From: Sphingomonas caseinilytica
GTDB taxonomy: Bacteria > Pseudomonadota > Alphaproteobacteria > Sphingomonadales > Sphingomonadaceae
Assembly (NCBI RefSeq): GCF_023516455.1
Contig: NZ_JAMGBA010000004.1
Span: forward strand, 1-64,000
Reading direction: 5' to 3'
DNA length: 64,000 nt
Part shown: piece after piece, positions 1-64,000 of the stretch
How positions within the stretch are numbered: position 1 is the stretch's first letter
How the letters are laid out: each line of letters starts with the position of its first letter
Position numbers and translations under genes: made by a program
The notes under the pieces: model-generated
Told to the model about the DNA's origin: nothing
Seen by the model: only the letters and a program-made list of their open reading frames with translations
Database searches by the model: none

Positions 1-1977
1 GACGAGGGCGCCAGTGACCTGGCCGGCGCGGCGACCGAGAACGCGGTCGATGACGTGACCCCGGCCCAGGACACGCCGGCCACCGGCCAGATTGTCTTTA
101 GCGACGTCGATGCCGGCGACACGCCGGACGCCAGCGTCTCGACCGCCGCGGCCGATGTCGGCCTCGTCTATACCCCCGACGGCGGAGCCCCCTCGGCGCT
201 GCCGGTGGGCCTCGACGCCGACGCCATCCGCGAAGCCTTCTCGATCACCACCGCCGGCGCCTGGACCTATGATCCCTCAGGCCTCGACCTCGAAGCGCTC
301 GGGTCGGGCGACACCATCGAGCTCACCTACTCCGTCGTCGTCACCGACGATGAGGGCCTCACCGACACTGTCGACGTGGTCATCACCATCACCGGCACCA
401 ACGATGCGCCGGTGGCGGTCGCCGATACCAATGCTACCGATCCGGTGGTCGAGGCCGGCGTGATCGCCGGCGATGCTCTGGCGGCCGGCAATGTGCTGAC
501 CAACGATACCGACGTCGATACCGGCGCGACCAAGCTGGTGAGCGCGGTCAACGGCTTGGGCACCAACGTCGGCGCGGCGGTCGGCGGCACCTATGGCTCG
601 GTGACCATCAACGCAGACGGCAGCTACAGCTACTCGCTCAACAACGCCGATGCCGACACCAACGCCCTCTACCAGGGCCAGGTCGTCCAGGACCAGTTCA
701 CCTACACCATGGTCGACGATTTCGGCGCAACCAGCACCACCACCCTGACCATCACCATCACCGGCACCAACGATGCGCCGACGGTTACTGCGCTAACAGG
801 CAGCGTGGGAGAAGATGGACCAACGTTCAGCCAAAACTTGCTGTCTGGCGCTGCCGACGTCGATGCCGGTACGACGCTAAACGTTGTGAATGCCGATACC
901 AGCGTGACCACGTCGGACGGTCGGACCTTGACCCTTGGCACCCACTATACGGTGTCCGGCTCGACGTTCGCGCTAACCTCTGCCGGGTTCGCGCTATTCA
1001 ACAGCATGCCCGCCGGCGACACCGACACCTTGGTGTTCCATTTTGGCGTGAGCGACAGCATCACGACCACGCCCAACACATTGACTGTCACCGTCAACGG
1101 AGCCGCCGAGGCGGCGCCAACGCCGGTAGCAAACGATGACGTTCTCTACATCTCGAGCGGCACAAATCCGACGACATTCTCGCTGTCGTCATTCCTTGGA
1201 AATGATGTCCTCAATGGCGCGACGTTCTCGATCGCTGCGGGGCAATCCGCAACTTACGACGCAACCACGCAGACAATCACACTCAGCAGCGCAAATCCGG
1301 CCCCCTTCACCTACACACTGACAAATGCAGGAGGCACAGATACGGCAACAGTGACCATCAATGTTGTACAGGTCACTGGAGGCGCAGACCCCATCAACCT
1401 GTCCGCCGACACCTACGCGGCCTCCTACTTCGATCTGAAGAACGGCGCTGACAGCTTCACGGGAAGCATCGTCATCATTGGCGCTGGCGGAGATGACAGG
1501 GTCTTTGGCGGTGCGGCCGATGACAAGCTCGATACGAAGGGCGGCAATAACGTCATGACCGGTGATGCTGGGAGCGATGACTTCATTTTGACTAACTGGT
1601 CTGGGATGACGAACCACGTAACGGATTTCGAAGCCGGCACGTCGTCCACTACCGTCGACCAGCTTCACATCGACGTTGGTAGCTTGGCAAATGAGTTCAG
1701 CGTTGGAAACAACAATACGACCATCGATGCAGGCGAGCTTTTCATCAACAGCACGACCTCCTTTGCAAACACGGCGGCTGTGCAAGCCTATATCGACTCT
1801 CAGGCGGTGAGCCAGGGAGCGATGTTTGTCGTGTACAATGCTGCTCTGGGCCATGCAGCCGTTTATTATGACGCGAACCCAAGCGTGGCAGGTGGCGCAG
1901 TTCTGGTGACGGAGCTGGATAACATCTCGCTCGCCGGCCTGGGTAATGTGAACAGCGGTGACTTCCTTTTCATCTAG
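1..1977 (+). CDS. VCBS/cadherin-like repeat adhesin, type I-secreted, 5' truncated by window edge
   Basis: The frame is open from base 1, so the GTG at 55 is not the real start and only the C-terminal part is present. Two VCBS-type repeats, each ending in the signature TGTNDAP (near 391-414 and 757-780), are followed by another Ig/cadherin-like module. Near 1480-1580 there is a glycine/aspartate-rich, hemolysin-type calcium-binding-like stretch (GAGGDDRVFGG, GDAGSDDF). The protein ends in DFLFI, a short hydrophobic tail typical of type I (ABC/TolC) secretion substrates. Known role of the family: very large surface or biofilm adhesins. The final 800 bases look less G+C-rich than the VCBS part, suggesting a differently sourced C-terminal module. 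The family call is firm; the ligand is unknown. Confidence 0.85.
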   Translation, partial: DEGASDLAGAATENAVDDVTPAQDTPATGQIVFSDVDAGDTPDASVSTAAADVGLVYTPDGGAPSALPVGLDADAIREAFSITTAGAWTYDPSGLDLEALGSGDTIELTYSVVVTDDEGLTDTVDVVITITGTNDAPVAVADTNATDPVVEAGVIAGDALAAGNVLTNDTDVDTGATKLVSAVNGLGTNVGAAVGGTYGSVTINADGSYSYSLNNADADTNALYQGQVVQDQFTYTMVDDFGATSTTTLTITITGTNDAPTVTALTGSVGEDGPTFSQNLLSGAADVDAGTTLNVVNADTSVTTSDGRTLTLGTHYTVSGSTFALTSAGFALFNSMPAGDTDTLVFHFGVSDSITTTPNTLTVTVNGAAEAAPTPVANDDVLYISSGTNPTTFSLSSFLGNDVLNGATFSIAAGQSATYDATTQTITLSSANPAPFTYTLTNAGGTDTATVTINVVQVTGGADPINLSADTYAASYFDLKNGADSFTGSIVIIGAGGDDRVFGGAADDKLDTKGGNNVMTGDAGSDDFILTNWSGMTNHVTDFEAGTSSTTVDQLHIDVGSLANEFSVGNNNTTIDAGELFINSTTSFANTAAVQAYIDSQAVSQGAMFVVYNAALGHAAVYYDANPSVAGGAVLVTELDNISLAGLGNVNSGDFLFI

Positions 1978-2002
1978 ATTGGCCGCTGCATTTACTGGCA
2001 TG

Positions 2003-2042
2003 AAAAAAAGGCCTCCCGGACGGATGTTCGGGGGGCCCTTCC
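2003..2042. terminator. Bidirectional intrinsic terminator between convergent genes
   Basis: A run of seven A's (2003-2009) precedes a G/C-rich inverted repeat (GGCCTCCCGGA pairing with TTCGGGGGGCC) and a pyrimidine-rich tail. It lies between the stop of the adhesin (1977) and the stop of the convergent beta-lactamase-like gene (2053), so it can serve both strands. Confidence 0.75.
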
Positions 2043-2052
2043 TATTCCGAGG

Positions 2053-2925
2053 CTAGTTCGCCGTTTCCTGCCCGGCCGATGCCGCAGCATATCGCGGATA
2101 GGTCGGGATAGCGGCAAAGCCGTAGTAGATGGCCCGGGCGGCTTCCGCGATGGCGCGGGGCCGGGCGGTGCCACCGCGGGCGAAGAAAGCTACTGCGATC
2201 TTCCTGCCATCGGGCATCCGGATATAGCCGACGTCGCTGGTCAGCCCGTTCAACGTGCCCGTCTTGTTCTCGACCCGGACGCTCGTCGGCAAGAGGCCGC
2301 GGATGCGGTTCTTGCCCGTCATGCAGCGGCCCATCAGGTTTAGCAGATAGGCGTGGCTGGTTGGCTTCAGCACATTGCCGGTTTCAAGCTTCTTCAACAG
2401 CTCGATCATCGCCATCGGTGTGCTGGAATCCCGCACATCCCATAGGTCGCGGCGCGCGCTCAACAGCTCGGCAATGGTCCGGTCGACCCGAATGCCCTTG
2501 TTGAGGCCGTGGAACTTCAGCCAGCCATGGATTTCGTCCGGCCCGCCGAGATTTCGGATCAGCCGATCGGTCGCGATATTGTCGCTGTGGATCAGCATGG
2601 CCTGGATCAGGTCGCCGGCCGTTTGGCTTCCAATCCTGTCGTCCAGTGATCGCCGGCCAAAATCGACCTGCGAAAGATAGGCGGCCGCGACCGCGATCTT
2701 GACCGTGCTGGCCATTGGAAAGGCGGCTTCGCAATTGACGCAGATGCTGGAATTGGAGCCCAGGTCGTAGGCGGCAAAGCCAAGTTCGGTCGGCTGCGCG
2801 CTGGCGAGTGCCGCGAGCTGCTGCTCAAGCGGAACCAGCTCGGGTTTCGAAGCTGCGACCGCGGGCTGGGCAGCGAAGAAGGCTCCAGCGACAAGGAATG
2901 CGAACAGTTTCATGACCTTGACCAC
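2053..2925 (-). CDS. Class A beta-lactamase-like serine hydrolase lacking the usual Glu166
   Basis: 290 aa from a GTG at 2925; an ATG at 2913 is an alternative and gives the same signal peptide, cleaved near AVA-AS. AGGAG lies just upstream of the GTG. The three class A active-site motifs are visible: S73-T-V-K76, S114-D-N116 and K221-T-G223. The omega-loop box that in class A enzymes reads D-R-x-E-x-E-L-N reads DRTIAELL here (148-155), so the positions equivalent to the deacylating Glu166 and Asn170 are Ile and Leu. The fold is class A, but efficient beta-lactam hydrolysis is doubtful. A DD-peptidase-like or penicillin-binding role is possible. Convergent with the adhesin and divergent from corA. 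Confidence 0.85.
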   Translation of the reverse strand: MVKVMKLFAFLVAGAFFAAQPAVAASKPELVPLEQQLAALASAQPTELGFAAYDLGSNSSICVNCEAAFPMASTVKIAVAAAYLSQVDFGRRSLDDRIGSQTAGDLIQAMLIHSDNIATDRLIRNLGGPDEIHGWLKFHGLNKGIRVDRTIAELLSARRDLWDVRDSSTPMAMIELLKKLETGNVLKPTSHAYLLNLMGRCMTGKNRIRGLLPTSVRVENKTGTLNGLTSDVGYIRMPDGRKIAVAFFARGGTARPRAIAEAARAIYYGFAAIPTYPRYAAASAGQETAN

Positions 2926-3059
2926 CGGTCTCCTAAGATCCTGCCCCTGTTCATCCTAGCTCCTCGAATGGTTGACAAATGGTTAATAGACGAAAGCTTG
3001 CCCAATTGCGACAGAAGGAAGGCTAGCCACCCGGCAGCACTCCACTTACAAGCTGCGCC

Positions 3060-4028
3060 ATGACGGTCGTCGCCGCATATCTGTATCGAGACGGACACCG
3101 GGTGCGCGAGGTGTCGATCGACGAGAGAATCGACTGCCGCGACGACAAGAGCGAGTTTGTCTGGATCGGCATCGCCGACCCGACCGAAGAGGAAATGCAT
3201 TCGCTCGCCAATAATTACGAGCTTCACCCTTTGGCGGTCGAAGATGCGCTCAAGGCGAACCAGCTTCCCAAGATCGACGTCTATGACGACCAGCTGTTCA
3301 TCGTCGCCCGAACCGCCCACCTGATGGACGACCATATCGACTATGGCGAAACCGCCATCTTTGTCGGCCACAGCCACATCATCAGCGTCCGGCATGGGTC
3401 AACCCGTGCGCATACCGCGCTCCGCGAACAGCTTGAGAAGTCGCCGCGCCTTCTCATGCATGGCGTGGACTATCTGCTCCACGCGATCCTCGACTATATC
3501 GTCGATGGCTACCTCCCCCTGATCGAGGACCTTGAGGAAGAAGTTCTCGAAATGGAAACGAAGGCGGTCGACAGCTTCCTGGGACGGGGGGAAGTCAATC
3601 GCATCTTCACCGTCCGCCGCGAACTGATCCGCTTCCAGCGCGTCCTCGGCCCGATGGGCGAAGTCGCCCAGAAGCTGGCGCGGCAGGACCTGCCCTGCAT
3701 CGATACCGAAGCCCGCCACTATTTCCGCGACGTTCAGGACCACGTCCGGCGCGTGCAAACGAGGGTGGATGGCCTTCGCGAAGTGCTGACCAGCGTGTTC
3801 GAATTGAGCTCGCTGCTCGAACAGCAGCGGCAGGGGACGATTACCAAGCAGCTCGCCGCATGGGCCGCTATCCTCGCCGTGCCGACCGCAATCGCCGGTA
3901 TTTACGGAATGAATTTCGATAATATGCCGGAGCTTCACGCTCGATACGGCTATTTCATCGTCGTCGCGGTTATCTTGCTGATCTGCGCCCTGCTCTACCG
4001 GCGCTTCCGCAAGCTCGGCTGGCTTTAG
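3060..4028 (+). CDS. corA: CorA-family Mg2+/Co2+ (or Zn2+) transport protein
   Basis: 322 aa, usual CorA length. A large N-terminal cytoplasmic domain (about 1-260), rich in charged helices (EDLEEEVLEMETKAVDS), leads to two C-terminal transmembrane helices. The signature Y-G-M-N selectivity motif (GMN at 283-285) closes the first helix, and the basic tail YRRFRKLGWL ends the second. CorA proteins form homopentameric inner-membrane channels for divalent cations. Whether this copy carries Mg or Zn cannot be told from sequence. The stop overlaps the stop of convergent cmk. Confidence 0.93.
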   Translation: MTVVAAYLYRDGHRVREVSIDERIDCRDDKSEFVWIGIADPTEEEMHSLANNYELHPLAVEDALKANQLPKIDVYDDQLFIVARTAHLMDDHIDYGETAIFVGHSHIISVRHGSTRAHTALREQLEKSPRLLMHGVDYLLHAILDYIVDGYLPLIEDLEEEVLEMETKAVDSFLGRGEVNRIFTVRRELIRFQRVLGPMGEVAQKLARQDLPCIDTEARHYFRDVQDHVRRVQTRVDGLREVLTSVFELSSLLEQQRQGTITKQLAAWAAILAVPTAIAGIYGMNFDNMPELHARYGYFIVVAVILLICALLYRRFRKLGWL

Positions 4029-4678
4029 GCCAGCGCCGCGATCTTCCGTTCGACCAGCTCGATCGCCGCGGCGATCGCCTCGTCGATTTCCATGTCGCTG
4101 GTGTCGAGCAGGTCCGCATCCGCCGCCTGTACCAAGGGAGCGGCATCTCGATGGGTGTCGCGATCGTCGCGTGCGCGGATATCGATCAGCACATCTTCGA
4201 GATGCGCCGGCATGCCGCGCGCCAGCAGTTCCGCAGCGCGCCGGCGGGCGCGAACTTCCGGAGAAGCAGTGACGAACAGCTTGGCCGTGGCGTTCGGGGC
4301 CACCACAGTCCCAATATCACGCCCGTCCAGTACCGCGCCTGGCGCCTGCGACGCAAAATTGCGCTGGCGCTCGAGCAGGGCGGCCCTCACCCCCGCATAG
4401 GTCGAAATCCGGCTGGCGATCGATCCGACGACTTCACTGCGTAGTTCAGGGTCGGTCGGGTCGATCTGCGCGACGCCTTCGCAAGCGCGTACGGCCTCAA
4501 ACTCGCTGGCCGGATCGCCGCCGAAGCGGAACATCGTCAGCGCAACCGAGCGGTAGAGCATGCCCGTGTCCATGTGCGGCAGGCCGAAATGCTTCGCCAA
4601 CGCCCTCGCAATCGTCCCCTTTCCGCTGGCTGCGGGGCCGTCGACGGCGATCAGGATGGGTTGGCTGGCGGAAGGCAT
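4025..4678 (-). CDS. cmk: Cytidylate kinase
   Basis: 217 aa from the ATG at 4678. The longer in-frame extension upstream is rejected because the protein begins at MPSASQPILIAVDG, which matches the family N-terminus. P-loop GPAASGKGT is at residues 14-22, followed by the CMP-binding MDTGMLYR segment and DGRDIGTVVAP. It phosphorylates CMP/dCMP to the diphosphate in pyrimidine salvage and nucleotide supply, in the cytoplasm. Divergent from the FYDLN-acid gene at 4777; the roughly 100-bp gap must hold both promoters. Confidence 0.95.
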   Translation of the reverse strand: MPSASQPILIAVDGPAASGKGTIARALAKHFGLPHMDTGMLYRSVALTMFRFGGDPASEFEAVRACEGVAQIDPTDPELRSEVVGSIASRISTYAGVRAALLERQRNFASQAPGAVLDGRDIGTVVAPNATAKLFVTASPEVRARRRAAELLARGMPAHLEDVLIDIRARDDRDTHRDAAPLVQAADADLLDTSDMEIDEAIAAAIELVERKIAALA

Positions 4679-4776
4679 GCAGCGGCGCTTTGACAGGGGC
4701 TTTGCGCTATGGCAAGGCGCCCGCCAACTGCGGCCGGGCCAATTCCGCCCGCCACCTTTCATGGAGACATGACCCA

Positions 4777-5094
4777 ATGGTCAAACCCGAATGGGGCACC
4801 AAGCGCACTTGCCCCAAATGCTCGACCCGCTTCTACGACCTGACCAAGGATGAGCCGGTCACCTGCATCAACTGCGGCAATGCCTGGCTGCCCGAGCCAG
4901 TCCTGAAGTCGAAGCAGCCGCTTCCGTTCGAAGCTGTTCAGCCTGAGCAGGCCGTCAAGCAGGATGACGATCTGGCTGCCGAAGAATTGGTGCCCGACGA
5001 AGACGAAGAACCCAGCGCCGACGAGGAAGTCGATCTGGCGACCGGCGACGAGGATCTCGGCGTTGCTACCGGCGACGAGGACGAAGAAGGCTAA
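4777..5094 (+). CDS. FYDLN acid domain protein (TIGR02300 family)
   Basis: 105 aa from the ATG at 4777, preceded by GGAGA at 4763; the upstream in-frame extension has no family similarity. The N-terminus holds a four-cysteine zinc-ribbon-like unit (C12-x2-C15 and C30-x2-C33) around the diagnostic F-Y-D-L segment at 19-22. The rest is a strongly acidic, probably disordered tail of Asp/Glu with the repeated TGDED. The family is conserved in alphaproteobacteria next to cmk/aroA and its function is unknown. Zinc binding is inferred. Confidence 0.88.
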   Translation: MVKPEWGTKRTCPKCSTRFYDLTKDEPVTCINCGNAWLPEPVLKSKQPLPFEAVQPEQAVKQDDDLAAEELVPDEDEEPSADEEVDLATGDEDLGVATGDEDEEG

Positions 5095-5165
5095 GAAAGA
5101 TCGCGGAAGGGAAAATTTCCCGTTGGCAGACGGGAATGCTTCCCTTAAGGCGCGACGAATTGGAC

Positions 5166-5241
5166 GGGGCCGTAGCTCAGCTGGGAGAGCGTCGCAATGG
5201 CATTGCGAAGGTCAGGGGTTCGATCCCCCTCGGCTCCACCA
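5166..5241 (+). tRNA. tRNA-Ala (GGC)
   Basis: A complete 76-nt cloverleaf. Acceptor stem GGGGCCG/CGGCTCC (one G-T wobble), D arm GCTC/GAGC, anticodon stem TCGCA/TGCGA with 7-nt loop ATGGCAT giving anticodon GGC (5199-5201), T arm AGGGG-TTCGATC-CCCCT, discriminator A and encoded CCA. It sits 71 bp downstream of the FYDLN-acid gene. Confidence 0.97.
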
Positions 5242-5272
5242 TCCGTCCAAATCTAGAGTTCCGCCGAACGAA

Positions 5273-5298
5273 AAACGGGCCGCGAAAGCGGCCCGTTT
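5273..5298. terminator. Intrinsic terminator, perfect GAAA-loop hairpin
   Basis: AAACGGGCCGC and GCGGCCCGTTT pair perfectly around a GAAA tetraloop, with A's on the left and T's on the right. It can end the tRNA transcript and the converging D-aminoacylase operon (stop at 5329). Confidence 0.9.
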
Positions 5299-5328
5299 CC
5301 GTTTGTGATTAAGGCTGCTTGCGGCTGA

Positions 5329-7053
5329 TCAGCCTGCCTTGCGGCAAGCTCCTCCGTCCGGCCAGCCGGTCCAACCCGCTCCCTTGACGAAACGGCCGGG
5401 CTTGGCGCCGGTCGGTGTGCCGTCTTTCAGGACCTGCACACCGTTGACGAACACGTCGCGGACACCAGTCGCATACTGCCTCGGCTTTTCGAAGGTCGAA
5501 TGGTCGCTGATCGTCTTCGGATCGAACAGCACGACGTCGGCGACCAGTCCGGGCTTCAACTGGCCGCGGTCGCGCAGGCCGAGATTGCCTGCGGGCAATG
5601 AAGTCAGGCGGCGAATGGCGTCCTGCAGCGGCACGACCTTTTCGTCGCGGACATATTTGCCGAGGAAGCGGGCGAAATTGCCATAAGCGCGTGGGTGGGT
5701 GCTGCTCTTCAGGAATACGCCCTCCGGCGCCGATGCCTCGGCATCCGATCCGAAGCTGACCCAGGGGATCGCGGCCTGACGGCGCACATTGTCCTCGTTC
5801 ATCAGGAAGTAGATCGCACCCGACCGGCCCTTGTCCGCAAGCACCAGGTCGATGACGGCTTGCTCGGCGCTGACGCCGCGTTCCTTCGCGACCTGGGCGA
5901 CCGTCTTGCCCATCAGGGGCTTCAGCGACGGTTCCGTCATGCTGGCGATAAGGACGCCGTCCGGACCCGCGTGATTATAGAGGTTTTCCCAGTTGCTGCC
6001 GGGCTTCACCATTTCCTGCTTGATGCGCTCGACCGTTGCCGGGTCCCTCAGCCGCTTCAGCATGGCTTCGGTACCGCCGTCCTGCACCCAGGGCGGCATG
6101 GAAGCGGCAAGGCCGGTGCCGCCGGCCGTGTAGGTGTACATGTCGGCGCTGATCTTGAGGCCCTGGGCACGCGCGGCCTCGACCTTGGCGATCGCCGCGT
6201 CGATCTTGTCCCAGTTGGCGCGGCCCACCTGCTTCAGGTGGTAGATCTCCGCAGGCGCTCCCGAACGCCGCGAGATCTCGATCAGCTCGTCGATGCTCTC
6301 AAGGAGGCGGTCGCCTTCCGATCGCATGTGGCTGATGTAGCTTCCGCCGCATTGCGCGGCTTCGGTGGTCAGCGCGACCAGCTCATCCGTCTCGGCAAAG
6401 GCGGCGGGCGGGTAGATGAGCGATGTGCCGACGCCTAGTGCGCCCTCTTCCATCGCCTGGCGGACCAGAGCCCGCATCCGCGTCAGCTGCTCCGGCGTCG
6501 GATCGACGTCGGCATCGCCCAGCTCATGCTGGCGGACGGTTGTGGCCCCGACATAGGAGGCGACGTTCATCGACGTCCCGCGCTTCTCGACCAGGCTCAG
6601 ATATTCGCCAAGCGTCGTCCACTCGATCGGAAACTTGAAGTCGCCCTGCTGGTCGACCGCTTCCTTCTTCATCCGGTCGTTGAGCGGGCCCATCGACCAG
6701 CCCTCGCCCATCACTTCTAACGTGACGCCCTGGCGAAGGTCGCTCTGCCCAAGTCCATCGACGAGCAGGGATTCCGTCGCCCAGCTGAGCATGTTGATGA
6801 AGCCTGGCGCGACGGCGAGGCCCTTGGCGTCGACGGTATTCGTGGCCGTCGCGGCGCGAGACGGCCCCGCGTAGACGATCTTGTCGCCCTTGATGCCGAT
6901 GTCGCCGGCATAGGGCTCCCCGCCGCTGCCATCATAGATGATGCCGTTGCGGATCAGCAGGTCATAGCTGGGCGTTTCCGCGCCTTGCGCCGAGCCTGTC
7001 GTTAAAAGGGCGGCTGCCAACGCGGCCGATGCAACACCTGTACGCCACGCCAT
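5329..7053 (-). CDS. N-acyl-D-amino-acid deacylase (D-aminoacylase) family amidohydrolase, exported
   Basis: 574 aa with a cleavable signal peptide (ending SAQG-AET). Amidohydrolase fold: N-terminal beta domain with IRNGIIYDGSGG, then the TIM barrel with histidines in SHMRSEG (H242) and YHLKQVG (H272), and a C-terminal GLVADVVLFDP segment returning to the beta domain. The family normally carries APGFIDxHTH at the first metal site; here residues 82-91 read APGFINMLSW, so the H-x-H pair is absent. I recall a recognisable D-aminoacylase subgroup with this variant, probably with a modified metal centre. Known family chemistry releases free D-amino acids from N-acyl-D-amino acids. Last gene of the operon starting at the TonB receptor, 26 bp after the serine hydrolase. 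Confidence 0.85.
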   Translation of the reverse strand: MAWRTGVASAALAAALLTTGSAQGAETPSYDLLIRNGIIYDGSGGEPYAGDIGIKGDKIVYAGPSRAATATNTVDAKGLAVAPGFINMLSWATESLLVDGLGQSDLRQGVTLEVMGEGWSMGPLNDRMKKEAVDQQGDFKFPIEWTTLGEYLSLVEKRGTSMNVASYVGATTVRQHELGDADVDPTPEQLTRMRALVRQAMEEGALGVGTSLIYPPAAFAETDELVALTTEAAQCGGSYISHMRSEGDRLLESIDELIEISRRSGAPAEIYHLKQVGRANWDKIDAAIAKVEAARAQGLKISADMYTYTAGGTGLAASMPPWVQDGGTEAMLKRLRDPATVERIKQEMVKPGSNWENLYNHAGPDGVLIASMTEPSLKPLMGKTVAQVAKERGVSAEQAVIDLVLADKGRSGAIYFLMNEDNVRRQAAIPWVSFGSDAEASAPEGVFLKSSTHPRAYGNFARFLGKYVRDEKVVPLQDAIRRLTSLPAGNLGLRDRGQLKPGLVADVVLFDPKTISDHSTFEKPRQYATGVRDVFVNGVQVLKDGTPTGAKPGRFVKGAGWTGWPDGGACRKAG

Positions 7054-7079
7054 GGCAGCCTCCCCTATATTTGACCGGA

Positions 7080-8657
7080 TCAGCGAGCAGCCGATGCGAC
7101 CGGAGTGAAATTCAGATCCTGATAGTCGAAGCTGAAGTCCGCCGTGGGCGAGACCGCCTTCATCGTGATCTTGTCGACCTTGCCTTCCGCGTCGAGACCG
7201 AAGGTAACATAGGCCGGCTCGATACCCTTATCCTCGAAGCGAGCGATGAAGGTGTCATACTGGTAATGTTCCAGCGGCCCGCTCATCCGCGGCGTTTCGT
7301 CGAAGTTGATGCCGAGGCCCGACTTGCCCTGCGAAACCGTGATCTTGCCGTACCAGGGGTCCTTGTACTGACCGGCATAACGGTCGAGCGATAGCGACGG
7401 CCCGATCTTGGCGGGCGTGGAAGCCTTGGCTTCCACCGCGGTCTTGGCATTGTTCAACATCGTGCTGAGCAGGGTCTTGTACTTCGCCGGCCAATCGACG
7501 AACGGCCGGCCAAGGTAATGATCAAGCAGCTCGTTGGTGAGGCCGCGACGGACCGCGCCTTCCTCGGCATTCATCGTGATCGCGAAGCCGACATTCTTTT
7601 CGGGGATCAGCACGACCATGGTGATGAAGCCGAACACGCCGCCCGAGTGGGAAATGATCTTGGCGCCGCCATATTCGGAAACTTCCCAGCCCAAGGCATA
7701 GGCGCGGAACATCGGCTTGTTGGCTTCGAAGCCCGGAGGCTGGTTGCCGATGGGCTCGATCGTCTCCGGGTTCCACATGGCCGCCGAAGATGCCTCGCTG
7801 AACAGGCGGCCGCCATTTTCCGTCTTGCCGCGCGACAGCTGGATCTTGAGCCACTTGGCGAGATCGTTCGCGCTCATCGCCAGCAGGCCCGCCGGGGTCG
7901 ATGCGGCGCCCAGCTGATCGGTTTCGTCGAGCAGCTGCTGCGGCGCCAGGCCGCGGACCGGACCGCCGATACGGCCGTGCGGATAAGCGCGATTGACGGT
8001 GCCGAGACGGCTTGGCTCGTCGCTGGTCGCGGTCAGCAGGCCGGCCGGCTTGTAGACATTATCGCGGAGATAGCTTTCGTAGGTCTGGCCGCTGACGGCT
8101 TCAATGAGGGCGCCTGCGACTGTGTAAAGGATGTTGTCGTAGGCGTAGCCGCTGCGGAAGCTGGTGGCCGGCTTGATGTGCTTCAGGCCTTCCAGCATCT
8201 GCGCGCGGGTGCGCTTGCTGCGCGGGACGAACATCAGGTCGCCCGCACCGAGGCCGAGGCCGCTGCGATGCGTAAGCAGGTCGCGCACTGTCATCTCGCG
8301 GGTGACCCAGCTGTCATACATCTGGAAGCCAGGCAGGCGGTCGACGATCTTGTCGTTCCAACCCAGCTTTCCGGCATCCACCAGCGTTGCGAGGGCCGCA
8401 ACCGTCACGGCCTTGCCGGTCGATCCGGTCATGAAGATGGTGTCGGCATCGACCGGAACGTTGGTACCGATCTTGCGAACGCCATAACCCTTGGCCAGCA
8501 CCGTTTCGCCATTCTCGACGATGGCGATCGCCATGCCCGGCGTTTCCGAAGCCACGCGAAGCGATTCCACGCGCTGGTCGAAATTGGCGGGCGGCGCCGC
8601 GAGCGACGGGCAAGATGCAGCGAGCGCGATCAGCGCGACCGAATGGCGAAGTTTCAT
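7080..8657 (-). CDS. Periplasmic serine hydrolase, beta-lactamase/D-Ala-D-Ala peptidase (AmpC/S12) family
   Basis: 525 aa from the ATG at 8657, with GGAGG five bases upstream. Its ATG overlaps the stop of the upstream transporter as ATGA, so the two are translationally coupled. Signal peptide MKLRHSVALIALAASCPSLA. Catalytic S79-T-G-K82 is followed by the Y-D-N triad in GYAYDNILY and an HSGG box that replaces K-T-G, as in S12/esterase relatives. A C-terminal lipocalin-like DUF3471-type domain (about 400-520) is likely. Family members act on D-amino-acid-containing peptides, esters or amides. The operon context points to peptides that contain D residues. Confidence 0.85.
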   Translation of the reverse strand: MKLRHSVALIALAASCPSLAAPPANFDQRVESLRVASETPGMAIAIVENGETVLAKGYGVRKIGTNVPVDADTIFMTGSTGKAVTVAALATLVDAGKLGWNDKIVDRLPGFQMYDSWVTREMTVRDLLTHRSGLGLGAGDLMFVPRSKRTRAQMLEGLKHIKPATSFRSGYAYDNILYTVAGALIEAVSGQTYESYLRDNVYKPAGLLTATSDEPSRLGTVNRAYPHGRIGGPVRGLAPQQLLDETDQLGAASTPAGLLAMSANDLAKWLKIQLSRGKTENGGRLFSEASSAAMWNPETIEPIGNQPPGFEANKPMFRAYALGWEVSEYGGAKIISHSGGVFGFITMVVLIPEKNVGFAITMNAEEGAVRRGLTNELLDHYLGRPFVDWPAKYKTLLSTMLNNAKTAVEAKASTPAKIGPSLSLDRYAGQYKDPWYGKITVSQGKSGLGINFDETPRMSGPLEHYQYDTFIARFEDKGIEPAYVTFGLDAEGKVDKITMKAVSPTADFSFDYQDLNFTPVASAAR

Positions 8658-9781
8658 TGTGCCTCCACGGATGTCTTTTGGTTTTTCCACAGCCGCCAGA
8701 CGCCAAAGGTCATGAGCGGCAGGACGAATACGGCGAGCAGGATGTAGGCGAGCGCGCGATAGCCGGTGGCGATCAGCGCAACGAGGCCGAAGCGGTCGGC
8801 GAGGAACATGCAGAAAATGAGCAGCGCCAACGCGATGACAAGACGCGCGCGATGGCTGAGCTCGCTGCCGCGCCGGATGCGCACGGCCTTGGCGATGCGT
8901 TCGTTGATCGCATGGACCGAGCTGGCGCCGCTTTCGAGCAGGGCCGAGAAGATCATCAGCTGGAAGAGCAGATGGAACAGCGGCATTTCCAGCCGCTGCA
9001 GCATGAAGTCCGACGGCAAGGTCGCCGACGCAATGTCGGGCAGGAACGCGACCATGCAGATGAAGAACAGCGCGCCAGGAAGCATCGCCAATGGGCCCGA
9101 GAGCAAGCCTGCGATGACCGCGTCCCGATTGCTCGTTAGGTGCCTCATCACCGGCAGGATCACGACAGCGCCGATGAGGTTGTAGCCGGCATAGACCGTG
9201 CCGCCCGCCGCCCAGCTGCCGCCAATGCTGCCGTTCGCGAAGGCGGCCTGTATTTCATTTCCGAAACGGCTGAAGCCGAGGACGACGAACAGCGCATAGA
9301 CCGCATAGAGCAGGTAGGAGACGTAGGCGAACATGCGCTCCACGGAGGCGTTGCCGAAGGTCACGATACCGATGATCGAAAGCCCGAGTGCGATCGTGCC
9401 CCATATTTCATTTAGGCCGAAGACCGCCGTCCCGATCGCCCCCGCGGCTGCGCCGTAAACGGCCAGGATCAGGACGATGAAAAGGATGTAGGCGCCTTCG
9501 AACAGCATCCAGCCGGGGCCGAGAAGCTGCTTGAAGAAGGTCACATAATCGCGGGCGCCGAACTGGCGGGCGAAGAGGAAGGTGACGACACAGCAAAGGC
9601 TGAAGAGCATCATCGACAATGTCATTGCCGCGACGCCGCCCCATGCGCCGCTCGGCAGGAAGAATTCCGCCAGCTCTCGTCCGGTTGCGTAGCCGCCGCC
9701 GATCACCACCGCCTTGAAGGCGAAGCCGGGCAGCAGATAGCGTTGAAACCGGGACGGACCGTTTGGCTGCGATACGTCCAT
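8654..9781 (-). CDS. YkvI-like multispanning membrane transporter (APC superfamily relative)
   Basis: 375 aa from the ATG at 9781, 4 bp after the DgcN stop. About ten hydrophobic helices. The first contains GFAFKAVVIGGGYATGRELAEFF, resembling the unwound glycine-rich TM1 of APC-type amino-acid carriers and of the YkvI family. No experimentally known substrate for the family that I can name. Its place between the DgcN-like enzyme and two D-amino-acid hydrolases suggests inner-membrane uptake of an amino acid such as D-glutamate; this is inference. Confidence 0.75.
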   Translation of the reverse strand: MDVSQPNGPSRFQRYLLPGFAFKAVVIGGGYATGRELAEFFLPSGAWGGVAAMTLSMMLFSLCCVVTFLFARQFGARDYVTFFKQLLGPGWMLFEGAYILFIVLILAVYGAAAGAIGTAVFGLNEIWGTIALGLSIIGIVTFGNASVERMFAYVSYLLYAVYALFVVLGFSRFGNEIQAAFANGSIGGSWAAGGTVYAGYNLIGAVVILPVMRHLTSNRDAVIAGLLSGPLAMLPGALFFICMVAFLPDIASATLPSDFMLQRLEMPLFHLLFQLMIFSALLESGASSVHAINERIAKAVRIRRGSELSHRARLVIALALLIFCMFLADRFGLVALIATGYRALAYILLAVFVLPLMTFGVWRLWKNQKTSVEAQ

Positions 9782-9785
9782 TTGC

Positions 9786-10847
9786 TTAGCCCTGACAGCG
9801 GTCGAGTAGCTGGTCAAACGCCGGTCCGCCGCGAAGCGGATCCGCGACCGGCAGACCGAGCCGGTCGCTTTCGGCGGCGATCAGGCGCTGAGCCTGTTCG
9901 TCGGTGTAGCTCGCCGTATTGACGCTGACGCCGACGCACCGAATGGCGGGATTGGTGAGCTTGCCCAGCGCGACCGTCTGCAAAATCACTTCCTCGATCG
10001 TCGGCAGCCTGACGTCCGGATAGCCCAGCACATGGGTTCGCCCCGGTTCATGGCAAACGATGAACATGTCGGGCTGGCTGCCGTGAAGCAGGCCGAGCGA
10101 CACCGCCGCATAACCCGGATGGAACAGGCTTCCCTGCCCTTCGATGACATCGATGTGATTTTCATCGGCCGCAGGCGAGAGTGTCTCCGCGGCGCCGGCA
10201 AGGAAGTCGGATACGACCGCGTCGATCGGAATTCCGGCGCCGGCGATCATGATGCCGGTCTGGCCGGTCGCCCGGAAGGTCGCGTCCAGGCCCCGGGCCT
10301 GCAGCCCGCGTGTTACGGACAAGGCGGTATATTTCTTGCCCAAGGCGCAATCCGTACCGACGGTCAGCAACCGCTTCCCGCTGCGCTTCGCGCCCGTGCC
10401 GATCGGGATATTCGCCGGCGGTACTCGGACATCGACAAGCCTCCGTCCATGAGCCTCGGCCGCGAACGCCAGCTCCGGGATGTCGGAAAGCCTCGAATGC
10501 ATTCCCGAGACAATGTCGAGGCCGGATCGCAGCGCGTCGAGCATTGCCGGAAGCCATTGCGGCGGAATTACCCCGCCGGGGCTGGCAACGCCGATCAGCA
10601 GCGCGCGCGCGCCCTTGGCATGGGCCTCTTCGGAACTGAGCCGTTCCAGCCCGGTCGATACTGTACCACCGGGCAGGACGAGCTCGCCGATGCACCGTTC
10701 GGGCGCCCAATCGCGGAGCCCGAACGCGGTCTTGGCATAGCCCGGCTCGACCGTATCGCCCAGGAAGAGCAGATACGGGCCGAGTGGGCTTGCCTGGTGC
10801 GACGCGTGCACGGTCGATCGGTCTACTGAATCGGCAGTGCCACCCAT
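9786..10847 (-). CDS. dgcN: DUF1611 family protein, DgcN-like (D-glutamate N-acetyltransferase)
   Basis: 353 aa. The N-terminal Rossmann-like half contains LFLGDTVEPGYAKTAFGLRD. The C-terminal P-loop half carries TVGTDCALGKKYTAL, the glycine/lysine loop typical of DUF1611. Members named DgcN acetylate D-glutamate in a D-Glu catabolic route, with DgcA then racemising the product; a DgcA-like enolase is encoded at 14672-15682 in the same locus. ATG at 10847, 4 bp after the TonB receptor stop. Family identity is firm. The D-Glu role is transferred from the described DgcN/DgcA pair and is not shown by the sequence alone. Confidence 0.82.
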   Translation of the reverse strand: MGGTADSVDRSTVHASHQASPLGPYLLFLGDTVEPGYAKTAFGLRDWAPERCIGELVLPGGTVSTGLERLSSEEAHAKGARALLIGVASPGGVIPPQWLPAMLDALRSGLDIVSGMHSRLSDIPELAFAAEAHGRRLVDVRVPPANIPIGTGAKRSGKRLLTVGTDCALGKKYTALSVTRGLQARGLDATFRATGQTGIMIAGAGIPIDAVVSDFLAGAAETLSPAADENHIDVIEGQGSLFHPGYAAVSLGLLHGSQPDMFIVCHEPGRTHVLGYPDVRLPTIEEVILQTVALGKLTNPAIRCVGVSVNTASYTDEQAQRLIAAESDRLGLPVADPLRGGPAFDQLLDRCQG

Positions 10848-10851
10848 TGGA

Positions 10852-13281
10852 TTAGAGGCCTGCCGTCAGTGTGAGTCCGAACGTTCGCGGCTGGGTAAAT
10901 CCGACAAGGATTCCGTCGCCCGGTATGGCGTTGCCGCCAAGCTCTGCGTTGGTAAAGCTCGTTGTCGAGGTCACGCCATGCGAGTTGGTGACATTCCGGA
11001 CAAATGCTTCGAGGCTGAAGTGCCCGAACTCAGCCCCCGCTCGCAAATTGAGCGTGGCGTAGTCCGGAATCTTGTCCTGTGGAGTGAACACGAAGTTGTC
11101 GGGATCGTTCAGGTCGCCACCAGGGCCAACGAATTCGCCATTGTTGATATTACCCTTTTGCTTGCCGACGTAGCGAAGGCTGCCGCCAACAAATGCCTGG
11201 ATGTTGCTCGATAGTGCCCAGTCATAATCGGCATTGACCGAGAAGCTGAACTTCGGCGTCCAGGGAAGCTGGTCGCCGTCGAATCCGCCAGTGATCGGTG
11301 GCGTATCTTCGGTCAGTTCGGCGTCGATATAGGCACCGTTGACCGAAAGGTTGAGGCCACGAACCGGCCGCGCGCTAATCGTTCCTTCAATGCCCATGCT
11401 CCTGGCAGTGCCGCCATTGGCATTAAAGTCGTCGCCCGCCGGCGTGACGCCGATCACCTGGATATCGTTCCAGTCATTGTAGAAGGCTGCGAGATCCACC
11501 GACACATGTGAATCCAGATCGGCCTTCAGGCCGAGCTCGTAGCTGGTGAGCGTGTCAGCATCGTAATTTGGCGGAAAGCCTTCGGGCGCCCCCAACGGAA
11601 TGACGTTAGGACCGCCTGGGCGATAACCCTTGGCCACACGTGCATAGACGGCGGTCTGGTCATTGATCTCGAAGCGCGGTGAAATCGAGTAAGTGAAAAC
11701 TGTCTCGTCGGATTCGGCGCGAGGAAGCGAACAGCCCGTGTCTGGTGTCGGGCAGCCAAACTGCAACGCGGAGAAGTTTCCACCCACGTCCTGCTGGGCA
11801 GACTGCTTGTTCCTGCTCAGGCGTCCGCCAGCGGTAATGTCGAAGCGGTCCGTCGCATGCCAGGTCGCGTTGGCGAAACCTGCCAGTTCCTTGTATTTGG
11901 ACCCAAGCTCCGCGGTGAACAGCTGAGCAAGGAACGGATCGGTGAACGCATTACCGGTATTGAGATCGACAGCTTCGATCAGATTGGTGACGAGGCCATC
12001 TTCCTTCGTGTAGTAAGCGCCGGCGAGCCACTCGAACGTCTCGTTCGACGGCGAGGCCAGCCGCACTTCCTGAGTGAATTTCTTGAGGCGGAATCCTGCG
12101 TCGATCGGCACGCCGATCGGCGAGGTCGTAACTGGCGGAATGCCAAGCAGGAATGAATAGGGGCCGTAGAGCGCATTAAACAACATCCCGAACGGCAAAG
12201 TAGCATCCTGGCGCGACTTGAACTTGTTGCGCGCGAATGCCGTTGCCGACGTTAGGGTTGCGAAACCCAGATCATAGTCGATCGTCGCATTGTAGATGCG
12301 ATATTTGACCGAGGTGGACTCAGGTATGATGACGGTCTGCGTCCAGTCATCATGCAGGGGCTTGTAGGTTTCCGGTTCGACCTCGACGTCGCTTAAACCG
12401 TCCGTTTCAATTTTCTGCGCGATAGCCGTCAACCGGATCTTCAACTGATCGTTCGGTTCGAAAAGCACGGATCCACGCCCGCCCCATACGTCGCTGTCAT
12501 TGAAATTGTTGAGTTCCTTGGACGTACCCAGCGGATCCAGGATTCCCAGGTCGACAAAGACGCTGTTCGGGAATTGATTTGGTACTGCATCGATGTAACC
12601 ACCGTTCCTGCGGTAGAAACCCGATGCGCGGAACGCGGCCTTGTCGCCGAGCGGCGCGTTGAACATTGCGTTGAAATTATATCCGACATCGCCTTCATCG
12701 ACGAACTCGACGCCGGCGCGCGCTCGGGCATCGAATACTCCGAGCTTCGGCTCGTTGGTGACGAACTTGATCAGTCCGCCCAGGGAGCTCGCACCATAGA
12801 GAGTGCCTTGCGGTCCCCGCAGCACTTCGAGACGGTTGACATCGAACGTATCGAAGTCGCTAGCCAGCACGCCGCCATTGAGCAGGCCGCTGCTCGAACC
12901 GAACGGAATTTCGTCGACATACACGGCAACGGTCGAGGCGATGCCGCCAGTGTTCACGCCGCGCAATGAAATGCGCGATTGACCAGGATCGGTCTCATTC
13001 AGGCTGAGACTCGGGACGAGATTGGCATATTGTTCAAACGTCGTTGCGTTCTGACGCTCAAGGGTGTCACCGCCGACCACCGTTACCGACTGGGGAATAT
13101 CGAGGATCTTTTCCTCGCGCTTTTGCGCAGTAACAACGATGATCTGATTTTCGTTGTCCTGAGCGGCACTGGCTTCGGTGACCGCCGCTTCGGCGGCGAT
13201 CTCCTGTGCAAACGCCGACGCGTTCGCAAATAGTGCAGCAAACCCTGACGACAGCAGCAATGCAGTGCGGACGTTGACCAT
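10852..13281 (-). CDS. TonB-dependent outer-membrane receptor
   Basis: 809 aa from the ATG at 13281, preceded by GGGGAGAGAGAAT; an ATG 27 bases further up lacks this spacing. Signal peptide ending ASAFAQE. The plug domain has the TonB-box-like IIVVTAQKREEKILDIPQSV, then VDEIPFGSS and LEVLRGPQGTLYGASSLGG. A long beta-barrel ends in FGLTLTAGL with a terminal hydrophobic residue pattern. First gene of a five-gene operon, so probably the outer-membrane importer of the peptide or D-amino-acid compound degraded by the downstream enzymes. The promoter overlaps the operator-like element at 13368-13399. Confidence 0.93.
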   Translation of the reverse strand: MVNVRTALLLSSGFAALFANASAFAQEIAAEAAVTEASAAQDNENQIIVVTAQKREEKILDIPQSVTVVGGDTLERQNATTFEQYANLVPSLSLNETDPGQSRISLRGVNTGGIASTVAVYVDEIPFGSSSGLLNGGVLASDFDTFDVNRLEVLRGPQGTLYGASSLGGLIKFVTNEPKLGVFDARARAGVEFVDEGDVGYNFNAMFNAPLGDKAAFRASGFYRRNGGYIDAVPNQFPNSVFVDLGILDPLGTSKELNNFNDSDVWGGRGSVLFEPNDQLKIRLTAIAQKIETDGLSDVEVEPETYKPLHDDWTQTVIIPESTSVKYRIYNATIDYDLGFATLTSATAFARNKFKSRQDATLPFGMLFNALYGPYSFLLGIPPVTTSPIGVPIDAGFRLKKFTQEVRLASPSNETFEWLAGAYYTKEDGLVTNLIEAVDLNTGNAFTDPFLAQLFTAELGSKYKELAGFANATWHATDRFDITAGGRLSRNKQSAQQDVGGNFSALQFGCPTPDTGCSLPRAESDETVFTYSISPRFEINDQTAVYARVAKGYRPGGPNVIPLGAPEGFPPNYDADTLTSYELGLKADLDSHVSVDLAAFYNDWNDIQVIGVTPAGDDFNANGGTARSMGIEGTISARPVRGLNLSVNGAYIDAELTEDTPPITGGFDGDQLPWTPKFSFSVNADYDWALSSNIQAFVGGSLRYVGKQKGNINNGEFVGPGGDLNDPDNFVFTPQDKIPDYATLNLRAGAEFGHFSLEAFVRNVTNSHGVTSTTSFTNAELGGNAIPGDGILVGFTQPRTFGLTLTAGL

Positions 13282-13367
13282 ATTCTCTCTCCCCAAGCAC
13301 GGCGCCATTGCGGTCTAATGCCTGCTTTGCGCCCCGGCGCTTTCTCGCGCCGCATTAATCTTGATAA

Positions 13368-13399
13368 GGACACTATTGTCCTGATTGGAAAATTGTCAA
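13368..13399 (-). promoter_or_regulatory. Promoter/operator A of the TonB receptor operon
   Basis: Read on the minus strand: a perfect -35 TTGACA (13394-13399), a 16-bp spacer containing TTTTCCAATCAGGA, and a -10-like AATAGT lying inside the palindrome GGACA-N4-TGTCC (13368-13381). The same string recurs in the promoter of the second operon (17763-17795). Overlap of the palindrome with the -10 suggests repression, probably by the XRE-cupin protein at 17817. The binding partner is inferred. Confidence 0.7.
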
Positions 13400-13421
13400 T
13401 CAGATTCGGTAAGGATTCTCG

Positions 13422-14675
13422 CTATTTGGATGCTGGATCCGCCACGGTGCTGATTCCGCGCAACAGGATCGCCGCAACAGCGGCAATTGCCGCGAGGAGC
13501 AGGAAGTAGCTCGACGGCTCGAAGCTGCTCCACAATGTGCCGACGAGTCCGGCGGTCAGGCTTCCCGAGAAAATGACCAGGAACCAGGACGCCACCGTGG
13601 TCGCTCCAAGGTGCGGCGGAGCCAGCCGGGCGAACAGTCCCAGGCCGGTCGGCAGGATGAACAGCTCGCCGAAGGTCAGAACCAGGAAGAACAGCGCGAG
13701 CCAAACCCAGCCAGTCAATGCGGCACCGCTGGCGGCTGTGACGCCGGCGAGCAGCAGATAAGCCGATCCGACAATCAGCGAACCGAGTGCCATTCGGCGT
13801 ACTAGCGAACCTTGGGTCTCCTTGTGGGCGTGACGGCGCCAGTAGGCGAGCAGCGGCGGCGTCAACAGCATCACGAACAGCGGATTCAGTGACTGGAACC
13901 AGGTCATCGGGATCTGAAAGGCACCGGCAGCGCGATCGACGCCGCTGTCGGCCCACAGCGCGACCGTATTCCCAATCTGCTCATACGCGGCGCGGAACAC
14001 CGTGACCGAAAGTCCGATGCCCAGCAGGAGCAGGATGGTATGTCGATCGAAGCCCTTGCGGACGTCGTCATTGGCGGCGACCTGGCGCGGTTGTTCCTGC
14101 GGCAAATGCTTCTGGCCCGCGAGATAGATCAAAAGCCCGGCGACCATGCCGACACCAGCCGCGCCAAAGCCGTAATGCCAGCCGTAGACTTCCCCAAGCG
14201 TGCCGCAGATCAGCGGCGCCAGGAACCCGCCGATGTTGATCCCGACATAGTAGATGTTGAACGCCCAGCCGCGGCGGGGATCGTCGCGCTTGTACAAGTC
14301 GCCGACCTGGCTCGGCAGGCTCGGCAGGAACAGGCCGTTACCCAGTGCGATGGCTGCCAGCGCGAAAAAGAACAGCGCCTCGAACGCCATCATGAAATGA
14401 CCCAGCGCCATGATGCTGGCGCCGATGATCACGGCCTTGCGCTTGCCGAGATAGCGATCGGCAATGACGCCGCCGACGATCGGCGTGAAATATGCAAGTG
14501 CGGTGTAAGAGCCGTAGATGAAAGACGACTGCGCCTGCCCGATCAGCAGCTGCTTGGTCATGTAATAGACCAGCAGCGCCCTCATCCCGAAGTAGGAGAA
14601 TTGCTCCCACATATTGGTGAGGAACAGGACGGTGAGGCCGCGCGGCTGCCCGAACCAGGTCGGCTCCTGGCTCAT
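13422..14675 (-). CDS. POT/PTR2-family proton-coupled oligopeptide transporter
   Basis: 417 aa from the ATG at 14675, which overlaps the stop of the DgcA-like gene as ATGA. The longer in-frame extension overlapping dgcA is rejected. MFS topology with about 11-12 helices. POT-type features include the N-terminal WEQFSYFGMRALLVYYM (ExxER-like E...G-M-R segment) and the FNIYYVGINIGGFLAP helix, diagnostic for PTR2 proteins. It is shorter than the usual 14-helix bacterial POTs (about 480-500 aa). Expected to import di- and tripeptides across the inner membrane. Last gene of its operon. Confidence 0.88.
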   Translation of the reverse strand: MSQEPTWFGQPRGLTVLFLTNMWEQFSYFGMRALLVYYMTKQLLIGQAQSSFIYGSYTALAYFTPIVGGVIADRYLGKRKAVIIGASIMALGHFMMAFEALFFFALAAIALGNGLFLPSLPSQVGDLYKRDDPRRGWAFNIYYVGINIGGFLAPLICGTLGEVYGWHYGFGAAGVGMVAGLLIYLAGQKHLPQEQPRQVAANDDVRKGFDRHTILLLLGIGLSVTVFRAAYEQIGNTVALWADSGVDRAAGAFQIPMTWFQSLNPLFVMLLTPPLLAYWRRHAHKETQGSLVRRMALGSLIVGSAYLLLAGVTAASGAALTGWVWLALFFLVLTFGELFILPTGLGLFARLAPPHLGATTVASWFLVIFSGSLTAGLVGTLWSSFEPSSYFLLLAAIAAVAAILLRGISTVADPASK

Positions 14676-15682
14676 GCGACAGTCACCTGGCCCGAGCCCC
14701 ATACTTCCGGCCCGGCAGTGACGTTTCCGCCTTCGTAGACGACGCTTGGCTTCCGGTCCTCTGCAAGGAACGTCGGGCCGTCGAGATCGACGATGTCGCA
14801 GCCCTGCCCGAGAACGAACGCCGGGGCCATTGCGAGGCTGGATCCCACCATGTTTCCGACCATGACGCCAAGGCCTAGGCGGCGCGCCTCCTCTGCCATC
14901 AGAAGGCCTTCGGTAAGGCCGCCGCACTTGTCGAGCTTGATGTTGACGACGTCGAAGCAACCGACCGCGCCGGCCACATCGCCCAGCGAAAGCAGGCTCT
15001 CGTCCCCGGCAATCGGGATCGGCGATTTATAGCCGTACAGGTCGGATTCCTTGCCCCGCGCGAGCGGTTGCTCGAGCAGCGAAACATTCTGTTCCTGCAA
15101 TGCCTCGATGAGCCGATCCAGATCGTCGCGGACAAAGCCCTGGTTCCCGTCGACGCCAAGCCAGACATCCGGCCGGGCCGCGCGGATTGCTTCGACACGA
15201 GCGATGTCGAGATCCAGTTCGCCGGTCAGCTTGACCTTGATCGACTTGGCGCCGGCATAGCCGATCGCGCCCGCCGCCATCACCTCCGGGTCATCAGCCC
15301 CAAGGGTGAAGGTAGTCCGAAGCGGCTTGGGTTCGGACTGCCCGGCAAGCTGCCACACGGGCTTCCCGGCCCGCGCGGCTTCCAGTTCCCACAATGCGCA
15401 ATCGACTGCGTTGCGGCCGCCGCCGGGAGGCATGATCGAACGCAGCTCCTCCCGTGTCAGGCCCGCCTCGATCGCGGACCGGGCGGCACCGATCGTGTAG
15501 AGCATATGGGGGACGTCATCGTTGAGATAATAAACGCCGCCCCCCTCTCCCCTGCCCTGAAGGTCGCCATCGCGGAGGGTAACCACGACGACATCCGATC
15601 CAGTGAACACATGACCCGAGATCCGGAACGGCTGGGCCAGCCGCAACGTCTCGACAGTTACGTCCAACTCCAGCCGTGCCAT
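14672..15682 (-). CDS. dgcA: Enolase-superfamily racemase/epimerase, DgcA-like (N-acetyl-D-Glu racemase or L-Ala-D/L-Glu epimerase)
   Basis: 336 aa from the ATG at 15682, whose A is shared with the TGA of the upstream hydrolase. The complete MLE-subgroup active site is visible: K149-V-K151 on the second strand, metal ligands in GVDGNQG (D178), LLEQP (E204) and AGDES (D227), and the sixth-strand lysine box NIKLDK (K249/K252). The late DLDGPTFLAED is typical of dipeptide epimerases and DgcA. With DgcN nearby, the likely reaction is racemisation of N-acetyl-D-glutamate. With the POT transporter in the same operon, L-Ala-D-Glu epimerisation remains the main alternative. Confidence 0.85.
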   Translation of the reverse strand: MARLELDVTVETLRLAQPFRISGHVFTGSDVVVVTLRDGDLQGRGEGGGVYYLNDDVPHMLYTIGAARSAIEAGLTREELRSIMPPGGGRNAVDCALWELEAARAGKPVWQLAGQSEPKPLRTTFTLGADDPEVMAAGAIGYAGAKSIKVKLTGELDLDIARVEAIRAARPDVWLGVDGNQGFVRDDLDRLIEALQEQNVSLLEQPLARGKESDLYGYKSPIPIAGDESLLSLGDVAGAVGCFDVVNIKLDKCGGLTEGLLMAEEARRLGLGVMVGNMVGSSLAMAPAFVLGQGCDIVDLDGPTFLAEDRKPSVVYEGGNVTAGPEVWGSGQVTVA

Positions 15683-17688
15683 CAGTAGTTCGTCCCGAAG
15701 CTGATGACGTGGAACGCCAGGACGACCCACAGCAGGATTGCCGAAGCAAGCAGCATCACCACCGCCCAGGTCTTCGAGAACCAGCCACGCTTCTCAACCA
15801 AAGCCTGGCGAAGGTTCCAGCCTGAGAAGAGCACCAGTCCGACGAACGCGATCGGAGTCAGGATCTGCAGGGCGATCAGCAACGGATCAAGCGGTCCGCC
15901 AAGCAGCTCCAGGCTCGAGAAGCCGACCGAGACAAAGGTCAGCCATCCGGCGATGGTCGCCAGCACCAGCCACTGCGAACCAAGCCAGAGGCGCTGGTTG
16001 CGAAGGCGGCTGCCCTGAAGTGTCTGCGCGAGCTTGTAACGCTTCCGAGTGATTGCTCCGGCGGGCCAGGACAGGGCGCCGAGCAGCAGCAGGCCGAGCG
16101 ACACGAAGAAGGCCGGCGCAAGCCACGACGGATTCTTGTACCAGGGCACGCGGTCGAAGACCATGAACGGCGAGACGGTGTCGAAGCTCCAGCGCGTAAC
16201 CTTGCCATTCTCGACCTTGGCAGCGAGCTTTTCGCCGCTGTCGACGTCCTTCCAGACATAGGGCTCGATCTCGACCCAGCGACGCGACTTGTTGCCGGTG
16301 TTGGTGACCATCGGGGCCGACAGCTTGCCGTTCTCATCCGGTCCGATCGAGATCGGGCTGATGAGGTCAAGGATGTGCAGGAAATTGGAACGCATACCGC
16401 GGCTGTTGAAATAGGTGCCGGCGATTTCCTGGACATGCTTCTTGGCGGTCGCGTCGTCGACCTTGGTCGTAACGGGGGTGGCCGCAAAGTAGCGATTACC
16501 GAATTCGTCGAACAGACGCTCACGCAAAGCACGCGGCGCGCCTTCGCCACCGGCACTGTTGACCGACACATAGAGACCGACATTGTCGTCGACGAACAGG
16601 GTCAGGTCGGAGTGGAACAGGCTGGTATCGCCGCCATGCGCCAAACCACGATGGCCGTTGATGCCCTGCTCGTAGAAGCCAAGCGCCATGCGATTGAGGC
16701 CCGGGATCACGTCGTAGCGATACTCATGCATCAGCTTGGCGGTTTCAGGCTTCAACAGGCCCGCACCATTGTTGAGGTGCGCGATCATGAACTTGCCCAT
16801 GTCCGCGCCCGAAGCCGCCAGACTGCCCGCAGGAGCCGGGTCCACGATTTCAAACCGCTCCGCCTTCGGCGACGATGCACCGTGATAGCCCTTTGACATG
16901 AACGGCTGCAGGTTCTTCGGAAGCGGCTGGCGGAAGCTGGAATGCTGCATGCTCAGCGGCTTGAAGATGTGCTGGTCGACATAATCGTCGAACGACTGAC
17001 CCGACGTACGTTCCACGATGTAGCCGGCCAGCGCCGTCGCATAGTTGGAATAGGCTGGCGTCGTGCCGGCATCGAACGCGCGGTTCGGCAGGCTTTCCTT
17101 CACGAATTTGTCCAGCGGGAATACCGGGCTGGTGTCATCATGGATGAGGTGGCGAACGGTTTCCTCGAAGCCGGCCGTGTGAGTCATGATGTTGCGCATC
17201 GTGACCGGCTTGCCGTTGCGGGCAGGAATCTTGAAATCGAGGTAGGTGTTTACGTCCGCATCGAGATCGATCTTGCCCTGCTCGACCTGCTGCATCACCG
17301 CCGTCCAGGTGAACAGCTTCGAGATGGAACCGGGGCGGAAAAGAGTTGTGGCGGGATCAACCGGCGTGCGCTTGTCGACGTCGGAGAAGCCGAAGCCGCG
17401 CTGGGTCAGGACCTGGCCATCCTTGACGACCACGACGACCGCACCGGCGATGTCGCCGCGCGCAAGAGCATAAGGCATGTAGCCATCGAGCCATGCGTCG
17501 ACGTCCGTCTTGCTGAGCTCATGGGCACCGGCAACCGCCGGAGTGACCGGCGTCGCGCCGGGCGCGGCTGCCACCGCTACCGGCTTTGCAACCGTCGTAT
17601 CCGGTCCAAGCTTGACGGCTTGCTGTGCCACTCCAGCACCAGCGGCCACAGCCGCCAATCCAAAAACTAATCCTCGCCACTTTGCCAT
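15682..17688 (-). CDS. Serine hydrolase (beta-lactamase/S12 fold) with C-terminal membrane domain
   Basis: 668 aa; ATG at 17688 preceded by GGGAGG with 8-nt spacing. Signal peptide or anchor at the N-terminus, then an S12 domain: S121-I-S-K124, YSNYATAL (Y-x-N) and AHGGDTSLF replacing K-T-G. After about residue 530 there are four hydrophobic helices with WLAPAFFVSLGLLLLGAL as the first, anchoring the enzyme in the inner membrane with the catalytic domain in the periplasm. Related proteins are D-aminopeptidase or esterase-like enzymes of unknown substrate. First gene of the operon that continues with dgcA and POT, under operator B. Confidence 0.85.
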   Translation of the reverse strand: MAKWRGLVFGLAAVAAGAGVAQQAVKLGPDTTVAKPVAVAAAPGATPVTPAVAGAHELSKTDVDAWLDGYMPYALARGDIAGAVVVVVKDGQVLTQRGFGFSDVDKRTPVDPATTLFRPGSISKLFTWTAVMQQVEQGKIDLDADVNTYLDFKIPARNGKPVTMRNIMTHTAGFEETVRHLIHDDTSPVFPLDKFVKESLPNRAFDAGTTPAYSNYATALAGYIVERTSGQSFDDYVDQHIFKPLSMQHSSFRQPLPKNLQPFMSKGYHGASSPKAERFEIVDPAPAGSLAASGADMGKFMIAHLNNGAGLLKPETAKLMHEYRYDVIPGLNRMALGFYEQGINGHRGLAHGGDTSLFHSDLTLFVDDNVGLYVSVNSAGGEGAPRALRERLFDEFGNRYFAATPVTTKVDDATAKKHVQEIAGTYFNSRGMRSNFLHILDLISPISIGPDENGKLSAPMVTNTGNKSRRWVEIEPYVWKDVDSGEKLAAKVENGKVTRWSFDTVSPFMVFDRVPWYKNPSWLAPAFFVSLGLLLLGALSWPAGAITRKRYKLAQTLQGSRLRNQRLWLGSQWLVLATIAGWLTFVSVGFSSLELLGGPLDPLLIALQILTPIAFVGLVLFSGWNLRQALVEKRGWFSKTWAVVMLLASAILLWVVLAFHVISFGTNY

Positions 17689-17743
17689 GGCTTTACCTCC
17701 CCAAGTCGCCGGGATTGCCCCGGCATGCGCCGTTCAATAGACT

Positions 17744-17795
17744 GATGCTATTGTTCTGATTGGGATACTGTTATCCTGATTGGAAAATTCGTCAA
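17744..17795 (-). promoter_or_regulatory. Promoter/operator B in the divergent hydrolase-regulator region
   Basis: On the minus strand: -35 TTGACG (17790-17795), the same TTTTCCAATCAGGA spacer as site A, and palindrome GGATA-N4-TATCC (17763-17776) covering the -10 AACAGT. A second, weaker copy (CCAATCAGAACAATAGCATC, 17744-17763) lies exactly 20 bp away, two helical turns, giving two adjacent half-elements. The array ends 21 bp before the regulator start, so it can also control the regulator itself. Confidence 0.7.
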
Positions 17796-17816
17796 CCGGA
17801 AAGGGATTCGCGTAAC

Positions 17817-18464
17817 ATGTCCTCAACAGTTCAGACCTTGGGCGCCCTGCTCCGTGGCGTGCGCAATCGCGAGGGCTGGACCCTGAAGCAGATGAGCGAG
17901 AAGAGCGGCATTCCGGTCTCGACGCTGTCCAAGGTCGAGCATGACCGGCTGACCCTCACCTACGACAAGCTCTACCAGGTCGCGCAGCGCCTCGGCATGC
18001 GCATGTCGGAACTATTCGCCGAATCGGTCGAGGAACCGCCGGCGGCCATCACGGCCCGCCGCAGCCTCTGTGACATCGACCATGCCGTGCGGGTCGAGAC
18101 GGACAATTATGATTATTACTATCTCTGCACCGACCTTCGGCGGAAACGGATGATCCCGGTCATTTCGAAGATCCGCGCGAAGACGTCGGAGGAGTTCGGC
18201 GAGCTTGTCCACCATGCAGGTGAGGAGTTCGTTTATGTCCTGAGCGGAAAAATTACCGTCAACACGGCTTATTATGACTCGGTCACGCTCGATGTTGGTC
18301 AGTCGATCTACATCGATTCCAGTATGGGACACGCATATTTGGCCGCGGAAGGATGTGATGAGGCGGTGGTGCTCGCGGTCATGTCCAGCGCGGACGAGGA
18401 GCTGCTCGAATCGCTGATGACGATCCACGAGGGGCAGCAAGGCACGACCGCCCAGGGACTCTGA
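17817..18464 (+). CDS. XRE-family transcriptional regulator with C-terminal cupin sensor domain
   Basis: 215 aa from the ATG at 17817. Residues about 8-68 form an XRE helix-turn-helix (LGALLRGVRNREGWTLKQMS, SGIPVSTLSKVEHDRLTLTY). Residues about 115-190 form a cupin barrel with HHAGEEFVYVLSGKITV and the later GHAYLAA segment, which probably binds a small ligand. Transcribed away from the serine hydrolase operon. The duplicated operator-like elements in the shared region and before the TonB receptor are its most likely targets. The ligand may be a D-amino acid or N-acyl-glutamate; inferred from neighbours only. Confidence 0.9.
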   Translation: MSSTVQTLGALLRGVRNREGWTLKQMSEKSGIPVSTLSKVEHDRLTLTYDKLYQVAQRLGMRMSELFAESVEEPPAAITARRSLCDIDHAVRVETDNYDYYYLCTDLRRKRMIPVISKIRAKTSEEFGELVHHAGEEFVYVLSGKITVNTAYYDSVTLDVGQSIYIDSSMGHAYLAAEGCDEAVVLAVMSSADEELLESLMTIHEGQQGTTAQGL

Positions 18465-18468
18465 TCAA

Positions 18469-19515
18469 ATGATTACCGTACCCGGCTACTTCGACCGGCG
18501 GCAGCTGACGCATGAGCCCGTCCAGGAACTGCATAACGGCGGTTGGACGGCCTATGCGGAAAAATCATCGCGTGCGCAGATCATTGCGAACAGCTTTGCC
18601 GAACTAAGGCCCGCCAGGGATTTCGGGCTTGAGCCGCTGCTAAACGTTCACGATCGCGCCTATGTCGAATTTCTGCGCTCGGCTTACGAGGAATGGCGGG
18701 CGACGGGACGCGACGGCGACGCCATCGGATACACCTGGCCAGTGGTCCGGCGTCGGCGGCTCGATTTCGACCGGATCGACGCAAAGCTGGGGCTCTACAG
18801 CTACGATGCTGCAACGCCGATCGCCGAAGGCACCTGGGAAGCCAGCTACTGGAGCGCGCAGACCGCACTTTCGGCATTGTCCGTCATCCTCGATGGCGAG
18901 GCGGCTGCCAGCTTCGCTCTCTGCCGGCCGCCGGGCCACCATTCGGGACCGGATTATTGCGGGGGCTATTGCTACCTCAACAATGCGGCCATCGCCGCCG
19001 AGCAAGCTCGCCGTTCCGGTCGCCGCGTCGCGATCCTCGATATCGATTATCATCATGGAAACGGGACGCAGGACATCTTCTACAGTGATCCGGACGTCAT
19101 GTTCGTATCGATCCATGCCGACCCGGTGACCGATTATCCATTCTTCTGGGGCCACGCCGACGAGCGCGGCGCGGGGCCCGGGGAAGGCAAGACGCTCAAC
19201 CTGCCGCTTCCTCGCGGAACGGATTTCCAGGCCTATTATTCAGCGCTAGCCGAAGCGCTGGACGCGGTCCGGTCGCACGGTGCCGACCTGTTTGTCCTGT
19301 CGTTCGGCGCCGATACGTTCGAAGAAGATCCGATTTCCCATTTCCGACTTCGCCGGGACGATTACCGGGCGATCGGCGAGCGGATCGCTGCAATCGGATT
19401 GCCGGTGCTGGTCGTCATGGAGGGCGGCTATGCGGTCGACGCGCTTGGGCATAATGTCGAAGCGCTGCTATCGGGACTAGAGGACGACGCAACGCGGGTA
19501 GTTTCGGCTGTCTGA
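18469..19515 (+). CDS. HDAC / acetylpolyamine amidohydrolase-superfamily deacetylase
   Basis: 348 aa, starting 4 bp after the regulator, so co-transcribed with it. All class II HDAC-like catalytic parts are present: H157-H158 in PPGHHSG, zinc ligands D193 and H195 in LDIDYHHGNGT, D282 in SFGADTFEED, and the transition-state tyrosine Y321 in MEGGY. The family removes acetyl groups from amines such as acetylpolyamines and acetyl-lysine. In this locus an N-acetyl-amino acid, perhaps the N-acetyl-L-glutamate made by the DgcN/DgcA pair, would fit. That substrate is inference. Confidence 0.87.
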   Translation: MITVPGYFDRRQLTHEPVQELHNGGWTAYAEKSSRAQIIANSFAELRPARDFGLEPLLNVHDRAYVEFLRSAYEEWRATGRDGDAIGYTWPVVRRRRLDFDRIDAKLGLYSYDAATPIAEGTWEASYWSAQTALSALSVILDGEAAASFALCRPPGHHSGPDYCGGYCYLNNAAIAAEQARRSGRRVAILDIDYHHGNGTQDIFYSDPDVMFVSIHADPVTDYPFFWGHADERGAGPGEGKTLNLPLPRGTDFQAYYSALAEALDAVRSHGADLFVLSFGADTFEEDPISHFRLRRDDYRAIGERIAAIGLPVLVVMEGGYAVDALGHNVEALLSGLEDDATRVVSAV

Positions 19516-19702
19516 CAAGCTGCGTTCGGCACGCGCTATTCAAGCCGCTTGGAAGTAACGACACCGACGCGGCCTGCTATCGTGGCTAACATGCCATTAA
19601 GCGCGAAAATGTTTCCGCATTGGGAACCGATTGACCGCCCGCGAATTGGCTCGATGGGCGGGGTTTGTCTTCGCGCCCATCCACTGGCCATGGGGAGGGC
19701 CC

Positions 19703-25074
<5,372 letters not shown>

Positions 25075-25078
<4 letters not shown>

Positions 25079-27111
25079 CCGAAATGACCCGTTCGTCGCG
25101 TATAAAAAAGTCCAGCTCCGACACGGCGGCTTCCGCACCGCCGGCCGGAGCCAAGATTCTGCTGGTCGACGACGATGAGCGGAACCTGATGGCGTTGTCC
25201 GAGCTGCTGAAGGATATCGCCACTGTTGTGACTGCGACGTCCGGCAAAGCGGCGCTTCGCCATCTGCTGAAGGACGACTTTGCGGTCATCCTGCTGGATG
25301 TCTTCATGCCGGGGATCGATGGTTATGAAACCGCGGGCCTGATCCGGGAACGCGAACAGACGGCCCGAATCCCAATCATCTTCCTGTCGGCGGTAAACAA
25401 GGAAACTGAGCATCTGATGCGCGGCTACGCGATGGGCGCGGTCGATTATGTGTTCAAACCCGTCGATCCGCTGATCCTGAAATCGAAGGTCAGCGTATTT
25501 GTCGATCTCTATAATGTGAGAGCACAGGTCGAGGAAAAAAGCGTTGCGGAACAAAAGCTTCGCGATGCCAATTTCAAGGCGGAGCTGGACCGCCTCCAAA
25601 TCGCACGCGAGTTGCAGGCAACACGCGAGCGCGAGGCCGCTATCATCCGTTCGATCCCGATCCTGCTCTACATGGAGCCATTAGGAAATCAGTCGCGCCG
25701 GCCGGACTTCGTCTCAGGTGACTTTACGGCCATGACCGGCTTTGACTTCGACGAGGCCCAGCAGGACCCGGAGCTTTGGGAACGCCGCCTGCATCCCGAG
25801 GATCGCGAGCGGGTGCTGGAAGCGATTGGCGCGAGCCGTGAAACGGGACGACTTTCGATCGAGTATCGCTGGCAATGCGCCGACGGCAGCTACAAGCACT
25901 TCCACGACCAGGCCGTATTGGTGTCAGACGTGACCGGGGAAGCTTCTCAATTTGCCGGAACGCTTACGGATGTGACCGAACAGCGGCTGCTGGAAGGCCG
26001 GCTGATCCATGCGCAGAAGATGGACGCGATCGGACAGCTGACTGGTGGAGTGGCCCACGACTTCAACAACCTGTTGTCGGCGGTGATCGGCGGTATCCAC
26101 TTGCTGGAACGCCGGGTCGATTTCGAGCAACGCGAACAGCGGATCATCGACCAGATGCGCCATGCGGCCGAGCAGGGCGCGGAACTCGTCCGGCGGATGA
26201 TGGCCTTTGCGCGGAAGCAGGACCTGAAGCCGACCAGCGTTTCAGCGTCGTCCCTGTGCAAATCGGTCGCGGGGCTGGTCGAACACACCCTCGGCGGCAC
26301 GATCACGGTGGATTGGCAATGCCCCGATGAGCTTCAGAACATCTATGCCGACAAGGCGCAGCTGGAACTTGCGCTGGTCAACCTCATCCTCAACTCCCGC
26401 GACGCCATGCCCAACGGCGGCACGGTTGAGGTCCAAATGGACAATTTCGAACTCGACGCAACTGACGCGGAATCCGGTTTGAAGGTCGGCACGTACATCC
26501 GGATCAGCGTTTCGGACCAGGGGCTTGGCATCCCCGAAGAACTGGTGAGCCGAGTAACCGAACCCTTCTTCACAACCAAGGAAGCCGGCAAGGGAACCGG
26601 GCTTGGGCTGTCGATGGTGGCGGGCTTCGTCCAGCAATCGAACGGGCTCTTGAAAATCGACAACCGAACCGGCGGCGGAACAAGGATCGAGCTGTTTCTT
26701 CCGGCGACCGATCAGCCGGCTCACGCTCCGCAAGCATTGGAACATTCGAACGTTCGAACATCCGGTACGATGAAGGCAGTGCTCCTGGTCGATGACGACG
26801 AAAGCGTTCGAACCGTTCTTGGCGAACAGCTTCGCGAACTAGGCTTCAAGGTGGACGAGGTTGGCGATGGCAAGACCGCTATCGAGCGGTTGAAATCCAA
26901 CGGCTCCTACGACGTGCTGCTCACCGATTTCGCAATGCCGGGAATGAACGGGCTCGACACGATCAATCGCGCGATGATCGAGCGGCCTGCGCTTCAGGCG
27001 CTACTGATGACCGGCTACGCCGACGAAGGTGCCGTGGCCCATATGCGCGAAACGGTCCCAATTATCCGGAAGCCGATCAACGTGAGGGACCTTCTCGGCC
27101 ACCTGGCCTAG
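25075..27111 (+). CDS. REC-PAS-histidine kinase-REC hybrid sensor kinase
   Basis: 678 aa. The ATG at 25075 overlaps the preceding kinase stop (ATGA), implying coupled expression. N-terminal receiver domain ([11 protein letters not shown], phosphate-accepting Asp in [13 protein letters not shown]), then a coiled coil and a PAS fold of PAS_3 type ([22 protein letters not shown]). The HisKA segment has [17 protein letters not shown], typical of the HisKA group that ends in an H-D-F-N-N-L box. HATPase ([23 protein letters not shown]) and a C-terminal receiver ([23 protein letters not shown]) follow. No DNA-binding output domain. Probably a phosphorelay partner of the poly-HAMP kinase. Confidence 0.92.
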
Positions 27112-27126
27112 CGTCGGGAAACACTA

Positions 27127-28011
27127 CTAGGTTTCGAGCGCTAGCTGCCTGGCCATCAGCAATGCCCCTTCGAGACCTGCATTCTTGAGTGCGGCAGGAA
27201 CGCAAAACCCTGGACGTTCGACAGCAGGCCCAACGCCATAACCACCAAGTGCCGCACGCATAGATTCCTCGATCCGCGGGACTATGTCCGCCTCGCTGAT
27301 CGCCCCGCCGCCCCAGATGATCCGATGCGGCGACCAAGCGAGCACGAGACTGGCGGCAAGTTGGCCCAGGTAGCGGGTGACCAGTTCGGCGACGGCAGTG
27401 TCTTCGGAAAGCTGCCGTCCATTTAGCCGCTTGTTCAGCGCCGGCCCGGAAACCAACCCTTCTGCGCAGTTTTCATGGAACCGGCATAGGCTGGGAATGT
27501 CGTCGCCGGGCAGCCGGTTGAGCTGCAAATGCCCTGCTTCCGGATGCATGACGCCGGTCAAGCTCCTGCCGTTGGTCGCCAGTCCGGCACCAATGCCCGT
27601 CCCGACGGTGACATAGGCAACACTCGGCAATCCCTTCCCTGCCCCCAAGGCCTGCTCCGCTACGGCGGCGGCATTTACATCGCTGTCGACCACCACCGGC
27701 ACATCAAACCGGCTCGCAATATCGGCTCGAAGGTTGGAACCGGACCATCCCGGCTTGGTGGTGGTCAGCATCAGTCCATAGTCCGGCGATGAGCGGTCGG
27801 TGACCAAGGGCCCGAAGGCCGCAAGTCCGATTGCGGCAAGCTGACCTTCGCGCTTCTCGTGCCCAATGAATTCGACGAGATCATGCAGTGCAGCGGCGGG
27901 AGTGCTGGTGGCCCAGCGACCGTCAGCCACGACTTTCCCATTCTCATCGGTCATTCTCGCCAGGATCTTGGTCCCGCCGGTTTCGATTCCAACAAACAAT
28001 TGCTCGCCCAT
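27127..28011 (-). CDS. ROK-family sugar kinase (fructokinase-like)
   Basis: 294 aa from the ATG at 28011. N-terminal phosphate-1 loop GIETGGTKILARM, adenosine/phosphate-2 region VGTGIGAGLATNG, and the ROK signature ending HPEAGHLQLNR followed by the zinc-binding cluster CRFHENCAEG. The E-A-G-H variant and the short length match bacterial fructokinases (Mak-like), which phosphorylate fructose at C6. It converges on the kinase operon and is separated from the next gene by 198 bp. Glucose or mannose as substrate cannot be excluded. Confidence 0.88.
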   Translation of the reverse strand: MGEQLFVGIETGGTKILARMTDENGKVVADGRWATSTPAAALHDLVEFIGHEKREGQLAAIGLAAFGPLVTDRSSPDYGLMLTTTKPGWSGSNLRADIASRFDVPVVVDSDVNAAAVAEQALGAGKGLPSVAYVTVGTGIGAGLATNGRSLTGVMHPEAGHLQLNRLPGDDIPSLCRFHENCAEGLVSGPALNKRLNGRQLSEDTAVAELVTRYLGQLAASLVLAWSPHRIIWGGGAISEADIVPRIEESMRAALGGYGVGPAVERPGFCVPAALKNAGLEGALLMARQLALET

Positions 28012-28209
28012 GCACCCAATTCCAAATGAGCGACCCGTCTCGCACAATTTTTGTTGGAGGCCTCATGAATTTTCCGCCGCGGGAATGGCGGGCATCAGCT
28101 GAGCTGCGACAGCTTAGTCCGATTCGGATCAGTTTCCTCGAAGTTAACCGTTATCTCCGGTTGCCGACGCAAGCGTGCTCGTTCATCGAGCGGAAAGGGG
28201 GAGCAATAA

Positions 28210-28434
28210 ATGAAAATTAAATCTGACCGTTTGCGGCGGATTTCCGCCGAAAAAGACGTGCTCGACACGCGCGAGATCGCCCTAGATCTGATGTTGAGAG
28301 CATTGGAATTGCTCGACAAGGATCCCGGCATATCGCCGCTCGTCGGGCCGCAACTTCAACTGGCCATCGATAGGCTGGCCTACTCGAAACCCCAAGATCC
28401 TTGCGCCTGGCGCACGGCTGCTTCGACGTTCTAG
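28210..28434 (+). CDS. Small hypothetical protein
   Basis: 74 aa, starting MKIKSDRLRRISAEKDV, with a strong GGGGGAG site seven bases before the ATG at 28210. Predicted mostly helical and amphipathic, with no signal peptide and no recognised domain. It lies alone between a ROK kinase and the Flp pilin terminator. The AT-rich 5' end and clear ribosome-binding site favour a real gene. No function can be assigned. Confidence 0.6.
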   Translation: MKIKSDRLRRISAEKDVLDTREIALDLMLRALELLDKDPGISPLVGPQLQLAIDRLAYSKPQDPCAWRTAASTF

Positions 28435-28517
28435 TTCGGCCCTTTGGCTACTTTGCCGTAGCCCGGATAGCGCTCGACGCTTTGACCCGAGGCATCCTTG
28501 GCGAAGACAAAAGAAAA

Positions 28518-28543
28518 GCGGCGGCGCCTTTCGACGCCGCCGC
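28518..28543. terminator. Intrinsic terminator of the Flp pilin gene
   Basis: GCGGCGGCG (28518-28526) pairs with CGCCGCCGC (28535-28543) around an 8-nt loop. A-rich sequence on the left reads TTTTCTTTT on the minus strand, and CTTTTT follows on the right, so it works for the pilin and possibly for the small gene at 28210. Confidence 0.85.
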
Positions 28544-28570
28544 CAATCTTTTTGACTAATCTTCGAACGA

Positions 28571-28744
28571 TTAGTTGCGAGCGGTGCTGAGCTCGGTCGC
28601 AACGTCGTTGAAGGTGTCGCCCAGCTGGTCGCCGATGTTGCCCATAGCGGCAATCGCGGCAACAGCGATGAGAGCGGCAATCAGGCCGTACTCAATGGCG
28701 GTCGCACCGTCTTCGTTCTTGATCAGCTTCAGAAACTTGGCCAT
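28571..28744 (-). CDS. Flp/Fap type IVb pilin subunit
   Basis: 57 aa. ATG at 28744 with GGAG six bases upstream. The sequence begins MAKFLKLIKNEDGATAIEYG, containing the prepilin-peptidase site (G followed by A-T-A-I-E-Y, with Glu at position 5 of the mature pilin) and a following 20-residue hydrophobic helix rich in Ala/Ile. The tail is DQLGDTFNDVATELSTARN. Flp pilins are processed by TadV/CpaA and assembled by the Tad secretion system for attachment. No tad/cpa assembly genes occur in this window, so this copy is an orphan here. Confidence 0.93.
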   Translation of the reverse strand: MAKFLKLIKNEDGATAIEYGLIAALIAVAAIAAMGNIGDQLGDTFNDVATELSTARN

Positions 28745-28900
28745 CTCTGGTCTCCTTCAGGCTCCACAAAAGGGATCCACAATTCCCTTACCTCCGCATC
28801 AAATCCGCGTCGGTTGCAGAGAGGATTACGCCCTGAAGGGTTGAGAAAGACTTAAAGTCACCGGTTTCCGCGCGTTAACCGTAATTAATTCTAAAACGGA
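28745..28900 (-). promoter_or_regulatory. Flp pilin promoter region with CtrA-like half-sites
   Basis: The 156-bp gap upstream of the pilin is AT-rich for this genome. Two TTAA half-sites (28875-28878 and 28885-28888) are separated by six bases. The CtrA box of alphaproteobacteria has seven (TTAA-N7-TTAA), so this is only a near match. Caulobacter pilA is CtrA-controlled, which makes the resemblance worth recording. Confidence 0.35.
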
Positions 28901-30907
28901 TCAATTCTGATCGATAAGCCGCTCTACCATCTCCAGGATGGAGCGCACCGCCTTGCCGCTTTCGCTCCAGTCGTCAGGGAGCGGGCTCTTGCGCTCCTTC
29001 TGAGGCTGTCGACGTTCTGGCAAGCGGAATCCTTCGGGCAGCGGCGGGCCCTGCCGGCCGTCGATCGAAATCGCCGATCCCATGAACCGCCGCCAGATTT
29101 CCGCCGGCGCAGTTCCACCAGTGATTCGCCCAAGCGACTGGTTGTCGTCGCGGCCCACCCAGACCCCGACAACAAGATTGCCTGCAAAGCCCACAAACAG
29201 CGCGTCACGGTTATTCTGAGTCGTGCCGGTCTTGCCGAAGGTCGCCGTCGAAATGGCCGCACGGCGGCCCGTCCCTTCATTGGCCGCAGCCCAGAGCAGT
29301 TCCATCATCGGTGCCCGATCCCGCCGATCGTCCAGATGACCCCCGCGCGCGAAGAAGCCCGAAAGCCCTTCTTCCTCCTTGTCGAGCGGCAGTCCTCGCG
29401 GCTCGACCGGGTAACGCCCGCCGGCAATTGCCGCATAGGCTGCCGTCAGTTCAAGCAAGCTGACGCCGGACGTTCCGAGAGAGAGGCTCGGCCGATCCGT
29501 CAGCGGCGAGTCGATTCCCAAGTCTCGCGCCGCCCGAATGATATTCTGCCGTCCGACCTGCTCGGCCAGGCGAACCGTCGCCGCATTGCTCGATCGGGCG
29601 AAGGCTTCCCGCAAGGTAATGGTCCCGCGATAGACGCCGTCATTGTTGCCAGGCGACCAGCCATCCAGGGTGATCGGCCGATCCTCGATCTTGCTGTCGG
29701 GCCGGTAACCGGCCCTCAGCGCTGCGAGGTAGACGAACAATTTGAACGCGCTGCCCGGCTGACGCCGAGCCTGAGTGGCGCGGTTGAACGGGCTCTTCCC
29801 GTAATTGCGGCCGCCAACCATTGCCACTACCCGGCCGTCGGGCCGCATCGCCACAAGCGCGGCCTGGGCATCGCCGATCTTCGCATTCGCGACCGCGCGC
29901 ACTGCGATCCGCTGGAGATCGGCGTCGAGTGTCGTCGGAACCTTCACCTCGCCATAATCGGCTTCGAACGCCTTGGCGGCCTGCGGTGCGACCCAATCCG
30001 CGAAATATGTGCCGGTCGGAACGCTGCTCGCCGTTCCCACTGGCCGCGCGGATTTCGTCGATTCCGCGCGAGCCTGGCTGATCACGCCGGTATCGGCCAT
30101 CGTCTGAAGCACCAAACGGCTCCGTTTCTGGGCCAGCGCCAGGTTGCGCGTCGGGGCAAGGCGTGACGGAGCCTGCACCATGCCCGCCAGCATCGCCGAC
30201 TGCGCCAGGGTCAGCCGTTCCGGCTCCCGATCGAAATAATGTCGCGACGCAGCGCGGAGGCCATAGACGCCGTCGCCGAAGTAAACGGACGACAGGTACC
30301 GCGAGAGGATTTCGTCCTTGGTCAGCCAGCCTTCCAGCCAGAAGGCGATGATCACCTCCTGTGCCTTCCGCTTGATTGACCTGTCCGCGGACAGGAAGCT
30401 GGTTTTTGCCAGCTGCTGCGTGATGGTGCTTCCGCCTTGACGCACGCCGCCCGCCTGGAAATTGGCAACCATGGCGCGACCGATCGCTCGCGGATCGATC
30501 CCCCAGTGACTGCGGAACCGACGATCCTCGATGGAAATGAAGGCGGCAGGCGTCAGCGGGTCCAGCTTCGCCGCGTCCACCGGTTCGTCCTTGATCGCGC
30601 CGCGACGAGCGATCGCCCGGCCCTCGGTAGAAACAAGCAGCATCGCGGGATCGTCCAGCGGCTCCAGCGCGCGGGACAGAGGAGCGGTGACGATCAGCCA
30701 GATCAAGGTGACGAGCAGCAGGGCCGCAAAGATGTTGAAGCCCCAGCGAAGCCAGCGCCGATACTTTCCCGGAGGTTTCGGAGGCGTCGCTGCCTCGGGA
30801 TGGCGTGCACCAGGTCCGAAGGGATCGGGCAGGTTTTCGACGTCAGTGCCGCCACGCTGCCAGATGCCATGTGCGCGGTCGAAACCCGGGCCGTGGTCGT
30901 CTGCCAT
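28901..30907 (-). CDS. Class A penicillin-binding protein (PBP1-type transglycosylase/transpeptidase)
   Basis: 668 aa. A cytoplasmic N-terminus of about 50 residues is followed by a membrane anchor (FNIFAALLLVTLIWLIV). The GT51 glycosyltransferase has IEDRRFRSHWGID and RQGGSTITQQLAK, then SSVYFGDGVYGL. The transpeptidase domain has the active-site S-A-F-K in RQPGSAFKLFVYL, S-S-N in RSSNAATVRL and K-T-G in GKTGTTQNNRDA. It polymerises lipid II and crosslinks the stem peptides in the periplasm. It is short for PBP1a and lacks an obvious OB or other accessory domain. Divergent from the solute-binding gene at 31023. Confidence 0.94.
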   Translation of the reverse strand: MADDHGPGFDRAHGIWQRGGTDVENLPDPFGPGARHPEAATPPKPPGKYRRWLRWGFNIFAALLLVTLIWLIVTAPLSRALEPLDDPAMLLVSTEGRAIARRGAIKDEPVDAAKLDPLTPAAFISIEDRRFRSHWGIDPRAIGRAMVANFQAGGVRQGGSTITQQLAKTSFLSADRSIKRKAQEVIIAFWLEGWLTKDEILSRYLSSVYFGDGVYGLRAASRHYFDREPERLTLAQSAMLAGMVQAPSRLAPTRNLALAQKRSRLVLQTMADTGVISQARAESTKSARPVGTASSVPTGTYFADWVAPQAAKAFEADYGEVKVPTTLDADLQRIAVRAVANAKIGDAQAALVAMRPDGRVVAMVGGRNYGKSPFNRATQARRQPGSAFKLFVYLAALRAGYRPDSKIEDRPITLDGWSPGNNDGVYRGTITLREAFARSSNAATVRLAEQVGRQNIIRAARDLGIDSPLTDRPSLSLGTSGVSLLELTAAYAAIAGGRYPVEPRGLPLDKEEEGLSGFFARGGHLDDRRDRAPMMELLWAAANEGTGRRAAISTATFGKTGTTQNNRDALFVGFAGNLVVGVWVGRDDNQSLGRITGGTAPAEIWRRFMGSAISIDGRQGPPLPEGFRLPERRQPQKERKSPLPDDWSESGKAVRSILEMVERLIDQN

Positions 30908-31022
30908 TTCTCCCCTTCCGGCACGAAACTCCAGCGGCCGAACTGCTTTAGTTAGGTAAAACAGTTGGGTTCGAATATCCAGTGGTTGCTGAACCCTGCT
31001 TTAAAGGTAAACCAAAGCCCCA

Positions 31023-32528
31023 ATGGCCGTCCGTCGATTCAGCCTTGGCCTGATGTTTGCGGCACTGGCCGCCCTGGGCCCCATCGCCTGCGGAAGCGGC
31101 GCGTCGGATCTGACGCGAGTCGCGGTGATCGGGACAGAGCCGAAACTGGTCGAAACTGTCTCGGTACCGCTGACGGCCGGAGAAGCCTTGATCCGCTCCA
31201 ATGTCGCTCAGGGCCTTGTCCGCTTCGACGAGCGCGGCCAGGTCGTTCCGGGCCTCGCCGAACGATGGAACGTAAGCGACGACGGCCTCAGCTATATTTT
31301 TCGATTGCAGACCGGCGAATGGCCGGACGGCCGCAAGATCAAGGCGGATGAGGTCGCCCGGATCATCAGCCGCCAATTAAGGCCGTCCAGCAAGAACCCG
31401 CTCAAGGATACGCTGGGCGCGGTCCGCGAGATCGTCGCGATGACCGACCGGGTCATCGAAATTCGGCTCAACGCACCTCGCCCCAACCTTCTGCAGCTGC
31501 TCGCCCAACCGGAGTTTGGGCTGGTCAGGGCAAGCGTGGGGACCGGTCCGTTCCAGCCGGCCACCGCCGAACAGATTGCGCCGCTGCCGGCGGAGCTGAA
31601 GAAGCTGCCGGGCATTTTTCTCGCTCACCGCATCCGGATCCCCGATGCGGAGGATCCGGTCGAGAAGATCCATTTGAGCGGAGGAGATGCCCAAAAGCTG
31701 ATCGCCGCCTTTGCAAACGGCGACCTCGAGCTCTTGCTCGGCGGCACCGTGGGCGACCTTCCCTATGCATTCATGGCCAAGCTTCCGCGAGGTGCTCGTC
31801 GGTTCGACCCGGTGGCGGGGCTTTTCGGATTGGCGCCGACAGGCCGCCGTGAAGCGCTCAAGGAACGCGACGTGCGGCGATTGCTCAGCACCGCGATCGA
31901 TCGCGACGCATTGATTGCCGGCCTCCACGTCAATGGCCTTCAGCCGCGGGCAACGATTCTCCAGTCCGGACTGGAGGGCGTGGGAGCGCCGCAGCAACCT
32001 GCCTGGATAGCACAGCCCGTGATCGAACGGAGGCAAGCCCTTGTCGCCGAGGCCCGGCGACTGTTCGGCAAGGTTGAGCTGCCGAACCTTCGCATTCTCC
32101 TGCCGGCCGGCCCTGGCGGAGACTATCTATTGGCTCGTCTGCGCTATGATTGGGGACCGCTGGGCATTCGGGTCGATCGTGCCCCTACCCTTGCGTCGGC
32201 GGACCTCGTCTGGATCGATGAAGTCGCCCCTTCCTCGTCCCCGGCGTGGTTCCTTCGCCGGTTCCGATGCGACATGGTTCCCGTCTGCCTGGAAGATGCT
32301 GATCCGTTGCTCGACCAGGCGCGCCTCACGCCAGATTCCGCCCAGCGCGCCCAGCTGTTCCTTGAAGCGGCCCGGATGATGGACGATGCGCAGCTGTTCA
32401 TCCCTATTGCCGCCCCGATCCGGTGGTCGCTGGTTTCGGGCCGCGCTCCCGGCTTCGAAGAGAACCCCTTTGCCCGTCATACGTTGGTTGGCCTTGCTGA
32501 GATTGGAAACAGCGGAGGATTGCGTTGA
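31023..32528 (+). CDS. Family 5 extracellular solute-binding protein (peptide/nickel ABC type), orphan
   Basis: 501 aa. The N-terminal segment MAVRRFSLGLMFAALAALG is followed by PIAC, a lipobox-like site with Pro at -3, so lipidation is probable but not certain. The SBP_bac_5 fold shows GLVRFDERGQVVPGLAERW, LQTGEWPDGRKIKADEV and GTGPF. Such proteins deliver oligopeptides or other solutes to Dpp/Opp-type permeases. No ABC permease or ATPase gene lies in the window. Its stop overlaps the next gene, so the two are coupled. Confidence 0.85.
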   Translation: MAVRRFSLGLMFAALAALGPIACGSGASDLTRVAVIGTEPKLVETVSVPLTAGEALIRSNVAQGLVRFDERGQVVPGLAERWNVSDDGLSYIFRLQTGEWPDGRKIKADEVARIISRQLRPSSKNPLKDTLGAVREIVAMTDRVIEIRLNAPRPNLLQLLAQPEFGLVRASVGTGPFQPATAEQIAPLPAELKKLPGIFLAHRIRIPDAEDPVEKIHLSGGDAQKLIAAFANGDLELLLGGTVGDLPYAFMAKLPRGARRFDPVAGLFGLAPTGRREALKERDVRRLLSTAIDRDALIAGLHVNGLQPRATILQSGLEGVGAPQQPAWIAQPVIERRQALVAEARRLFGKVELPNLRILLPAGPGGDYLLARLRYDWGPLGIRVDRAPTLASADLVWIDEVAPSSSPAWFLRRFRCDMVPVCLEDADPLLDQARLTPDSAQRAQLFLEAARMMDDAQLFIPIAAPIRWSLVSGRAPGFEENPFARHTLVGLAEIGNSGGLR

Positions 32529-32959
32529 CCGACACCATTGAACAGCCGACCCCGAAGCTGGGCCGCCAAATGCCCAGCCTTGGCACCGATCCTCACTCGG
32601 TTCGTCAGCGGGTTGAGGCGATGGAGAAGGTGCTGGAACGGATGTTCGTCATCCCGGGCATCAACAAGCCGGTCGGACTCGATGTCATCCTCGACATCAT
32701 ACCCGGCATCGGAACGATCAGCGCCGCCGCGCTAGGCAGCTACATCGCCTGGGAAGCGCGGAACCTGGGCATGTCGAAATGGCAGATCGCGCGGATGGGC
32801 GGGAACATCGGTTTCGACATGCTGCTCGGCCTTATTCCCTGGATCGGCGCGATCCCTGACCTCTTCTTCCAGTCGAACACGCGCAATCTGCGGATCATCA
32901 AGCGGCACCTGGACAAGCACCACCCGCATACGAAAACGATCGACGTGCAGCCGCGCTAA
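32525..32959 (+). CDS. DUF4112 family membrane-associated protein
   Basis: 144 aa from a TTG at 32525 that overlaps the upstream TGA. GGAGG six bases before it supports this start over the ATG at 32570. The DUF4112 core is visible: RMFVIPGINKPVGLDVILD, IIPGIGTISAAALGSYIAW and LLGLIPWIGAIPDLFFQSN, two glycine/proline-broken hydrophobic segments that probably sit in the membrane. Function unknown. Ends convergently with ackA, overlapping by 4 bp. Confidence 0.87.
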   Translation: MTDTIEQPTPKLGRQMPSLGTDPHSVRQRVEAMEKVLERMFVIPGINKPVGLDVILDIIPGIGTISAAALGSYIAWEARNLGMSKWQIARMGGNIGFDMLLGLIPWIGAIPDLFFQSNTRNLRIIKRHLDKHHPHTKTIDVQPR

Positions 32960-34134
32960 ATCCCCAGAACCACGGCCGTCTGCCGCGCGATTACCAGCTC
33001 CTCGTCGGTCTGTACGACCCACATCGGTAGCGCTGACCCATCGGTGCTGATCAGCCCTTCGGCGCCGCCATTCCGCGCTTCATCCAGCTCCGCACCCAGC
33101 CATGCGCAACCAGCCGCGACTTCGCGCCTGGTCTTGGCGTCGCGCTGCCCGATACCACCGGTGAATACCAATCCGTCGACGCCGCCAAGCGCCGCCGCCA
33201 GCGACCCGATCTCGCGGACGATGCGATAGATGAACAGATCGATCGCTTCCCGCGCCCGCGGATCGTCGGATCCGCGCAAGGTCCGCATGTCGGATGAAAT
33301 GCCCGAAACGCCGAGCAGCCCGCATTTCTTGTAGACCAGGGTTTCGAGCGCCCTGGCATCCATGCCCTTTTCGTCCATCAGGTAGATGAGCACGCCTGGG
33401 TCGATCGAACCGCAGCGGGTCCCCATGACCAACCCCTCGACCGCCGTGAATCCCATCGTCGTTGCGACGCTCTTCCCCTTGTCGATGGCGCATACGCTTG
33501 CGCCATTGCCGAGGTGGGCGATGATGATCTTCTTGTCGGCATGATCCGGCGCAACCTCGCGCAGCCGGGAACTCACATAGTCATAGGACAGGCCGTGAAA
33601 TCCGTAGCGCTTGATGCCTTCGTCGCTGAGCTCTCGTGGCAGCGCATAGGCTTGCGCGAGATGCGGTTGGGTTTGGTGGAAGGCGGTATCGAAGCAGGCG
33701 ACCTGGGGAATGTCCGGCCGATTTTGCGCGATTGCCTTGATCGGCGCGAGATTGTGCGGCTGGTGCAGCGGCGCCAAGGGCGAAAATCCCTCGAGCACGG
33801 CGATGACCTCGGGGCTCACCTTCGCTGGGCCTGCAAATTCGGTTCCGCCATGAACCACGCGGTGGCCGACGCCGACAACGGTCGAACCTTCCGGCAAGAA
33901 CTCACGGGCGACGTCCAGTACAGACGTCATTGCTTGCGCGTGCGTGAAGCCGTCCTTCGGCCAGCTGCGCTCCACCACGTCGTTTCCGGCGCCATCGCTT
34001 GCCGATAGCGTCGGCGAAACGCCGATCTGCTCGACGGCACCGCGCAGCAGCAGGGTCTCCTCGCCCTCGCTGTCATAGAAGCCGAACTTCACGCTGGATG
34101 AGCCGGCGTTCACCACTGCGATGCACTGCGCCAT
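32956..34134 (-). CDS. ackA: Acetate kinase
   Basis: 392 aa from the ATG at 34134 (MAQCIAVVNAGSSSVKF). The longer upstream frame overlapping fabI is rejected. The acetokinase signatures VNAGSSSVKF and HRVVHGGTEF are present, with HLGNGASVCAI and RCGSIDPGVL in the ATPase core and FTGGIGQRDA near the C-terminus. It interconverts acetyl phosphate plus ADP with acetate plus ATP in the cytoplasm; propionate or butyrate may also be used. Last gene of the DUF3141-pta-fabI-ackA operon. Confidence 0.93.
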   Translation of the reverse strand: MAQCIAVVNAGSSSVKFGFYDSEGEETLLLRGAVEQIGVSPTLSASDGAGNDVVERSWPKDGFTHAQAMTSVLDVAREFLPEGSTVVGVGHRVVHGGTEFAGPAKVSPEVIAVLEGFSPLAPLHQPHNLAPIKAIAQNRPDIPQVACFDTAFHQTQPHLAQAYALPRELSDEGIKRYGFHGLSYDYVSSRLREVAPDHADKKIIIAHLGNGASVCAIDKGKSVATTMGFTAVEGLVMGTRCGSIDPGVLIYLMDEKGMDARALETLVYKKCGLLGVSGISSDMRTLRGSDDPRAREAIDLFIYRIVREIGSLAAALGGVDGLVFTGGIGQRDAKTRREVAAGCAWLGAELDEARNGGAEGLISTDGSALPMWVVQTDEELVIARQTAVVLGI

Positions 34135-34147
34135 GCTGTCTCTCCCG

Positions 34148-34924
34148 TTATCCGATGATGTTTGCGCCGCCGTCGATGTAGATTGTCCCGCCGGTGATCC
34201 GCCGGGCGAAGTCGGCCGCGAGATAGGCACAGGCGAAGCCGACATCGTCGATGTCGACCAGCTCGTGCAGCGGCGATCTCGCGACTGCGTCGTTGAGTAG
34301 GTGCTCGAAATCCTTGATGCCCGACGCCGCCCGGGTTTTGAGGGGACCGGGCGAGATGGCGTGCACGCGAATGTTTTGGGGGCCCAGCTCAAAGGCGAGG
34401 TAACGGCAGGCCGCTTCAAGCGCTGCCTTAACCGGACCCATGACGTTGTAGTTGGTCACGACGCGGTTGGCGCCGAGGTAACTCATCGCGAACATGGTGC
34501 CGCCGTCTTTCATCAGTGGGGCGGCCAACTTCGCCATCCGGACGAAAGAGTGGCAGGATACGTCCATTGCCCGCGCGAACCCTGCGGCGGAGCAATCCAG
34601 CAGCCCGCCCTGCAGATCTTCCTTCGGCGCAAAGGCGATGGAGTGGATCAGGCTATCGAGTTTGCCCCAGCGGCTGCCGATTTCGTCGAAGACCGCCTCC
34701 AATTCGCCGGGATTTTCGACGTTGAGCGGCGCCATGATCTCGGCACCAAGCTTCTCGCCCAATGGCTCGACGTGCGGCCGCGCCTTGTCATTAAGCCAGG
34801 TGATGGCGAGGTCCGCCCCGCACGCCCGGAATGCTTCCGCGCAGCCGTAAGCAATCGACTGATCGTTCGCGACACCGACGATCAGCGACTTGTGCCCGGT
34901 CAGGATCGGCCGGACTTCAGCCAT
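34148..34924 (-). CDS. fabI: Enoyl-[acyl-carrier-protein] reductase FabI (NADH)
   Basis: 258 aa from the ATG at 34924, with AGGAG upstream. FabI-type SDR: GHKSLIVGVANDQSIAYG at the N-terminus, IHSIAFAPKEDLQGG, and the catalytic Y-x6-K in NYNVMGPVKAALEA. The C-terminus is GGTIYIDGGANIIG. It reduces trans-2-enoyl-ACP in fatty-acid elongation. Encoded 13 bp upstream of ackA in an operon with pta, an arrangement that suggests a second FabI devoted to short-chain or storage metabolism. Confidence 0.92.
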   Translation of the reverse strand: MAEVRPILTGHKSLIVGVANDQSIAYGCAEAFRACGADLAITWLNDKARPHVEPLGEKLGAEIMAPLNVENPGELEAVFDEIGSRWGKLDSLIHSIAFAPKEDLQGGLLDCSAAGFARAMDVSCHSFVRMAKLAAPLMKDGGTMFAMSYLGANRVVTNYNVMGPVKAALEAACRYLAFELGPQNIRVHAISPGPLKTRAASGIKDFEHLLNDAVARSPLHELVDIDDVGFACAYLAADFARRITGGTIYIDGGANIIG

Positions 34925-34934
34925 ACCCCCGCTC

Positions 34935-35909
34935 CTACTGGATTGCCGCCGCGGCGTCCGCGCGTCGGGCGGCGACCAGCAACTGGGCGACGGCGCAGGA
35001 AGCAAGCCGTGCCGTCTCTTCATCCGCCCTGCTGGTCAGGATGATCGGCACCTTCGCGCCAAGGACGATTCCGGCGGCGTCCGCACCAGCGAGGAATGAC
35101 AGGCTCTTGGCCAGCATATTGCCGGCCTCAAGGTCTGGCACGACCAGCACATTGGCGCGCCCCGCGACCGGGGAGCTGATCTTCTTGATCGCCGCAGCCT
35201 CCGGGCTGATCGCATTGTCGAGCGCCAGCGGTCCGTCGAGTTGCGCTCCCGTGATCTGGCCCCGGTCCGCCATCTTGCACAGGGCAGCGGCTTCAAGGGT
35301 CGAAGGGACGTCGGGATTGACGCTTTCCATGGCGCTCAGCACCGCCACACGAACTTCCTTCTGCCCCAGCGCGCGGACGAGATCGATCGCGTTCTGCGTG
35401 ATGTCGACCTTGGTCTTGAGGTCCGGCGCGATGTTCACCGCTGCGTCGGTAATGACGAGCGGCTGATCATGATCCGGCACGTCCATGATGAAGCAGTGGC
35501 TGATGCGACGGGACGTGCGAAGACCGGTGTCGCGCTTCACCACCGCACTCATGATTTCATCGGTGTGAAGGCTGCCCTTCATCAGTGCCTCGGCGCGGCC
35601 TTCGCGAACCAGCTCGACCGCCTTGGCTGCCGATTCCTGGCTGTATCCAGCGTCGACGATTTCGAAGCTGCTGATGTCCAGACCATGCTGAGCGGCAACT
35701 TCCTTGATGCGATCCTGCGGACCGACAAGGATCGGCTCGACCAGCCTCAATTTCGCTGCCTCGACGACGCTTTCCAGCGACACCTGGTCGCAAGGATGCG
35801 CCACCGCGACCTTCACCGGCTGGTGCTTCTGGGCGGTTGCGATCAGCTTGTGGAATTTCTCATGGTTATTGCGGCTGACAGGGGGGGCATCGGCCTCAAG
35901 CACGGACAT
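34935..35909 (-). CDS. Phosphate acetyl/butyryltransferase
   Basis: 324 aa from the ATG at 35909. GGAGG ends six bases before it and directly abuts the alternative ATG at 35915. PTA_PTB family: VAVAHPCDQVSLESVVEAAK, LVGPQDRIKEVA, AEALMKGSLHTDEIMSAVV, and late VLVVPDLEAGNMLAKSL and GIVLGAKVPIILTSRAD. It moves the acyl group between CoA and phosphate, supplying acyl phosphate to the kinase downstream. The short form without the N-terminal BioD-like domain resembles phosphate butyryltransferases, so acetyl versus butyryl specificity is open. Its start overlaps the end of the DUF3141 gene by 14 bp. Confidence 0.88.
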   Translation of the reverse strand: MSVLEADAPPVSRNNHEKFHKLIATAQKHQPVKVAVAHPCDQVSLESVVEAAKLRLVEPILVGPQDRIKEVAAQHGLDISSFEIVDAGYSQESAAKAVELVREGRAEALMKGSLHTDEIMSAVVKRDTGLRTSRRISHCFIMDVPDHDQPLVITDAAVNIAPDLKTKVDITQNAIDLVRALGQKEVRVAVLSAMESVNPDVPSTLEAAALCKMADRGQITGAQLDGPLALDNAISPEAAAIKKISSPVAGRANVLVVPDLEAGNMLAKSLSFLAGADAAGIVLGAKVPIILTSRADEETARLASCAVAQLLVAARRADAAAAIQ

Positions 35910-38076
35910 CGTCATCCTCCTTCTTGCTGGCCTTGGAGGCCTTCGCACCGAACAAGCTCTCCACTTCGGCCAATCGTCGCTTGGCCTCGCCCGTTGGCTC
36001 GCCAGTTGCGAAAATGATGCGCTGAATCGAACGCAACGTGCTGGCCCGCTCTTCCGGATCTCGCGGCAAGAGCTTCGGTATCGCGGCAACGGCACGCTTC
36101 TGGTCGATCTTCAGAAGCAGATACTGATCTCTTACCGCTTCCTTCAGTTGCTCCATCGTTCGCGGCCGGCCGGGCGGTTGCGCGTCATGCAGCTGCTTGA
36201 TCATCGCAAAGCCGCGCTCGTCGACCTGGCCTTGGCCCAGGCGGATGTAGCCGATTGAACGAAGCGCCGCCTCGAGAGCACCGCCCGTTTCGAACTTCGC
36301 TTCAAGCTCTTCCCGCTTCCTGGCCTGCACCTGCTCGCGAAGCGCATCGCGCTCCGGCTTGCGGCGGCTCGCTTCGTCCTTCGGATCAAGGCCGACCAGC
36401 GCTTGCAACATCGGCGAGCCATAGGTCATGTGGAAGAGCTGCTCGGTCATCGCATCGCGTGCGGCGCCGAAGGCGGACAGCGACGCACTGATGGTCGAGG
36501 CCATCGCCTTTTCGGCGGCGGCAAAGAAATTGTCGTCCGAAACGGCCTGCCGATCCTTGCGAACCTGTTCGGCCGTCTCCGCGACTAGCCTCATGCCCGG
36601 ATTCTCGTCGGAAAAGATCGAGAAGCGGACCCGGTTCGGGTGCATCTTGCGCGCCCAATCGCCAAAGCCCGGCGGCGTGACGGCGCGGACCAGTGGGCCC
36701 ATGTAGCTTTCGTACAGCCGCCGGTTGATGTCCGATACGCGATCGACCGCCGCAAACTTCAGATCATCCTCGGGGCTGTTGCCGCCCAGGGCGCGGATAT
36801 CATCCAGGGTTCGCGGCACCAGCCGGAAGAGATAGTCCCCGCCGATCAGCTCGCGATGGGCATCGTCGTCGCTGATTTCCTCGATGACCGCCTCGTAAAG
36901 GCCGGGCGGCATCAGGTCGATCATGTCCATCGAGCTGGTGAATTCGTCATGCTCGCGCGTCGCGACCTTGCCCGACACGAAAATGCCGAGATGCCCGACC
37001 GACCCGTGCACCGAATAGACGATGGTCTGGCCGTTAGCGATGAGCTCGTCATCGGTTCCGTACAGGTCGGTGATCCAGCCCAGTGCCTGTTGCGGCGGGG
37101 TGATGTTGTCGCCCCATGAGCAGAAGACGACGATCGGCGACTTGACGTTGCGAAGGTCGATCTGGACGCCGTCGGAGGTGCGGATCTCGCCGTCCGTCAG
37201 CTTGTTTCCGACGAACAGATTGTCGGCGATCCACTGCATTTCCCGCGCATTGAGCAGAACGGGGCTGCCCCACCACGTCTCGAAATCAAGGAAGCGCTCG
37301 GCCTCGGTATCGACCTTCGAATAGACGTTATACGGCTTCTCGAAAAAGGTGTTCGCGGGGTCCAGCTTCTCGAAGTTCGCAACCAAATTCGCCCCGTCGA
37401 ACGTACCTTCGCCCAAGTCGCCGGACAGGCTGGTCAGCCAGGTGCCGCCCAACATTCCTCCGGTATAGCGCATCGGATTCTTGCCATGGACGCCGGCCCA
37501 ATAGGATAGCGGCGCGCCTGCCAGAAGCAGTGGTCCAGGAATGTCAGGATGGGTGGCGGCCATGATCATCGTCTGCCAGCCGGCCTGACAGTTGCCGATG
37601 ACGGCCGGCTTGCCGGTACCCGGATGCCGGCGCGCTACCTCGCGGATGAACTCGGCCTCCGCGTTCCACACATCCTCGGTGGTCTGCTCCGGCATGGGTT
37701 CGGGCAGGAAGCCGATGAAATAGCAGGGGTGACCATTCTCCAGCGCGACGCCGATTTCGCTGTCCGTTTTCATGCCGCCGATGCCGGGACCGTGGCCCGC
37801 GCGAGGGTCGACCACCACGAACGGCCGCTTGGCCGGATCGATCTTTACGCCCTTCGGCGGCTTGATCCTGACCAGCCCATAATTGACCGGGCGCGCCAGT
37901 TTCCGGCCGTCCAGCACCACTTCGGCATCGAACTCCAGGACATTGGGCGCCGCTTTCTCCTGCTGCTCGCGATAAATATTGCCGCGCTGGCGCAGCACAT
38001 CGAGGAACAGCACCGATCGCTGCCACGCGTCGAGCAGATAGTCGTGCGCAGGACCAAGGCTCTGCGAGCCAGACAT
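35896..38076 (-). CDS. DUF3141 family protein (PhaC-like alpha/beta hydrolase domain plus helical tail)
   Basis: 726 aa from the ATG at 38076 (GGAGG eight bases upstream). An N-terminal YLLDAWQRSVLFLDVLRQRG resembles the start of polyhydroxyalkanoate synthases. An alpha/beta-hydrolase core follows with the nucleophile-elbow sequence VIGNCQAGWQTMIM, in which Cys takes the place of Ser as in PHA synthases. Later FCSWGDNITPPQQALGW and HGSVGHLGIFVSGKVA hold the probable Asp and His. The C-terminal 250 residues are charged and helical. DUF3141 proteins are commonly encoded with phosphotransacylase, acyl kinase and FabI, as here. Enzymatic activity is unproven. Confidence 0.87.
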   Translation of the reverse strand: MSGSQSLGPAHDYLLDAWQRSVLFLDVLRQRGNIYREQQEKAAPNVLEFDAEVVLDGRKLARPVNYGLVRIKPPKGVKIDPAKRPFVVVDPRAGHGPGIGGMKTDSEIGVALENGHPCYFIGFLPEPMPEQTTEDVWNAEAEFIREVARRHPGTGKPAVIGNCQAGWQTMIMAATHPDIPGPLLLAGAPLSYWAGVHGKNPMRYTGGMLGGTWLTSLSGDLGEGTFDGANLVANFEKLDPANTFFEKPYNVYSKVDTEAERFLDFETWWGSPVLLNAREMQWIADNLFVGNKLTDGEIRTSDGVQIDLRNVKSPIVVFCSWGDNITPPQQALGWITDLYGTDDELIANGQTIVYSVHGSVGHLGIFVSGKVATREHDEFTSSMDMIDLMPPGLYEAVIEEISDDDAHRELIGGDYLFRLVPRTLDDIRALGGNSPEDDLKFAAVDRVSDINRRLYESYMGPLVRAVTPPGFGDWARKMHPNRVRFSIFSDENPGMRLVAETAEQVRKDRQAVSDDNFFAAAEKAMASTISASLSAFGAARDAMTEQLFHMTYGSPMLQALVGLDPKDEASRRKPERDALREQVQARKREELEAKFETGGALEAALRSIGYIRLGQGQVDERGFAMIKQLHDAQPPGRPRTMEQLKEAVRDQYLLLKIDQKRAVAAIPKLLPRDPEERASTLRSIQRIIFATGEPTGEAKRRLAEVESLFGAKASKASKKEDDDVRA

Positions 38077-38270
38077 GGATAGGCCTCCGGAATTGAACCG
38101 AAAGCATAGGCAGGGCACCGATCCGGGCCATCGGGATATGTCCTGACGCACTGCACAAATCGGCCGCATCAAAAACGGCGGAACGGCCTCAGTAACTGGC
38201 TGAGGGGGTGTTGGGGGTTCCCCCTGATATCTTGGCGCTACCCAGGGCCTATAGCTCGAACTGACGCTTT
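38077..38270. promoter_or_regulatory. Divergent promoter region between DUF3141 operon and serine dehydratase/PFL operon
   Basis: About 190 bp without a gene. It contains a G5-TT-C5 palindrome (38213-38224). I looked for an FNR/Anr box (TTGAT-N4-ATCAA), expected for a fermentative operon, and found only an isolated ATCAA (38168-38172). Promoters for both directions must lie here, but I could not place them confidently. Confidence 0.4.
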
Positions 38271-38332
38271 TCGAGGGGAGCTCTTGGACGAATTACCGTC
38301 CAGAAGGCGCCACGCGCCTCAAGCTCCCTCGG
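38271..38332 (+). ncRNA. Predicted three-way-junction leader RNA upstream of the serine dehydratase
   Basis: Three nested helices can form. P1: CGAGGG(G)AGCT (38272-38282, one bulged G) with AGCTCCCTCG (38322-38331), 10 bp. P2: TGGACG/CGTCCA (38285-38290/38297-38302), closed further by a T-G pair. P3: AGGCGC/GCGCCT (38305-38310/38314-38319). The junction strands are only one or two bases long. The ribosome-binding site (GGAGG near 38342) lies about 10 nt beyond P1. It matches no riboswitch class I recognise. There is no U-run, so any control would be translational. Confidence 0.5.
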
Positions 38333-38353
38333 TTGAAGATGGGAGGGCAGGAT

Positions 38354-39949
38354 ATGGACAGCCAATCACATAAGCGGGGACCGTTCACGCTTCCGGAACT
38401 CGATTATTCCGAGCCGCCGCAGGGATCAGATCGCCGCAGCTTCATGGTGCGCAGCGCGATGGCAACCGCAATCGGCATGCTCGGTGGGCAGGTCAATCCG
38501 CTGTTTGCGCAGGCGACTGCCGAACCGCCCCTGCAGGGCAAGGAAAATCCCGATCTTCAGGTGGTGAAGAACTCCAAGGGCCCGGTGATGACCCTGGTCG
38601 ACGAATTCTACAAGGTTGGCCCTGGACCGTCGTCCTCGCACACGATTGGGCCAATGCGGATCACCTATGATTTCTACCAGAGGGCGATCAAGCTTCCTCA
38701 ATCAACGCTCAACCAAGCCACCGCACTGAAGGTTCACCTTTATGGAAGCCTCAGCGCAACCGGCAAGGGCCACGGTACCGAACGCGCGGCCCTTGCCGGC
38801 CTGATCGGACACGAGCCGGCAACGATCGACCCGGTTGCGGTCCTCGACAAGATGGCGGCCGAGCCGGATAGGCAATATCCCGTGAAGCTCGGGACCAAGA
38901 CGATCAATGCGTCCCTGGCTGACATCATCTACGATGCCACCAAGGGCGATTTCCCGCACGCCAACACGATGACCGCCAAGCTGATGGCCGGCGACAAGGT
39001 GTTGCTGGAGCAGGAATATTATTCGGTCGGCGGCGGCTTCATCGAATGGAAGGGCTATACGCCGCCCAAGAAGAACCCGCCGAAATACCCCTACGAAACG
39101 ATCAAGGAGGTCATCGACTACACCAAGCGCGATAACATCTCGATCGCTCAGGTCGCGATGGCCAACGAAACATCGATTTCGGGTCGTAGCGAGGCGGAGA
39201 TCAATGCCTTCCTCGACAAGATCATCGGTGCCATGCGGGCGACAGTGAAGACCGGCCTCGCGGCTCCGACAAGCACGCTTCCGGGGCCGATCAAGCTGAA
39301 GACCAAGGCTCGCGACGTCTACCAGCATGCCATGAAGGAGGAGAGGCCTGCACGGCGCGGTATTGGCGTGCTGTCAGCGGCAGCCCTCGCCGGCTCCGAG
39401 GAAAATGCGCGCGGCCATCTGGTCATTACAGCACCGACCGGCGGGTCGGCGGGCGTGATGCCGGCCGTCCTTTACTCCCTCGATCAGGCCGGGGCCAAAG
39501 TATCGGACCAGAAGCTTCGCGAAGGCCTGCTTGCAGCAGCGGTGATCGGCTATCTGTGCAAGCACCACGCAACGCTCGCCGCAGCCGAAGGCGGCTGCCA
39601 GGCAGAGATCGGCGTCGCATCCGCAATGGGTGCAGCGATGGTTGCCCAGGCCATGGACGCCGATCCGCAAGTGGTCGCCAACGCAGCGGAAGGCGCTCTC
39701 GAGCACCATCTCGGCATGACCTGCGATCCGGTCGCCGGCTTCGTCCAGATTCCGTGCATTGAGCGCTGTGCGTTCGGCGCGGTCAAATCCTGGACCGGCT
39801 ACCTCATCGCGTCGAACGAGATCCCGGCCAACCGCCGCGTCGACTTCGACTCTACCGTGCAGGCGCTGGCGATCACGGCCAAGGAGATGAACGGCAAATA
39901 TAAGGAAACTTCAGAAGGCGGCCTCGCCGTCTCGTTGACCCTTTGCTGA
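38354..39949 (+). CDS. sdaA: L-serine dehydratase (iron-sulfur type) with N-terminal Tat signal
   Basis: 531 aa from the ATG at 38354, with GGAGG seven bases upstream; earlier in-frame TTG/ATG codons lack such spacing. Residues 1-54 carry a twin-arginine signal: S25-D-R27-R28-S-F-M, hydrophobic AMATAIGMLGG, and an A-x-A site at 52-54. The mature part is a single-chain type 2 serine dehydratase: GPGPSSSHTIGPM (beta domain), ITAPTGGSAGVMPAVLYS, and 4Fe-4S cysteines C415, C457 and C468, spaced 42 and 11 as in E. coli SdaA. It deaminates L-serine to pyruvate. Export of an oxygen-labile cytosolic enzyme would be unusual. First gene of the operon with MFS, pflB and pflA. Confidence 0.88.
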   Translation: MDSQSHKRGPFTLPELDYSEPPQGSDRRSFMVRSAMATAIGMLGGQVNPLFAQATAEPPLQGKENPDLQVVKNSKGPVMTLVDEFYKVGPGPSSSHTIGPMRITYDFYQRAIKLPQSTLNQATALKVHLYGSLSATGKGHGTERAALAGLIGHEPATIDPVAVLDKMAAEPDRQYPVKLGTKTINASLADIIYDATKGDFPHANTMTAKLMAGDKVLLEQEYYSVGGGFIEWKGYTPPKKNPPKYPYETIKEVIDYTKRDNISIAQVAMANETSISGRSEAEINAFLDKIIGAMRATVKTGLAAPTSTLPGPIKLKTKARDVYQHAMKEERPARRGIGVLSAAALAGSEENARGHLVITAPTGGSAGVMPAVLYSLDQAGAKVSDQKLREGLLAAAVIGYLCKHHATLAAAEGGCQAEIGVASAMGAAMVAQAMDADPQVVANAAEGALEHHLGMTCDPVAGFVQIPCIERCAFGAVKSWTGYLIASNEIPANRRVDFDSTVQALAITAKEMNGKYKETSEGGLAVSLTLC

Positions 39950-39959
39950 CGCCGTTCCG

Positions 39960-41243
39960 ATGAGCCAGGCGACCGAACGACCCGCAGTGACTCCCCTCGG
40001 CGTGGTCACCGTCGCCTGGCTCATCACCTCGATCTACTATTTCTACCAATATGCGATGCGGTCGGCGCCGGCCGTCATGGTGCCGCAGATGTCCGACGCC
40101 TTCGGGCTGACGCCTGTTGGCATCGCGTCGCTGGTCGGCCTTTTCTACTACGCCTACGCCCCGTTCAGCCTTGTTGCAGGCGTGGCGATGGATCAGGTCG
40201 GGCCGCGTGCGGTCGTACCGTTGGGGGCGGCAACGGTTGCCGTTGGTGCACTGCTTTTTTCGACCGGCGATCCAAACCTCGCCAGCATTGGCCGCTTCAT
40301 GCAGGGTGCCGGGGGTGTGTTCGCGCTCATTGGCGCCGCCTATATCGCGACGACGAACTTTCCCGCGTCCAAGGCCGCGACCTTGATCGGCGCAACGCAA
40401 ATGTTCGGAATGGCGGGCGGGTCTGCCGGGCAATTCCTTGTCGGCCCAGCCATTTCAAACGGCCTGCAGTGGGACAGCTTCTGGCTGATCATGGGGGTCA
40501 TCGGAATTCCGATCGCCATCCTGTTGTTCCTCTTCATTCCGAAGCGGCAGAAGACAGAGCGACACGGCAATTGGCTAAGCGACGCCGGAAGCGCGATGAA
40601 GACCGTGTTCTGCAATCCGCAATCGATCATCTGCGGCTTGATCTCCGGACTTTTCTTTATTCCGACCACCATCTTCGACATGGTCTGGGGCGTGCGCTTC
40701 CTCCAGGAGGCGCATGGAATGTCGTATGACGTGGCCGTCCTGCGTTCGGCCGCAGTCCCGTTCGGCTGGATCATCGGCTGTCCGCTGCTGGGCTGGATTT
40801 CCGACAAGATCGGACGGCGCAAGCCCGTCATCATCGTTGCTGGCGTTGTCCTGGCCGCCGCCATGGCGATGGGTCTTTATGGCCCCCCCGGTGTCTTCCC
40901 GCCCTATTCGATTGCGCTGGTCATGGGCATCGCTTCCGGCGCGGCGATGCTTCCCTACACCGTTATCAAGGAAGCCAACCGGCCCGAGCATGCCGGCACC
41001 GCCACCGGCGTCATCAACTTCATCAACTTCTCATTCTCCGCCTTGCTTGGCCCACTTTTCGCCGCACGCCTGATGCGGATTAGCGGCGGCGGCGACCGCG
41101 AGCTCGGCGACTATCAGCTGACCTTTATGCCCATGCTAGTTGGCATCGGCATCGCCATCCTCCTGGCCTTCCTCTTGCGCGAAACAGGAAGTCGCGCCCG
41201 CCCCGCCCAGCCATTGGGCGACCCCCTGCCTGAAGCCCGATAA
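39960..41243 (+). CDS. MFS transporter, 12 helices
   Basis: 427 aa, starting 10 bp after the serine dehydratase. Twelve hydrophobic helices in two six-helix halves. The MFS loop motif occurs as GVAMDQVGPRAVV between helices 2 and 3 and as GWISDKIGRRKPV in the second half. It resembles the organic anion / sugar-phosphate side of the superfamily. Its position between serine dehydratase and pyruvate formate-lyase suggests it carries serine, pyruvate or formate. Substrate unproven. Confidence 0.85.
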   Translation: MSQATERPAVTPLGVVTVAWLITSIYYFYQYAMRSAPAVMVPQMSDAFGLTPVGIASLVGLFYYAYAPFSLVAGVAMDQVGPRAVVPLGAATVAVGALLFSTGDPNLASIGRFMQGAGGVFALIGAAYIATTNFPASKAATLIGATQMFGMAGGSAGQFLVGPAISNGLQWDSFWLIMGVIGIPIAILLFLFIPKRQKTERHGNWLSDAGSAMKTVFCNPQSIICGLISGLFFIPTTIFDMVWGVRFLQEAHGMSYDVAVLRSAAVPFGWIIGCPLLGWISDKIGRRKPVIIVAGVVLAAAMAMGLYGPPGVFPPYSIALVMGIASGAAMLPYTVIKEANRPEHAGTATGVINFINFSFSALLGPLFAARLMRISGGGDRELGDYQLTFMPMLVGIGIAILLAFLLRETGSRARPAQPLGDPLPEAR

Positions 41244-41255
41244 GGGAGATTTGAA

Positions 41256-43511
41256 ATGTCGACCGTCGTTCTTGAACCGAGCCCCGCCGAAGAGAAGAAG
41301 CAGGCCGGCTTCAAGCCCGGATTGTGGACCAAGGAAATCAACGTCCGCAACTTCATCCAGCTCAATTACGAGCCCTATTATGGCGACGAAGCTTTTCTTG
41401 CCGGGCCGACCGACCGGACCACGGGCATCTGGAAGAAACTGACCGACCTGTTCGTCGAGGAGCGCAAGAAGGGCGTGCTCGACGTCTCCCAGATCCCCAG
41501 TACGATCATCGCCCACGACGCCGGCTATATCGACAAGGCTAATGAGGTCATCGTCGGCCTTCAGACCGAAGCCCCGCTGAAGCGCGCGATCATGCCCAAC
41601 GGCGGGCTGAAAATGGTGCTGACCTCGCTTGAGACGTACGGTTACAAGCCCGACCCGGTGATGGTCGAAACCTTCACCAAGTATCGCAAGACGCACAATG
41701 ACGGCGTGTTCGACGCCTATACGTCGGACGTTCGCAAGTGCCGCAGTTCGCACGTTCTGACCGGCCTGCCCGACGCCTACGGCCGTGGCCGCATCATCGG
41801 CGATTATCGCCGTGTCGCCCTTTATGGCGTGGATCGCCTGGCTGAAGTGAAGAAGCAAGAAAAGGCTTCGCTCGACAACAAATGGTCATCGGACGAAATC
41901 ATCCGCGACCGCGAAGAGCTTAGCGAGCAGATCCGCGCGCTCGGCGAATTGAAGGAAATGGCCGCCAAATATGGCTTCGACATTTCCGGACCTGCCACCT
42001 CCGCCAGGGAAGCCGTGCAGTGGCTCTATTTCGGCTACCTCGCCAGCGTGAAGGAGCAGAATGGCGCGGCCATGTCGCTCGGCCGCGTTTCGACCTTCCT
42101 CGACGTCTTCATCGAAAAGGACCTCGAAGAAGGGAAAATCACCGAGAGCGAGGCGCAGGAAATCATCGACGATTTCGTAATCAAGCTGCGCATCGTCCGC
42201 TTCCTCCGTACGCCCGAATATGACGATCTATTCTCGGGCGACCCGACCTGGGTGACGGAATCGATCGCCGGCATGGGCGACGACGGGCGGCCGCTGGTCA
42301 CCAAGACCAGCTTCCGCTTCCTCCAGACCCTCTACAATCTGGGTCCGGCGCCGGAACCGAACCTCACCATCTGGTATTCCCCGCAGCTTCCCGAAGGCTT
42401 CCGCCGCTTCTCATCGAAGGTCGCGATCGACACCAGTTCGATCCAGTTCGAAAGCGATGAGATCATGCGCATGGCCTGGGGCGACGACGGCGCGATCGCC
42501 TGCTGCGTCTCGCCCATGGCGATGGGCAAGCAGATGCAGTTCTTCGGTGCCCGAGCCAACCTCGCCAAGGCGCTGCTGTACGGCATCAACGGCGGCCGCG
42601 ACGAGGTGTCGGGCAAGCAAGTCGCACCGGCGTTCGAACCGGTCCAGGGCGACTATCTGGACTTCGACGATGTCGTCGACCGCCTCGACAAGGTGATGGA
42701 CTGGCTGGCGGCCACTTACGTCACCGCCATGAACTGCATCCACTATATGCATGACAAATATGCCTATGAGCGGATTGAAATGGCGCTTCACGATTATGCG
42801 CCGCTTCGCACCATGGCATTCGGCATCGCCGGCATGTCGGTGGTCGCGGACAGCTTGTCAGCGATCAAATATGCCAAGGTGAAGGTGAAACGGGACGATA
42901 CCGGCCTCGTCACCGGCTATGAGACCGAGGGCGAATTCCCGCTGTTCGGAAACAACGACAACCGCGTCGACGGAATGGCCGCCTGGTTGGTCACCACCTT
43001 CATGGGCAAGTTGCGCAAATTCCCGACTTACCGGAATGCACTCCATACCCAGTCGGTGCTGACCATCACGTCGAACGTCGTCTACGGCAAGGCGACTGGC
43101 GACACGCCGGACGGTCGCAAGAAGGGCGAGCCCTTCGCGCCGGGTGCCAATCCGATGCACGGCCGCGACAGTCATGGCGTCCATGCGTCGGCAGCTTCGG
43201 TCGCGAAGATCCCCTACCGCGACGCGCAGGATGGCATTTCGCTGACGACGACGCTGATCCCCAGCGGCCTAGGGCGGACCAAGGATGACCAGATCACCAA
43301 TCTGACGTCGATCCTGGACGGCTTCTTCGGCTCGACCGGTTATCACATGAACATCAATGTGCTGAACCGAGAGACATTGCTCGATGCGATGGATCATCCG
43401 GAGAAATATCCGAGCCTGACGATCCGCGTGTCGGGCTATGCGGTCAATTTCGTGCGCCTGACCCGCGAGCAGCAGATGGATGTGATCAACCGCACATTCC
43501 ACGGAGGATAA
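41256..43511 (+). CDS. pflB: Pyruvate formate-lyase (formate C-acetyltransferase)
   Basis: 751 aa. GGGAG precedes the ATG. The catalytic cysteine pair is C416-C417 in [20 protein letters not shown], nearly as in E. coli PflB. The glycyl-radical residue is G727 in [17 protein letters not shown], near the C-terminus at the normal distance. The enzyme splits pyruvate plus CoA to formate and acetyl-CoA without reducing NAD, and is destroyed by oxygen once activated. Followed one base later by its activase. The residues of true PFL, not of another glycyl-radical lyase, are present. Confidence 0.96.
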
Positions 43512-43512
43512 A

Positions 43513-44358
43513 ATGGCCACCGCCTCGGCCGAGAAGGTCAACCTGGAGGCAAAAAGCCCGTACGAAATGCGGGTCCATCTTGGCGACGACGTGCCGGAGG
43601 TGGATGTCCGCAGTGCGCTCAAGACCGGCGATATGGGCTTCCTTCACAGCTACACGACGGGTTCGGCCGTTGACGGCCCGGGCATCCGGGTCGTCGCCTG
43701 GACGACGGCCTGCATGTTCCGCTGCCAATATTGCCACAACCCGGACACATGGACGCTCAGCAACGGCATTCCTGTGACACTTGAACGGGCGATCGACGGC
43801 GTTCGCAAATATGCGCACGGCCTAAAGCTGATGCATGGCGGCTTCACCCTGTCTGGCGGCGAGCCGCTGATGCAGGACCGGTTCGCGGTGCGGCTACTCG
43901 CGGCGGTCAAGGCGATGGGTGTCCACACGGCGATGGAAACCAATGGCTTCTTCGGCGACAAGCTGTCCGACGAGGAGCTCAAGAACATCGACCTTGTCAT
44001 CCTCGACATGAAGGCGTTCACCGCCGAACAGCATGAGCGCGTGACGGGCATCAAGGACAATGCCGAAGTCTTCCACTTTGCGCGCCGCCTCGCGGAGCTG
44101 AAGCGCCCGATGTGGCTTCGCTACGTGCTCGTCCCGGGCCTCACGGACGTCGACGAGGAAATGGAGCAGATGGCGAAATTCGCAGCCTCGCTCGGCGTCA
44201 TAGAACGCGTGGAGATCCTGCCGTTCCACCAGCTCGGCGAATATAAGTGGGAGCGGCTGAAGCTCGACTACAAGCTGTTGGACACCAAGCCGCCGTCAGG
44301 CGAACGGGTCGCCAACGCGATCGGCATCTTCCAGGCCGCAGGGTTGAACGCCTGCTAA
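43513..44358 (+). CDS. pflA: Pyruvate formate-lyase activating enzyme (radical SAM)
   Basis: 281 aa; GGAGG seven bases before the ATG lies inside the pflB 3' end. Radical-SAM cluster motif C-x3-C-x2-C in TACMFRCQYCHNPDTW. GGFTLSGGEPLMQ is the SAM-binding GGE segment, and VLVPGLTDVDEEME is typical of PflA. It installs the glycyl radical on PflB. The N-terminus is about 35 residues longer than E. coli PflA. Convergent with the S9 peptidase, 17 bp apart. Confidence 0.95.
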   Translation: MATASAEKVNLEAKSPYEMRVHLGDDVPEVDVRSALKTGDMGFLHSYTTGSAVDGPGIRVVAWTTACMFRCQYCHNPDTWTLSNGIPVTLERAIDGVRKYAHGLKLMHGGFTLSGGEPLMQDRFAVRLLAAVKAMGVHTAMETNGFFGDKLSDEELKNIDLVILDMKAFTAEQHERVTGIKDNAEVFHFARRLAELKRPMWLRYVLVPGLTDVDEEMEQMAKFAASLGVIERVEILPFHQLGEYKWERLKLDYKLLDTKPPSGERVANAIGIFQAAGLNAC

Positions 44359-44375
44359 TTATCGCAAGCTGACCG

Positions 44376-46463
44376 CTACTTCCCGATCTCCTTGGTGAGG
44401 AACGCCCACAGCAGCGCCGATCGCATTGCATCTTCGCTGCGGTCCGCGCCGACCGAGTGGCCGCCTTCCAGATACTCGTGATAATAGGTGGTGCTTCCGC
44501 CCGCGCTGAGCTTTGCCGCCATCTTCCGCGCATGGCCGGGGTGCACCCGGTCATCCTTGGTCGACAGGTAGAAGAAGGTCGCCGGATAGCGGACCCCGGG
44601 CCGGACATTCTGGTAGGGCGAATATTGGGACATGAACGCCCAGTCCGCCGGCTTGTCCGGGTCGCCATATTCGTCGATCCAGGATGCGCCGGCGAGCATG
44701 TGCGAATAGCGCTTCATGTCGTGCAGTGGCGAACCTGAAATGACCGCGGAATATAGGTCGGGATGCTGGGTCAGCGCTGCGCCAACCAGCACGCCCCCGT
44801 TGGAGCGGCCCGAAATGGCGACACCGTCCTTGCGTGCCACGCCGGTCGCGATCAGGTCGCGCGAAACCGCTTCCAGATCGTCGAAGCTGTTCTGCCTTTT
44901 CTCGCGCAGCGCATCGCGCCACCAGCCGGGACCATATTCGCCGCCGCCCCGGATGTTGGCGAGGACGAACGCCCCGCCGTCCTCAGCCCAGAACAGGCCG
45001 AGCGGTCCGGAGCGATACGGTTGAGCGGTCAAATAGGTCGGCGTCTGCGCTGCACGGAACCCGCCATAGGCATGGACCAGGACGCCGGTCGGCTTGGTGA
45101 CGCCCTTCTTGCGGACGAGGAAGTAAGGCACGCGCGTCCCGTCCTTCGACGTCGCGAAACGCTGGTCGACCGTGAACTTCGATGCATCGAACTGCGCTGG
45201 CAAAGATTGTACTGTCGCAACCTTTCCAGCCGCATCAATCGACATCAACGTAGTCGGGTTCAGCATGCCCTCGACCGTCGCGAAGGCGATGTCCTGCTTG
45301 TCCGCGGTCCCCGCAATGTGAACGGTGCTGTTGGCCGGAAGCGGCATCGCCTTGCTCGACCAGCTTCCGTCTGACTGGCGCCGAAGCGCGAACAGCTTGC
45401 CCGACACATCGTCCAGCGCCTTGATCCACAGGACATTGTCGCTGGCCGAGACTTCCTCGATCGCCTGGCTCTTTGTCGGCGCCATCACCAGCTTTGGCGC
45501 AGGCTTCTGGCCCGCCAGCATCTGCTGGAGGTCATAGGCCACGACCGAACCCGGCTGGAACGCGCCCAGCGGCTCGACCAGTGTTGCGATCGCCTGTCCT
45601 GAAATCACCCCGTTGAAGTTCGCCGTCTCCGGGATCGGCAAGTCGACCCAGCGTCCGTCGGGCGCCCGCATCGCTCGACGGGACTCATAGAAGCCGACGT
45701 TGCGGCTGAAACCGACGCGGCGGACATCGCCGTCCATGACCGCGACCGGACTGATGCCGATATCGTCCACGGTGACTTCCGCGATCTTTGTCGCCGCGCT
45801 CCACGGCGTACCGCGCTTCCATTCCTTGACGATGCGCGCGTAGCCGGACTTGGTCACCGTCCCCTCGCCTTCGGCCATCGCGACCATCAGCGTATTGCGG
45901 TCGACCCAGGTCACGCTGTTCTTGCTTTCCGGAACGACGAAGCCGCCCTCGACGAACTTGCCGGTCGTCAGGTCGAATTCGCGCACCACGTCGGCGTCGC
46001 TTCCGCCCGGGCTAAGCGAGACGAGGCAGCGCTGATATTCGGGCGGAAGGCAGTCCGCGCCGTGCCACACCCAGCTCTTCCCCTCGGCCTTGCCCAACGC
46101 ATCGACGTCGATCAGCGTCCGCCACTGGGGCTTGCCCGCCAGATAATCCGCCAGCGGCGAGACGCGCCACAAGCCCCGCTTGTGATTGGCGTCGACCCAA
46201 TGGTTCGCGACCAGGTCGCCCATCACCGCGCTCGGCGCCGCGATCTGATTGGGATCGTTGAGGATCGCCAGTGCGCGCTGACGACGTTCCTCGAAGCCCG
46301 GCATCTTGGTCAGGTCCGCCTCGGTCGCGGCGTTCCACGCCTTCACTTGTTCCAGCGCCTTGGCGCCCTCAATCTCTTCCAGCCAAAGATATGGATCGTC
46401 GTTCTGGGCCACGGCAGAAGAAGCGACGGCCGCACTCAACGCGGCGAACAGGATTTTACGCAA
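44376..46463 (-). CDS. Prolyl oligopeptidase family serine peptidase (S9A), exported
   Basis: 695 aa from a TTG at 46463. AGGGG is seven bases upstream, which favours it over the TTG at 46478, which has no site. Signal peptide MRKILFAALSAAVASSAVA. N-terminal seven-bladed propeller region (YLWLEEIEGAKAL start typical of S9A). The C-terminal hydrolase has GRSNGGVLVGAAL (nucleophile Ser), TKDDRVHPGHA (Asp) and LEGGHSVGAD (His). It cleaves short proline-containing peptides, here in the periplasm. The leader can fold over the ribosome-binding site (46473-46489). Confidence 0.92.
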   Translation of the reverse strand: MRKILFAALSAAVASSAVAQNDDPYLWLEEIEGAKALEQVKAWNAATEADLTKMPGFEERRQRALAILNDPNQIAAPSAVMGDLVANHWVDANHKRGLWRVSPLADYLAGKPQWRTLIDVDALGKAEGKSWVWHGADCLPPEYQRCLVSLSPGGSDADVVREFDLTTGKFVEGGFVVPESKNSVTWVDRNTLMVAMAEGEGTVTKSGYARIVKEWKRGTPWSAATKIAEVTVDDIGISPVAVMDGDVRRVGFSRNVGFYESRRAMRAPDGRWVDLPIPETANFNGVISGQAIATLVEPLGAFQPGSVVAYDLQQMLAGQKPAPKLVMAPTKSQAIEEVSASDNVLWIKALDDVSGKLFALRRQSDGSWSSKAMPLPANSTVHIAGTADKQDIAFATVEGMLNPTTLMSIDAAGKVATVQSLPAQFDASKFTVDQRFATSKDGTRVPYFLVRKKGVTKPTGVLVHAYGGFRAAQTPTYLTAQPYRSGPLGLFWAEDGGAFVLANIRGGGEYGPGWWRDALREKRQNSFDDLEAVSRDLIATGVARKDGVAISGRSNGGVLVGAALTQHPDLYSAVISGSPLHDMKRYSHMLAGASWIDEYGDPDKPADWAFMSQYSPYQNVRPGVRYPATFFYLSTKDDRVHPGHARKMAAKLSAGGSTTYYHEYLEGGHSVGADRSEDAMRSALLWAFLTKEIGK

Positions 46464-46472
46464 AGGAAGACC

Positions 46473-46489
46473 CCTCAAAGAATTTGAGG
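46473..46489. promoter_or_regulatory. Perfect inverted repeat covering the S9 peptidase ribosome-binding site
   Basis: CCTCAAA-GAA-TTTGAGG is a perfect 7-bp-arm palindrome. In the minus-strand mRNA its 3' arm is TTTGAGG, which includes the start of the GAGGGG Shine-Dalgarno, so the hairpin could mask it. A protein-binding operator is the alternative. Confidence 0.45.
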
Positions 46490-46728
46490 CGGACCGTGGC
46501 CGCGCGGTGAATTTCGGTCAACGCACCTTTCGACGAGCGGCCAAGCTGCGACCGTGGAAAACAGGTCGCCCCGGTGGCACGGCTGCTTACCACGCAATTT
46601 CACACGATTATCCCAACCATCGCGCGCCACTGCCGCATGGCCGGCGCGGGGTCGTCCGCGTGACCAAGGGAGTGATCATGTTTCTTCACATCAGCCAGGA
46701 CCGTTGTTCACGCCCGCTCGAGGCAAGC

Positions 46729-47628
46729 ATGAGCCGCATCCGGGTCGCCATCATCTTCCTCGCATTGGTGATCGCCAGCATCGGCAGCGCCGACGCATTC
46801 GCGGCCCCGGTTGATCAGGCAAGTTGGGTTTCCCTGAAGAAGGAAGTCCGGCTGCCGAACGGGCTCAAGCTCAACTATGTCGAGCTTGGCAATCCGAAGG
46901 GGGAGCCCCTGCTCCTGTTGCACGGCTACACGGACAGCAGCCGCAGCTGGTCTCTGACCGCGCCCTATCTCGCCGCGTACCGCCTGTTGATCCCGGACCA
47001 GCGCGGCCACGGCGGATCCGATGCGCCGGAGTGCTGCTACAGCACATCCCAGTTCGCCGATGATGCCCGGCTATTCCTGGATGCCCTTGGGGTCCGGCGT
47101 GCCGCGGTTGCCGGCCATTCCCTGGGCTCGATGGTTGCGATCAGCCTAGCTGCGGACCATCCGGACCGCGTTTCCAGGCTCATCCTCATCGGCTCGACCG
47201 CCCTCGAGCCCGTCAAGCGCGGCGATTGGCTCTACAGCAGCGCAACGGCCCTCAAGGCGCCCCTGGATAAATCATCCCCGTTCCTGCGCGAATGGCATCC
47301 GTCGAACCAGCCGACGTCGGTCGATCCTCAGTTCGCCAATGCGATCGAGCAGGAATATCTGACGATTCCGCTCCACGTCTGGCACGGCGTCATGCGCGAA
47401 CTTGCCCATGTCCCGGTCGGCCGCCACGCCGAAGACATCAAAATTCCCGTGCTGCTGATATCAGGGGGCAAGGACCCGCTGTTCCCGGCCGAGCATCACG
47501 CATCGCTGCGAAAGGCCTTCCCCCATGCCGAGGAGCGGGTTTTCGGGGAGCTTGGCCACAACCCCAATTGGGAGCGCCCGGAGGAGGTCGGTCCGTTGAT
47601 GGAGCGCTTCCTCAGCTCGACACGCTGA
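46729..47628 (+). CDS. Exported alpha/beta hydrolase
   Basis: 299 aa from the ATG at 46729 (GAGG five bases upstream), giving a clean signal peptide MSRIRVAIIFLALVIASIG. An ATG at 46678, preceded by GGGAG, would add 17 residues and cannot be excluded. Alpha/beta-hydrolase fold: LLLLHGYTDSSRSW (oxyanion), DQRGHGGSD, nucleophile elbow VAGHSLGSMVAI, acid in ISGGKDPLFP, and the His in FGELGHNPNWERPEEV. Probably an esterase or lipase-like hydrolase in the periplasm; substrate unknown. Convergent with the RidA gene. Confidence 0.87.
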   Translation: MSRIRVAIIFLALVIASIGSADAFAAPVDQASWVSLKKEVRLPNGLKLNYVELGNPKGEPLLLLHGYTDSSRSWSLTAPYLAAYRLLIPDQRGHGGSDAPECCYSTSQFADDARLFLDALGVRRAAVAGHSLGSMVAISLAADHPDRVSRLILIGSTALEPVKRGDWLYSSATALKAPLDKSSPFLREWHPSNQPTSVDPQFANAIEQEYLTIPLHVWHGVMRELAHVPVGRHAEDIKIPVLLISGGKDPLFPAEHHASLRKAFPHAEERVFGELGHNPNWERPEEVGPLMERFLSSTR

Positions 47629-47631
47629 CGC

Positions 47632-48114
47632 CTAGGGCTTGTGCTTCCGCACCGCGATCGCGTCGATCTCGACCAGCTGGCCCTCGTCCACCAGCCCCGC
47701 GACCTGCACCGTCGCGCGGGCCGGGCGGCCCGGCTGCTGGGCGGTTCCGAAGACCTGGCCATAGGCTTGCTTCATGCCTTCGAAATCCATTTTCCCGCCA
47801 TTCGCCGGATCGGCGACGAGGAAGACGCGGAGCATCGTCACGTCGCCATAACCATAGCCCTGCCCCTTCAGAATATCGCCAAGGATCTTCAGGATATTCT
47901 GCGTCTGCGTCCTCGTGTCGCCGCGCACGGTCGGCGCGCTGGGGTCAAGCGCGGGCGGCGTGATGCCGCTGATATAGAGCGTGTCGGTCGTGCCCTTGGT
48001 CTCGACCGCATCGGCAACGGCCGCCGTGGCGGGCCCGATACGTGTGAGCTGGGCTTCGGCGCCAGTCGAAAACGCCAGTCCCGCGACAGCGCCGATTACA
48101 CATAGCTTTAGCAT
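47632..48114 (-). CDS. RidA/YjgF-family protein with signal peptide
   Basis: 160 aa; GGAGG five bases before the ATG at 48114. Begins with a cleavable signal peptide MLKLCVIGAVAGLAFSTGAEA. The RidA core follows: DTLYISGITPP, TQTQNILKILGDILKGQGYGYGD in two parts, LRVFLVADPANGGKM and the C-terminal RPARATVQVAGL, in which the conserved Arg binds carboxylates. Cytosolic RidA destroys reactive enamines from serine/threonine dehydratases. This copy should be periplasmic, as are some related extended family members of unknown function. Confidence 0.88.
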   Translation of the reverse strand: MLKLCVIGAVAGLAFSTGAEAQLTRIGPATAAVADAVETKGTTDTLYISGITPPALDPSAPTVRGDTRTQTQNILKILGDILKGQGYGYGDVTMLRVFLVADPANGGKMDFEGMKQAYGQVFGTAQQPGRPARATVQVAGLVDEGQLVEIDAIAVRKHKP

Positions 48115-48241
48115 GACCGCCTCCTTGAAAGGGCGGCCACCCGTTTAGACCCGGGCCCCGCATCTAAAATCGGGGCAACTCCGGATATTGAAGCGAAGCT
48201 TTCCGCAAGAACCGGGCGGTAAGAGCCGGTCCGTCAGGCGC

Positions 48242-48658
48242 TCAGTTCACCTCGGTGCCGCCGGCCAGCATGAGCTTGGGTTCCGCCTCAACCTGTCGCG
48301 GGGCGAACTTGCCGTTCACCTGCGCGCCCTCCTCGATGGTGAGCGATTGATAGGCGACATCGCCCTCGATCCGCGCTGTCTTCAGGATGACGAGCGTATT
48401 TGCGGTGATCGAACCTTTGATCGTTCCGGCGATACGGGCGCTTTCTGCGACGACGGTGCCGGTGACCTCGCTGGACACTCCCTGGACCAGGGCGGCGCAT
48501 GTGATGTCGCCGTCGATCCGCCCATCAAGGTGAAGATCCTTCGTAGCCGTCAGATCGCCCTTGATGGCGATGTCGGGACCAAGCACGGAAAAGGTTGAAT
48601 CCGACATGGCTGCGTTACCCGACGGCCGGTCGGTTGAGTCTGGCTTCTTGGAGAACAT
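48242..48658 (-). CDS. Bactofilin (polymer-forming cytoskeletal protein)
   Basis: 138 aa. Central right-handed beta-helix repeats: FSVLGPDIAIKGDLTATKDL, HLDGRIDGDI, GTVVAESARIAGTIKGSI and ARIEGDVAYQSLTIEEGA, with short disordered ends rich in Pro/Ser and Glu. Bactofilins polymerise without nucleotides and position cell-wall enzymes. The gene overlaps the upstream M23 peptidase by 44 bp, the standard bactofilin-M23 partnership. Confidence 0.92.
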   Translation of the reverse strand: MFSKKPDSTDRPSGNAAMSDSTFSVLGPDIAIKGDLTATKDLHLDGRIDGDITCAALVQGVSSEVTGTVVAESARIAGTIKGSITANTLVILKTARIEGDVAYQSLTIEEGAQVNGKFAPRQVEAEPKLMLAGGTEVN

Positions 48659-49775
48659 TAGGGGCTACCTCAAGAAATGGGCGCGGATTGACGGGTTGGC
48701 CGTTCAGGCGAACCTCGAAATGAAGGTGCGGACCGGTGGATCGGCCAGTGTTTCCGACCGCACCGATCACCTGCCCAGCCGTGACGACCTGACCGGGGCG
48801 CGCGCGAAATGCGGACATGTGGGCGTAGCGGGTGTGCAGGCCGTTGCCATGGTCGATGTCGATGGAATTGCCATACCCCGGACGCCGGCCGACGAAAGCG
48901 ACCTTGCCGTTGGCGGCAGAGAAGATCGGGGCTCCCATCGGACCCTTGAAATCGAGCCCCGCATGGAAGGCCGCCTGACCGGCGAACGGATCGGACCGAT
49001 AGCCAAAACCTGATGTGATATGGTTGGCGGCGGCGGGGATGACCTGCGGAATTCCTTCGAGCCCGCGCTGAAGCGCATCCATCCGCGCAAGGCTAAGACC
49101 GAGGCGGCGGAAGCGCGGATCAATCGCGCCGGCATTTGAAGTCAGCGCGATGAACGGGCCGCCCATGGCGCTCCGGTCGTCCAGCGAGGCCAGCATTCGC
49201 TGGGGATTGAGCCCCAGCTTGCGCATTGCAGCTTCGGCGGCGGCCGAGCGCCGGTCGGCGAACCGAGTCAGCCGTTCGGCGAATGCGAGCTGCCGCGCCT
49301 CGACCTGGGCGAGAGCGGCCGCTTCCGGCACCGTCATGCTGACCTTGTCGACGGTCTTGGAGGATTCCTGGCTGCTATCGGAAACGGTCTCGCCCGCCTT
49401 GGCATCGGCCGGCAGGTCTCCGACATAGGATTTGACCATCTTCTCGATGAACAGTTGTCGCCGGTCGAGGTCGACGGCGACGGCATCGACATTCTTGCGA
49501 TAGGCGGCGATGCGGTTCTCCGCGCTTACGACCTTGGCTTCGCGGTTCAGCAACGATTTCGCATTGTAGCTGTCGAGCACTGAACCGATCGCCACGGAGG
49601 CCATGGTCGCCACCCAGGCAAGCAAAAGGCCGGCGGCAACTGCGGCGACGGACATCTGCAGGCGCGAGGAGATGCGCAGATAGCGGACATGCCCTTCCGA
49701 GCGCATGATGAACTCACGCTCAGGGAAATAGCGTCGGATGCGCGCGATGGCCGCGCCAGCGACTGCCTTTTGCAC
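48615..49775 (-). CDS. M23-family peptidoglycan endopeptidase, membrane-anchored
   Basis: 386 aa from a GTG at 49775 with GGGGGGAG upstream. A short cytoplasmic stretch and one membrane helix (MSVAAVAAGLLLAWVATMAS) are followed by a coiled coil (about 75-215) and a LytM/M23 domain. Zinc ligands are visible in FHAGLDFKG (H-x3-D) and GPHLHFEV (H-x-H). It cuts peptide crosslinks in the wall and is likely localised by the downstream bactofilin. All catalytic residues are present, so it is an active enzyme and not a degenerate EnvC-type activator. Confidence 0.93.
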   Translation of the reverse strand: MQKAVAGAAIARIRRYFPEREFIMRSEGHVRYLRISSRLQMSVAAVAAGLLLAWVATMASVAIGSVLDSYNAKSLLNREAKVVSAENRIAAYRKNVDAVAVDLDRRQLFIEKMVKSYVGDLPADAKAGETVSDSSQESSKTVDKVSMTVPEAAALAQVEARQLAFAERLTRFADRRSAAAEAAMRKLGLNPQRMLASLDDRSAMGGPFIALTSNAGAIDPRFRRLGLSLARMDALQRGLEGIPQVIPAAANHITSGFGYRSDPFAGQAAFHAGLDFKGPMGAPIFSAANGKVAFVGRRPGYGNSIDIDHGNGLHTRYAHMSAFRARPGQVVTAGQVIGAVGNTGRSTGPHLHFEVRLNGQPVNPRPFLEVAPNVLQEARLNRPAVG

Positions 49776-49943
49776 GAGTCTCCCCCCTCTGCCCCGCAGC
49801 TTGGTTAGGCCGCTGATCGCCAGTTGCGATTCACACGGGGCGGACTCGGGATGAATCGATTGACTCGTGCGACGAAACGATTGCCGAAATGCGCAATTCG
49901 CAACCCAGATTAAGTTGCCAACCCGGGGATGAAAATCGAATCC

Positions 49944-51926
49944 CTATTTGCGCTTGAACAGCTGCTTACAGATCGGTTCCGGGTGCCGTCTGCAAAAATC
50001 CGGAGGCCGCCCGCTGCGCCAATAGGCCAGTAATCCGCTGCGCTCAGCCAGCTGGATATAGCGCGGGTCGCGCCGCATTGGTGCTGAACCCGGCGATGCT
50101 ATGAAGTCGGTTTGGACGGTATCGGGTTCCTCCATCCAGATCCGCTCCGTCTCCGCGGGGGTCCTGCCGACGCGCTGCGGGTAGAGTTTGGCCGCGATGG
50201 CATAGGCGCCGTCCTGATCGCCAAGCTGCGCCAGGGCGATCATGCAGCGGAGGTTGAGCAGCATATCGTCGCCATCGGGGCAGGTCTTTCGGGCAGCCGC
50301 GATCGATCTCGATTTCAGCGCCGCGACGAGCTCGTCGCTGGTTACATAGTCGGGGTCAAGGTTCTTGATCTTCACTTCCCGCTCAAGCTGCTGCATCGCC
50401 TGGAAATCGCCGCGGTCGATCAGGCTGAACAGGCGATTCCGAATGAACATCCACTGATATTCGGGCCACCAGCGGACCGCCTGTTGATAGAGGTCCTGAA
50501 CGCCGGCGCTATCGCCCTCGAACTCCATCGCCTTGAGCATCCAGCCGATCTTCGTCGGCACATAGATATCGTGGGTGTGGGCCAGTTTCGCGAGGTCCGC
50601 CGATTCATCGAAGCGGCCGACACTGCGGAGGAGATGGCTAAGGAACGTATTCACATATGGCGCATCGGGATCGACCCGCTTTGCCAGGCGGAGGCGGTCT
50701 TCGCAGGCGGCAAATAGAGTTTCGCTTCGAAGGAGGCACCATGGCGAATATGCCTCGCCGAACTTCGGTGCCAGTTCGACGGCCCGATCGGCCGCTTGCC
50801 GCGCTTCCGCAACCGCTCCGGCCCGTTCCTCGAGCGGCAGATCAGCCATGATGAATGCCGTACTATAGGCCACCCCGAGTTGAGCGAGCGGGACGTCGGG
50901 CGCCTTGGCGGCTGACCTTTTCGCGATTTGATATGCCCGCAGCATATCGCCGGTGAAATTGTCCTGGAGGAGGTCAGTCAGGATAGCCGGGTCGAGCGAC
51001 AGGCGCGGGTCGAGCAATGGCAGTTTCGCGCTGGTGGTAAGATTTCCGGCCATTTGCGCACCGATGCGCTCCGGAAGGTCGCGGACCTCATCGCGGCTGG
51101 CCTCGAACTGCTGCGAATAAACGGTGGATCCGTGCGCAGCCTCGGCAAGACGTACCGTAGCAACGATTTTGTCCCCACTTCTGCTGACGTCGCCCGACAT
51201 CAGGAAATCGACCGACGGCTGGCCCGGTTGCGGGGCCGCGTTCATCAGGCGCAACGGAACTCCGCTTTGCGAAAATGTGTGAGCGATGGAGTCGCGGGTT
51301 TGCGTCGCGATTTCGCGCAGGCTCGCGTCCTCGTTTCCTGCGTTGAACGGCAATAACGCGATCGTTGGCTTAAGCGGTTGGCTCGCCGCATTCTGGATTT
51401 TCTGAAATGCCAGGAAGGCTGCGACCGCCGCGATGAAAGCCAGCGCCGCGACCGCGAACCAAAACGGCTTGCCTTGGGGAAGCGAGAAACGCCGTGGCGG
51501 CTTCGCCGGCCGCTGACCTGGTGAAGGCTCCTCCTTTCCCTTTAGCCGTCTCTCAACCGAGCGGAGCAATTCGTTCGTTCGTTCGTCGTTCCTCGCGGCT
51601 TTCCAACCCGTCAGGTCGAGCGTGTGGAACTGGCGGAAGCCCATCGGCGGCACCGACCCGTCGATGCTGACCGGGACGAGGCTGCCCTTGTCGCAGCCGA
51701 CCCCTGCCTCGTCGCGCACCCAACGCGATCTGATCGATTCTTGCGACCAGGCGACCACCACGACTTCGGATTTGTCGAGCGCGGCTTCGATTTCGTCAGA
51801 GAATTCTTCGCCGCCATCGAGGCGGCGGTCCCACCAGACGTCGTGCCCGGCCGTTTCGAGGACGTCGGCAAGCCTTGCGGCGCAGCCGCGGTCCTCACGT
51901 GCATAGCTGAGGAAAATGGCCCCCAT
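49944..51926 (-). CDS. TIR-domain, single-pass membrane protein with TPR-like periplasmic region
   Basis: 660 aa; GGAGG four bases before the ATG. Residues 1-125 form a TIR-2 domain (AIFLSYAREDRG, HDVWWDRRLDGGEEF, EIEAALDKSEVVVVAWS, SRWVRDEAG). One transmembrane helix lies at about 155-178 (FWFAVAALAFIAAVAAFLAF). An FlgO-like segment (IALLPFNAGNEDASLREIA) and helical TPR-type repeats reach the C-terminus. The TIR domain faces the cytoplasm and the rest the periplasm. This layout recurs in sphingomonads and xanthomonads near CadC/adenylate-cyclase-like proteins. Function unknown. Monocistronic. Confidence 0.85.
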   Translation of the reverse strand: MGAIFLSYAREDRGCAARLADVLETAGHDVWWDRRLDGGEEFSDEIEAALDKSEVVVVAWSQESIRSRWVRDEAGVGCDKGSLVPVSIDGSVPPMGFRQFHTLDLTGWKAARNDERTNELLRSVERRLKGKEEPSPGQRPAKPPRRFSLPQGKPFWFAVAALAFIAAVAAFLAFQKIQNAASQPLKPTIALLPFNAGNEDASLREIATQTRDSIAHTFSQSGVPLRLMNAAPQPGQPSVDFLMSGDVSRSGDKIVATVRLAEAAHGSTVYSQQFEASRDEVRDLPERIGAQMAGNLTTSAKLPLLDPRLSLDPAILTDLLQDNFTGDMLRAYQIAKRSAAKAPDVPLAQLGVAYSTAFIMADLPLEERAGAVAEARQAADRAVELAPKFGEAYSPWCLLRSETLFAACEDRLRLAKRVDPDAPYVNTFLSHLLRSVGRFDESADLAKLAHTHDIYVPTKIGWMLKAMEFEGDSAGVQDLYQQAVRWWPEYQWMFIRNRLFSLIDRGDFQAMQQLEREVKIKNLDPDYVTSDELVAALKSRSIAAARKTCPDGDDMLLNLRCMIALAQLGDQDGAYAIAAKLYPQRVGRTPAETERIWMEEPDTVQTDFIASPGSAPMRRDPRYIQLAERSGLLAYWRSGRPPDFCRRHPEPICKQLFKRK

Positions 51927-52011
51927 TCGCCCTCCGCGGGCAAACGCTGCGCCGCGGCTATGCCTGAGTCAAGAAATCGAGATCGCGCGGGCTTGGGCTG
52001 GCCCCGGGCAA

Positions 52012-53013
52012 TTAGTCCCCGGAAATCTTGGGCATTCCGACATCGCCCTGCCCAACCGTGCGGCCGGCCATTTCCAGCATCCGCTCGAGCGGTACTCGCG
52101 CCTTGGCCATCGTCTCCGCATCAAGCTCGATGCGCGGCTCCAGGTCGCGCAGCGCCACGTACAGCTTCTCTAGCGTGTTGAGCGCCATGTAGGGGCACAT
52201 GTTGCAGTTGCAGTTGCCGTCGCCGCCGGGGACGCCGATGAACGTCTTGTCCGGCGCCGCCTTCTCCATCTGGTGGATGATATGCGGCTCGGTCGCGACC
52301 AGGATCGTCTTGCTCGGCGAATGGATCGCAAAGTCGAGGATCGACTTCGTCGACCCGACATGATCCGAATGATCGATGATATGGGGCGGGCATTCCGGAT
52401 GCGCCGCAACTGGCGCGCCGGGATGTTCGGCCTTGAGCTTCAGAAGCTCCGTTTCGCTGAACGCCTGGTGGACGATGCAGATACCGGGCCACAACAGCAT
52501 GTCGCGCCCCGTCTTGCGCGCCAGATAGCCGCCGAGATGCCGGTCCGGGCCGAAGATGATCTTCTGCTCATTCGGGATCTGCTTCAGGATCACGTCGGCC
52601 GAGGAGCTGGTGACGATGATGTCCGACAGGGCCTTCACCGCCGCCGAGCAGTTGATGTAGGTCAGCGCGATATGGTCCGGGTGCGCGTCGCGGAACGCCT
52701 TGAACTGGTCCGGCGGGCAGCTGTCCTCAAGCGAGCAGCCAGCATCCATGTCGGGCAGGATGACGATCTTCTCGGGGCTCAGGATCTTCGCCGTTTCCGC
52801 CATGAAGCGCACGCCGCAGAAGGCGATGACCTCGGCGTTGGTCGCCGCCGCCTTGCGCGACAGGTCCAGGCTGTCGCCGACGAAATCGGCAAGATCCTGG
52901 ATTTCCGGCTTCTGGTAGTAATGCGCGAGGATAACCGCGTTGCGCTCTTTCTTGAGGCGCGCGATCTCGGCCAGGAGATCGAGCCCCTTGAGGCTCTGTG
53001 TCTGCGCGGTCAT
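52012..53013 (-). CDS. nadA: Quinolinate synthase
   Basis: 333 aa. Family motifs: ILAHYYQKPEIQDLADFVGD, FCGVRFMAETAKIL, DMDAGCSLEDSCP, and CNCNMCPYMALNTLEKL; the 4Fe-4S ligand cysteines are in GVRF-adjacent, HPECPP and CNMCPYM regions. It condenses iminoaspartate with dihydroxyacetone phosphate to quinolinate in NAD synthesis. nadB and nadC are not in the window. Ends the MBL-DUF4230-nadA operon, 29 bp after DUF4230. Confidence 0.96.
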   Translation of the reverse strand: MTAQTQSLKGLDLLAEIARLKKERNAVILAHYYQKPEIQDLADFVGDSLDLSRKAAATNAEVIAFCGVRFMAETAKILSPEKIVILPDMDAGCSLEDSCPPDQFKAFRDAHPDHIALTYINCSAAVKALSDIIVTSSSADVILKQIPNEQKIIFGPDRHLGGYLARKTGRDMLLWPGICIVHQAFSETELLKLKAEHPGAPVAAHPECPPHIIDHSDHVGSTKSILDFAIHSPSKTILVATEPHIIHQMEKAAPDKTFIGVPGGDGNCNCNMCPYMALNTLEKLYVALRDLEPRIELDAETMAKARVPLERMLEMAGRTVGQGDVGMPKISGD

Positions 53014-53042
53014 GTCATTCGTCCTTCAAGCCAGCGGCGCGC

Positions 53043-53756
53043 TCAATTGCTCCGCGCCTCGTCGAGCACATCGTTATAGCTGCGGCTCCGGTCAAGTGGC
53101 TCCGTTACCGCCGAACCTTCGGTCGGGTAACGCGCCACCACCTTGGCATTGTCGAACCCCGCCGCTTGCAAGGGCAGCGCGAAGCTCCGCTCCACCGCCT
53201 GCCGCCCGGCCTCGCGCGCCAGCCGCATCGGAACCGGCGAACCAGCCTGCTTGCGGAGGTCCGCCACGGCCCTCGCCCGATTGTTGCGGTCAAGCGCCCG
53301 GTCGGCGTCGGTAATCACGCTGAGCACGCCATTCTCGCCATACTCGCGCGCCGCGCCGAGATCGACTTCGGGGCCGGCAATCTCAATTTCCGGAAGGGTG
53401 ACGCTGAGCGTGCTCTTGCCCGCATCCCACTGCACATCCTCCGGCCCCAGTTTGGCGAGATCGAGTTCGTATCGAACGTCGCCCGGAAGGATCAGCGTCC
53501 GCTCCGAACTGACCAGCCCGCCCAGCCGCTCCTGACGACTGCTGACGACCGAGACATAGCGCGCAACGAACGGTACCAGCCGGTTCTGCGCCCGCATCGA
53601 TTGCAACGCCGACGATGCAACGGTTTCGGGATTGGGCCCGCCGAACAGCCTTCGGCCGATATCGATCGCGCTTCCGAAGAACAGACCAAGCACCAGCGCG
53701 ACGATCACCGCTGCGGTCGCCAGCGTCTTGTTCAGGCGGCTTTGGCCTTGCTCCAT
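53043..53756 (-). CDS. DUF4230 domain protein, membrane-anchored
   Basis: 237 aa. A single N-terminal transmembrane helix (ATAAVIVALVLGLFFGSAI) is followed by an extracytoplasmic DUF4230 domain (about 65-225) with ARYVSVVSSRQERLGGLVSS, YELDLAKLGPEDVQWDAG and TLSVTLPEIEIAGPEVDLG. No enzymatic motif is visible. The start overlaps the end of the MBL gene by 25 bp, so the two are translated in a coupled way. Function unknown. Confidence 0.88.
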   Translation of the reverse strand: MEQGQSRLNKTLATAAVIVALVLGLFFGSAIDIGRRLFGGPNPETVASSALQSMRAQNRLVPFVARYVSVVSSRQERLGGLVSSERTLILPGDVRYELDLAKLGPEDVQWDAGKSTLSVTLPEIEIAGPEVDLGAAREYGENGVLSVITDADRALDRNNRARAVADLRKQAGSPVPMRLAREAGRQAVERSFALPLQAAGFDNAKVVARYPTEGSAVTEPLDRSRSYNDVLDEARSN

Positions 53757-54592
53757 GTCTCACCTTCCCCCGCTTCAACCATCCCGCGCTTCTGAAGGTC
53801 CAGCAAATGCGCCAGCACCGATCCGCCGGCTGCGGGCACGAGCCGCTGGTCCAGCCCGGGATATGCGTTGGCGACAATGTCCGGGATATCGCGCGCGCGT
53901 TCCCCGACCAGCCGCAATATCTGCCGTTCCCTCTGCAGCCGGTGGCCGATCATCCCACGGACCAGCTGCATCGGCTTGGTCACGGCCGGCCCATGCGCCG
54001 GATAGAAGATGCGGTCGCCGCGCTGCCGAAGCAGGTCGAGGCTCTTCATATAGGCACCCATCTCGCCGTCGGGCGGGACGACCACTGTCGTCGACCAGCC
54101 CATGACATGGTCGCCGGTGAACAGTGCGTCGCCGAACGCAAAGCAAAGGTGATTGCTGGTATGCCCGGGCGTCGCAACCGCGAGCAACCGCTTGCCATTG
54201 TCGAATTCGATCGCCTGCCCGTCGGCCAGCACGAGGTCGGGCGCATATTCCTTGTCGAAGCTGGCGTCGGCGCGCGGTCCGATGCTCTCCAGCACCAGCG
54301 GTGCGCAACCGATGATCGGCGCGCCGGTAGCTTCCTTTAGCGCCCTGCTGGCCGGCGAATGGTCGCGGTGCGTATGGGTGCAAGCGATCGCGGCGAGGCT
54401 GCGGCCATCCAATGCGGCGACGATCGCTTCGACATGCTCGGGCATATCCGGCCCGGGATCGATAACCACCAGCTCTTCGTCGCCGACCAGATAGGTCTGC
54501 GTCCCGAAATAGGTGAATGGCGATGGATTGCGCGCCAATAGCCGGGCAATCCCCGGCTCAAGCCGCTCCAATATGGCATAAGGCGCATCCAT
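53732..54592 (-). CDS. Metallo-beta-lactamase-fold hydrolase (LACTB2/glyoxalase II-like)
   Basis: 286 aa from the ATG at 54592, with AGGAG six bases upstream; a longer in-frame start is unsupported. Metal motif THTHRDHSPAS, then TPGHTSNHLCFAF and LFTGDHVMGW with the later His and Asp ligands, and YPAHGPAV. The C-terminal helical winged domain is as in LACTB2-like proteins. Such enzymes are hydrolases or nucleases; the substrate here is not predictable. First gene of the operon with DUF4230 and nadA. Confidence 0.9.
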   Translation of the reverse strand: MDAPYAILERLEPGIARLLARNPSPFTYFGTQTYLVGDEELVVIDPGPDMPEHVEAIVAALDGRSLAAIACTHTHRDHSPASRALKEATGAPIIGCAPLVLESIGPRADASFDKEYAPDLVLADGQAIEFDNGKRLLAVATPGHTSNHLCFAFGDALFTGDHVMGWSTTVVVPPDGEMGAYMKSLDLLRQRGDRIFYPAHGPAVTKPMQLVRGMIGHRLQRERQILRLVGERARDIPDIVANAYPGLDQRLVPAAGGSVLAHLLDLQKRGMVEAGEGETWSKAKAA

Positions 54593-54641
54593 GCCCGGCT
54601 CCTGCCACGAGCCAAGCGTGCAAGGCAACTAACGGATCGGC

Positions 54642-55418
54642 CTAGCAGCGCAGGGAATATGGCCCCAGCGTTTCGACAACCTGGCCGGACCCCATCACCT
54701 GGATCTCCACCTTGGTGCTGGCAACGCCCGCGCAAAGCTCCGGCGGCAACTTGGACCGGTAGGTCTCGCCCTGCCGCATCGGTGCGAGTGCAAGCTTCGC
54801 CCGCTCATCCCCTCGCCGCAGGAAGCGAAGGCTTGCCTCGCCGCCAAGATCCGCATCGGCGATAATCGAAAGGCGCGTGGCACGATCAAGCGTGGCGCAG
54901 CTACTGCCCGTACCCTTTTCGCCGGGCGCGAGGCAACGGATCGTCAGCTTCGGCTTCTTCACGACCGGTGCGACCGCAGGCGTCTTGGCGGCGACAATCA
55001 CTGGAGGCGGAGCTGGCTGAGGAGCCGGCTGCTCAACGGAAGCAACGGGAGCCGGCAGTGCCACAGCGCCGGCCTCGACCTTGGCGATCTCCGCCCTCAG
55101 CGCCGACGTCAGCTGGTCCTTGGCGGTCTGCGGCATCTTCTCATTAGCTTCGATCTTCGCCGCGGCGTCCTTCAGCGTGGCCGCCCACTCGGCGTCGGTC
55201 TGCCCCTGCTTGCCGCACAGCTTGACCTTGGAGCTCTTCTTCTCACCATTCTCGTCGCGTTCGACGACCGTCTCGAACTTTCGGGCATTGCAGTCGGTGA
55301 CGAGCTTCAGCGCTTCGGGATCGGTTCCCTGTATGGTGGACCCTGCCGGCTTTTCCTGCGCCAGCGCCGGGAACATAGCGCCGGCGGCCAGGGCCAGTGC
55401 GATCGTCAACCTGTTCAT
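54642..55418 (-). CDS. Hypothetical exported protein with Pro-rich linker
   Basis: 258 aa from the ATG at 55418 (AAGGA seven bases upstream). Signal peptide MNRLTIALALAAGAMFPALA. A first half with conserved-looking Cys (VTDCNARKFETVV, VKLCGKQGQTDAEW) is joined by an Ala/Pro linker (about 115-150) to a second half with four further Cys positions (TIRCLAP, GSSCATLD, PPELCAG, SLRC), suggesting disulfides in the periplasm. No family recognised. Monocistronic with its own promoter. Confidence 0.75.
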   Translation of the reverse strand: MNRLTIALALAAGAMFPALAQEKPAGSTIQGTDPEALKLVTDCNARKFETVVERDENGEKKSSKVKLCGKQGQTDAEWAATLKDAAAKIEANEKMPQTAKDQLTSALRAEIAKVEAGAVALPAPVASVEQPAPQPAPPPVIVAAKTPAVAPVVKKPKLTIRCLAPGEKGTGSSCATLDRATRLSIIADADLGGEASLRFLRRGDERAKLALAPMRQGETYRSKLPPELCAGVASTKVEIQVMGSGQVVETLGPYSLRC

Positions 55419-55593
55419 TTTCAATCCTTATCCGGGACTTCCATTGGCCGAAGGGCCGCTGAACCCCGGTTTAACCAATGATCAGGCCTCGACCAACCGC
55501 GACCTTAAGCCGCCATGTGCCCATTTTGCCAAGGCCCCCCGGAAATGGAATGAGGCGCCCAACGCTGCCTCCCAGCATCGGACGCCCCGGCTT

Positions 55594-55611
55594 CACGAGG
55601 CTAGCCTCGTG
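55594..55611. repeat. Perfect 18-bp palindrome downstream of the M56 gene
   Basis: CACGAGGCTAGCCTCGTG is a complete palindrome, 16 bp after the M56 stop in the 210-bp gap between two minus-strand genes. As RNA it gives a 7-bp hairpin with a CTAG loop. There is no U-run, so it is either a weak terminator or a protein-binding site. Nothing else is recognised in 55425-55627. Confidence 0.5.
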
Positions 55612-55627
55612 CCGCTTCGAGCCTAAT

Positions 55628-57295
55628 TCATTCGTCGTCGAACTGGATTTCGAGCCGCTCGATCTCGTCCTGAGCCTTCTCGATCGACTTTTCGGCTTCG
55701 GCGATGCTCTTCTCGATCTGCTTGTGATCGACCGAAGCCATCGCCTCGCGATAGATTTTGTTGACATCGATCTTCTCGATATCACGCATCGATGAGCGGA
55801 TCTGGGCCTTGATCTGTTCCGGGTCCTGGCCGGAGCGGCGGATATGCACCGCGTTACGGTCGATTTCGCGCATTGCCCGGTTGATCTCCTGCCGCGCTTC
55901 GGCGAGGTCGCGCTGCATTTCCCGCTGGTCGATCCTCATGTCCTGGATGGACTCGCGGATCTCGCGCTGCATCTTTTCGCGGTCGATCCGGTTGCGGGCC
56001 AGATCCGCCTTCGCCTTTGCAAGCGAGCGCCGCACTTCCTGCTTCTCGGCCGGAGTCAAATCTTCCCAGCGCTTCTCGCGACCGTTGATGTGAATCTTGC
56101 TGTCATGGTCGAAATACATCGCCTTGACCGGTGCGACAGGCGCGACTGGAGCAACAGGCGCGACGGGTGCAACTGGCGCAACCGGTGCAACGGGAGCCAC
56201 CGCTGCCGTCGGCGCGGACGGCGCCGGTTCCGCGACCGGAGCAGCCGCTGTGGCGGCCTGGACAGCCGCGACTGCCAGCGCCGCCGGGCTCGCCGGGGCT
56301 GCAGGGCTTGCCGGGCTAGCCGGGCTAGCCGGAGCCATTGGGCTTTCCGGGGCCGCGGGCGGCGCGATGTCGACATAGTTGATCGCCCGCGTGGCGGTCA
56401 GCGGAAGGGCGACGGCGACCGTCGCGAGGACCATCAACCGGCCACTTAAACGACGGCCGGCGGTGGGGTTGGTAAGCATGGACTTAAGCCTCCTGTGAAG
56501 GGTGTTGCGTCGATCGAGCGCGCTGGCGAACAGCAGCGCCCTTCCCGAAGCGGCCTTGGCGATCGCACGACCGTAATCGGCGCGATCGTCGGCCTTGGCT
56601 TTGTCCAGCACCCGGGCATCGCACGCTGCTTCCTGATCGAAGCGAAAAGCGGCGTGGGCTACCCAGGCGAGCGGATTGAACCACTGGAGGCAGAGTAGGA
56701 CAAAGGCAAAGAAGTTGGCGACAAGGTCGCCGGAACGATGGTGGGCAAGCTCATGCTCGAGCGCCAGGCGGCGCTCATGAGGTGCATAGAGACCCTCGAA
56801 ATTTGACGGGACGGCAATCACGCGGTCGAAAATCCCGAACGCGACGGGCCCGGTGAGATCCGGCGACTGTACCAGGCGGATGGAGCCGATGCGGCCAAGT
56901 TCGCGCGAATCCTTGAGGATAGCCCGCCGCTCGCGACCAAATGTCAGCATCCGGGCCAGGAACAGGCCGGCTGCAATGCCAAGCCACAAGGTCAGCAGGA
57001 TCGTTGGCCATCCGCCCAGCTGCTCGACCAGCGTCGGCTCGGACGGCGCCATCGTCGCCAGCAGCATCGGTTCGATCGACGCCTGCGGGGCGATGTACGA
57101 AGGCAGAACGGGCGTGGGCGCGGTCCGCTCGATCGTATGGGTGATCGTTGGCATCAGCAGCCTCGCCGCCGGGATCATCCACAGGCCATAGGCCACGCGG
57201 GCGCCGAAATGGCGGCGGACGGGTTCACGGACCAACAGGACCAGGACGATCAGTCCGGTCGTCGCGAGCAATGTTCCAAGCAGCCAATCCGTCAC
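55628..57295 (-). CDS. M56 (BlaR1-like) membrane metallopeptidase with coiled-coil tail
   Basis: 555 aa from a GTG at 57295 that overlaps the blaI stop (GTGA). Three or four N-terminal membrane helices surround a cytoplasmic gluzincin domain with H181-E-L-A-H185 ([11 protein letters not shown]) and the third-ligand region [12 protein letters not shown]. After another helix ([19 protein letters not shown]) the periplasmic part has a low-complexity A-P-V/S-P-A linker (about 310-395) and a charged coiled coil rather than the penicillin-sensor domain of true BlaR1. It likely cleaves or triggers loss of the BlaI repressor in response to an unknown envelope signal. Confidence 0.88.
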
Positions 57296-57663
57296 GACTT
57301 CAGCTCCCTCAACAGGGCCTCGATCTCGGCGATGTCATCTTCGTCCAGTGCATCTTCTTCGGCCAGCCGCGCTACCAGCGGCGATAGACGGCCGCCAAAC
57401 AGCCGTTCGACGAACCGCCTGGATTCATGTCCTACATAATCTTCGCGCTTAATCGCCGGTGAATAAAGGAAGCGGCGGCCATCCTCGCGATGCTTCAAGG
57501 CGCCCTTGGTTGCGAGCCGCGACAGCATCGTCTTGACGGTTGCCAGCGTCCACTCGCGTGTCCCATCGATCCGGTCGGCGACTTCGGCAGCGGTCAGCGG
57601 TTGGCCCGCCGCCCAAAGCGCTTCCATCACTTCGAGTTCCGCATCGCTGATCCGTACGTCCAT
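57292..57663 (-). CDS. blaI: BlaI/MecI/CopY-family repressor
   Basis: 123 aa from the ATG at 57663; the 25-residue upstream extension runs through the operator and is rejected. Winged helix DAELEVMEALWAAGQPLTAA, TREWTLATVKTMLSRLATKG (recognition helix) and LYSPAIKREDYVGHES, followed by a dimerisation helix with several acidic residues. It represses its own operon through TACA-N2-TGTA sites, two of which lie directly upstream. Co-transcribed and overlapping with the M56 peptidase. Confidence 0.93.
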   Translation of the reverse strand: MDVRISDAELEVMEALWAAGQPLTAAEVADRIDGTREWTLATVKTMLSRLATKGALKHREDGRRFLYSPAIKREDYVGHESRRFVERLFGGRLSPLVARLAEEDALDEDDIAEIEALLRELKS

Positions 57664-57680
57664 CGGAGCGTCCTTTCGAT

Positions 57681-57711
57681 TACAACTGTAAGCGAACTGA
57701 CTACAGCTGTA
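57681..57711 (-). promoter_or_regulatory. Two BlaI/MecI-type operators
   Basis: TACAACTGTA (57681-57690) and TACAGCTGTA (57702-57711) are both TACA-N2-TGTA dyads, the established BlaI/MecI half-site arrangement. Their centres are 21 bp apart, so two dimers would sit on the same face of the helix. They lie 18-48 bp upstream of the blaI start. Confidence 0.88.
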
Positions 57712-57831
57712 AACACAGAATTTCGCCCGCCCTGTCATTTTCTTAAAAAACGTCGGGATTCTTTACGGAATGGCTTGAGTCGCCAGCGAGACGAGACAGA
57801 TTATCAGCTGTTTTCTGCCGTTTTTCCTAAT

Positions 57832-57847
57832 TGGCACGGCGGTTGCA
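57832..57847 (+). promoter_or_regulatory. Sigma-54 (-24/-12) promoter
   Basis: TGGCACGGCGGTTGCA matches the RpoN consensus TGGCAC-N5-TTGCW at every fixed position, with GG and GC dinucleotides correctly spaced. It points rightward; the start should fall near 57858. No protein gene follows in that direction: the next gene, grxD, is on the opposite strand, and the only downstream structure is the hairpin RNA at 57855-57938. Confidence 0.82.
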
Positions 57848-57854
57848 CTATGTA

Positions 57855-57938
57855 TGGCGTCCACTTGGTTCCACGCCAACACAAAGGGGACGGCAACAGC
57901 GGTTTTCTGGTCCCGCGTTCGCCGTCCCCTTTTAGTTT
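57855..57938 (+). ncRNA. Putative sigma-54-dependent small RNA with intrinsic terminator
   Basis: From the predicted start near 57858, about 80 nt are followed by a strong terminator: AAAGGGGACGGC (57883-57894) pairs perfectly with GCCGTCCCCTTT (57921-57932), with an inner GCGG/CCGC helix, then TAGTTTT. Upstream, TGGCGT/ACGCCA (57855-57860/57873-57878) can form a smaller hairpin. The short ORF running through this stretch has no ribosome-binding site and extends into antisense grxD. Start and end are predicted; no known RNA family recognised. Confidence 0.65.
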
Positions 57939-57963
57939 TAAGGCCTGTTTTCGCGTTTCGGGG

Positions 57964-58004
57964 GCGGCTCTCCTCGTTGGGCCCCTGCCCAACAGGGGAG
58001 CCGC
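57964..58004. terminator. Long hairpin, probable grxD terminator
   Basis: GCGGCTC (57964-57970) pairs with GAGCCGC (57998-58004), and the inner GTTGGGC (57976-57982) pairs with GCCCAAC (57987-57993), with a CCT/AGG helix between. It starts 7 bp beyond the grxD stop. The U-tract on the minus strand is poor, so termination efficiency is uncertain. Confidence 0.55.
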
Positions 58005-58011
58005 AAATTCC

Positions 58012-58326
58012 TCAGGCCTCGGCTTTCAGAAGCTGCTGAAGCTCTCCGCTCTCGAACATTTCCATCATGATGTCCGAACCGCCGACAAACTCGCCCTTCA
58101 CATAGAGCTGCGGGATGGTCGGCCAGTCGCTATATTCCTTGATGCCCTGGCGGATCTCCTGGTCCTGAAGGACGTCGACCGTTTCATACGGCACTTCCAG
58201 ATGGTCGAGGATTGCGATGGCACGGCTGGAAAATCCGCATTGCGGGAAAAGCGCGCTGCCCTTCATGAACAGGACAACGTCATTTCCTTGAACCAGCGCG
58301 TCGATGCGCTCCTTAGCTTCACTCAT
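58012..58326 (-). CDS. grxD: Monothiol glutaredoxin, Grx4/GrxD type
   Basis: 104 aa. The monothiol active site C-G-F-S appears in [14 protein letters not shown], with [11 protein letters not shown] before it and the glutathione-binding [19 protein letters not shown] after it. Such proteins bind a glutathione-ligated 2Fe-2S cluster, usually shared with BolA, and act in iron-sulfur delivery and iron sensing. The ATG overlaps the bolA stop (ATGA). Confidence 0.96.
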
Positions 58327-58568
58327 TTGGATTCTCCGTTGGGCACCGCGGTTTCAAGTTGCAGCGCGTGAAGTTCGCCCCCCATTCGCCCGCCAAGCGC
58401 CTTGTAGACCAGCTGGTGCTGGCGAACCCGGCTCATCCCGGCAAAGCTCGGCGAAACGACTTTCGCCGCATAATGATCGCCGTCGCCGGCGAGGTCGCGG
58501 ATCTCGACCTCGGCGTCGGGAATGGCGGTTCGGATCATGTCCTCGATATCCTGGGCGGCCATTGGCAT
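58323..58568 (-). CDS. BolA-family protein
   Basis: 81 aa. BolA fold: [20 protein letters not shown], then [20 protein letters not shown] and the invariant cluster-binding His in [10 protein letters not shown]. It is the partner of the monothiol glutaredoxin encoded immediately downstream with a 4-bp overlap. The ATG at 58568 is used; a second ATG at 58562 is possible. Confidence 0.94.
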
Positions 58569-58572
58569 TGTC

Positions 58573-58890
58573 TTATCCGATCAACTGGCGCCGGGCTTCG
58601 ACCAGCTTTTCCCTGGTCGCTTCGCGAATTCGGTCCTCGTCGATCTCGACCCCGGCAGCCGTCAGGTCGCCGAGCAGCTTCAAGGTGACGTCCTTGCCGC
58701 CGCCGCCTTCGAAATCGGCCCGCACCAGGTCCTTGGAATAGGCTTCCCCCTCGACGTCGGACAGGCCCATCAGGCCGGCCGCCCACTCGCCGAGCAGCCG
58801 GTTTCGGCGGGCGAGAATGCGGAATAGCGTTTCCTCGTCATTGGCCAATTGGGCCTCAAGGCTGCGGTCATTCTCTTCGAACTGGCTCAT
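58573..58890 (-). CDS. DUF1476 protein, F1-ATPase zeta inhibitor family
   Basis: 105 aa. Matches the alphaproteobacterial ATP synthase zeta subunit in length and pattern: N-terminal charged FEENDRSLEAQLANDEETLF, RRNRLLGEWAAGLMGL, and a C-terminal four-helix domain with FEGGGGKDVTLKLLGDL. In Paracoccus, zeta blocks F1 rotation to stop ATP hydrolysis; in many relatives inhibition is weaker. Encoded 4 bp before bolA. Confidence 0.92.
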   Translation of the reverse strand: MSQFEENDRSLEAQLANDEETLFRILARRNRLLGEWAAGLMGLSDVEGEAYSKDLVRADFEGGGGKDVTLKLLGDLTAAGVEIDEDRIREATREKLVEARRQLIG

Positions 58891-58967
58891 TGGCGGATCC
58901 TCATTGGCCCGCCAGATAGTTATTGGTGGGACCTGCGTCCAGCCGCGTGCCGGACAATCGTACGGGC

Positions 58968-59669
58968 CTAGCCTGCTCGCCGCGCGCCTTCATCGCCGCG
59001 AGTCCAGCCGGTCAGCTTGGCGATATCGGCTGCGAGCGCGCGATTGCCGTCATCCTCCCGGTGCGAAGAAAATCCCGCATCCGACCAGTAGCGGGCGTTG
59101 CTGTCGGGCACGACCTCGACCAGCCGCTTGCCTTGCGAGCAGCCGATCATCACCCGGATCGACGAGCCGCGCGCTTCGGCGGCAAGGGCGGAGCATAGCC
59201 GCTGAAACGCCTGGTTCGAGCTGGCGTAGGGGAAAATCGCGTCTCCGGAGTCAGCGGATGCCGGCGGAATGCTGAGCAGGATTTTCCCGTACCTGCCGTT
59301 GCGAAGGCCCGGCATCAGCGCTCGCGAAACACGGTACATGCCCAGGGTCCGCTCATATCCCCCGCCGGCCGCATTGATCACCATGTCGAGCTCGGGATAG
59401 CTCGCCAATATCTCGGCCGCGAAAATGGTGACGCTGCCTTCTGACGCGACGTCGCAATAGCGGCCGACCGCGTCCAATTCCTTGGCCAGCATGCCCAGCA
59501 ACTCCGTATCATGGTCCGCCAGGATCAATTCCGCGCCTTGTGCGGCGAAGGCCTTGGCGCAGGCGTGACCGATCCCCCGGCAAGCGCCGGTGATCAGGAC
59601 ACGCGGACGGCCGCGCGCGGAAGGGTCTCCAGTCGCTCCATCGTCGGAACGGCTTGCAAATTCAGTCAT
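58968..59669 (-). CDS. SDR-family protein with altered catalytic lysine
   Basis: 233 aa from the ATG at 59669; a longer TTG start at 59705 would extend over the operator. Rossmann cofactor motif VLITGACRGIGHACAKAFA, D in LADHDTE, and NAAGG at the end of beta-4. The catalytic Y-x3-K of short-chain dehydrogenases reads Y-A-S-S-N in IFPYASSNQAFQRL, so the lysine is asparagine. The protein may bind NAD(P) without normal dehydrogenase activity. Divergent from the TetR regulator. Confidence 0.85.
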   Translation of the reverse strand: MTEFASRSDDGATGDPSARGRPRVLITGACRGIGHACAKAFAAQGAELILADHDTELLGMLAKELDAVGRYCDVASEGSVTIFAAEILASYPELDMVINAAGGGYERTLGMYRVSRALMPGLRNGRYGKILLSIPPASADSGDAIFPYASSNQAFQRLCSALAAEARGSSIRVMIGCSQGKRLVEVVPDSNARYWSDAGFSSHREDDGNRALAADIAKLTGWTRGDEGARRAG

Positions 59670-59688
59670 TTTGGGCTTGATAGTTAAA

Positions 59689-59703
59689 GCAACTATTTGT
59701 TGC
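59689..59703. promoter_or_regulatory. Probable TetR operator in the SDR-TetR divergent region
   Basis: GCAAC-TATTT-GTTGC is a perfect 5-bp-arm inverted repeat centred between the SDR start (59669) and the TetR start (59734), the usual place for a TetR-family autoregulatory site. Confidence 0.6.
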
Positions 59704-59733
59704 ATTAGTGGCGTTATGTCGTGGAGTCAACAT

Positions 59734-60339
59734 ATGTCGGACACCGATGTCATGGAGCGACCCACCCCTCAAAAACGTCCCGGTGGCAGAACCGCCGAAG
59801 TGACGCGAAGGATCCATGAAGCCATTCTGGAGCTACTGGTCGAAGGCGGCATTGACGCCTGCACCTTCCAGAATATCGCAAGCCGCGCGGGCGTTGAGCG
59901 ATCGACGCTCTATCGGCGCAATCCCGATCGCTGGCCGACGATCATCGACGCGATCATCGATTTTGCCGAGCGCGAAACCGCGCCCCACGACACCGGCACC
60001 TTTCGCGGCGATCTGACGGCAACCTTGCGAAACCTCGCCAGGGCGCTGAACGGCCCGCTCGGCCCTGCCCTCATCACGGTCGCCGCTGCATTGCAGACCG
60101 GGGTTGCGCCGGGCCAGGGGGAGCGCTTCTGGGCGAGCCGGATGGAGCGGCTTGGTCCAATGTTCGATGGCGCAATCGCGCGCGGAGAACTGCGCGACAA
60201 TGTCGATCGCGAAGCCATTTTCTCGATGGCCGCCGGTCCGATCTACTTTCGGCGCCTGATCGCCGCGAAGCCTGTCGGAGACGATTGGGTAAGGCTTGTC
60301 GTCGACGAAATCTGCGGCCGCTACTGCCTCGAAAACTAG
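59734..60339 (+). CDS. TetR/AcrR-family transcriptional regulator
   Basis: 201 aa from the ATG at 59734, with GGAG seven bases upstream; the upstream ATG at 59716 has no site. N-terminal helix-turn-helix: TRRIHEAILELLVEGGIDAC, TFQNIASRAGVERSTLYRRN. The ligand domain resembles the TetR C-terminal type (ALNGPLGPALITVAAALQTG, IFSMAAGPIYFRRLI). Likely represses itself and the divergent SDR gene. Inducer unknown. Confidence 0.9.
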   Translation: MSDTDVMERPTPQKRPGGRTAEVTRRIHEAILELLVEGGIDACTFQNIASRAGVERSTLYRRNPDRWPTIIDAIIDFAERETAPHDTGTFRGDLTATLRNLARALNGPLGPALITVAAALQTGVAPGQGERFWASRMERLGPMFDGAIARGELRDNVDREAIFSMAAGPIYFRRLIAAKPVGDDWVRLVVDEICGRYCLEN

Positions 60340-60416
60340 ATTACCATTATCGAAAGGTTACTTGTTGCTGGGCCGGAATGAGCGCAATTTGACCCCTTCA
60401 TTGTGAGGGGGCTCCG

Positions 60417-61769
60417 ATGAACGCAAAGTCCGACTTGCTCGTGGATCGAGTGCGCGGCGCCGACCGCATCGCATCGCTCGATATCGTTCGCGGCATCGCC
60501 ATCCTGTTTATTCTGATCATGAACATTCCTTGGATGGGCGGCTACGGCTTTATCCTGTTCGATCCGCGCTATCCGACCTGGACCCCGGCAGATTACTGGG
60601 CGACGCTCTTCATCCATACCTTCCTCGAAGGCACCCAGCGCGGCTTGCTCGAACTGCTGTTCGGCGCCGGCATCATGATCATGGCGCGGCGCGCGATGAC
60701 ATCCGATGGCCCCGTAGAGGTCGCCGACCTCCACTTTCGCCGCAACATTTGGTTGTGCCTGTTCGGCCTGGCCAACGCCTTCGTCCTGCTGTGGTACGGC
60801 GATATCCTGCTCGTTTACGGCTTGGCCGCCGTCTTCCTGTTCCCGTTCCGCAAGCTGGGCCCCAAGGCGCAGATCGGCCTGGCCGCGATCTTCCTCGCTA
60901 CCCTGACCTTGTACAACGCCAGCGGCTACCGCGAGGAAACCAACCGGCTGCAAAAGGTCGAGCAGATCGTGGCCGCCGAAGCAGCCGGAAAGAAGATCAG
61001 CGAAGAAGACAAGACGACCCTCAAGGAGCATCGCGAGAAGATCGAGCGCAAGACGCAGCTGCCGGCCGACAATGCCAAGGCGAAGGAGAAAATCGCCAAG
61101 GCCGACAAGGCGCATCATTCCACCTTGGCAGCCTATTGGAATGCTCAGTTGGAGGGCTGGACCTTCCTCATGGGCTTCTTCTGGGTCATCGAAGCGGAAA
61201 TTGTCGCCTCCATGTTGATCGGCATGGCCCTGTTCCAATGGGGCATCATCCAGGGACGGGCGCGGCAAAGCATCTATTGGGCACTGCTGATCGCCGGCTA
61301 CGGCATCGGCCTCGCCGTCCGAGGCAGCTTCTGGGTAGACACGTTGAGGTTCCAGCCGGGCCAGCACTGGCAAGGAATTGTGTTCGACCTGGCCCGCTTG
61401 GCGACGACCCTCGGCCACCTGGCGCTCATCCACCTGATCGTCCGTTCGGCGCTTGGCTATCGGATGCTCAGGCCCTTTGAGGCGGCGGGGCGGATGCCGC
61501 TGACCGTCTATCTCTTCACGTCGTTCCTGATGATGTGGATCGTCTTCGCGCCATGGGGCTTCGACCTGTTCGGCGCCTGGGGTCAGGCTGAATTGCTGGC
61601 GGTCGCGCTGATCGTCATCGCCGCCGAACTCGTCGCCGCCAACCTGTGGCTCAAATATTATGAGAACGGCCCGATGGAGTGGCTGTGGAAGAGCCTCGCC
61701 TATGAGCGGCGCGAGCCCTTCCGAAAACTTCGCGGGGAACCAGGCGACCCGGCCCCATCGCCCGCCTAG
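60417..61769 (+). CDS. DUF418 family membrane protein
   Basis: 450 aa; GAGGGGG precedes the ATG. About eight to ten helices, opening with the DUF418 start RIASLDIVRGIAILFILIMN. A long lysine/glutamate-rich cytoplasmic insert sits at about 175-235 (KKISEEDKTTLKEHREKIER) between helices. The conserved C-terminal DUF418 part has RPFEAAGRMPLTVYLFTSF and a penultimate PMEWLWKSLAYE segment. The family is distantly related to membrane acyltransferases; function unknown. Convergent with the quinone reductase (4-bp overlap). Confidence 0.9.
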   Translation: MNAKSDLLVDRVRGADRIASLDIVRGIAILFILIMNIPWMGGYGFILFDPRYPTWTPADYWATLFIHTFLEGTQRGLLELLFGAGIMIMARRAMTSDGPVEVADLHFRRNIWLCLFGLANAFVLLWYGDILLVYGLAAVFLFPFRKLGPKAQIGLAAIFLATLTLYNASGYREETNRLQKVEQIVAAEAAGKKISEEDKTTLKEHREKIERKTQLPADNAKAKEKIAKADKAHHSTLAAYWNAQLEGWTFLMGFFWVIEAEIVASMLIGMALFQWGIIQGRARQSIYWALLIAGYGIGLAVRGSFWVDTLRFQPGQHWQGIVFDLARLATTLGHLALIHLIVRSALGYRMLRPFEAAGRMPLTVYLFTSFLMMWIVFAPWGFDLFGAWGQAELLAVALIVIAAELVAANLWLKYYENGPMEWLWKSLAYERREPFRKLRGEPGDPAPSPA

Positions 61770-62764
61770 TCGAGCGTCACCACCAGCTTGCCGATCGCCT
61801 TCCGCGCGGCCATCGCCGCGATCGCTTCGCCGGCCCGTTCGAGCGGATAGGTCTCGCTGATCCTCGGGCTGATCTTGCCCTCGCTCCACAGCCGGAACAA
61901 CTCCGCGACATGGGCGGCATTGCCCTTGGGATCCCGCGCCGCGAACGCGCCCCAGAACACGCCGCAAACATCGCAGCTCTTCAGTAGCGTCAGGTTAAGC
62001 GGAAGCTTCGGTATTCCTGCCGGGAACCCCACGACCAGGTACCGCCCTTCCCAGGAAATGCTCCTCAGCGCCGGCTCGGCATAATCGCCGCCGACCGGAT
62101 CGAGGATGACGTCCGCCCCGCCCGGCCCGACGGCTGCCTTGAACTGCTCGGCCAGCGCCTTCTGGCCGTCCTTGTCGAACGGCCCCAGCGGATAGACGAT
62201 GGCCAGGTCGGCACCCGCCGCCCTGGCGGCCTCCGCCTTATCCTCGCTGGAGACAGCTGCAATGACTCGCGCTCCTCTCGCCTTCCCAAGCTCGATCGCG
62301 GCAAGCCCGATCCCGCCGGCAGCGCCCAACACCAGCAATGTCTCGCCGGACTTCAATCGTCCGCGATCCCACAATGCGTGGATCACGGTCGCGTAGGTTA
62401 TCAGCAGCGTGGAGCCTTCCGCGAAACTATGCGCATCCGGCAGCGGAAAGGCATGCGCCGCCGGTACCGCGACCTTCTCGGCCAGCCCGCCATGCCCATG
62501 ATAGGCGATCAGCCGGTCGCCGACGCTCCACCCGCTGACGCCATCGCCGACCGCCTCGACGACTCCCGACACCTCGCCGCCCGGAGCGAACGGCCTCGCC
62601 GGCCGGAACTGATATTTATCCTCGATGATCAGCACGTCGGGATAGTTGATCGCGCATGCGTGAACCCTGATCAGCAGTTCGCCCGGCCCGGCGACCGGAT
62701 CGGCGATTTCCTCAAGCGTGAGCGTCTCGGGCGGTCCAGGTTCGCGGGAAAGCAGCGCCTTCAT
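61766..62764 (-). CDS. NADPH:quinone oxidoreductase-like, medium-chain (zinc-free) dehydrogenase
   Basis: 332 aa. Medium-chain dehydrogenase fold with GroES-like N-terminus (HACAINYPDVLIIEDKYQFR, PGGEVSGVVEAVG) and a Rossmann domain with VLGAAGGIGLAAIELGKARG. The structural zinc cysteines of alcohol dehydrogenases are missing, as in quinone oxidoreductases (QOR). DPVGG and GFPAGIPKLPLNL are typical of the QOR2 group. It reduces quinones or enones with NADPH. Confidence 0.92.
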   Translation of the reverse strand: MKALLSREPGPPETLTLEEIADPVAGPGELLIRVHACAINYPDVLIIEDKYQFRPARPFAPGGEVSGVVEAVGDGVSGWSVGDRLIAYHGHGGLAEKVAVPAAHAFPLPDAHSFAEGSTLLITYATVIHALWDRGRLKSGETLLVLGAAGGIGLAAIELGKARGARVIAAVSSEDKAEAARAAGADLAIVYPLGPFDKDGQKALAEQFKAAVGPGGADVILDPVGGDYAEPALRSISWEGRYLVVGFPAGIPKLPLNLTLLKSCDVCGVFWGAFAARDPKGNAAHVAELFRLWSEGKISPRISETYPLERAGEAIAAMAARKAIGKLVVTLD

Positions 62765-62772
62765 GACTTCTC

Positions 62773-63096
62773 CTATTCGATCCCGCGCGCCTTGGCGTCG
62801 GCGACCACATCATGAGCGGTCATGCCGTGGTAGGCTTCGCGGGCCAATCCATCGATGTCATTATTGCCGTACCGCCGGCCGCCCGGATTGTGGATGGCGG
62901 CGTCGAACGTCAGCCGCTCCTTGATCGGCAGGTCGCGCCGCGCCTTCTCCGTCGTCTTGGCGAAGGTTTCGGCGTTGGTGCCGTCAATGATGGTAGGCGT
63001 GTTGGAACAAGCGGATAGAAACAGGAGAAGGGCAGCAGCCAAGCTCCTTCTCCCCGTGGGGGAGAAGGTTGGGATGAGGGGGCTCGACCGTCTCAT
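62773..63096 (-). CDS. Small lipoprotein of unknown function (DUF6694-like)
   Basis: 107 aa from the ATG at 63096 with GGAG five bases upstream. Lipobox L27-S-A-C30 after a hydrophobic LAAALLLF segment, then a small domain (TNAETFAKTTEKARRDLP, HGMTAHDVVADAKARGIE). Residues 6-18 (PLIPTFSPTGRRS) are encoded by the REP-like element at 63044-63080, so the n-region of the signal peptide comes from a repeat. 8 bp upstream of the quinone reductase gene, probably co-transcribed. Confidence 0.8.
   Translation of the reverse strand: MRRSSPLIPTFSPTGRRSLAAALLLFLSACSNTPTIIDGTNAETFAKTTEKARRDLPIKERLTFDAAIHNPGGRRYGNNDIDGLAREAYHGMTAHDVVADAKARGIE
63044..63080 (-). repeat. REP-like palindromic element, copy 1 (inside the lipoprotein gene)
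   Basis: CTCCTTCTCCCC-GT-GGGGGAGAAGG is a near-perfect hairpin followed by TTGGGATGAGGG, the typical form of a short intergenic REP sequence. It overlaps the 5' coding end of the lipoprotein. Confidence 0.7.
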
Positions 63097-63108
63097 CAAA
63101 TCTCCAAC

Positions 63109-63152
63109 CTCGTTCCCCCTTACCCAGCCTCTCCCCCATGGGGAGAGGGGTT
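63109..63152 (+). repeat. REP-like palindromic element, copy 2 (inverted relative to copy 1)
   Basis: CGTTCCCCCTTACCCAGCC leads into CTCTCCCCCATGGGGAGAGG, a hairpin closely related to copy 1 but in the opposite orientation, 28 bp away. The pair forms a BIME-like unit between scoB and the lipoprotein. It may also act as the scoB terminator. Confidence 0.7.
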
Positions 63153-63154
63153 AA

Positions 63155-63790
63155 TCATTCGACGTAATTCGCCGTGGTCTTTGCCCGCACCTCTTCGGCG
63201 GTGACGCCCGGCGCTGTCTCGATCAGCCGGAACGGCGAACCATGGTCCGGCCGCTGGAATACGGCGAGGTCGGTGATGATCATGTCGACCACATTCTTGC
63301 CGGTCAGCGGCAAGGTGCAGGCCGGGATGAACTTCGGGTCGCCGTTCTTGGAGGTATGTTCCATCACGACGATGATACGCTTGACCCCGGCGACAAGGTC
63401 CATCGCCCCGCCCATGCCCTTGATCATCTTGCCCGGGATCATCCAGTTGGCGATGTCGCCACCCTCGCTGATCTCCATCGCGCCGAGGACGGTGAGGTCG
63501 ATATGCCCGCCGCGGATCATCGCGAAGCTGTCCGACGAGCTGAAATAGCTTGAGCTCGGAAGCTCGCTGATCGTCTGCTTGCCGGCATTGATCAGGTCGG
63601 CATCGACCTCGTCCGGATAGGGAAACGGCCCGATACCAAGCATCCCGTTCTCGCTCTGCAAGGTGACGGTCATGCCTTCCGGGATGTTATTCGCGACCAG
63701 GGTCGGAATGCCGATGCCGAGGTTGACGTAATAGCCATCCTTCAGCTCCTTCGCGGCCCGCGCCGCCATCTGGTTGCGGTCCCAAGGCAT
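63155..63790 (-). CDS. scoB: 3-oxoacid CoA-transferase subunit B
   Basis: 211 aa. N-terminal [20 protein letters not shown], the catalytic glutamate in [14 protein letters not shown] (S-E-N-G), and [16 protein letters not shown]-terminal [13 protein letters not shown]. With subunit A, expected just beyond the window's right edge, it transfers CoA between succinyl-CoA and acetoacetate or a similar oxoacid. Its ATG overlaps the stop of a small upstream ORF by one base (TAATG). Confidence 0.94.
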
Positions 63791-64000
63791 TAAGCTGTTC
63801 CTCCCTTACGTCCCACGCCGCAGACTTCTCCTTCTGCCTTCATGCGCTGAAGATCCTTGCGGCGTTCGGCCTCGTCGATGCTGGTTCTATCCACACTTCC
63901 CGCCTCGCCCGCCATTTCTGCGAGAACCTCTGCAGTCGCCCTCATCAGGATCGGATCGCTAGCCTGCTTCATCTCCGAGCCAATCGCGGACAAATAGGGG
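63790..64000 (-). CDS. Small hypothetical protein, possibly cut by the window's right edge
   Basis: The frame is open from the window edge, so the start is uncertain: a TTG at 63993 or an ATG at 63972 would give 67 or 60 aa. The sequence is helical and charged ([35 protein letters not shown]). No domain recognised. It is directly coupled to scoB, where scoA usually sits, so it may be an inserted small gene or the end of a larger one. Confidence 0.5.

Follow-up and report, generated by a model that had tools for sequence, protein, structure and literature searches.

A DgcN/DgcA-type gene module with a shared operator-like motif in Sphingomonas caseinilytica, predicted to serve the use of D-amino-acid-containing peptides

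D-amino-acid peptides occur as cell-wall waste and in slowly degraded organic matter, and systems leading from their uptake to metabolism are poorly described. The DgcN-DgcA D-glutamate pathway was reportedly described by Yu et al. in 2023 (ISME J). Its logic, as given in excerpts of related papers, is the conversion of a D-amino acid to the N-acetyl-D and then to the N-acetyl-L compound (PMC12363236, PMC10845958). Other close systems are the L-Ala-D/L-Glu epimerase YcjG/YkfB of murein-peptide use (excerpt of PMC5808125) and the mlr cluster for microcystin breakdown (excerpt of PMC12474180). Among the papers listed by a literature search, no description of the full gene combination reported here was found.

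The window analyzed is a stretch of 64,000 nucleotides of S. caseinilytica (contig NZ_JAMGBA010000004.1). Open reading frames and family searches place ten genes at positions 5329-19515, spanning 14.2 kb (Table 1). All ten had been named at these places in a preliminary description, which was right about gene content and positions but gave the size as twelve kilobases. On the minus strand, operon A runs from an S12 hydrolase via the DgcA-like gene to POT, with overlapping gene ends, and operon B from the TonB receptor via the DgcN-like, YkvI-like and S12+DUF3471 genes to an amidohydrolase; the plus strand carries the XRE-cupin gene followed by the HDAC-fold gene. The start codons of POT, the YkvI-like gene and S12a were chosen by us. 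Pfam families detected are PF00144 (twice), PF07755/PF17396, PF02746/PF13378, PF00854, PF00593/PF07715, PF07969, PF07883 with HTH, and PF00850.

Table 1. Genes and operator-like sites of the locus (positions refer to the window).
Feature	Position	Strand	Remarks
D-aminoacylase-like amidohydrolase, accessory	5329..7053	-	PF07969; HxH and Cys metal ligands missing
S12a, S12 serine hydrolase with DUF3471	7080..8657	-	family search
YkvI-like membrane carrier, predicted LeuT fold	8654..9781	-	AlphaFold model and Foldseek
DgcN-like DUF1611 protein, N-acetyltransferase family	9786..10847	-	NF041892; start at 10847 or later
TonB-dependent receptor	10852..13308	-	PF00593/PF07715; first gene of operon B
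Operator-like site 2, TTTTCCAATCAGGACAATAGTGTCC	13368..13392	-	60 bp before TonB receptor; 33.4 bits, outside training set, 0 mismatches
POT/PTR2 di-/tripeptide:H+ symporter	13422..14675	-	PF00854; TIGR00924
DgcA-like enolase-superfamily racemase/epimerase, predicted	14672..15682	-	NF042940, PF02746/PF13378
S12b, PF00144 serine hydrolase	15682..17688	-	first gene of operon A; family search
Operator-like site 1, TTTTCCAATCAGGATAACAGTATCC	17763..17787	-	behind TTGAC box; before S12b and regulator; 31.0 bits (training site), 0 mismatches
XRE-cupin transcriptional regulator	17817..18464	+	PF07883 and HTH families; divergent from operon A
HDAC-fold deacetylase, acetylpolyamine-amidohydrolase-like	18469..19515	+	PF00850; accessory, membership uncertain

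Conservation, which the preliminary description had proposed as a check, was assessed in the best 80 of 572 related loci, chosen for closeness to the window DgcN; matches of at least 80 bits were counted, whereby S12a and S12b cross-match and the TonB-dependent receptor (TBDR) is a broad family. S12b is present in 75 loci, S12a in 72, DgcA in 70, XRE in 64, YkvI in 58, TBDR in 53, an M19 gene in 46, POT in 36, an amidohydrolase relative in 23 and HDAC in one. The loci are spread over many genera, and the core set (XRE-cupin, S12, DgcA, POT, TonB, DgcN, YkvI, second S12) recurs in Alpha-, Beta- and Gammaproteobacteria. In 13 control loci from relatives (182 kb, around HDAC genes), one weak S12 match was the only trace of the set besides HDAC. 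We conclude that the core is a real module and that its arrangement is not due to chance. Since POT and M19 occur in part of the loci only, routes of uptake and cleavage vary. Within the genus, the locus type was found in 5 of 37 genomes, a sixth (G022) has a different DgcN type, and G010 carries a decayed copy; the locus is therefore dispensable. It abuts tRNA-Ala in the window and tRNA-Thr in G014. Integration of an island with a repeated tRNA end was rejected: inspection by eye of the sequence behind HDAC revealed no second tRNA 3′ end, and of 19 loci searched for a tRNA, just 3 have one.

A motif was learned from 50 intergenic regions between regulator and S12b (46 from the 80 loci), giving the candidate operator pattern TTTTCCAATCAGGAN(8)TCC, and it recurs before operon B (site 2), where it overlaps a promoter-like TTGACA-N16-AATAGT (three such sites in the stretch, 1.9 expected). 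Both operons of the module share this operator-like motif. With up to two mismatches, the S. caseinilytica genome (2.78 Mb) contains three motif sites, all before DgcN-linked operons. The third, at C2:169265 (two mismatches, 30.0 bits), precedes an unlinked M19-dipeptidase/DgcN2/S12/S12 operon; the window therefore holds part of a multi-operon regulon, and the system cannot be called complete within it, as had been proposed. Three mismatches add two sites, one overlapping site 1 and one inside a coding region that is lptC-like by eye. The reversed pattern, used as a control, had no match in 61 genomes. Two-mismatch matches are also found in 3 of 31 DgcN-less genomes of the genus and, at the level of the order, in 7 of 24 genomes; one additional match in G010 and one in G022 lie elsewhere than at the locus. 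Such sites can thus arise by chance, and the third site was counted because of its place and score. A Markov null yielded no match of at least 15 bits but was too kind, real sequence giving 15.5-18.4 bits, and the threshold was set at 19 bits for this reason. At this threshold, 85 loci (1.65 Mb) contain 128 sites, 122 of them at the start of a set gene, 3 at other genes and 3 at no start. One of these last, in L049, scores 42.1 bits and possibly marks an uncalled gene start. Of the 50 training loci, 31 have another site scoring 19 bits or more before a TBDR, M19 or DgcN gene. The XRE-cupin protein, linked to the motif by position, is predicted to bind it.

We regard it as rather probable that an inducible regulon for the use of short D-amino-acid-containing peptides has its core in this locus, the peptides most likely carrying an acidic D-residue, e.g., D-Glu. 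Judging from the gene families, the TonB receptor would bring peptides into the periplasm, where the exported S12 hydrolases and the M19 dipeptidase of the third operon, which has a twin-arginine-like signal (by eye), would trim them; POT would import di- and tripeptides, and the YkvI-like carrier the freed amino acid or a close derivative. In the cytosol, flux would pass through acetylation of the D-amino acid by the DgcN-like protein and racemization of the N-acetyl compound by the DgcA-like protein. The resulting N-acetyl-L compound, which would be N-acetyl-L-Glu in the case of D-Glu, may then enter ArgJ-type arginine metabolism or be deacetylated. ArgJ is present in the genome; no ArgE equivalog was found at E ≤ 1e-40 among the best 8 of its 15 M20 matches. 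The divergent XRE-cupin regulator is probably the repressor of both operons, A and B, as well as of the unlinked M19-DgcN2-S12-S12 operon. Of the scavenging system from import to metabolism described before, the module of import, hydrolysis, N-acetylation and racemization is retained, whereas deacetylation by HDAC, strict D-Glu use and completeness are not.

M19 dipeptidases prefer L-D dipeptides, and both the M19 and the S12 family fit peptides with D-residues. S12b has a signal-peptide-like N-terminus (by eye) and a hydrophobic C-terminal region and is near solved structures including 2qmi (88 bits) and the alkaline D-peptidase 4y7p (75 bits); the N-terminus of S12a is likewise signal-peptide-like by eye. 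POT scores 296 bits against TIGR00924, exceeding the cut-off of 130.2. The TonB receptor is 47% identical to its counterpart in the sister species (L085), compared to 76-88% for the other nine genes. No Pfam match was obtained for the YkvI-like protein even at E ≤ 1. However, its AlphaFold model (mean pLDDT 86) matches LeuT-fold transporters in Foldseek, both amino-acid and Nramp metal carriers, with MhsT, BasC, ApcT, Nramp/MntH and AdiC on top (E about 1e-5, TM 0.52-0.66). According to the model it is a LeuT-fold carrier, a fold that is silent on substrate.

The HDAC-like gene had been assigned the closing deacetylation step. Its product belongs to the HDAC family, has its closest solved relatives among acetylpolyamine amidohydrolases (9gkz with 331 bits and 3q9b with 298 bits, each across some 300 residues) and matches nothing in NCBIfam at E ≤ 0.001. 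With such relatives, no separate motif site and absence from 79 of the 80 loci, the closing role was abandoned, and a constant place of HDAC in the module was rejected as well. The chances appear evenly balanced that it is an unrelated acetylpolyamine deacetylase lying behind the regulator by accident. Apart from its relatives, this is suggested by the genus, where 11 of 16 genomes (out of 37) with a strong match (>250 bits; in two pieces in G026) are without DgcN and the DgcN-HDAC association gives a Fisher p of 0.066, and by 12 of 14 other HDAC loci, which share another context beside etfA-like and mostly nhaA- and sucC-like genes (names by eye). On the other hand, the HDACs of the window and G014, each directly following the regulator, form a pair in the tree (96/96) that is not part of the clade (100/99) uniting those 12. 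The ten genes also keep their order at two chromosomal sites, by tRNA-Ala in the window and by tRNA-Thr in G014, so HDAC has moved together with the unit on at least one occasion. It accompanies the unit in one sister species (L085), and in L055 an HDAC relative is followed by an M19 gene some 8 kb from a DgcN. Because of its association with the unit in G014, HDAC was kept as accessory; it differs from the solved acetylpolyamine amidohydrolases in sitting behind the regulator of the module.

The DgcN-like protein carries both DUF1611 domains above cut-off (PF17396 79.2, PF07755 245.2 bits), and its closest solved structure is 7xrj (348.5 bits). NF041892 (DgcN) is its sole NCBIfam family match, but at 446.9 bits it stays below the equivalog cut-off of 480, as do the second DgcN of the genome (436.7 bits) and four other locus copies (435.9-461.0 bits). 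Similarly, the best NCBIfam match of the DgcA-like protein is DgcA (356 bits versus 216 for the next), yet 355.8 bits fall short of the NF042940 equivalog cut-off of 400, and four other locus copies reach 349.7-380.8 bits. In L128, L131 and L099, where DgcN and DgcA are directly adjacent, both pass (496.7-527.8 and 433.9-457.5 bits); in L124 and L126 neither does (DgcN 456.4 and 454.0, DgcA 382.1 and 393.3 bits). The catalytic residues of the DgcA-like protein are intact: KVK, DGN, EQP, DES and NIKLDK align with YcjG and 4gfi, which we take to be the KxK motif plus second Lys and the D/E/D metal ligands. The 20s- and 50s-loops, including an Arg in the former, have a role in Glu recognition. 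At this position, all 26 locus-type DgcA have Gly and 9 of 10 others Arg, and the 50s loop is GVYYLxDD-like as opposed to PYxRYGE-like in passing DgcA and YcjG; in our reading, these loops would define the DgcA family. PMC3605383, searched for loop residues, gave none. The DgcN and DgcA trees (partial DgcN below 300 residues dropped; sister DgcN and DgcA of G059 taken from different places) agree, each with a 100/100 locus-type clade and corresponding sisters. The genome encodes two DgcN and a single DgcA match, and within the genus DgcA is found in 6 of 6 DgcN genomes versus 2 of 31 without DgcN (G012 and G036; Fisher p 1.2e-5, genomes not being independent). The window pair appears to form a co-diverged sister branch of the D-glutamate pathway enzymes, for which D-Glu is a plausible substrate; the D-Glu specificity claimed before is weakened by the missed cut-offs and differing loops. 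Tentatively, and at a little less than even probability, the pair may be a co-evolved branch with changed substrate, acting on some D-amino acid that is not free D-Glu, or on a dipeptide containing a D-amino acid, and coordinated by one XRE-cupin repressor with TonB receptors, S12/M19 hydrolases and a new LeuT-fold carrier: a general D-peptide catabolic regulon across three proteobacterial classes, whose ten genes can move together from one chromosomal site to another.

These data make the strict version of the preliminary description unlikely, namely scavenging of cell-wall peptides with D-Glu-specific DgcN/DgcA and deacetylation of N-acetyl-L-Glu by HDAC. The best family matches, the place of HDAC behind the regulator in the window and G014, and the arrangement in L055 are in its favor, but besides the cut-offs, the Arg-to-Gly exchange, the altered 50s loop and the nature and rarity of HDAC, no peptidoglycan endopeptidase family was found among the ten genes by family search. 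It is also improbable that the DgcA-like protein is a dipeptide epimerase, turning POT-imported L-Xaa-D-Yaa into L-L dipeptides for ordinary peptidases, with DgcN acting on free D-amino acid only. POT adjoins and overlaps DgcA, M19 and S12 would suit such peptides, and the protein is homologous to L-Ala-D/L-Glu epimerase (1jpd, 180 bits) and shares the segment DLDGP with YcjG. However, DLDGP was dropped as a dipeptide signature, for it also occurs in pairs passing the DgcA cut-off, and the co-occurrence and joint divergence of DgcA with DgcN are what one would expect of an enzyme that takes the DgcN product as its substrate.

The D-aminoacylase identity given to the amidohydrolase needs revision. 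It is of the same family as the solved D-aminoacylases 1m7j and 3gip (up to 258 bits), whose metal ligands are presumably HxH, Cys96, His220, His250 and Asp366; equivalents of the last three are kept, but HxH is replaced by L-S-W and Cys96 is not conserved (GEG). HxH is missing from all 19 aligned sequences. Relatives in the 80 loci are at least 55% identical in 6 cases, and relatives also lie near 8 of 21 DgcN genes from other types of locus, which makes a link to the DgcN pathway likely despite a possible difference in activity. These 21 neighborhoods, which include intermediate sister-branch members, are more distant, partly shorter and were searched with window proteins at 60 instead of 80 bits; owing to this unequal sampling, Fisher values are indicative only. 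In the D-aminoacylase/N-acyl-D-glutamate deacylase family, Arg295 of BbDam binds the gamma-carboxylate (excerpt of PMC12017989), and our alignment suggests no apparent equivalent in the window protein. Amidohydrolase and HDAC may best be viewed as putative accessory deacylases.

The gene set is common to many soil and water bacteria and probably imports, cuts and converts D-amino-acid peptides. The module is widespread; an operator is predicted for it, its regulon is small and defined, and two of its enzymes differ in their specificity loops from the pairs that match the curated models. Automatic naming as DgcN/DgcA in sphingomonads and relatives may overstate D-Glu specificity, and the locus suggests what the YkvI-like carrier, which lacks a Pfam match, might do.

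Compared to known systems, the locus shares with mlr, in sphingomonads, a serine hydrolase (MlrB) and a dipeptide/tripeptide-permease-type carrier (MlrD), which in mlr serve a Glu-bearing peptide; the Glu of microcystin is D-Glu. It is very unlikely that the locus is dedicated to a single D-peptide natural product instead of D-peptides in general. In favor of this reading, the MlrC_C stretch of Sphingosinicella microcystinivorans, in the genome of locus L041, has POT (44%), S12 (30%, 216 aa) and D-aminoacylase-like (32%) genes nearby in an order resembling mlrC-mlrA-mlrD-mlrB (excerpt of PMC12474180), and the TBDR diverges between sister loci as if its ligand varied. Against it, the module occurs in 80 loci of many genera, too widely for one exotic substrate, and the S. 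caseinilytica genome has no MlrC_C match; the mlr-like stretch has no DgcN/DgcA match. Descent of mlr from the locus was considered, but the identities of 44% and 30% are too moderate to establish it. With YcjG/YkfB, as far as excerpted in PMC5808125, the DgcA-like protein shares enolase fold, catalytic Lys pair, metal ligands and peptide context, but it scores 215.8 bits against NF011708 (cut-off 343), its 20s/50s loop residues differ, and the locus is without an endopeptidase family. From the DgcN-DgcA pathway, whose two enzyme families co-occur in the window, the locus differs in that its partners belong to a sister clade below the cut-offs, are separated by POT and TBDR and have S12 hydrolases, transporters and an XRE-cupin regulator around them, and in that the genome has a second DgcN operon. 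The operator-like motif and the multi-operon regulon are new in this analysis.

All ten genes named in the preliminary description were found, arranged as two operons and a divergent regulator unit (see table). By eye, signal-like N-terminal stretches were recognized on both S12 serine hydrolases (S12b, S12a), the amidohydrolase and the TonB-dependent receptor (TBDR), and no signal-like start on the putative N-acetyltransferase DgcN, the enolase-superfamily protein DgcA or the HDAC-fold protein.

Features of the locus, its surroundings and related loci elsewhere
Feature	Position	Strand	Remarks
Ten-gene locus	5329-19515		
tRNA-Ala	5166-5241		
Operon A		minus	S12b-DgcA-POT, ends overlapping
Operon B		minus	TBDR-DgcN-YkvI-S12a-amidohydrolase
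XRE-cupin regulator and HDAC-fold gene			divergent from operon A; 4 bp between them
Motif site 1	17763-17787		31.0 bits; training site
Motif site 2	13368-13392		33.4 bits; outside training set; 60 bp before operon B TBDR
PF13354 Beta-lactamase2-family protein	2053-2925	minus	near the locus
Open frame, 1815 aa	19631-25078	plus	11 HAMP matches, GAF, HisKA/HATPase, receiver domains
PAS/HisKA/receiver protein	24931-27111		after the HAMP-rich frame
Motif site, C2 of own genome	C2:169265		palindrome, 11/13 positions
Decayed locus copy (L091)	G010:C1:1550500-1570400		two in-frame stops in DgcN; DgcA match across two frames
Half-site array, operator-like	L084:13270-13388		before second TonB receptor, next to M19-DgcN2 operon
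Motif site	L049:3426-3450		42.1 bits; strongest without adjoining called gene start
Glu/Leu/Phe/Val-dehydrogenase gene and Lrp/AsnC regulator	L021:14910-16630		example

Conservation of the gene set was borne out by a neighbourhood check. A DgcN-based scan of GTDB contigs gave 572 relatives, and the set recurs in the best 80 loci, which were kept (65-74% identity); 58 of these we take to be Sphingomonadales, 2 Caulobacter, 6 Duganella/Massilia and 14 relatives of Lysobacter, Luteimonas, Rudaea and Steroidobacter. At a score of at least 80 bits, S12b was present in 75 of the 80 loci, S12a in 72, DgcA in 70, XRE in 64, YkvI in 58, TBDR in 53, M19 dipeptidase in 46, the di-/tripeptide symporter POT in 36, the amidohydrolase in 23 (at least 55% identical in 6) and HDAC in 1. 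Among the 65 loci that span 20 kb or more, 54 combine XRE, S12b, DgcA and DgcN; the recurring order is XRE (divergent), S12b-DgcA-POT-TBDR-DgcN-YkvI-S12a. Thirteen control loci from relatives, fetched around HDAC genes (182 kb), yielded a single weak S12 match. ORF clustering of 85 loci revealed linked families absent from the window, mainly M19 dipeptidases. Pfam confirmed the M19 assignment in five clusters, with one member scanned per cluster, in the C2 copy of the own genome and in one gene of locus L055. Clusters of a dehydrogenase (7 loci) and of an Lrp/AsnC regulator (8 loci) were also found close to some DgcN loci.

A motif was learned from the intergenic regions of 50 divergent XRE/S12b gene pairs, of which the 80 loci supplied 46; its consensus is TTTTCCAATCAGGATCATTATGTCC, preceded by a TTGAC box. 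Besides the two window sites, the next best match there (13.8 bits) overlaps site 1 on the opposite strand. Across the 85 loci (1.65 Mb), 122 of 128 sites of at least 19 bits sit where a gene of the set begins; in 31 of the 50 training loci, a second site precedes a TBDR, M19 or DgcN gene. Allowing two mismatches, the own genome (2.78 Mb) holds three sites, namely both window sites and a good palindrome on C2, which directly precedes an unlinked operon, M19-DgcN2-S12-S12; the neighbouring TBDR gene has a site of 20.3 bits. Three mismatches add two matches, one overlapping site 1 and one within an lptC-like coding region. The reversed-pattern control gave 0 matches in 61 genomes. All five genus genomes with this locus type (G000, G008, G010, G014, G015) carry sites at the locus; off-locus matches, all with two mismatches, turn up in 3 of 31 DgcN-less genus genomes and 7 of 24 order-level genomes, and G010 and G022 have one apiece. 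The gene set proposed earlier stands. Judging by the motif, which also marks the unlinked operon, the window holds part of a unit wider than the one proposed, a putative regulon.

Within the genus, DgcN occurs in 6 of 37 genomes and DgcA in all six (p 1.2e-5 for the association), and a DgcA relative above 300 bits in 2 of the 31 DgcN-less ones; among the six, the G010 copy is decayed and the G022 copy is of a different type. The own genome has two DgcN and one DgcA. The DgcA relatives of G012 and G036 (L140, L141), genomes without any DgcN match, cluster with the locus-type clade. Of the neighbourhoods of 21 DgcN genes outside the locus type, some from an intermediate sister branch, 16 contain DgcA, 8 amidohydrolase relatives, 5 S12, 5 TBDR, 2 M19, 2 YkvI, 1 XRE and 0 POT; none of these neighbourhoods has a motif site of at least 19 bits.

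Both proteins fall below the cut-offs of the curated equivalog models (DgcN 446.9 bits against 480, DgcA 355.8 against 400). Other locus proteins scanned gave 435.9-461.0 bits for DgcN (five, own second copy included) and 349.7-380.8 for DgcA (four). Among five pairs, taken from the genus or order, in which DgcN and DgcA are adjacent, L128, L131 and L099 exceed both cut-offs, L124 and L126 neither. In maximum-likelihood trees, locus-type DgcN and DgcA each form a 100/100 clade, and both have the same sisters (L124, L126 and a G059 gene), showing joint divergence of the partners. The catalytic Lys and metal-ligand motifs of DgcA are intact. Seventeen DgcA columns separate locus type from others, including that of the 20s-loop Arg, some in the 50s loop and position 181 (Q versus E); in DgcN there are eight such columns, one being a gap. 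The 20s and 50s loops determine specificity in the enolase superfamily; the 20s-loop Arg (9 of 10 others) is Gly in 26 of 26 locus-type sequences, and the 50s loop reads GVYYLxDD-like versus PYxRYGE-like. With motifs intact and specificity loops differing, the chemistry has probably been retained, and the specificity may have shifted. The enzyme families of the proposed D-Glu pair hold, but sub-cut-off scores and changed DgcA loops put D-Glu specificity in real doubt.

The amidohydrolase called a D-aminoacylase does resemble that family (258 bits) and keeps equivalents of His220, His250 and Asp366, but lacks the HxH and Cys96 ligands; HxH is absent from 19 of 19 aligned sequences, all of which have GEG close to where the Cys is lost. 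That relatives of this amidohydrolase lie near other DgcN genes (8/21) argues for its involvement in the pathway. No Pfam family matches the YkvI-like carrier, and its predicted model shows the LeuT fold common to amino-acid and metal carriers. ArgJ is present and no ArgE equivalog was found among the best 8 of 15 M20 matches, which would allow N-acetyl-L-Glu, if made, to enter arginine metabolism directly.

A strong HDAC match occurs in 16 of 37 genus genomes. Twelve of the 14 other HDAC loci share a different context, and their HDACs form one clade outside which the window/G014 pair lies. In sister genome G014, the same ten genes occupy a different place on the chromosome, next to tRNA-Thr and to a gene that by eye is rfbA-like, so the unit has moved, HDAC included. 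Compared with the window, this copy (L085) is 47% identical in the TBDR and 76-88% in the other genes, as if the receptor gene had been exchanged. L055 has an M19 gene behind an HDAC with 63% identity, at a distance of about 8 kb from a DgcN. The deacetylation step is in real doubt, the gene being so rare among the 80 loci and nearest to acetylpolyamine amidohydrolases. D-Glu specificity is in doubt as well, and the interpretation as a whole is partly supported.

The DgcN/DgcA pathway itself is already known. According to PMC12363236, which cites Yu et al. 2023, acidic D-amino acids and their amides are racemised irreversibly by a pathway in which dgcN is the key gene; two other papers report the pair in Shewanella (PMC10845958) and in a Rhodobacteraceae strain growing on D-Glu (PMC11747546). 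Further sources treat mlr genes (PMC12474180), D-aminoacylases (PMC12017989) and epimerases (PMC5808125). Among the papers that our literature search covered, none describes this gene combination. In the genome of Sphingosinicella microcystinivorans, a stretch with an MlrC_C gene (L121) also carries a gene of the POT family, sharing 44% identity with that of the window, and genes for an S12 hydrolase and a D-aminoacylase-like protein.
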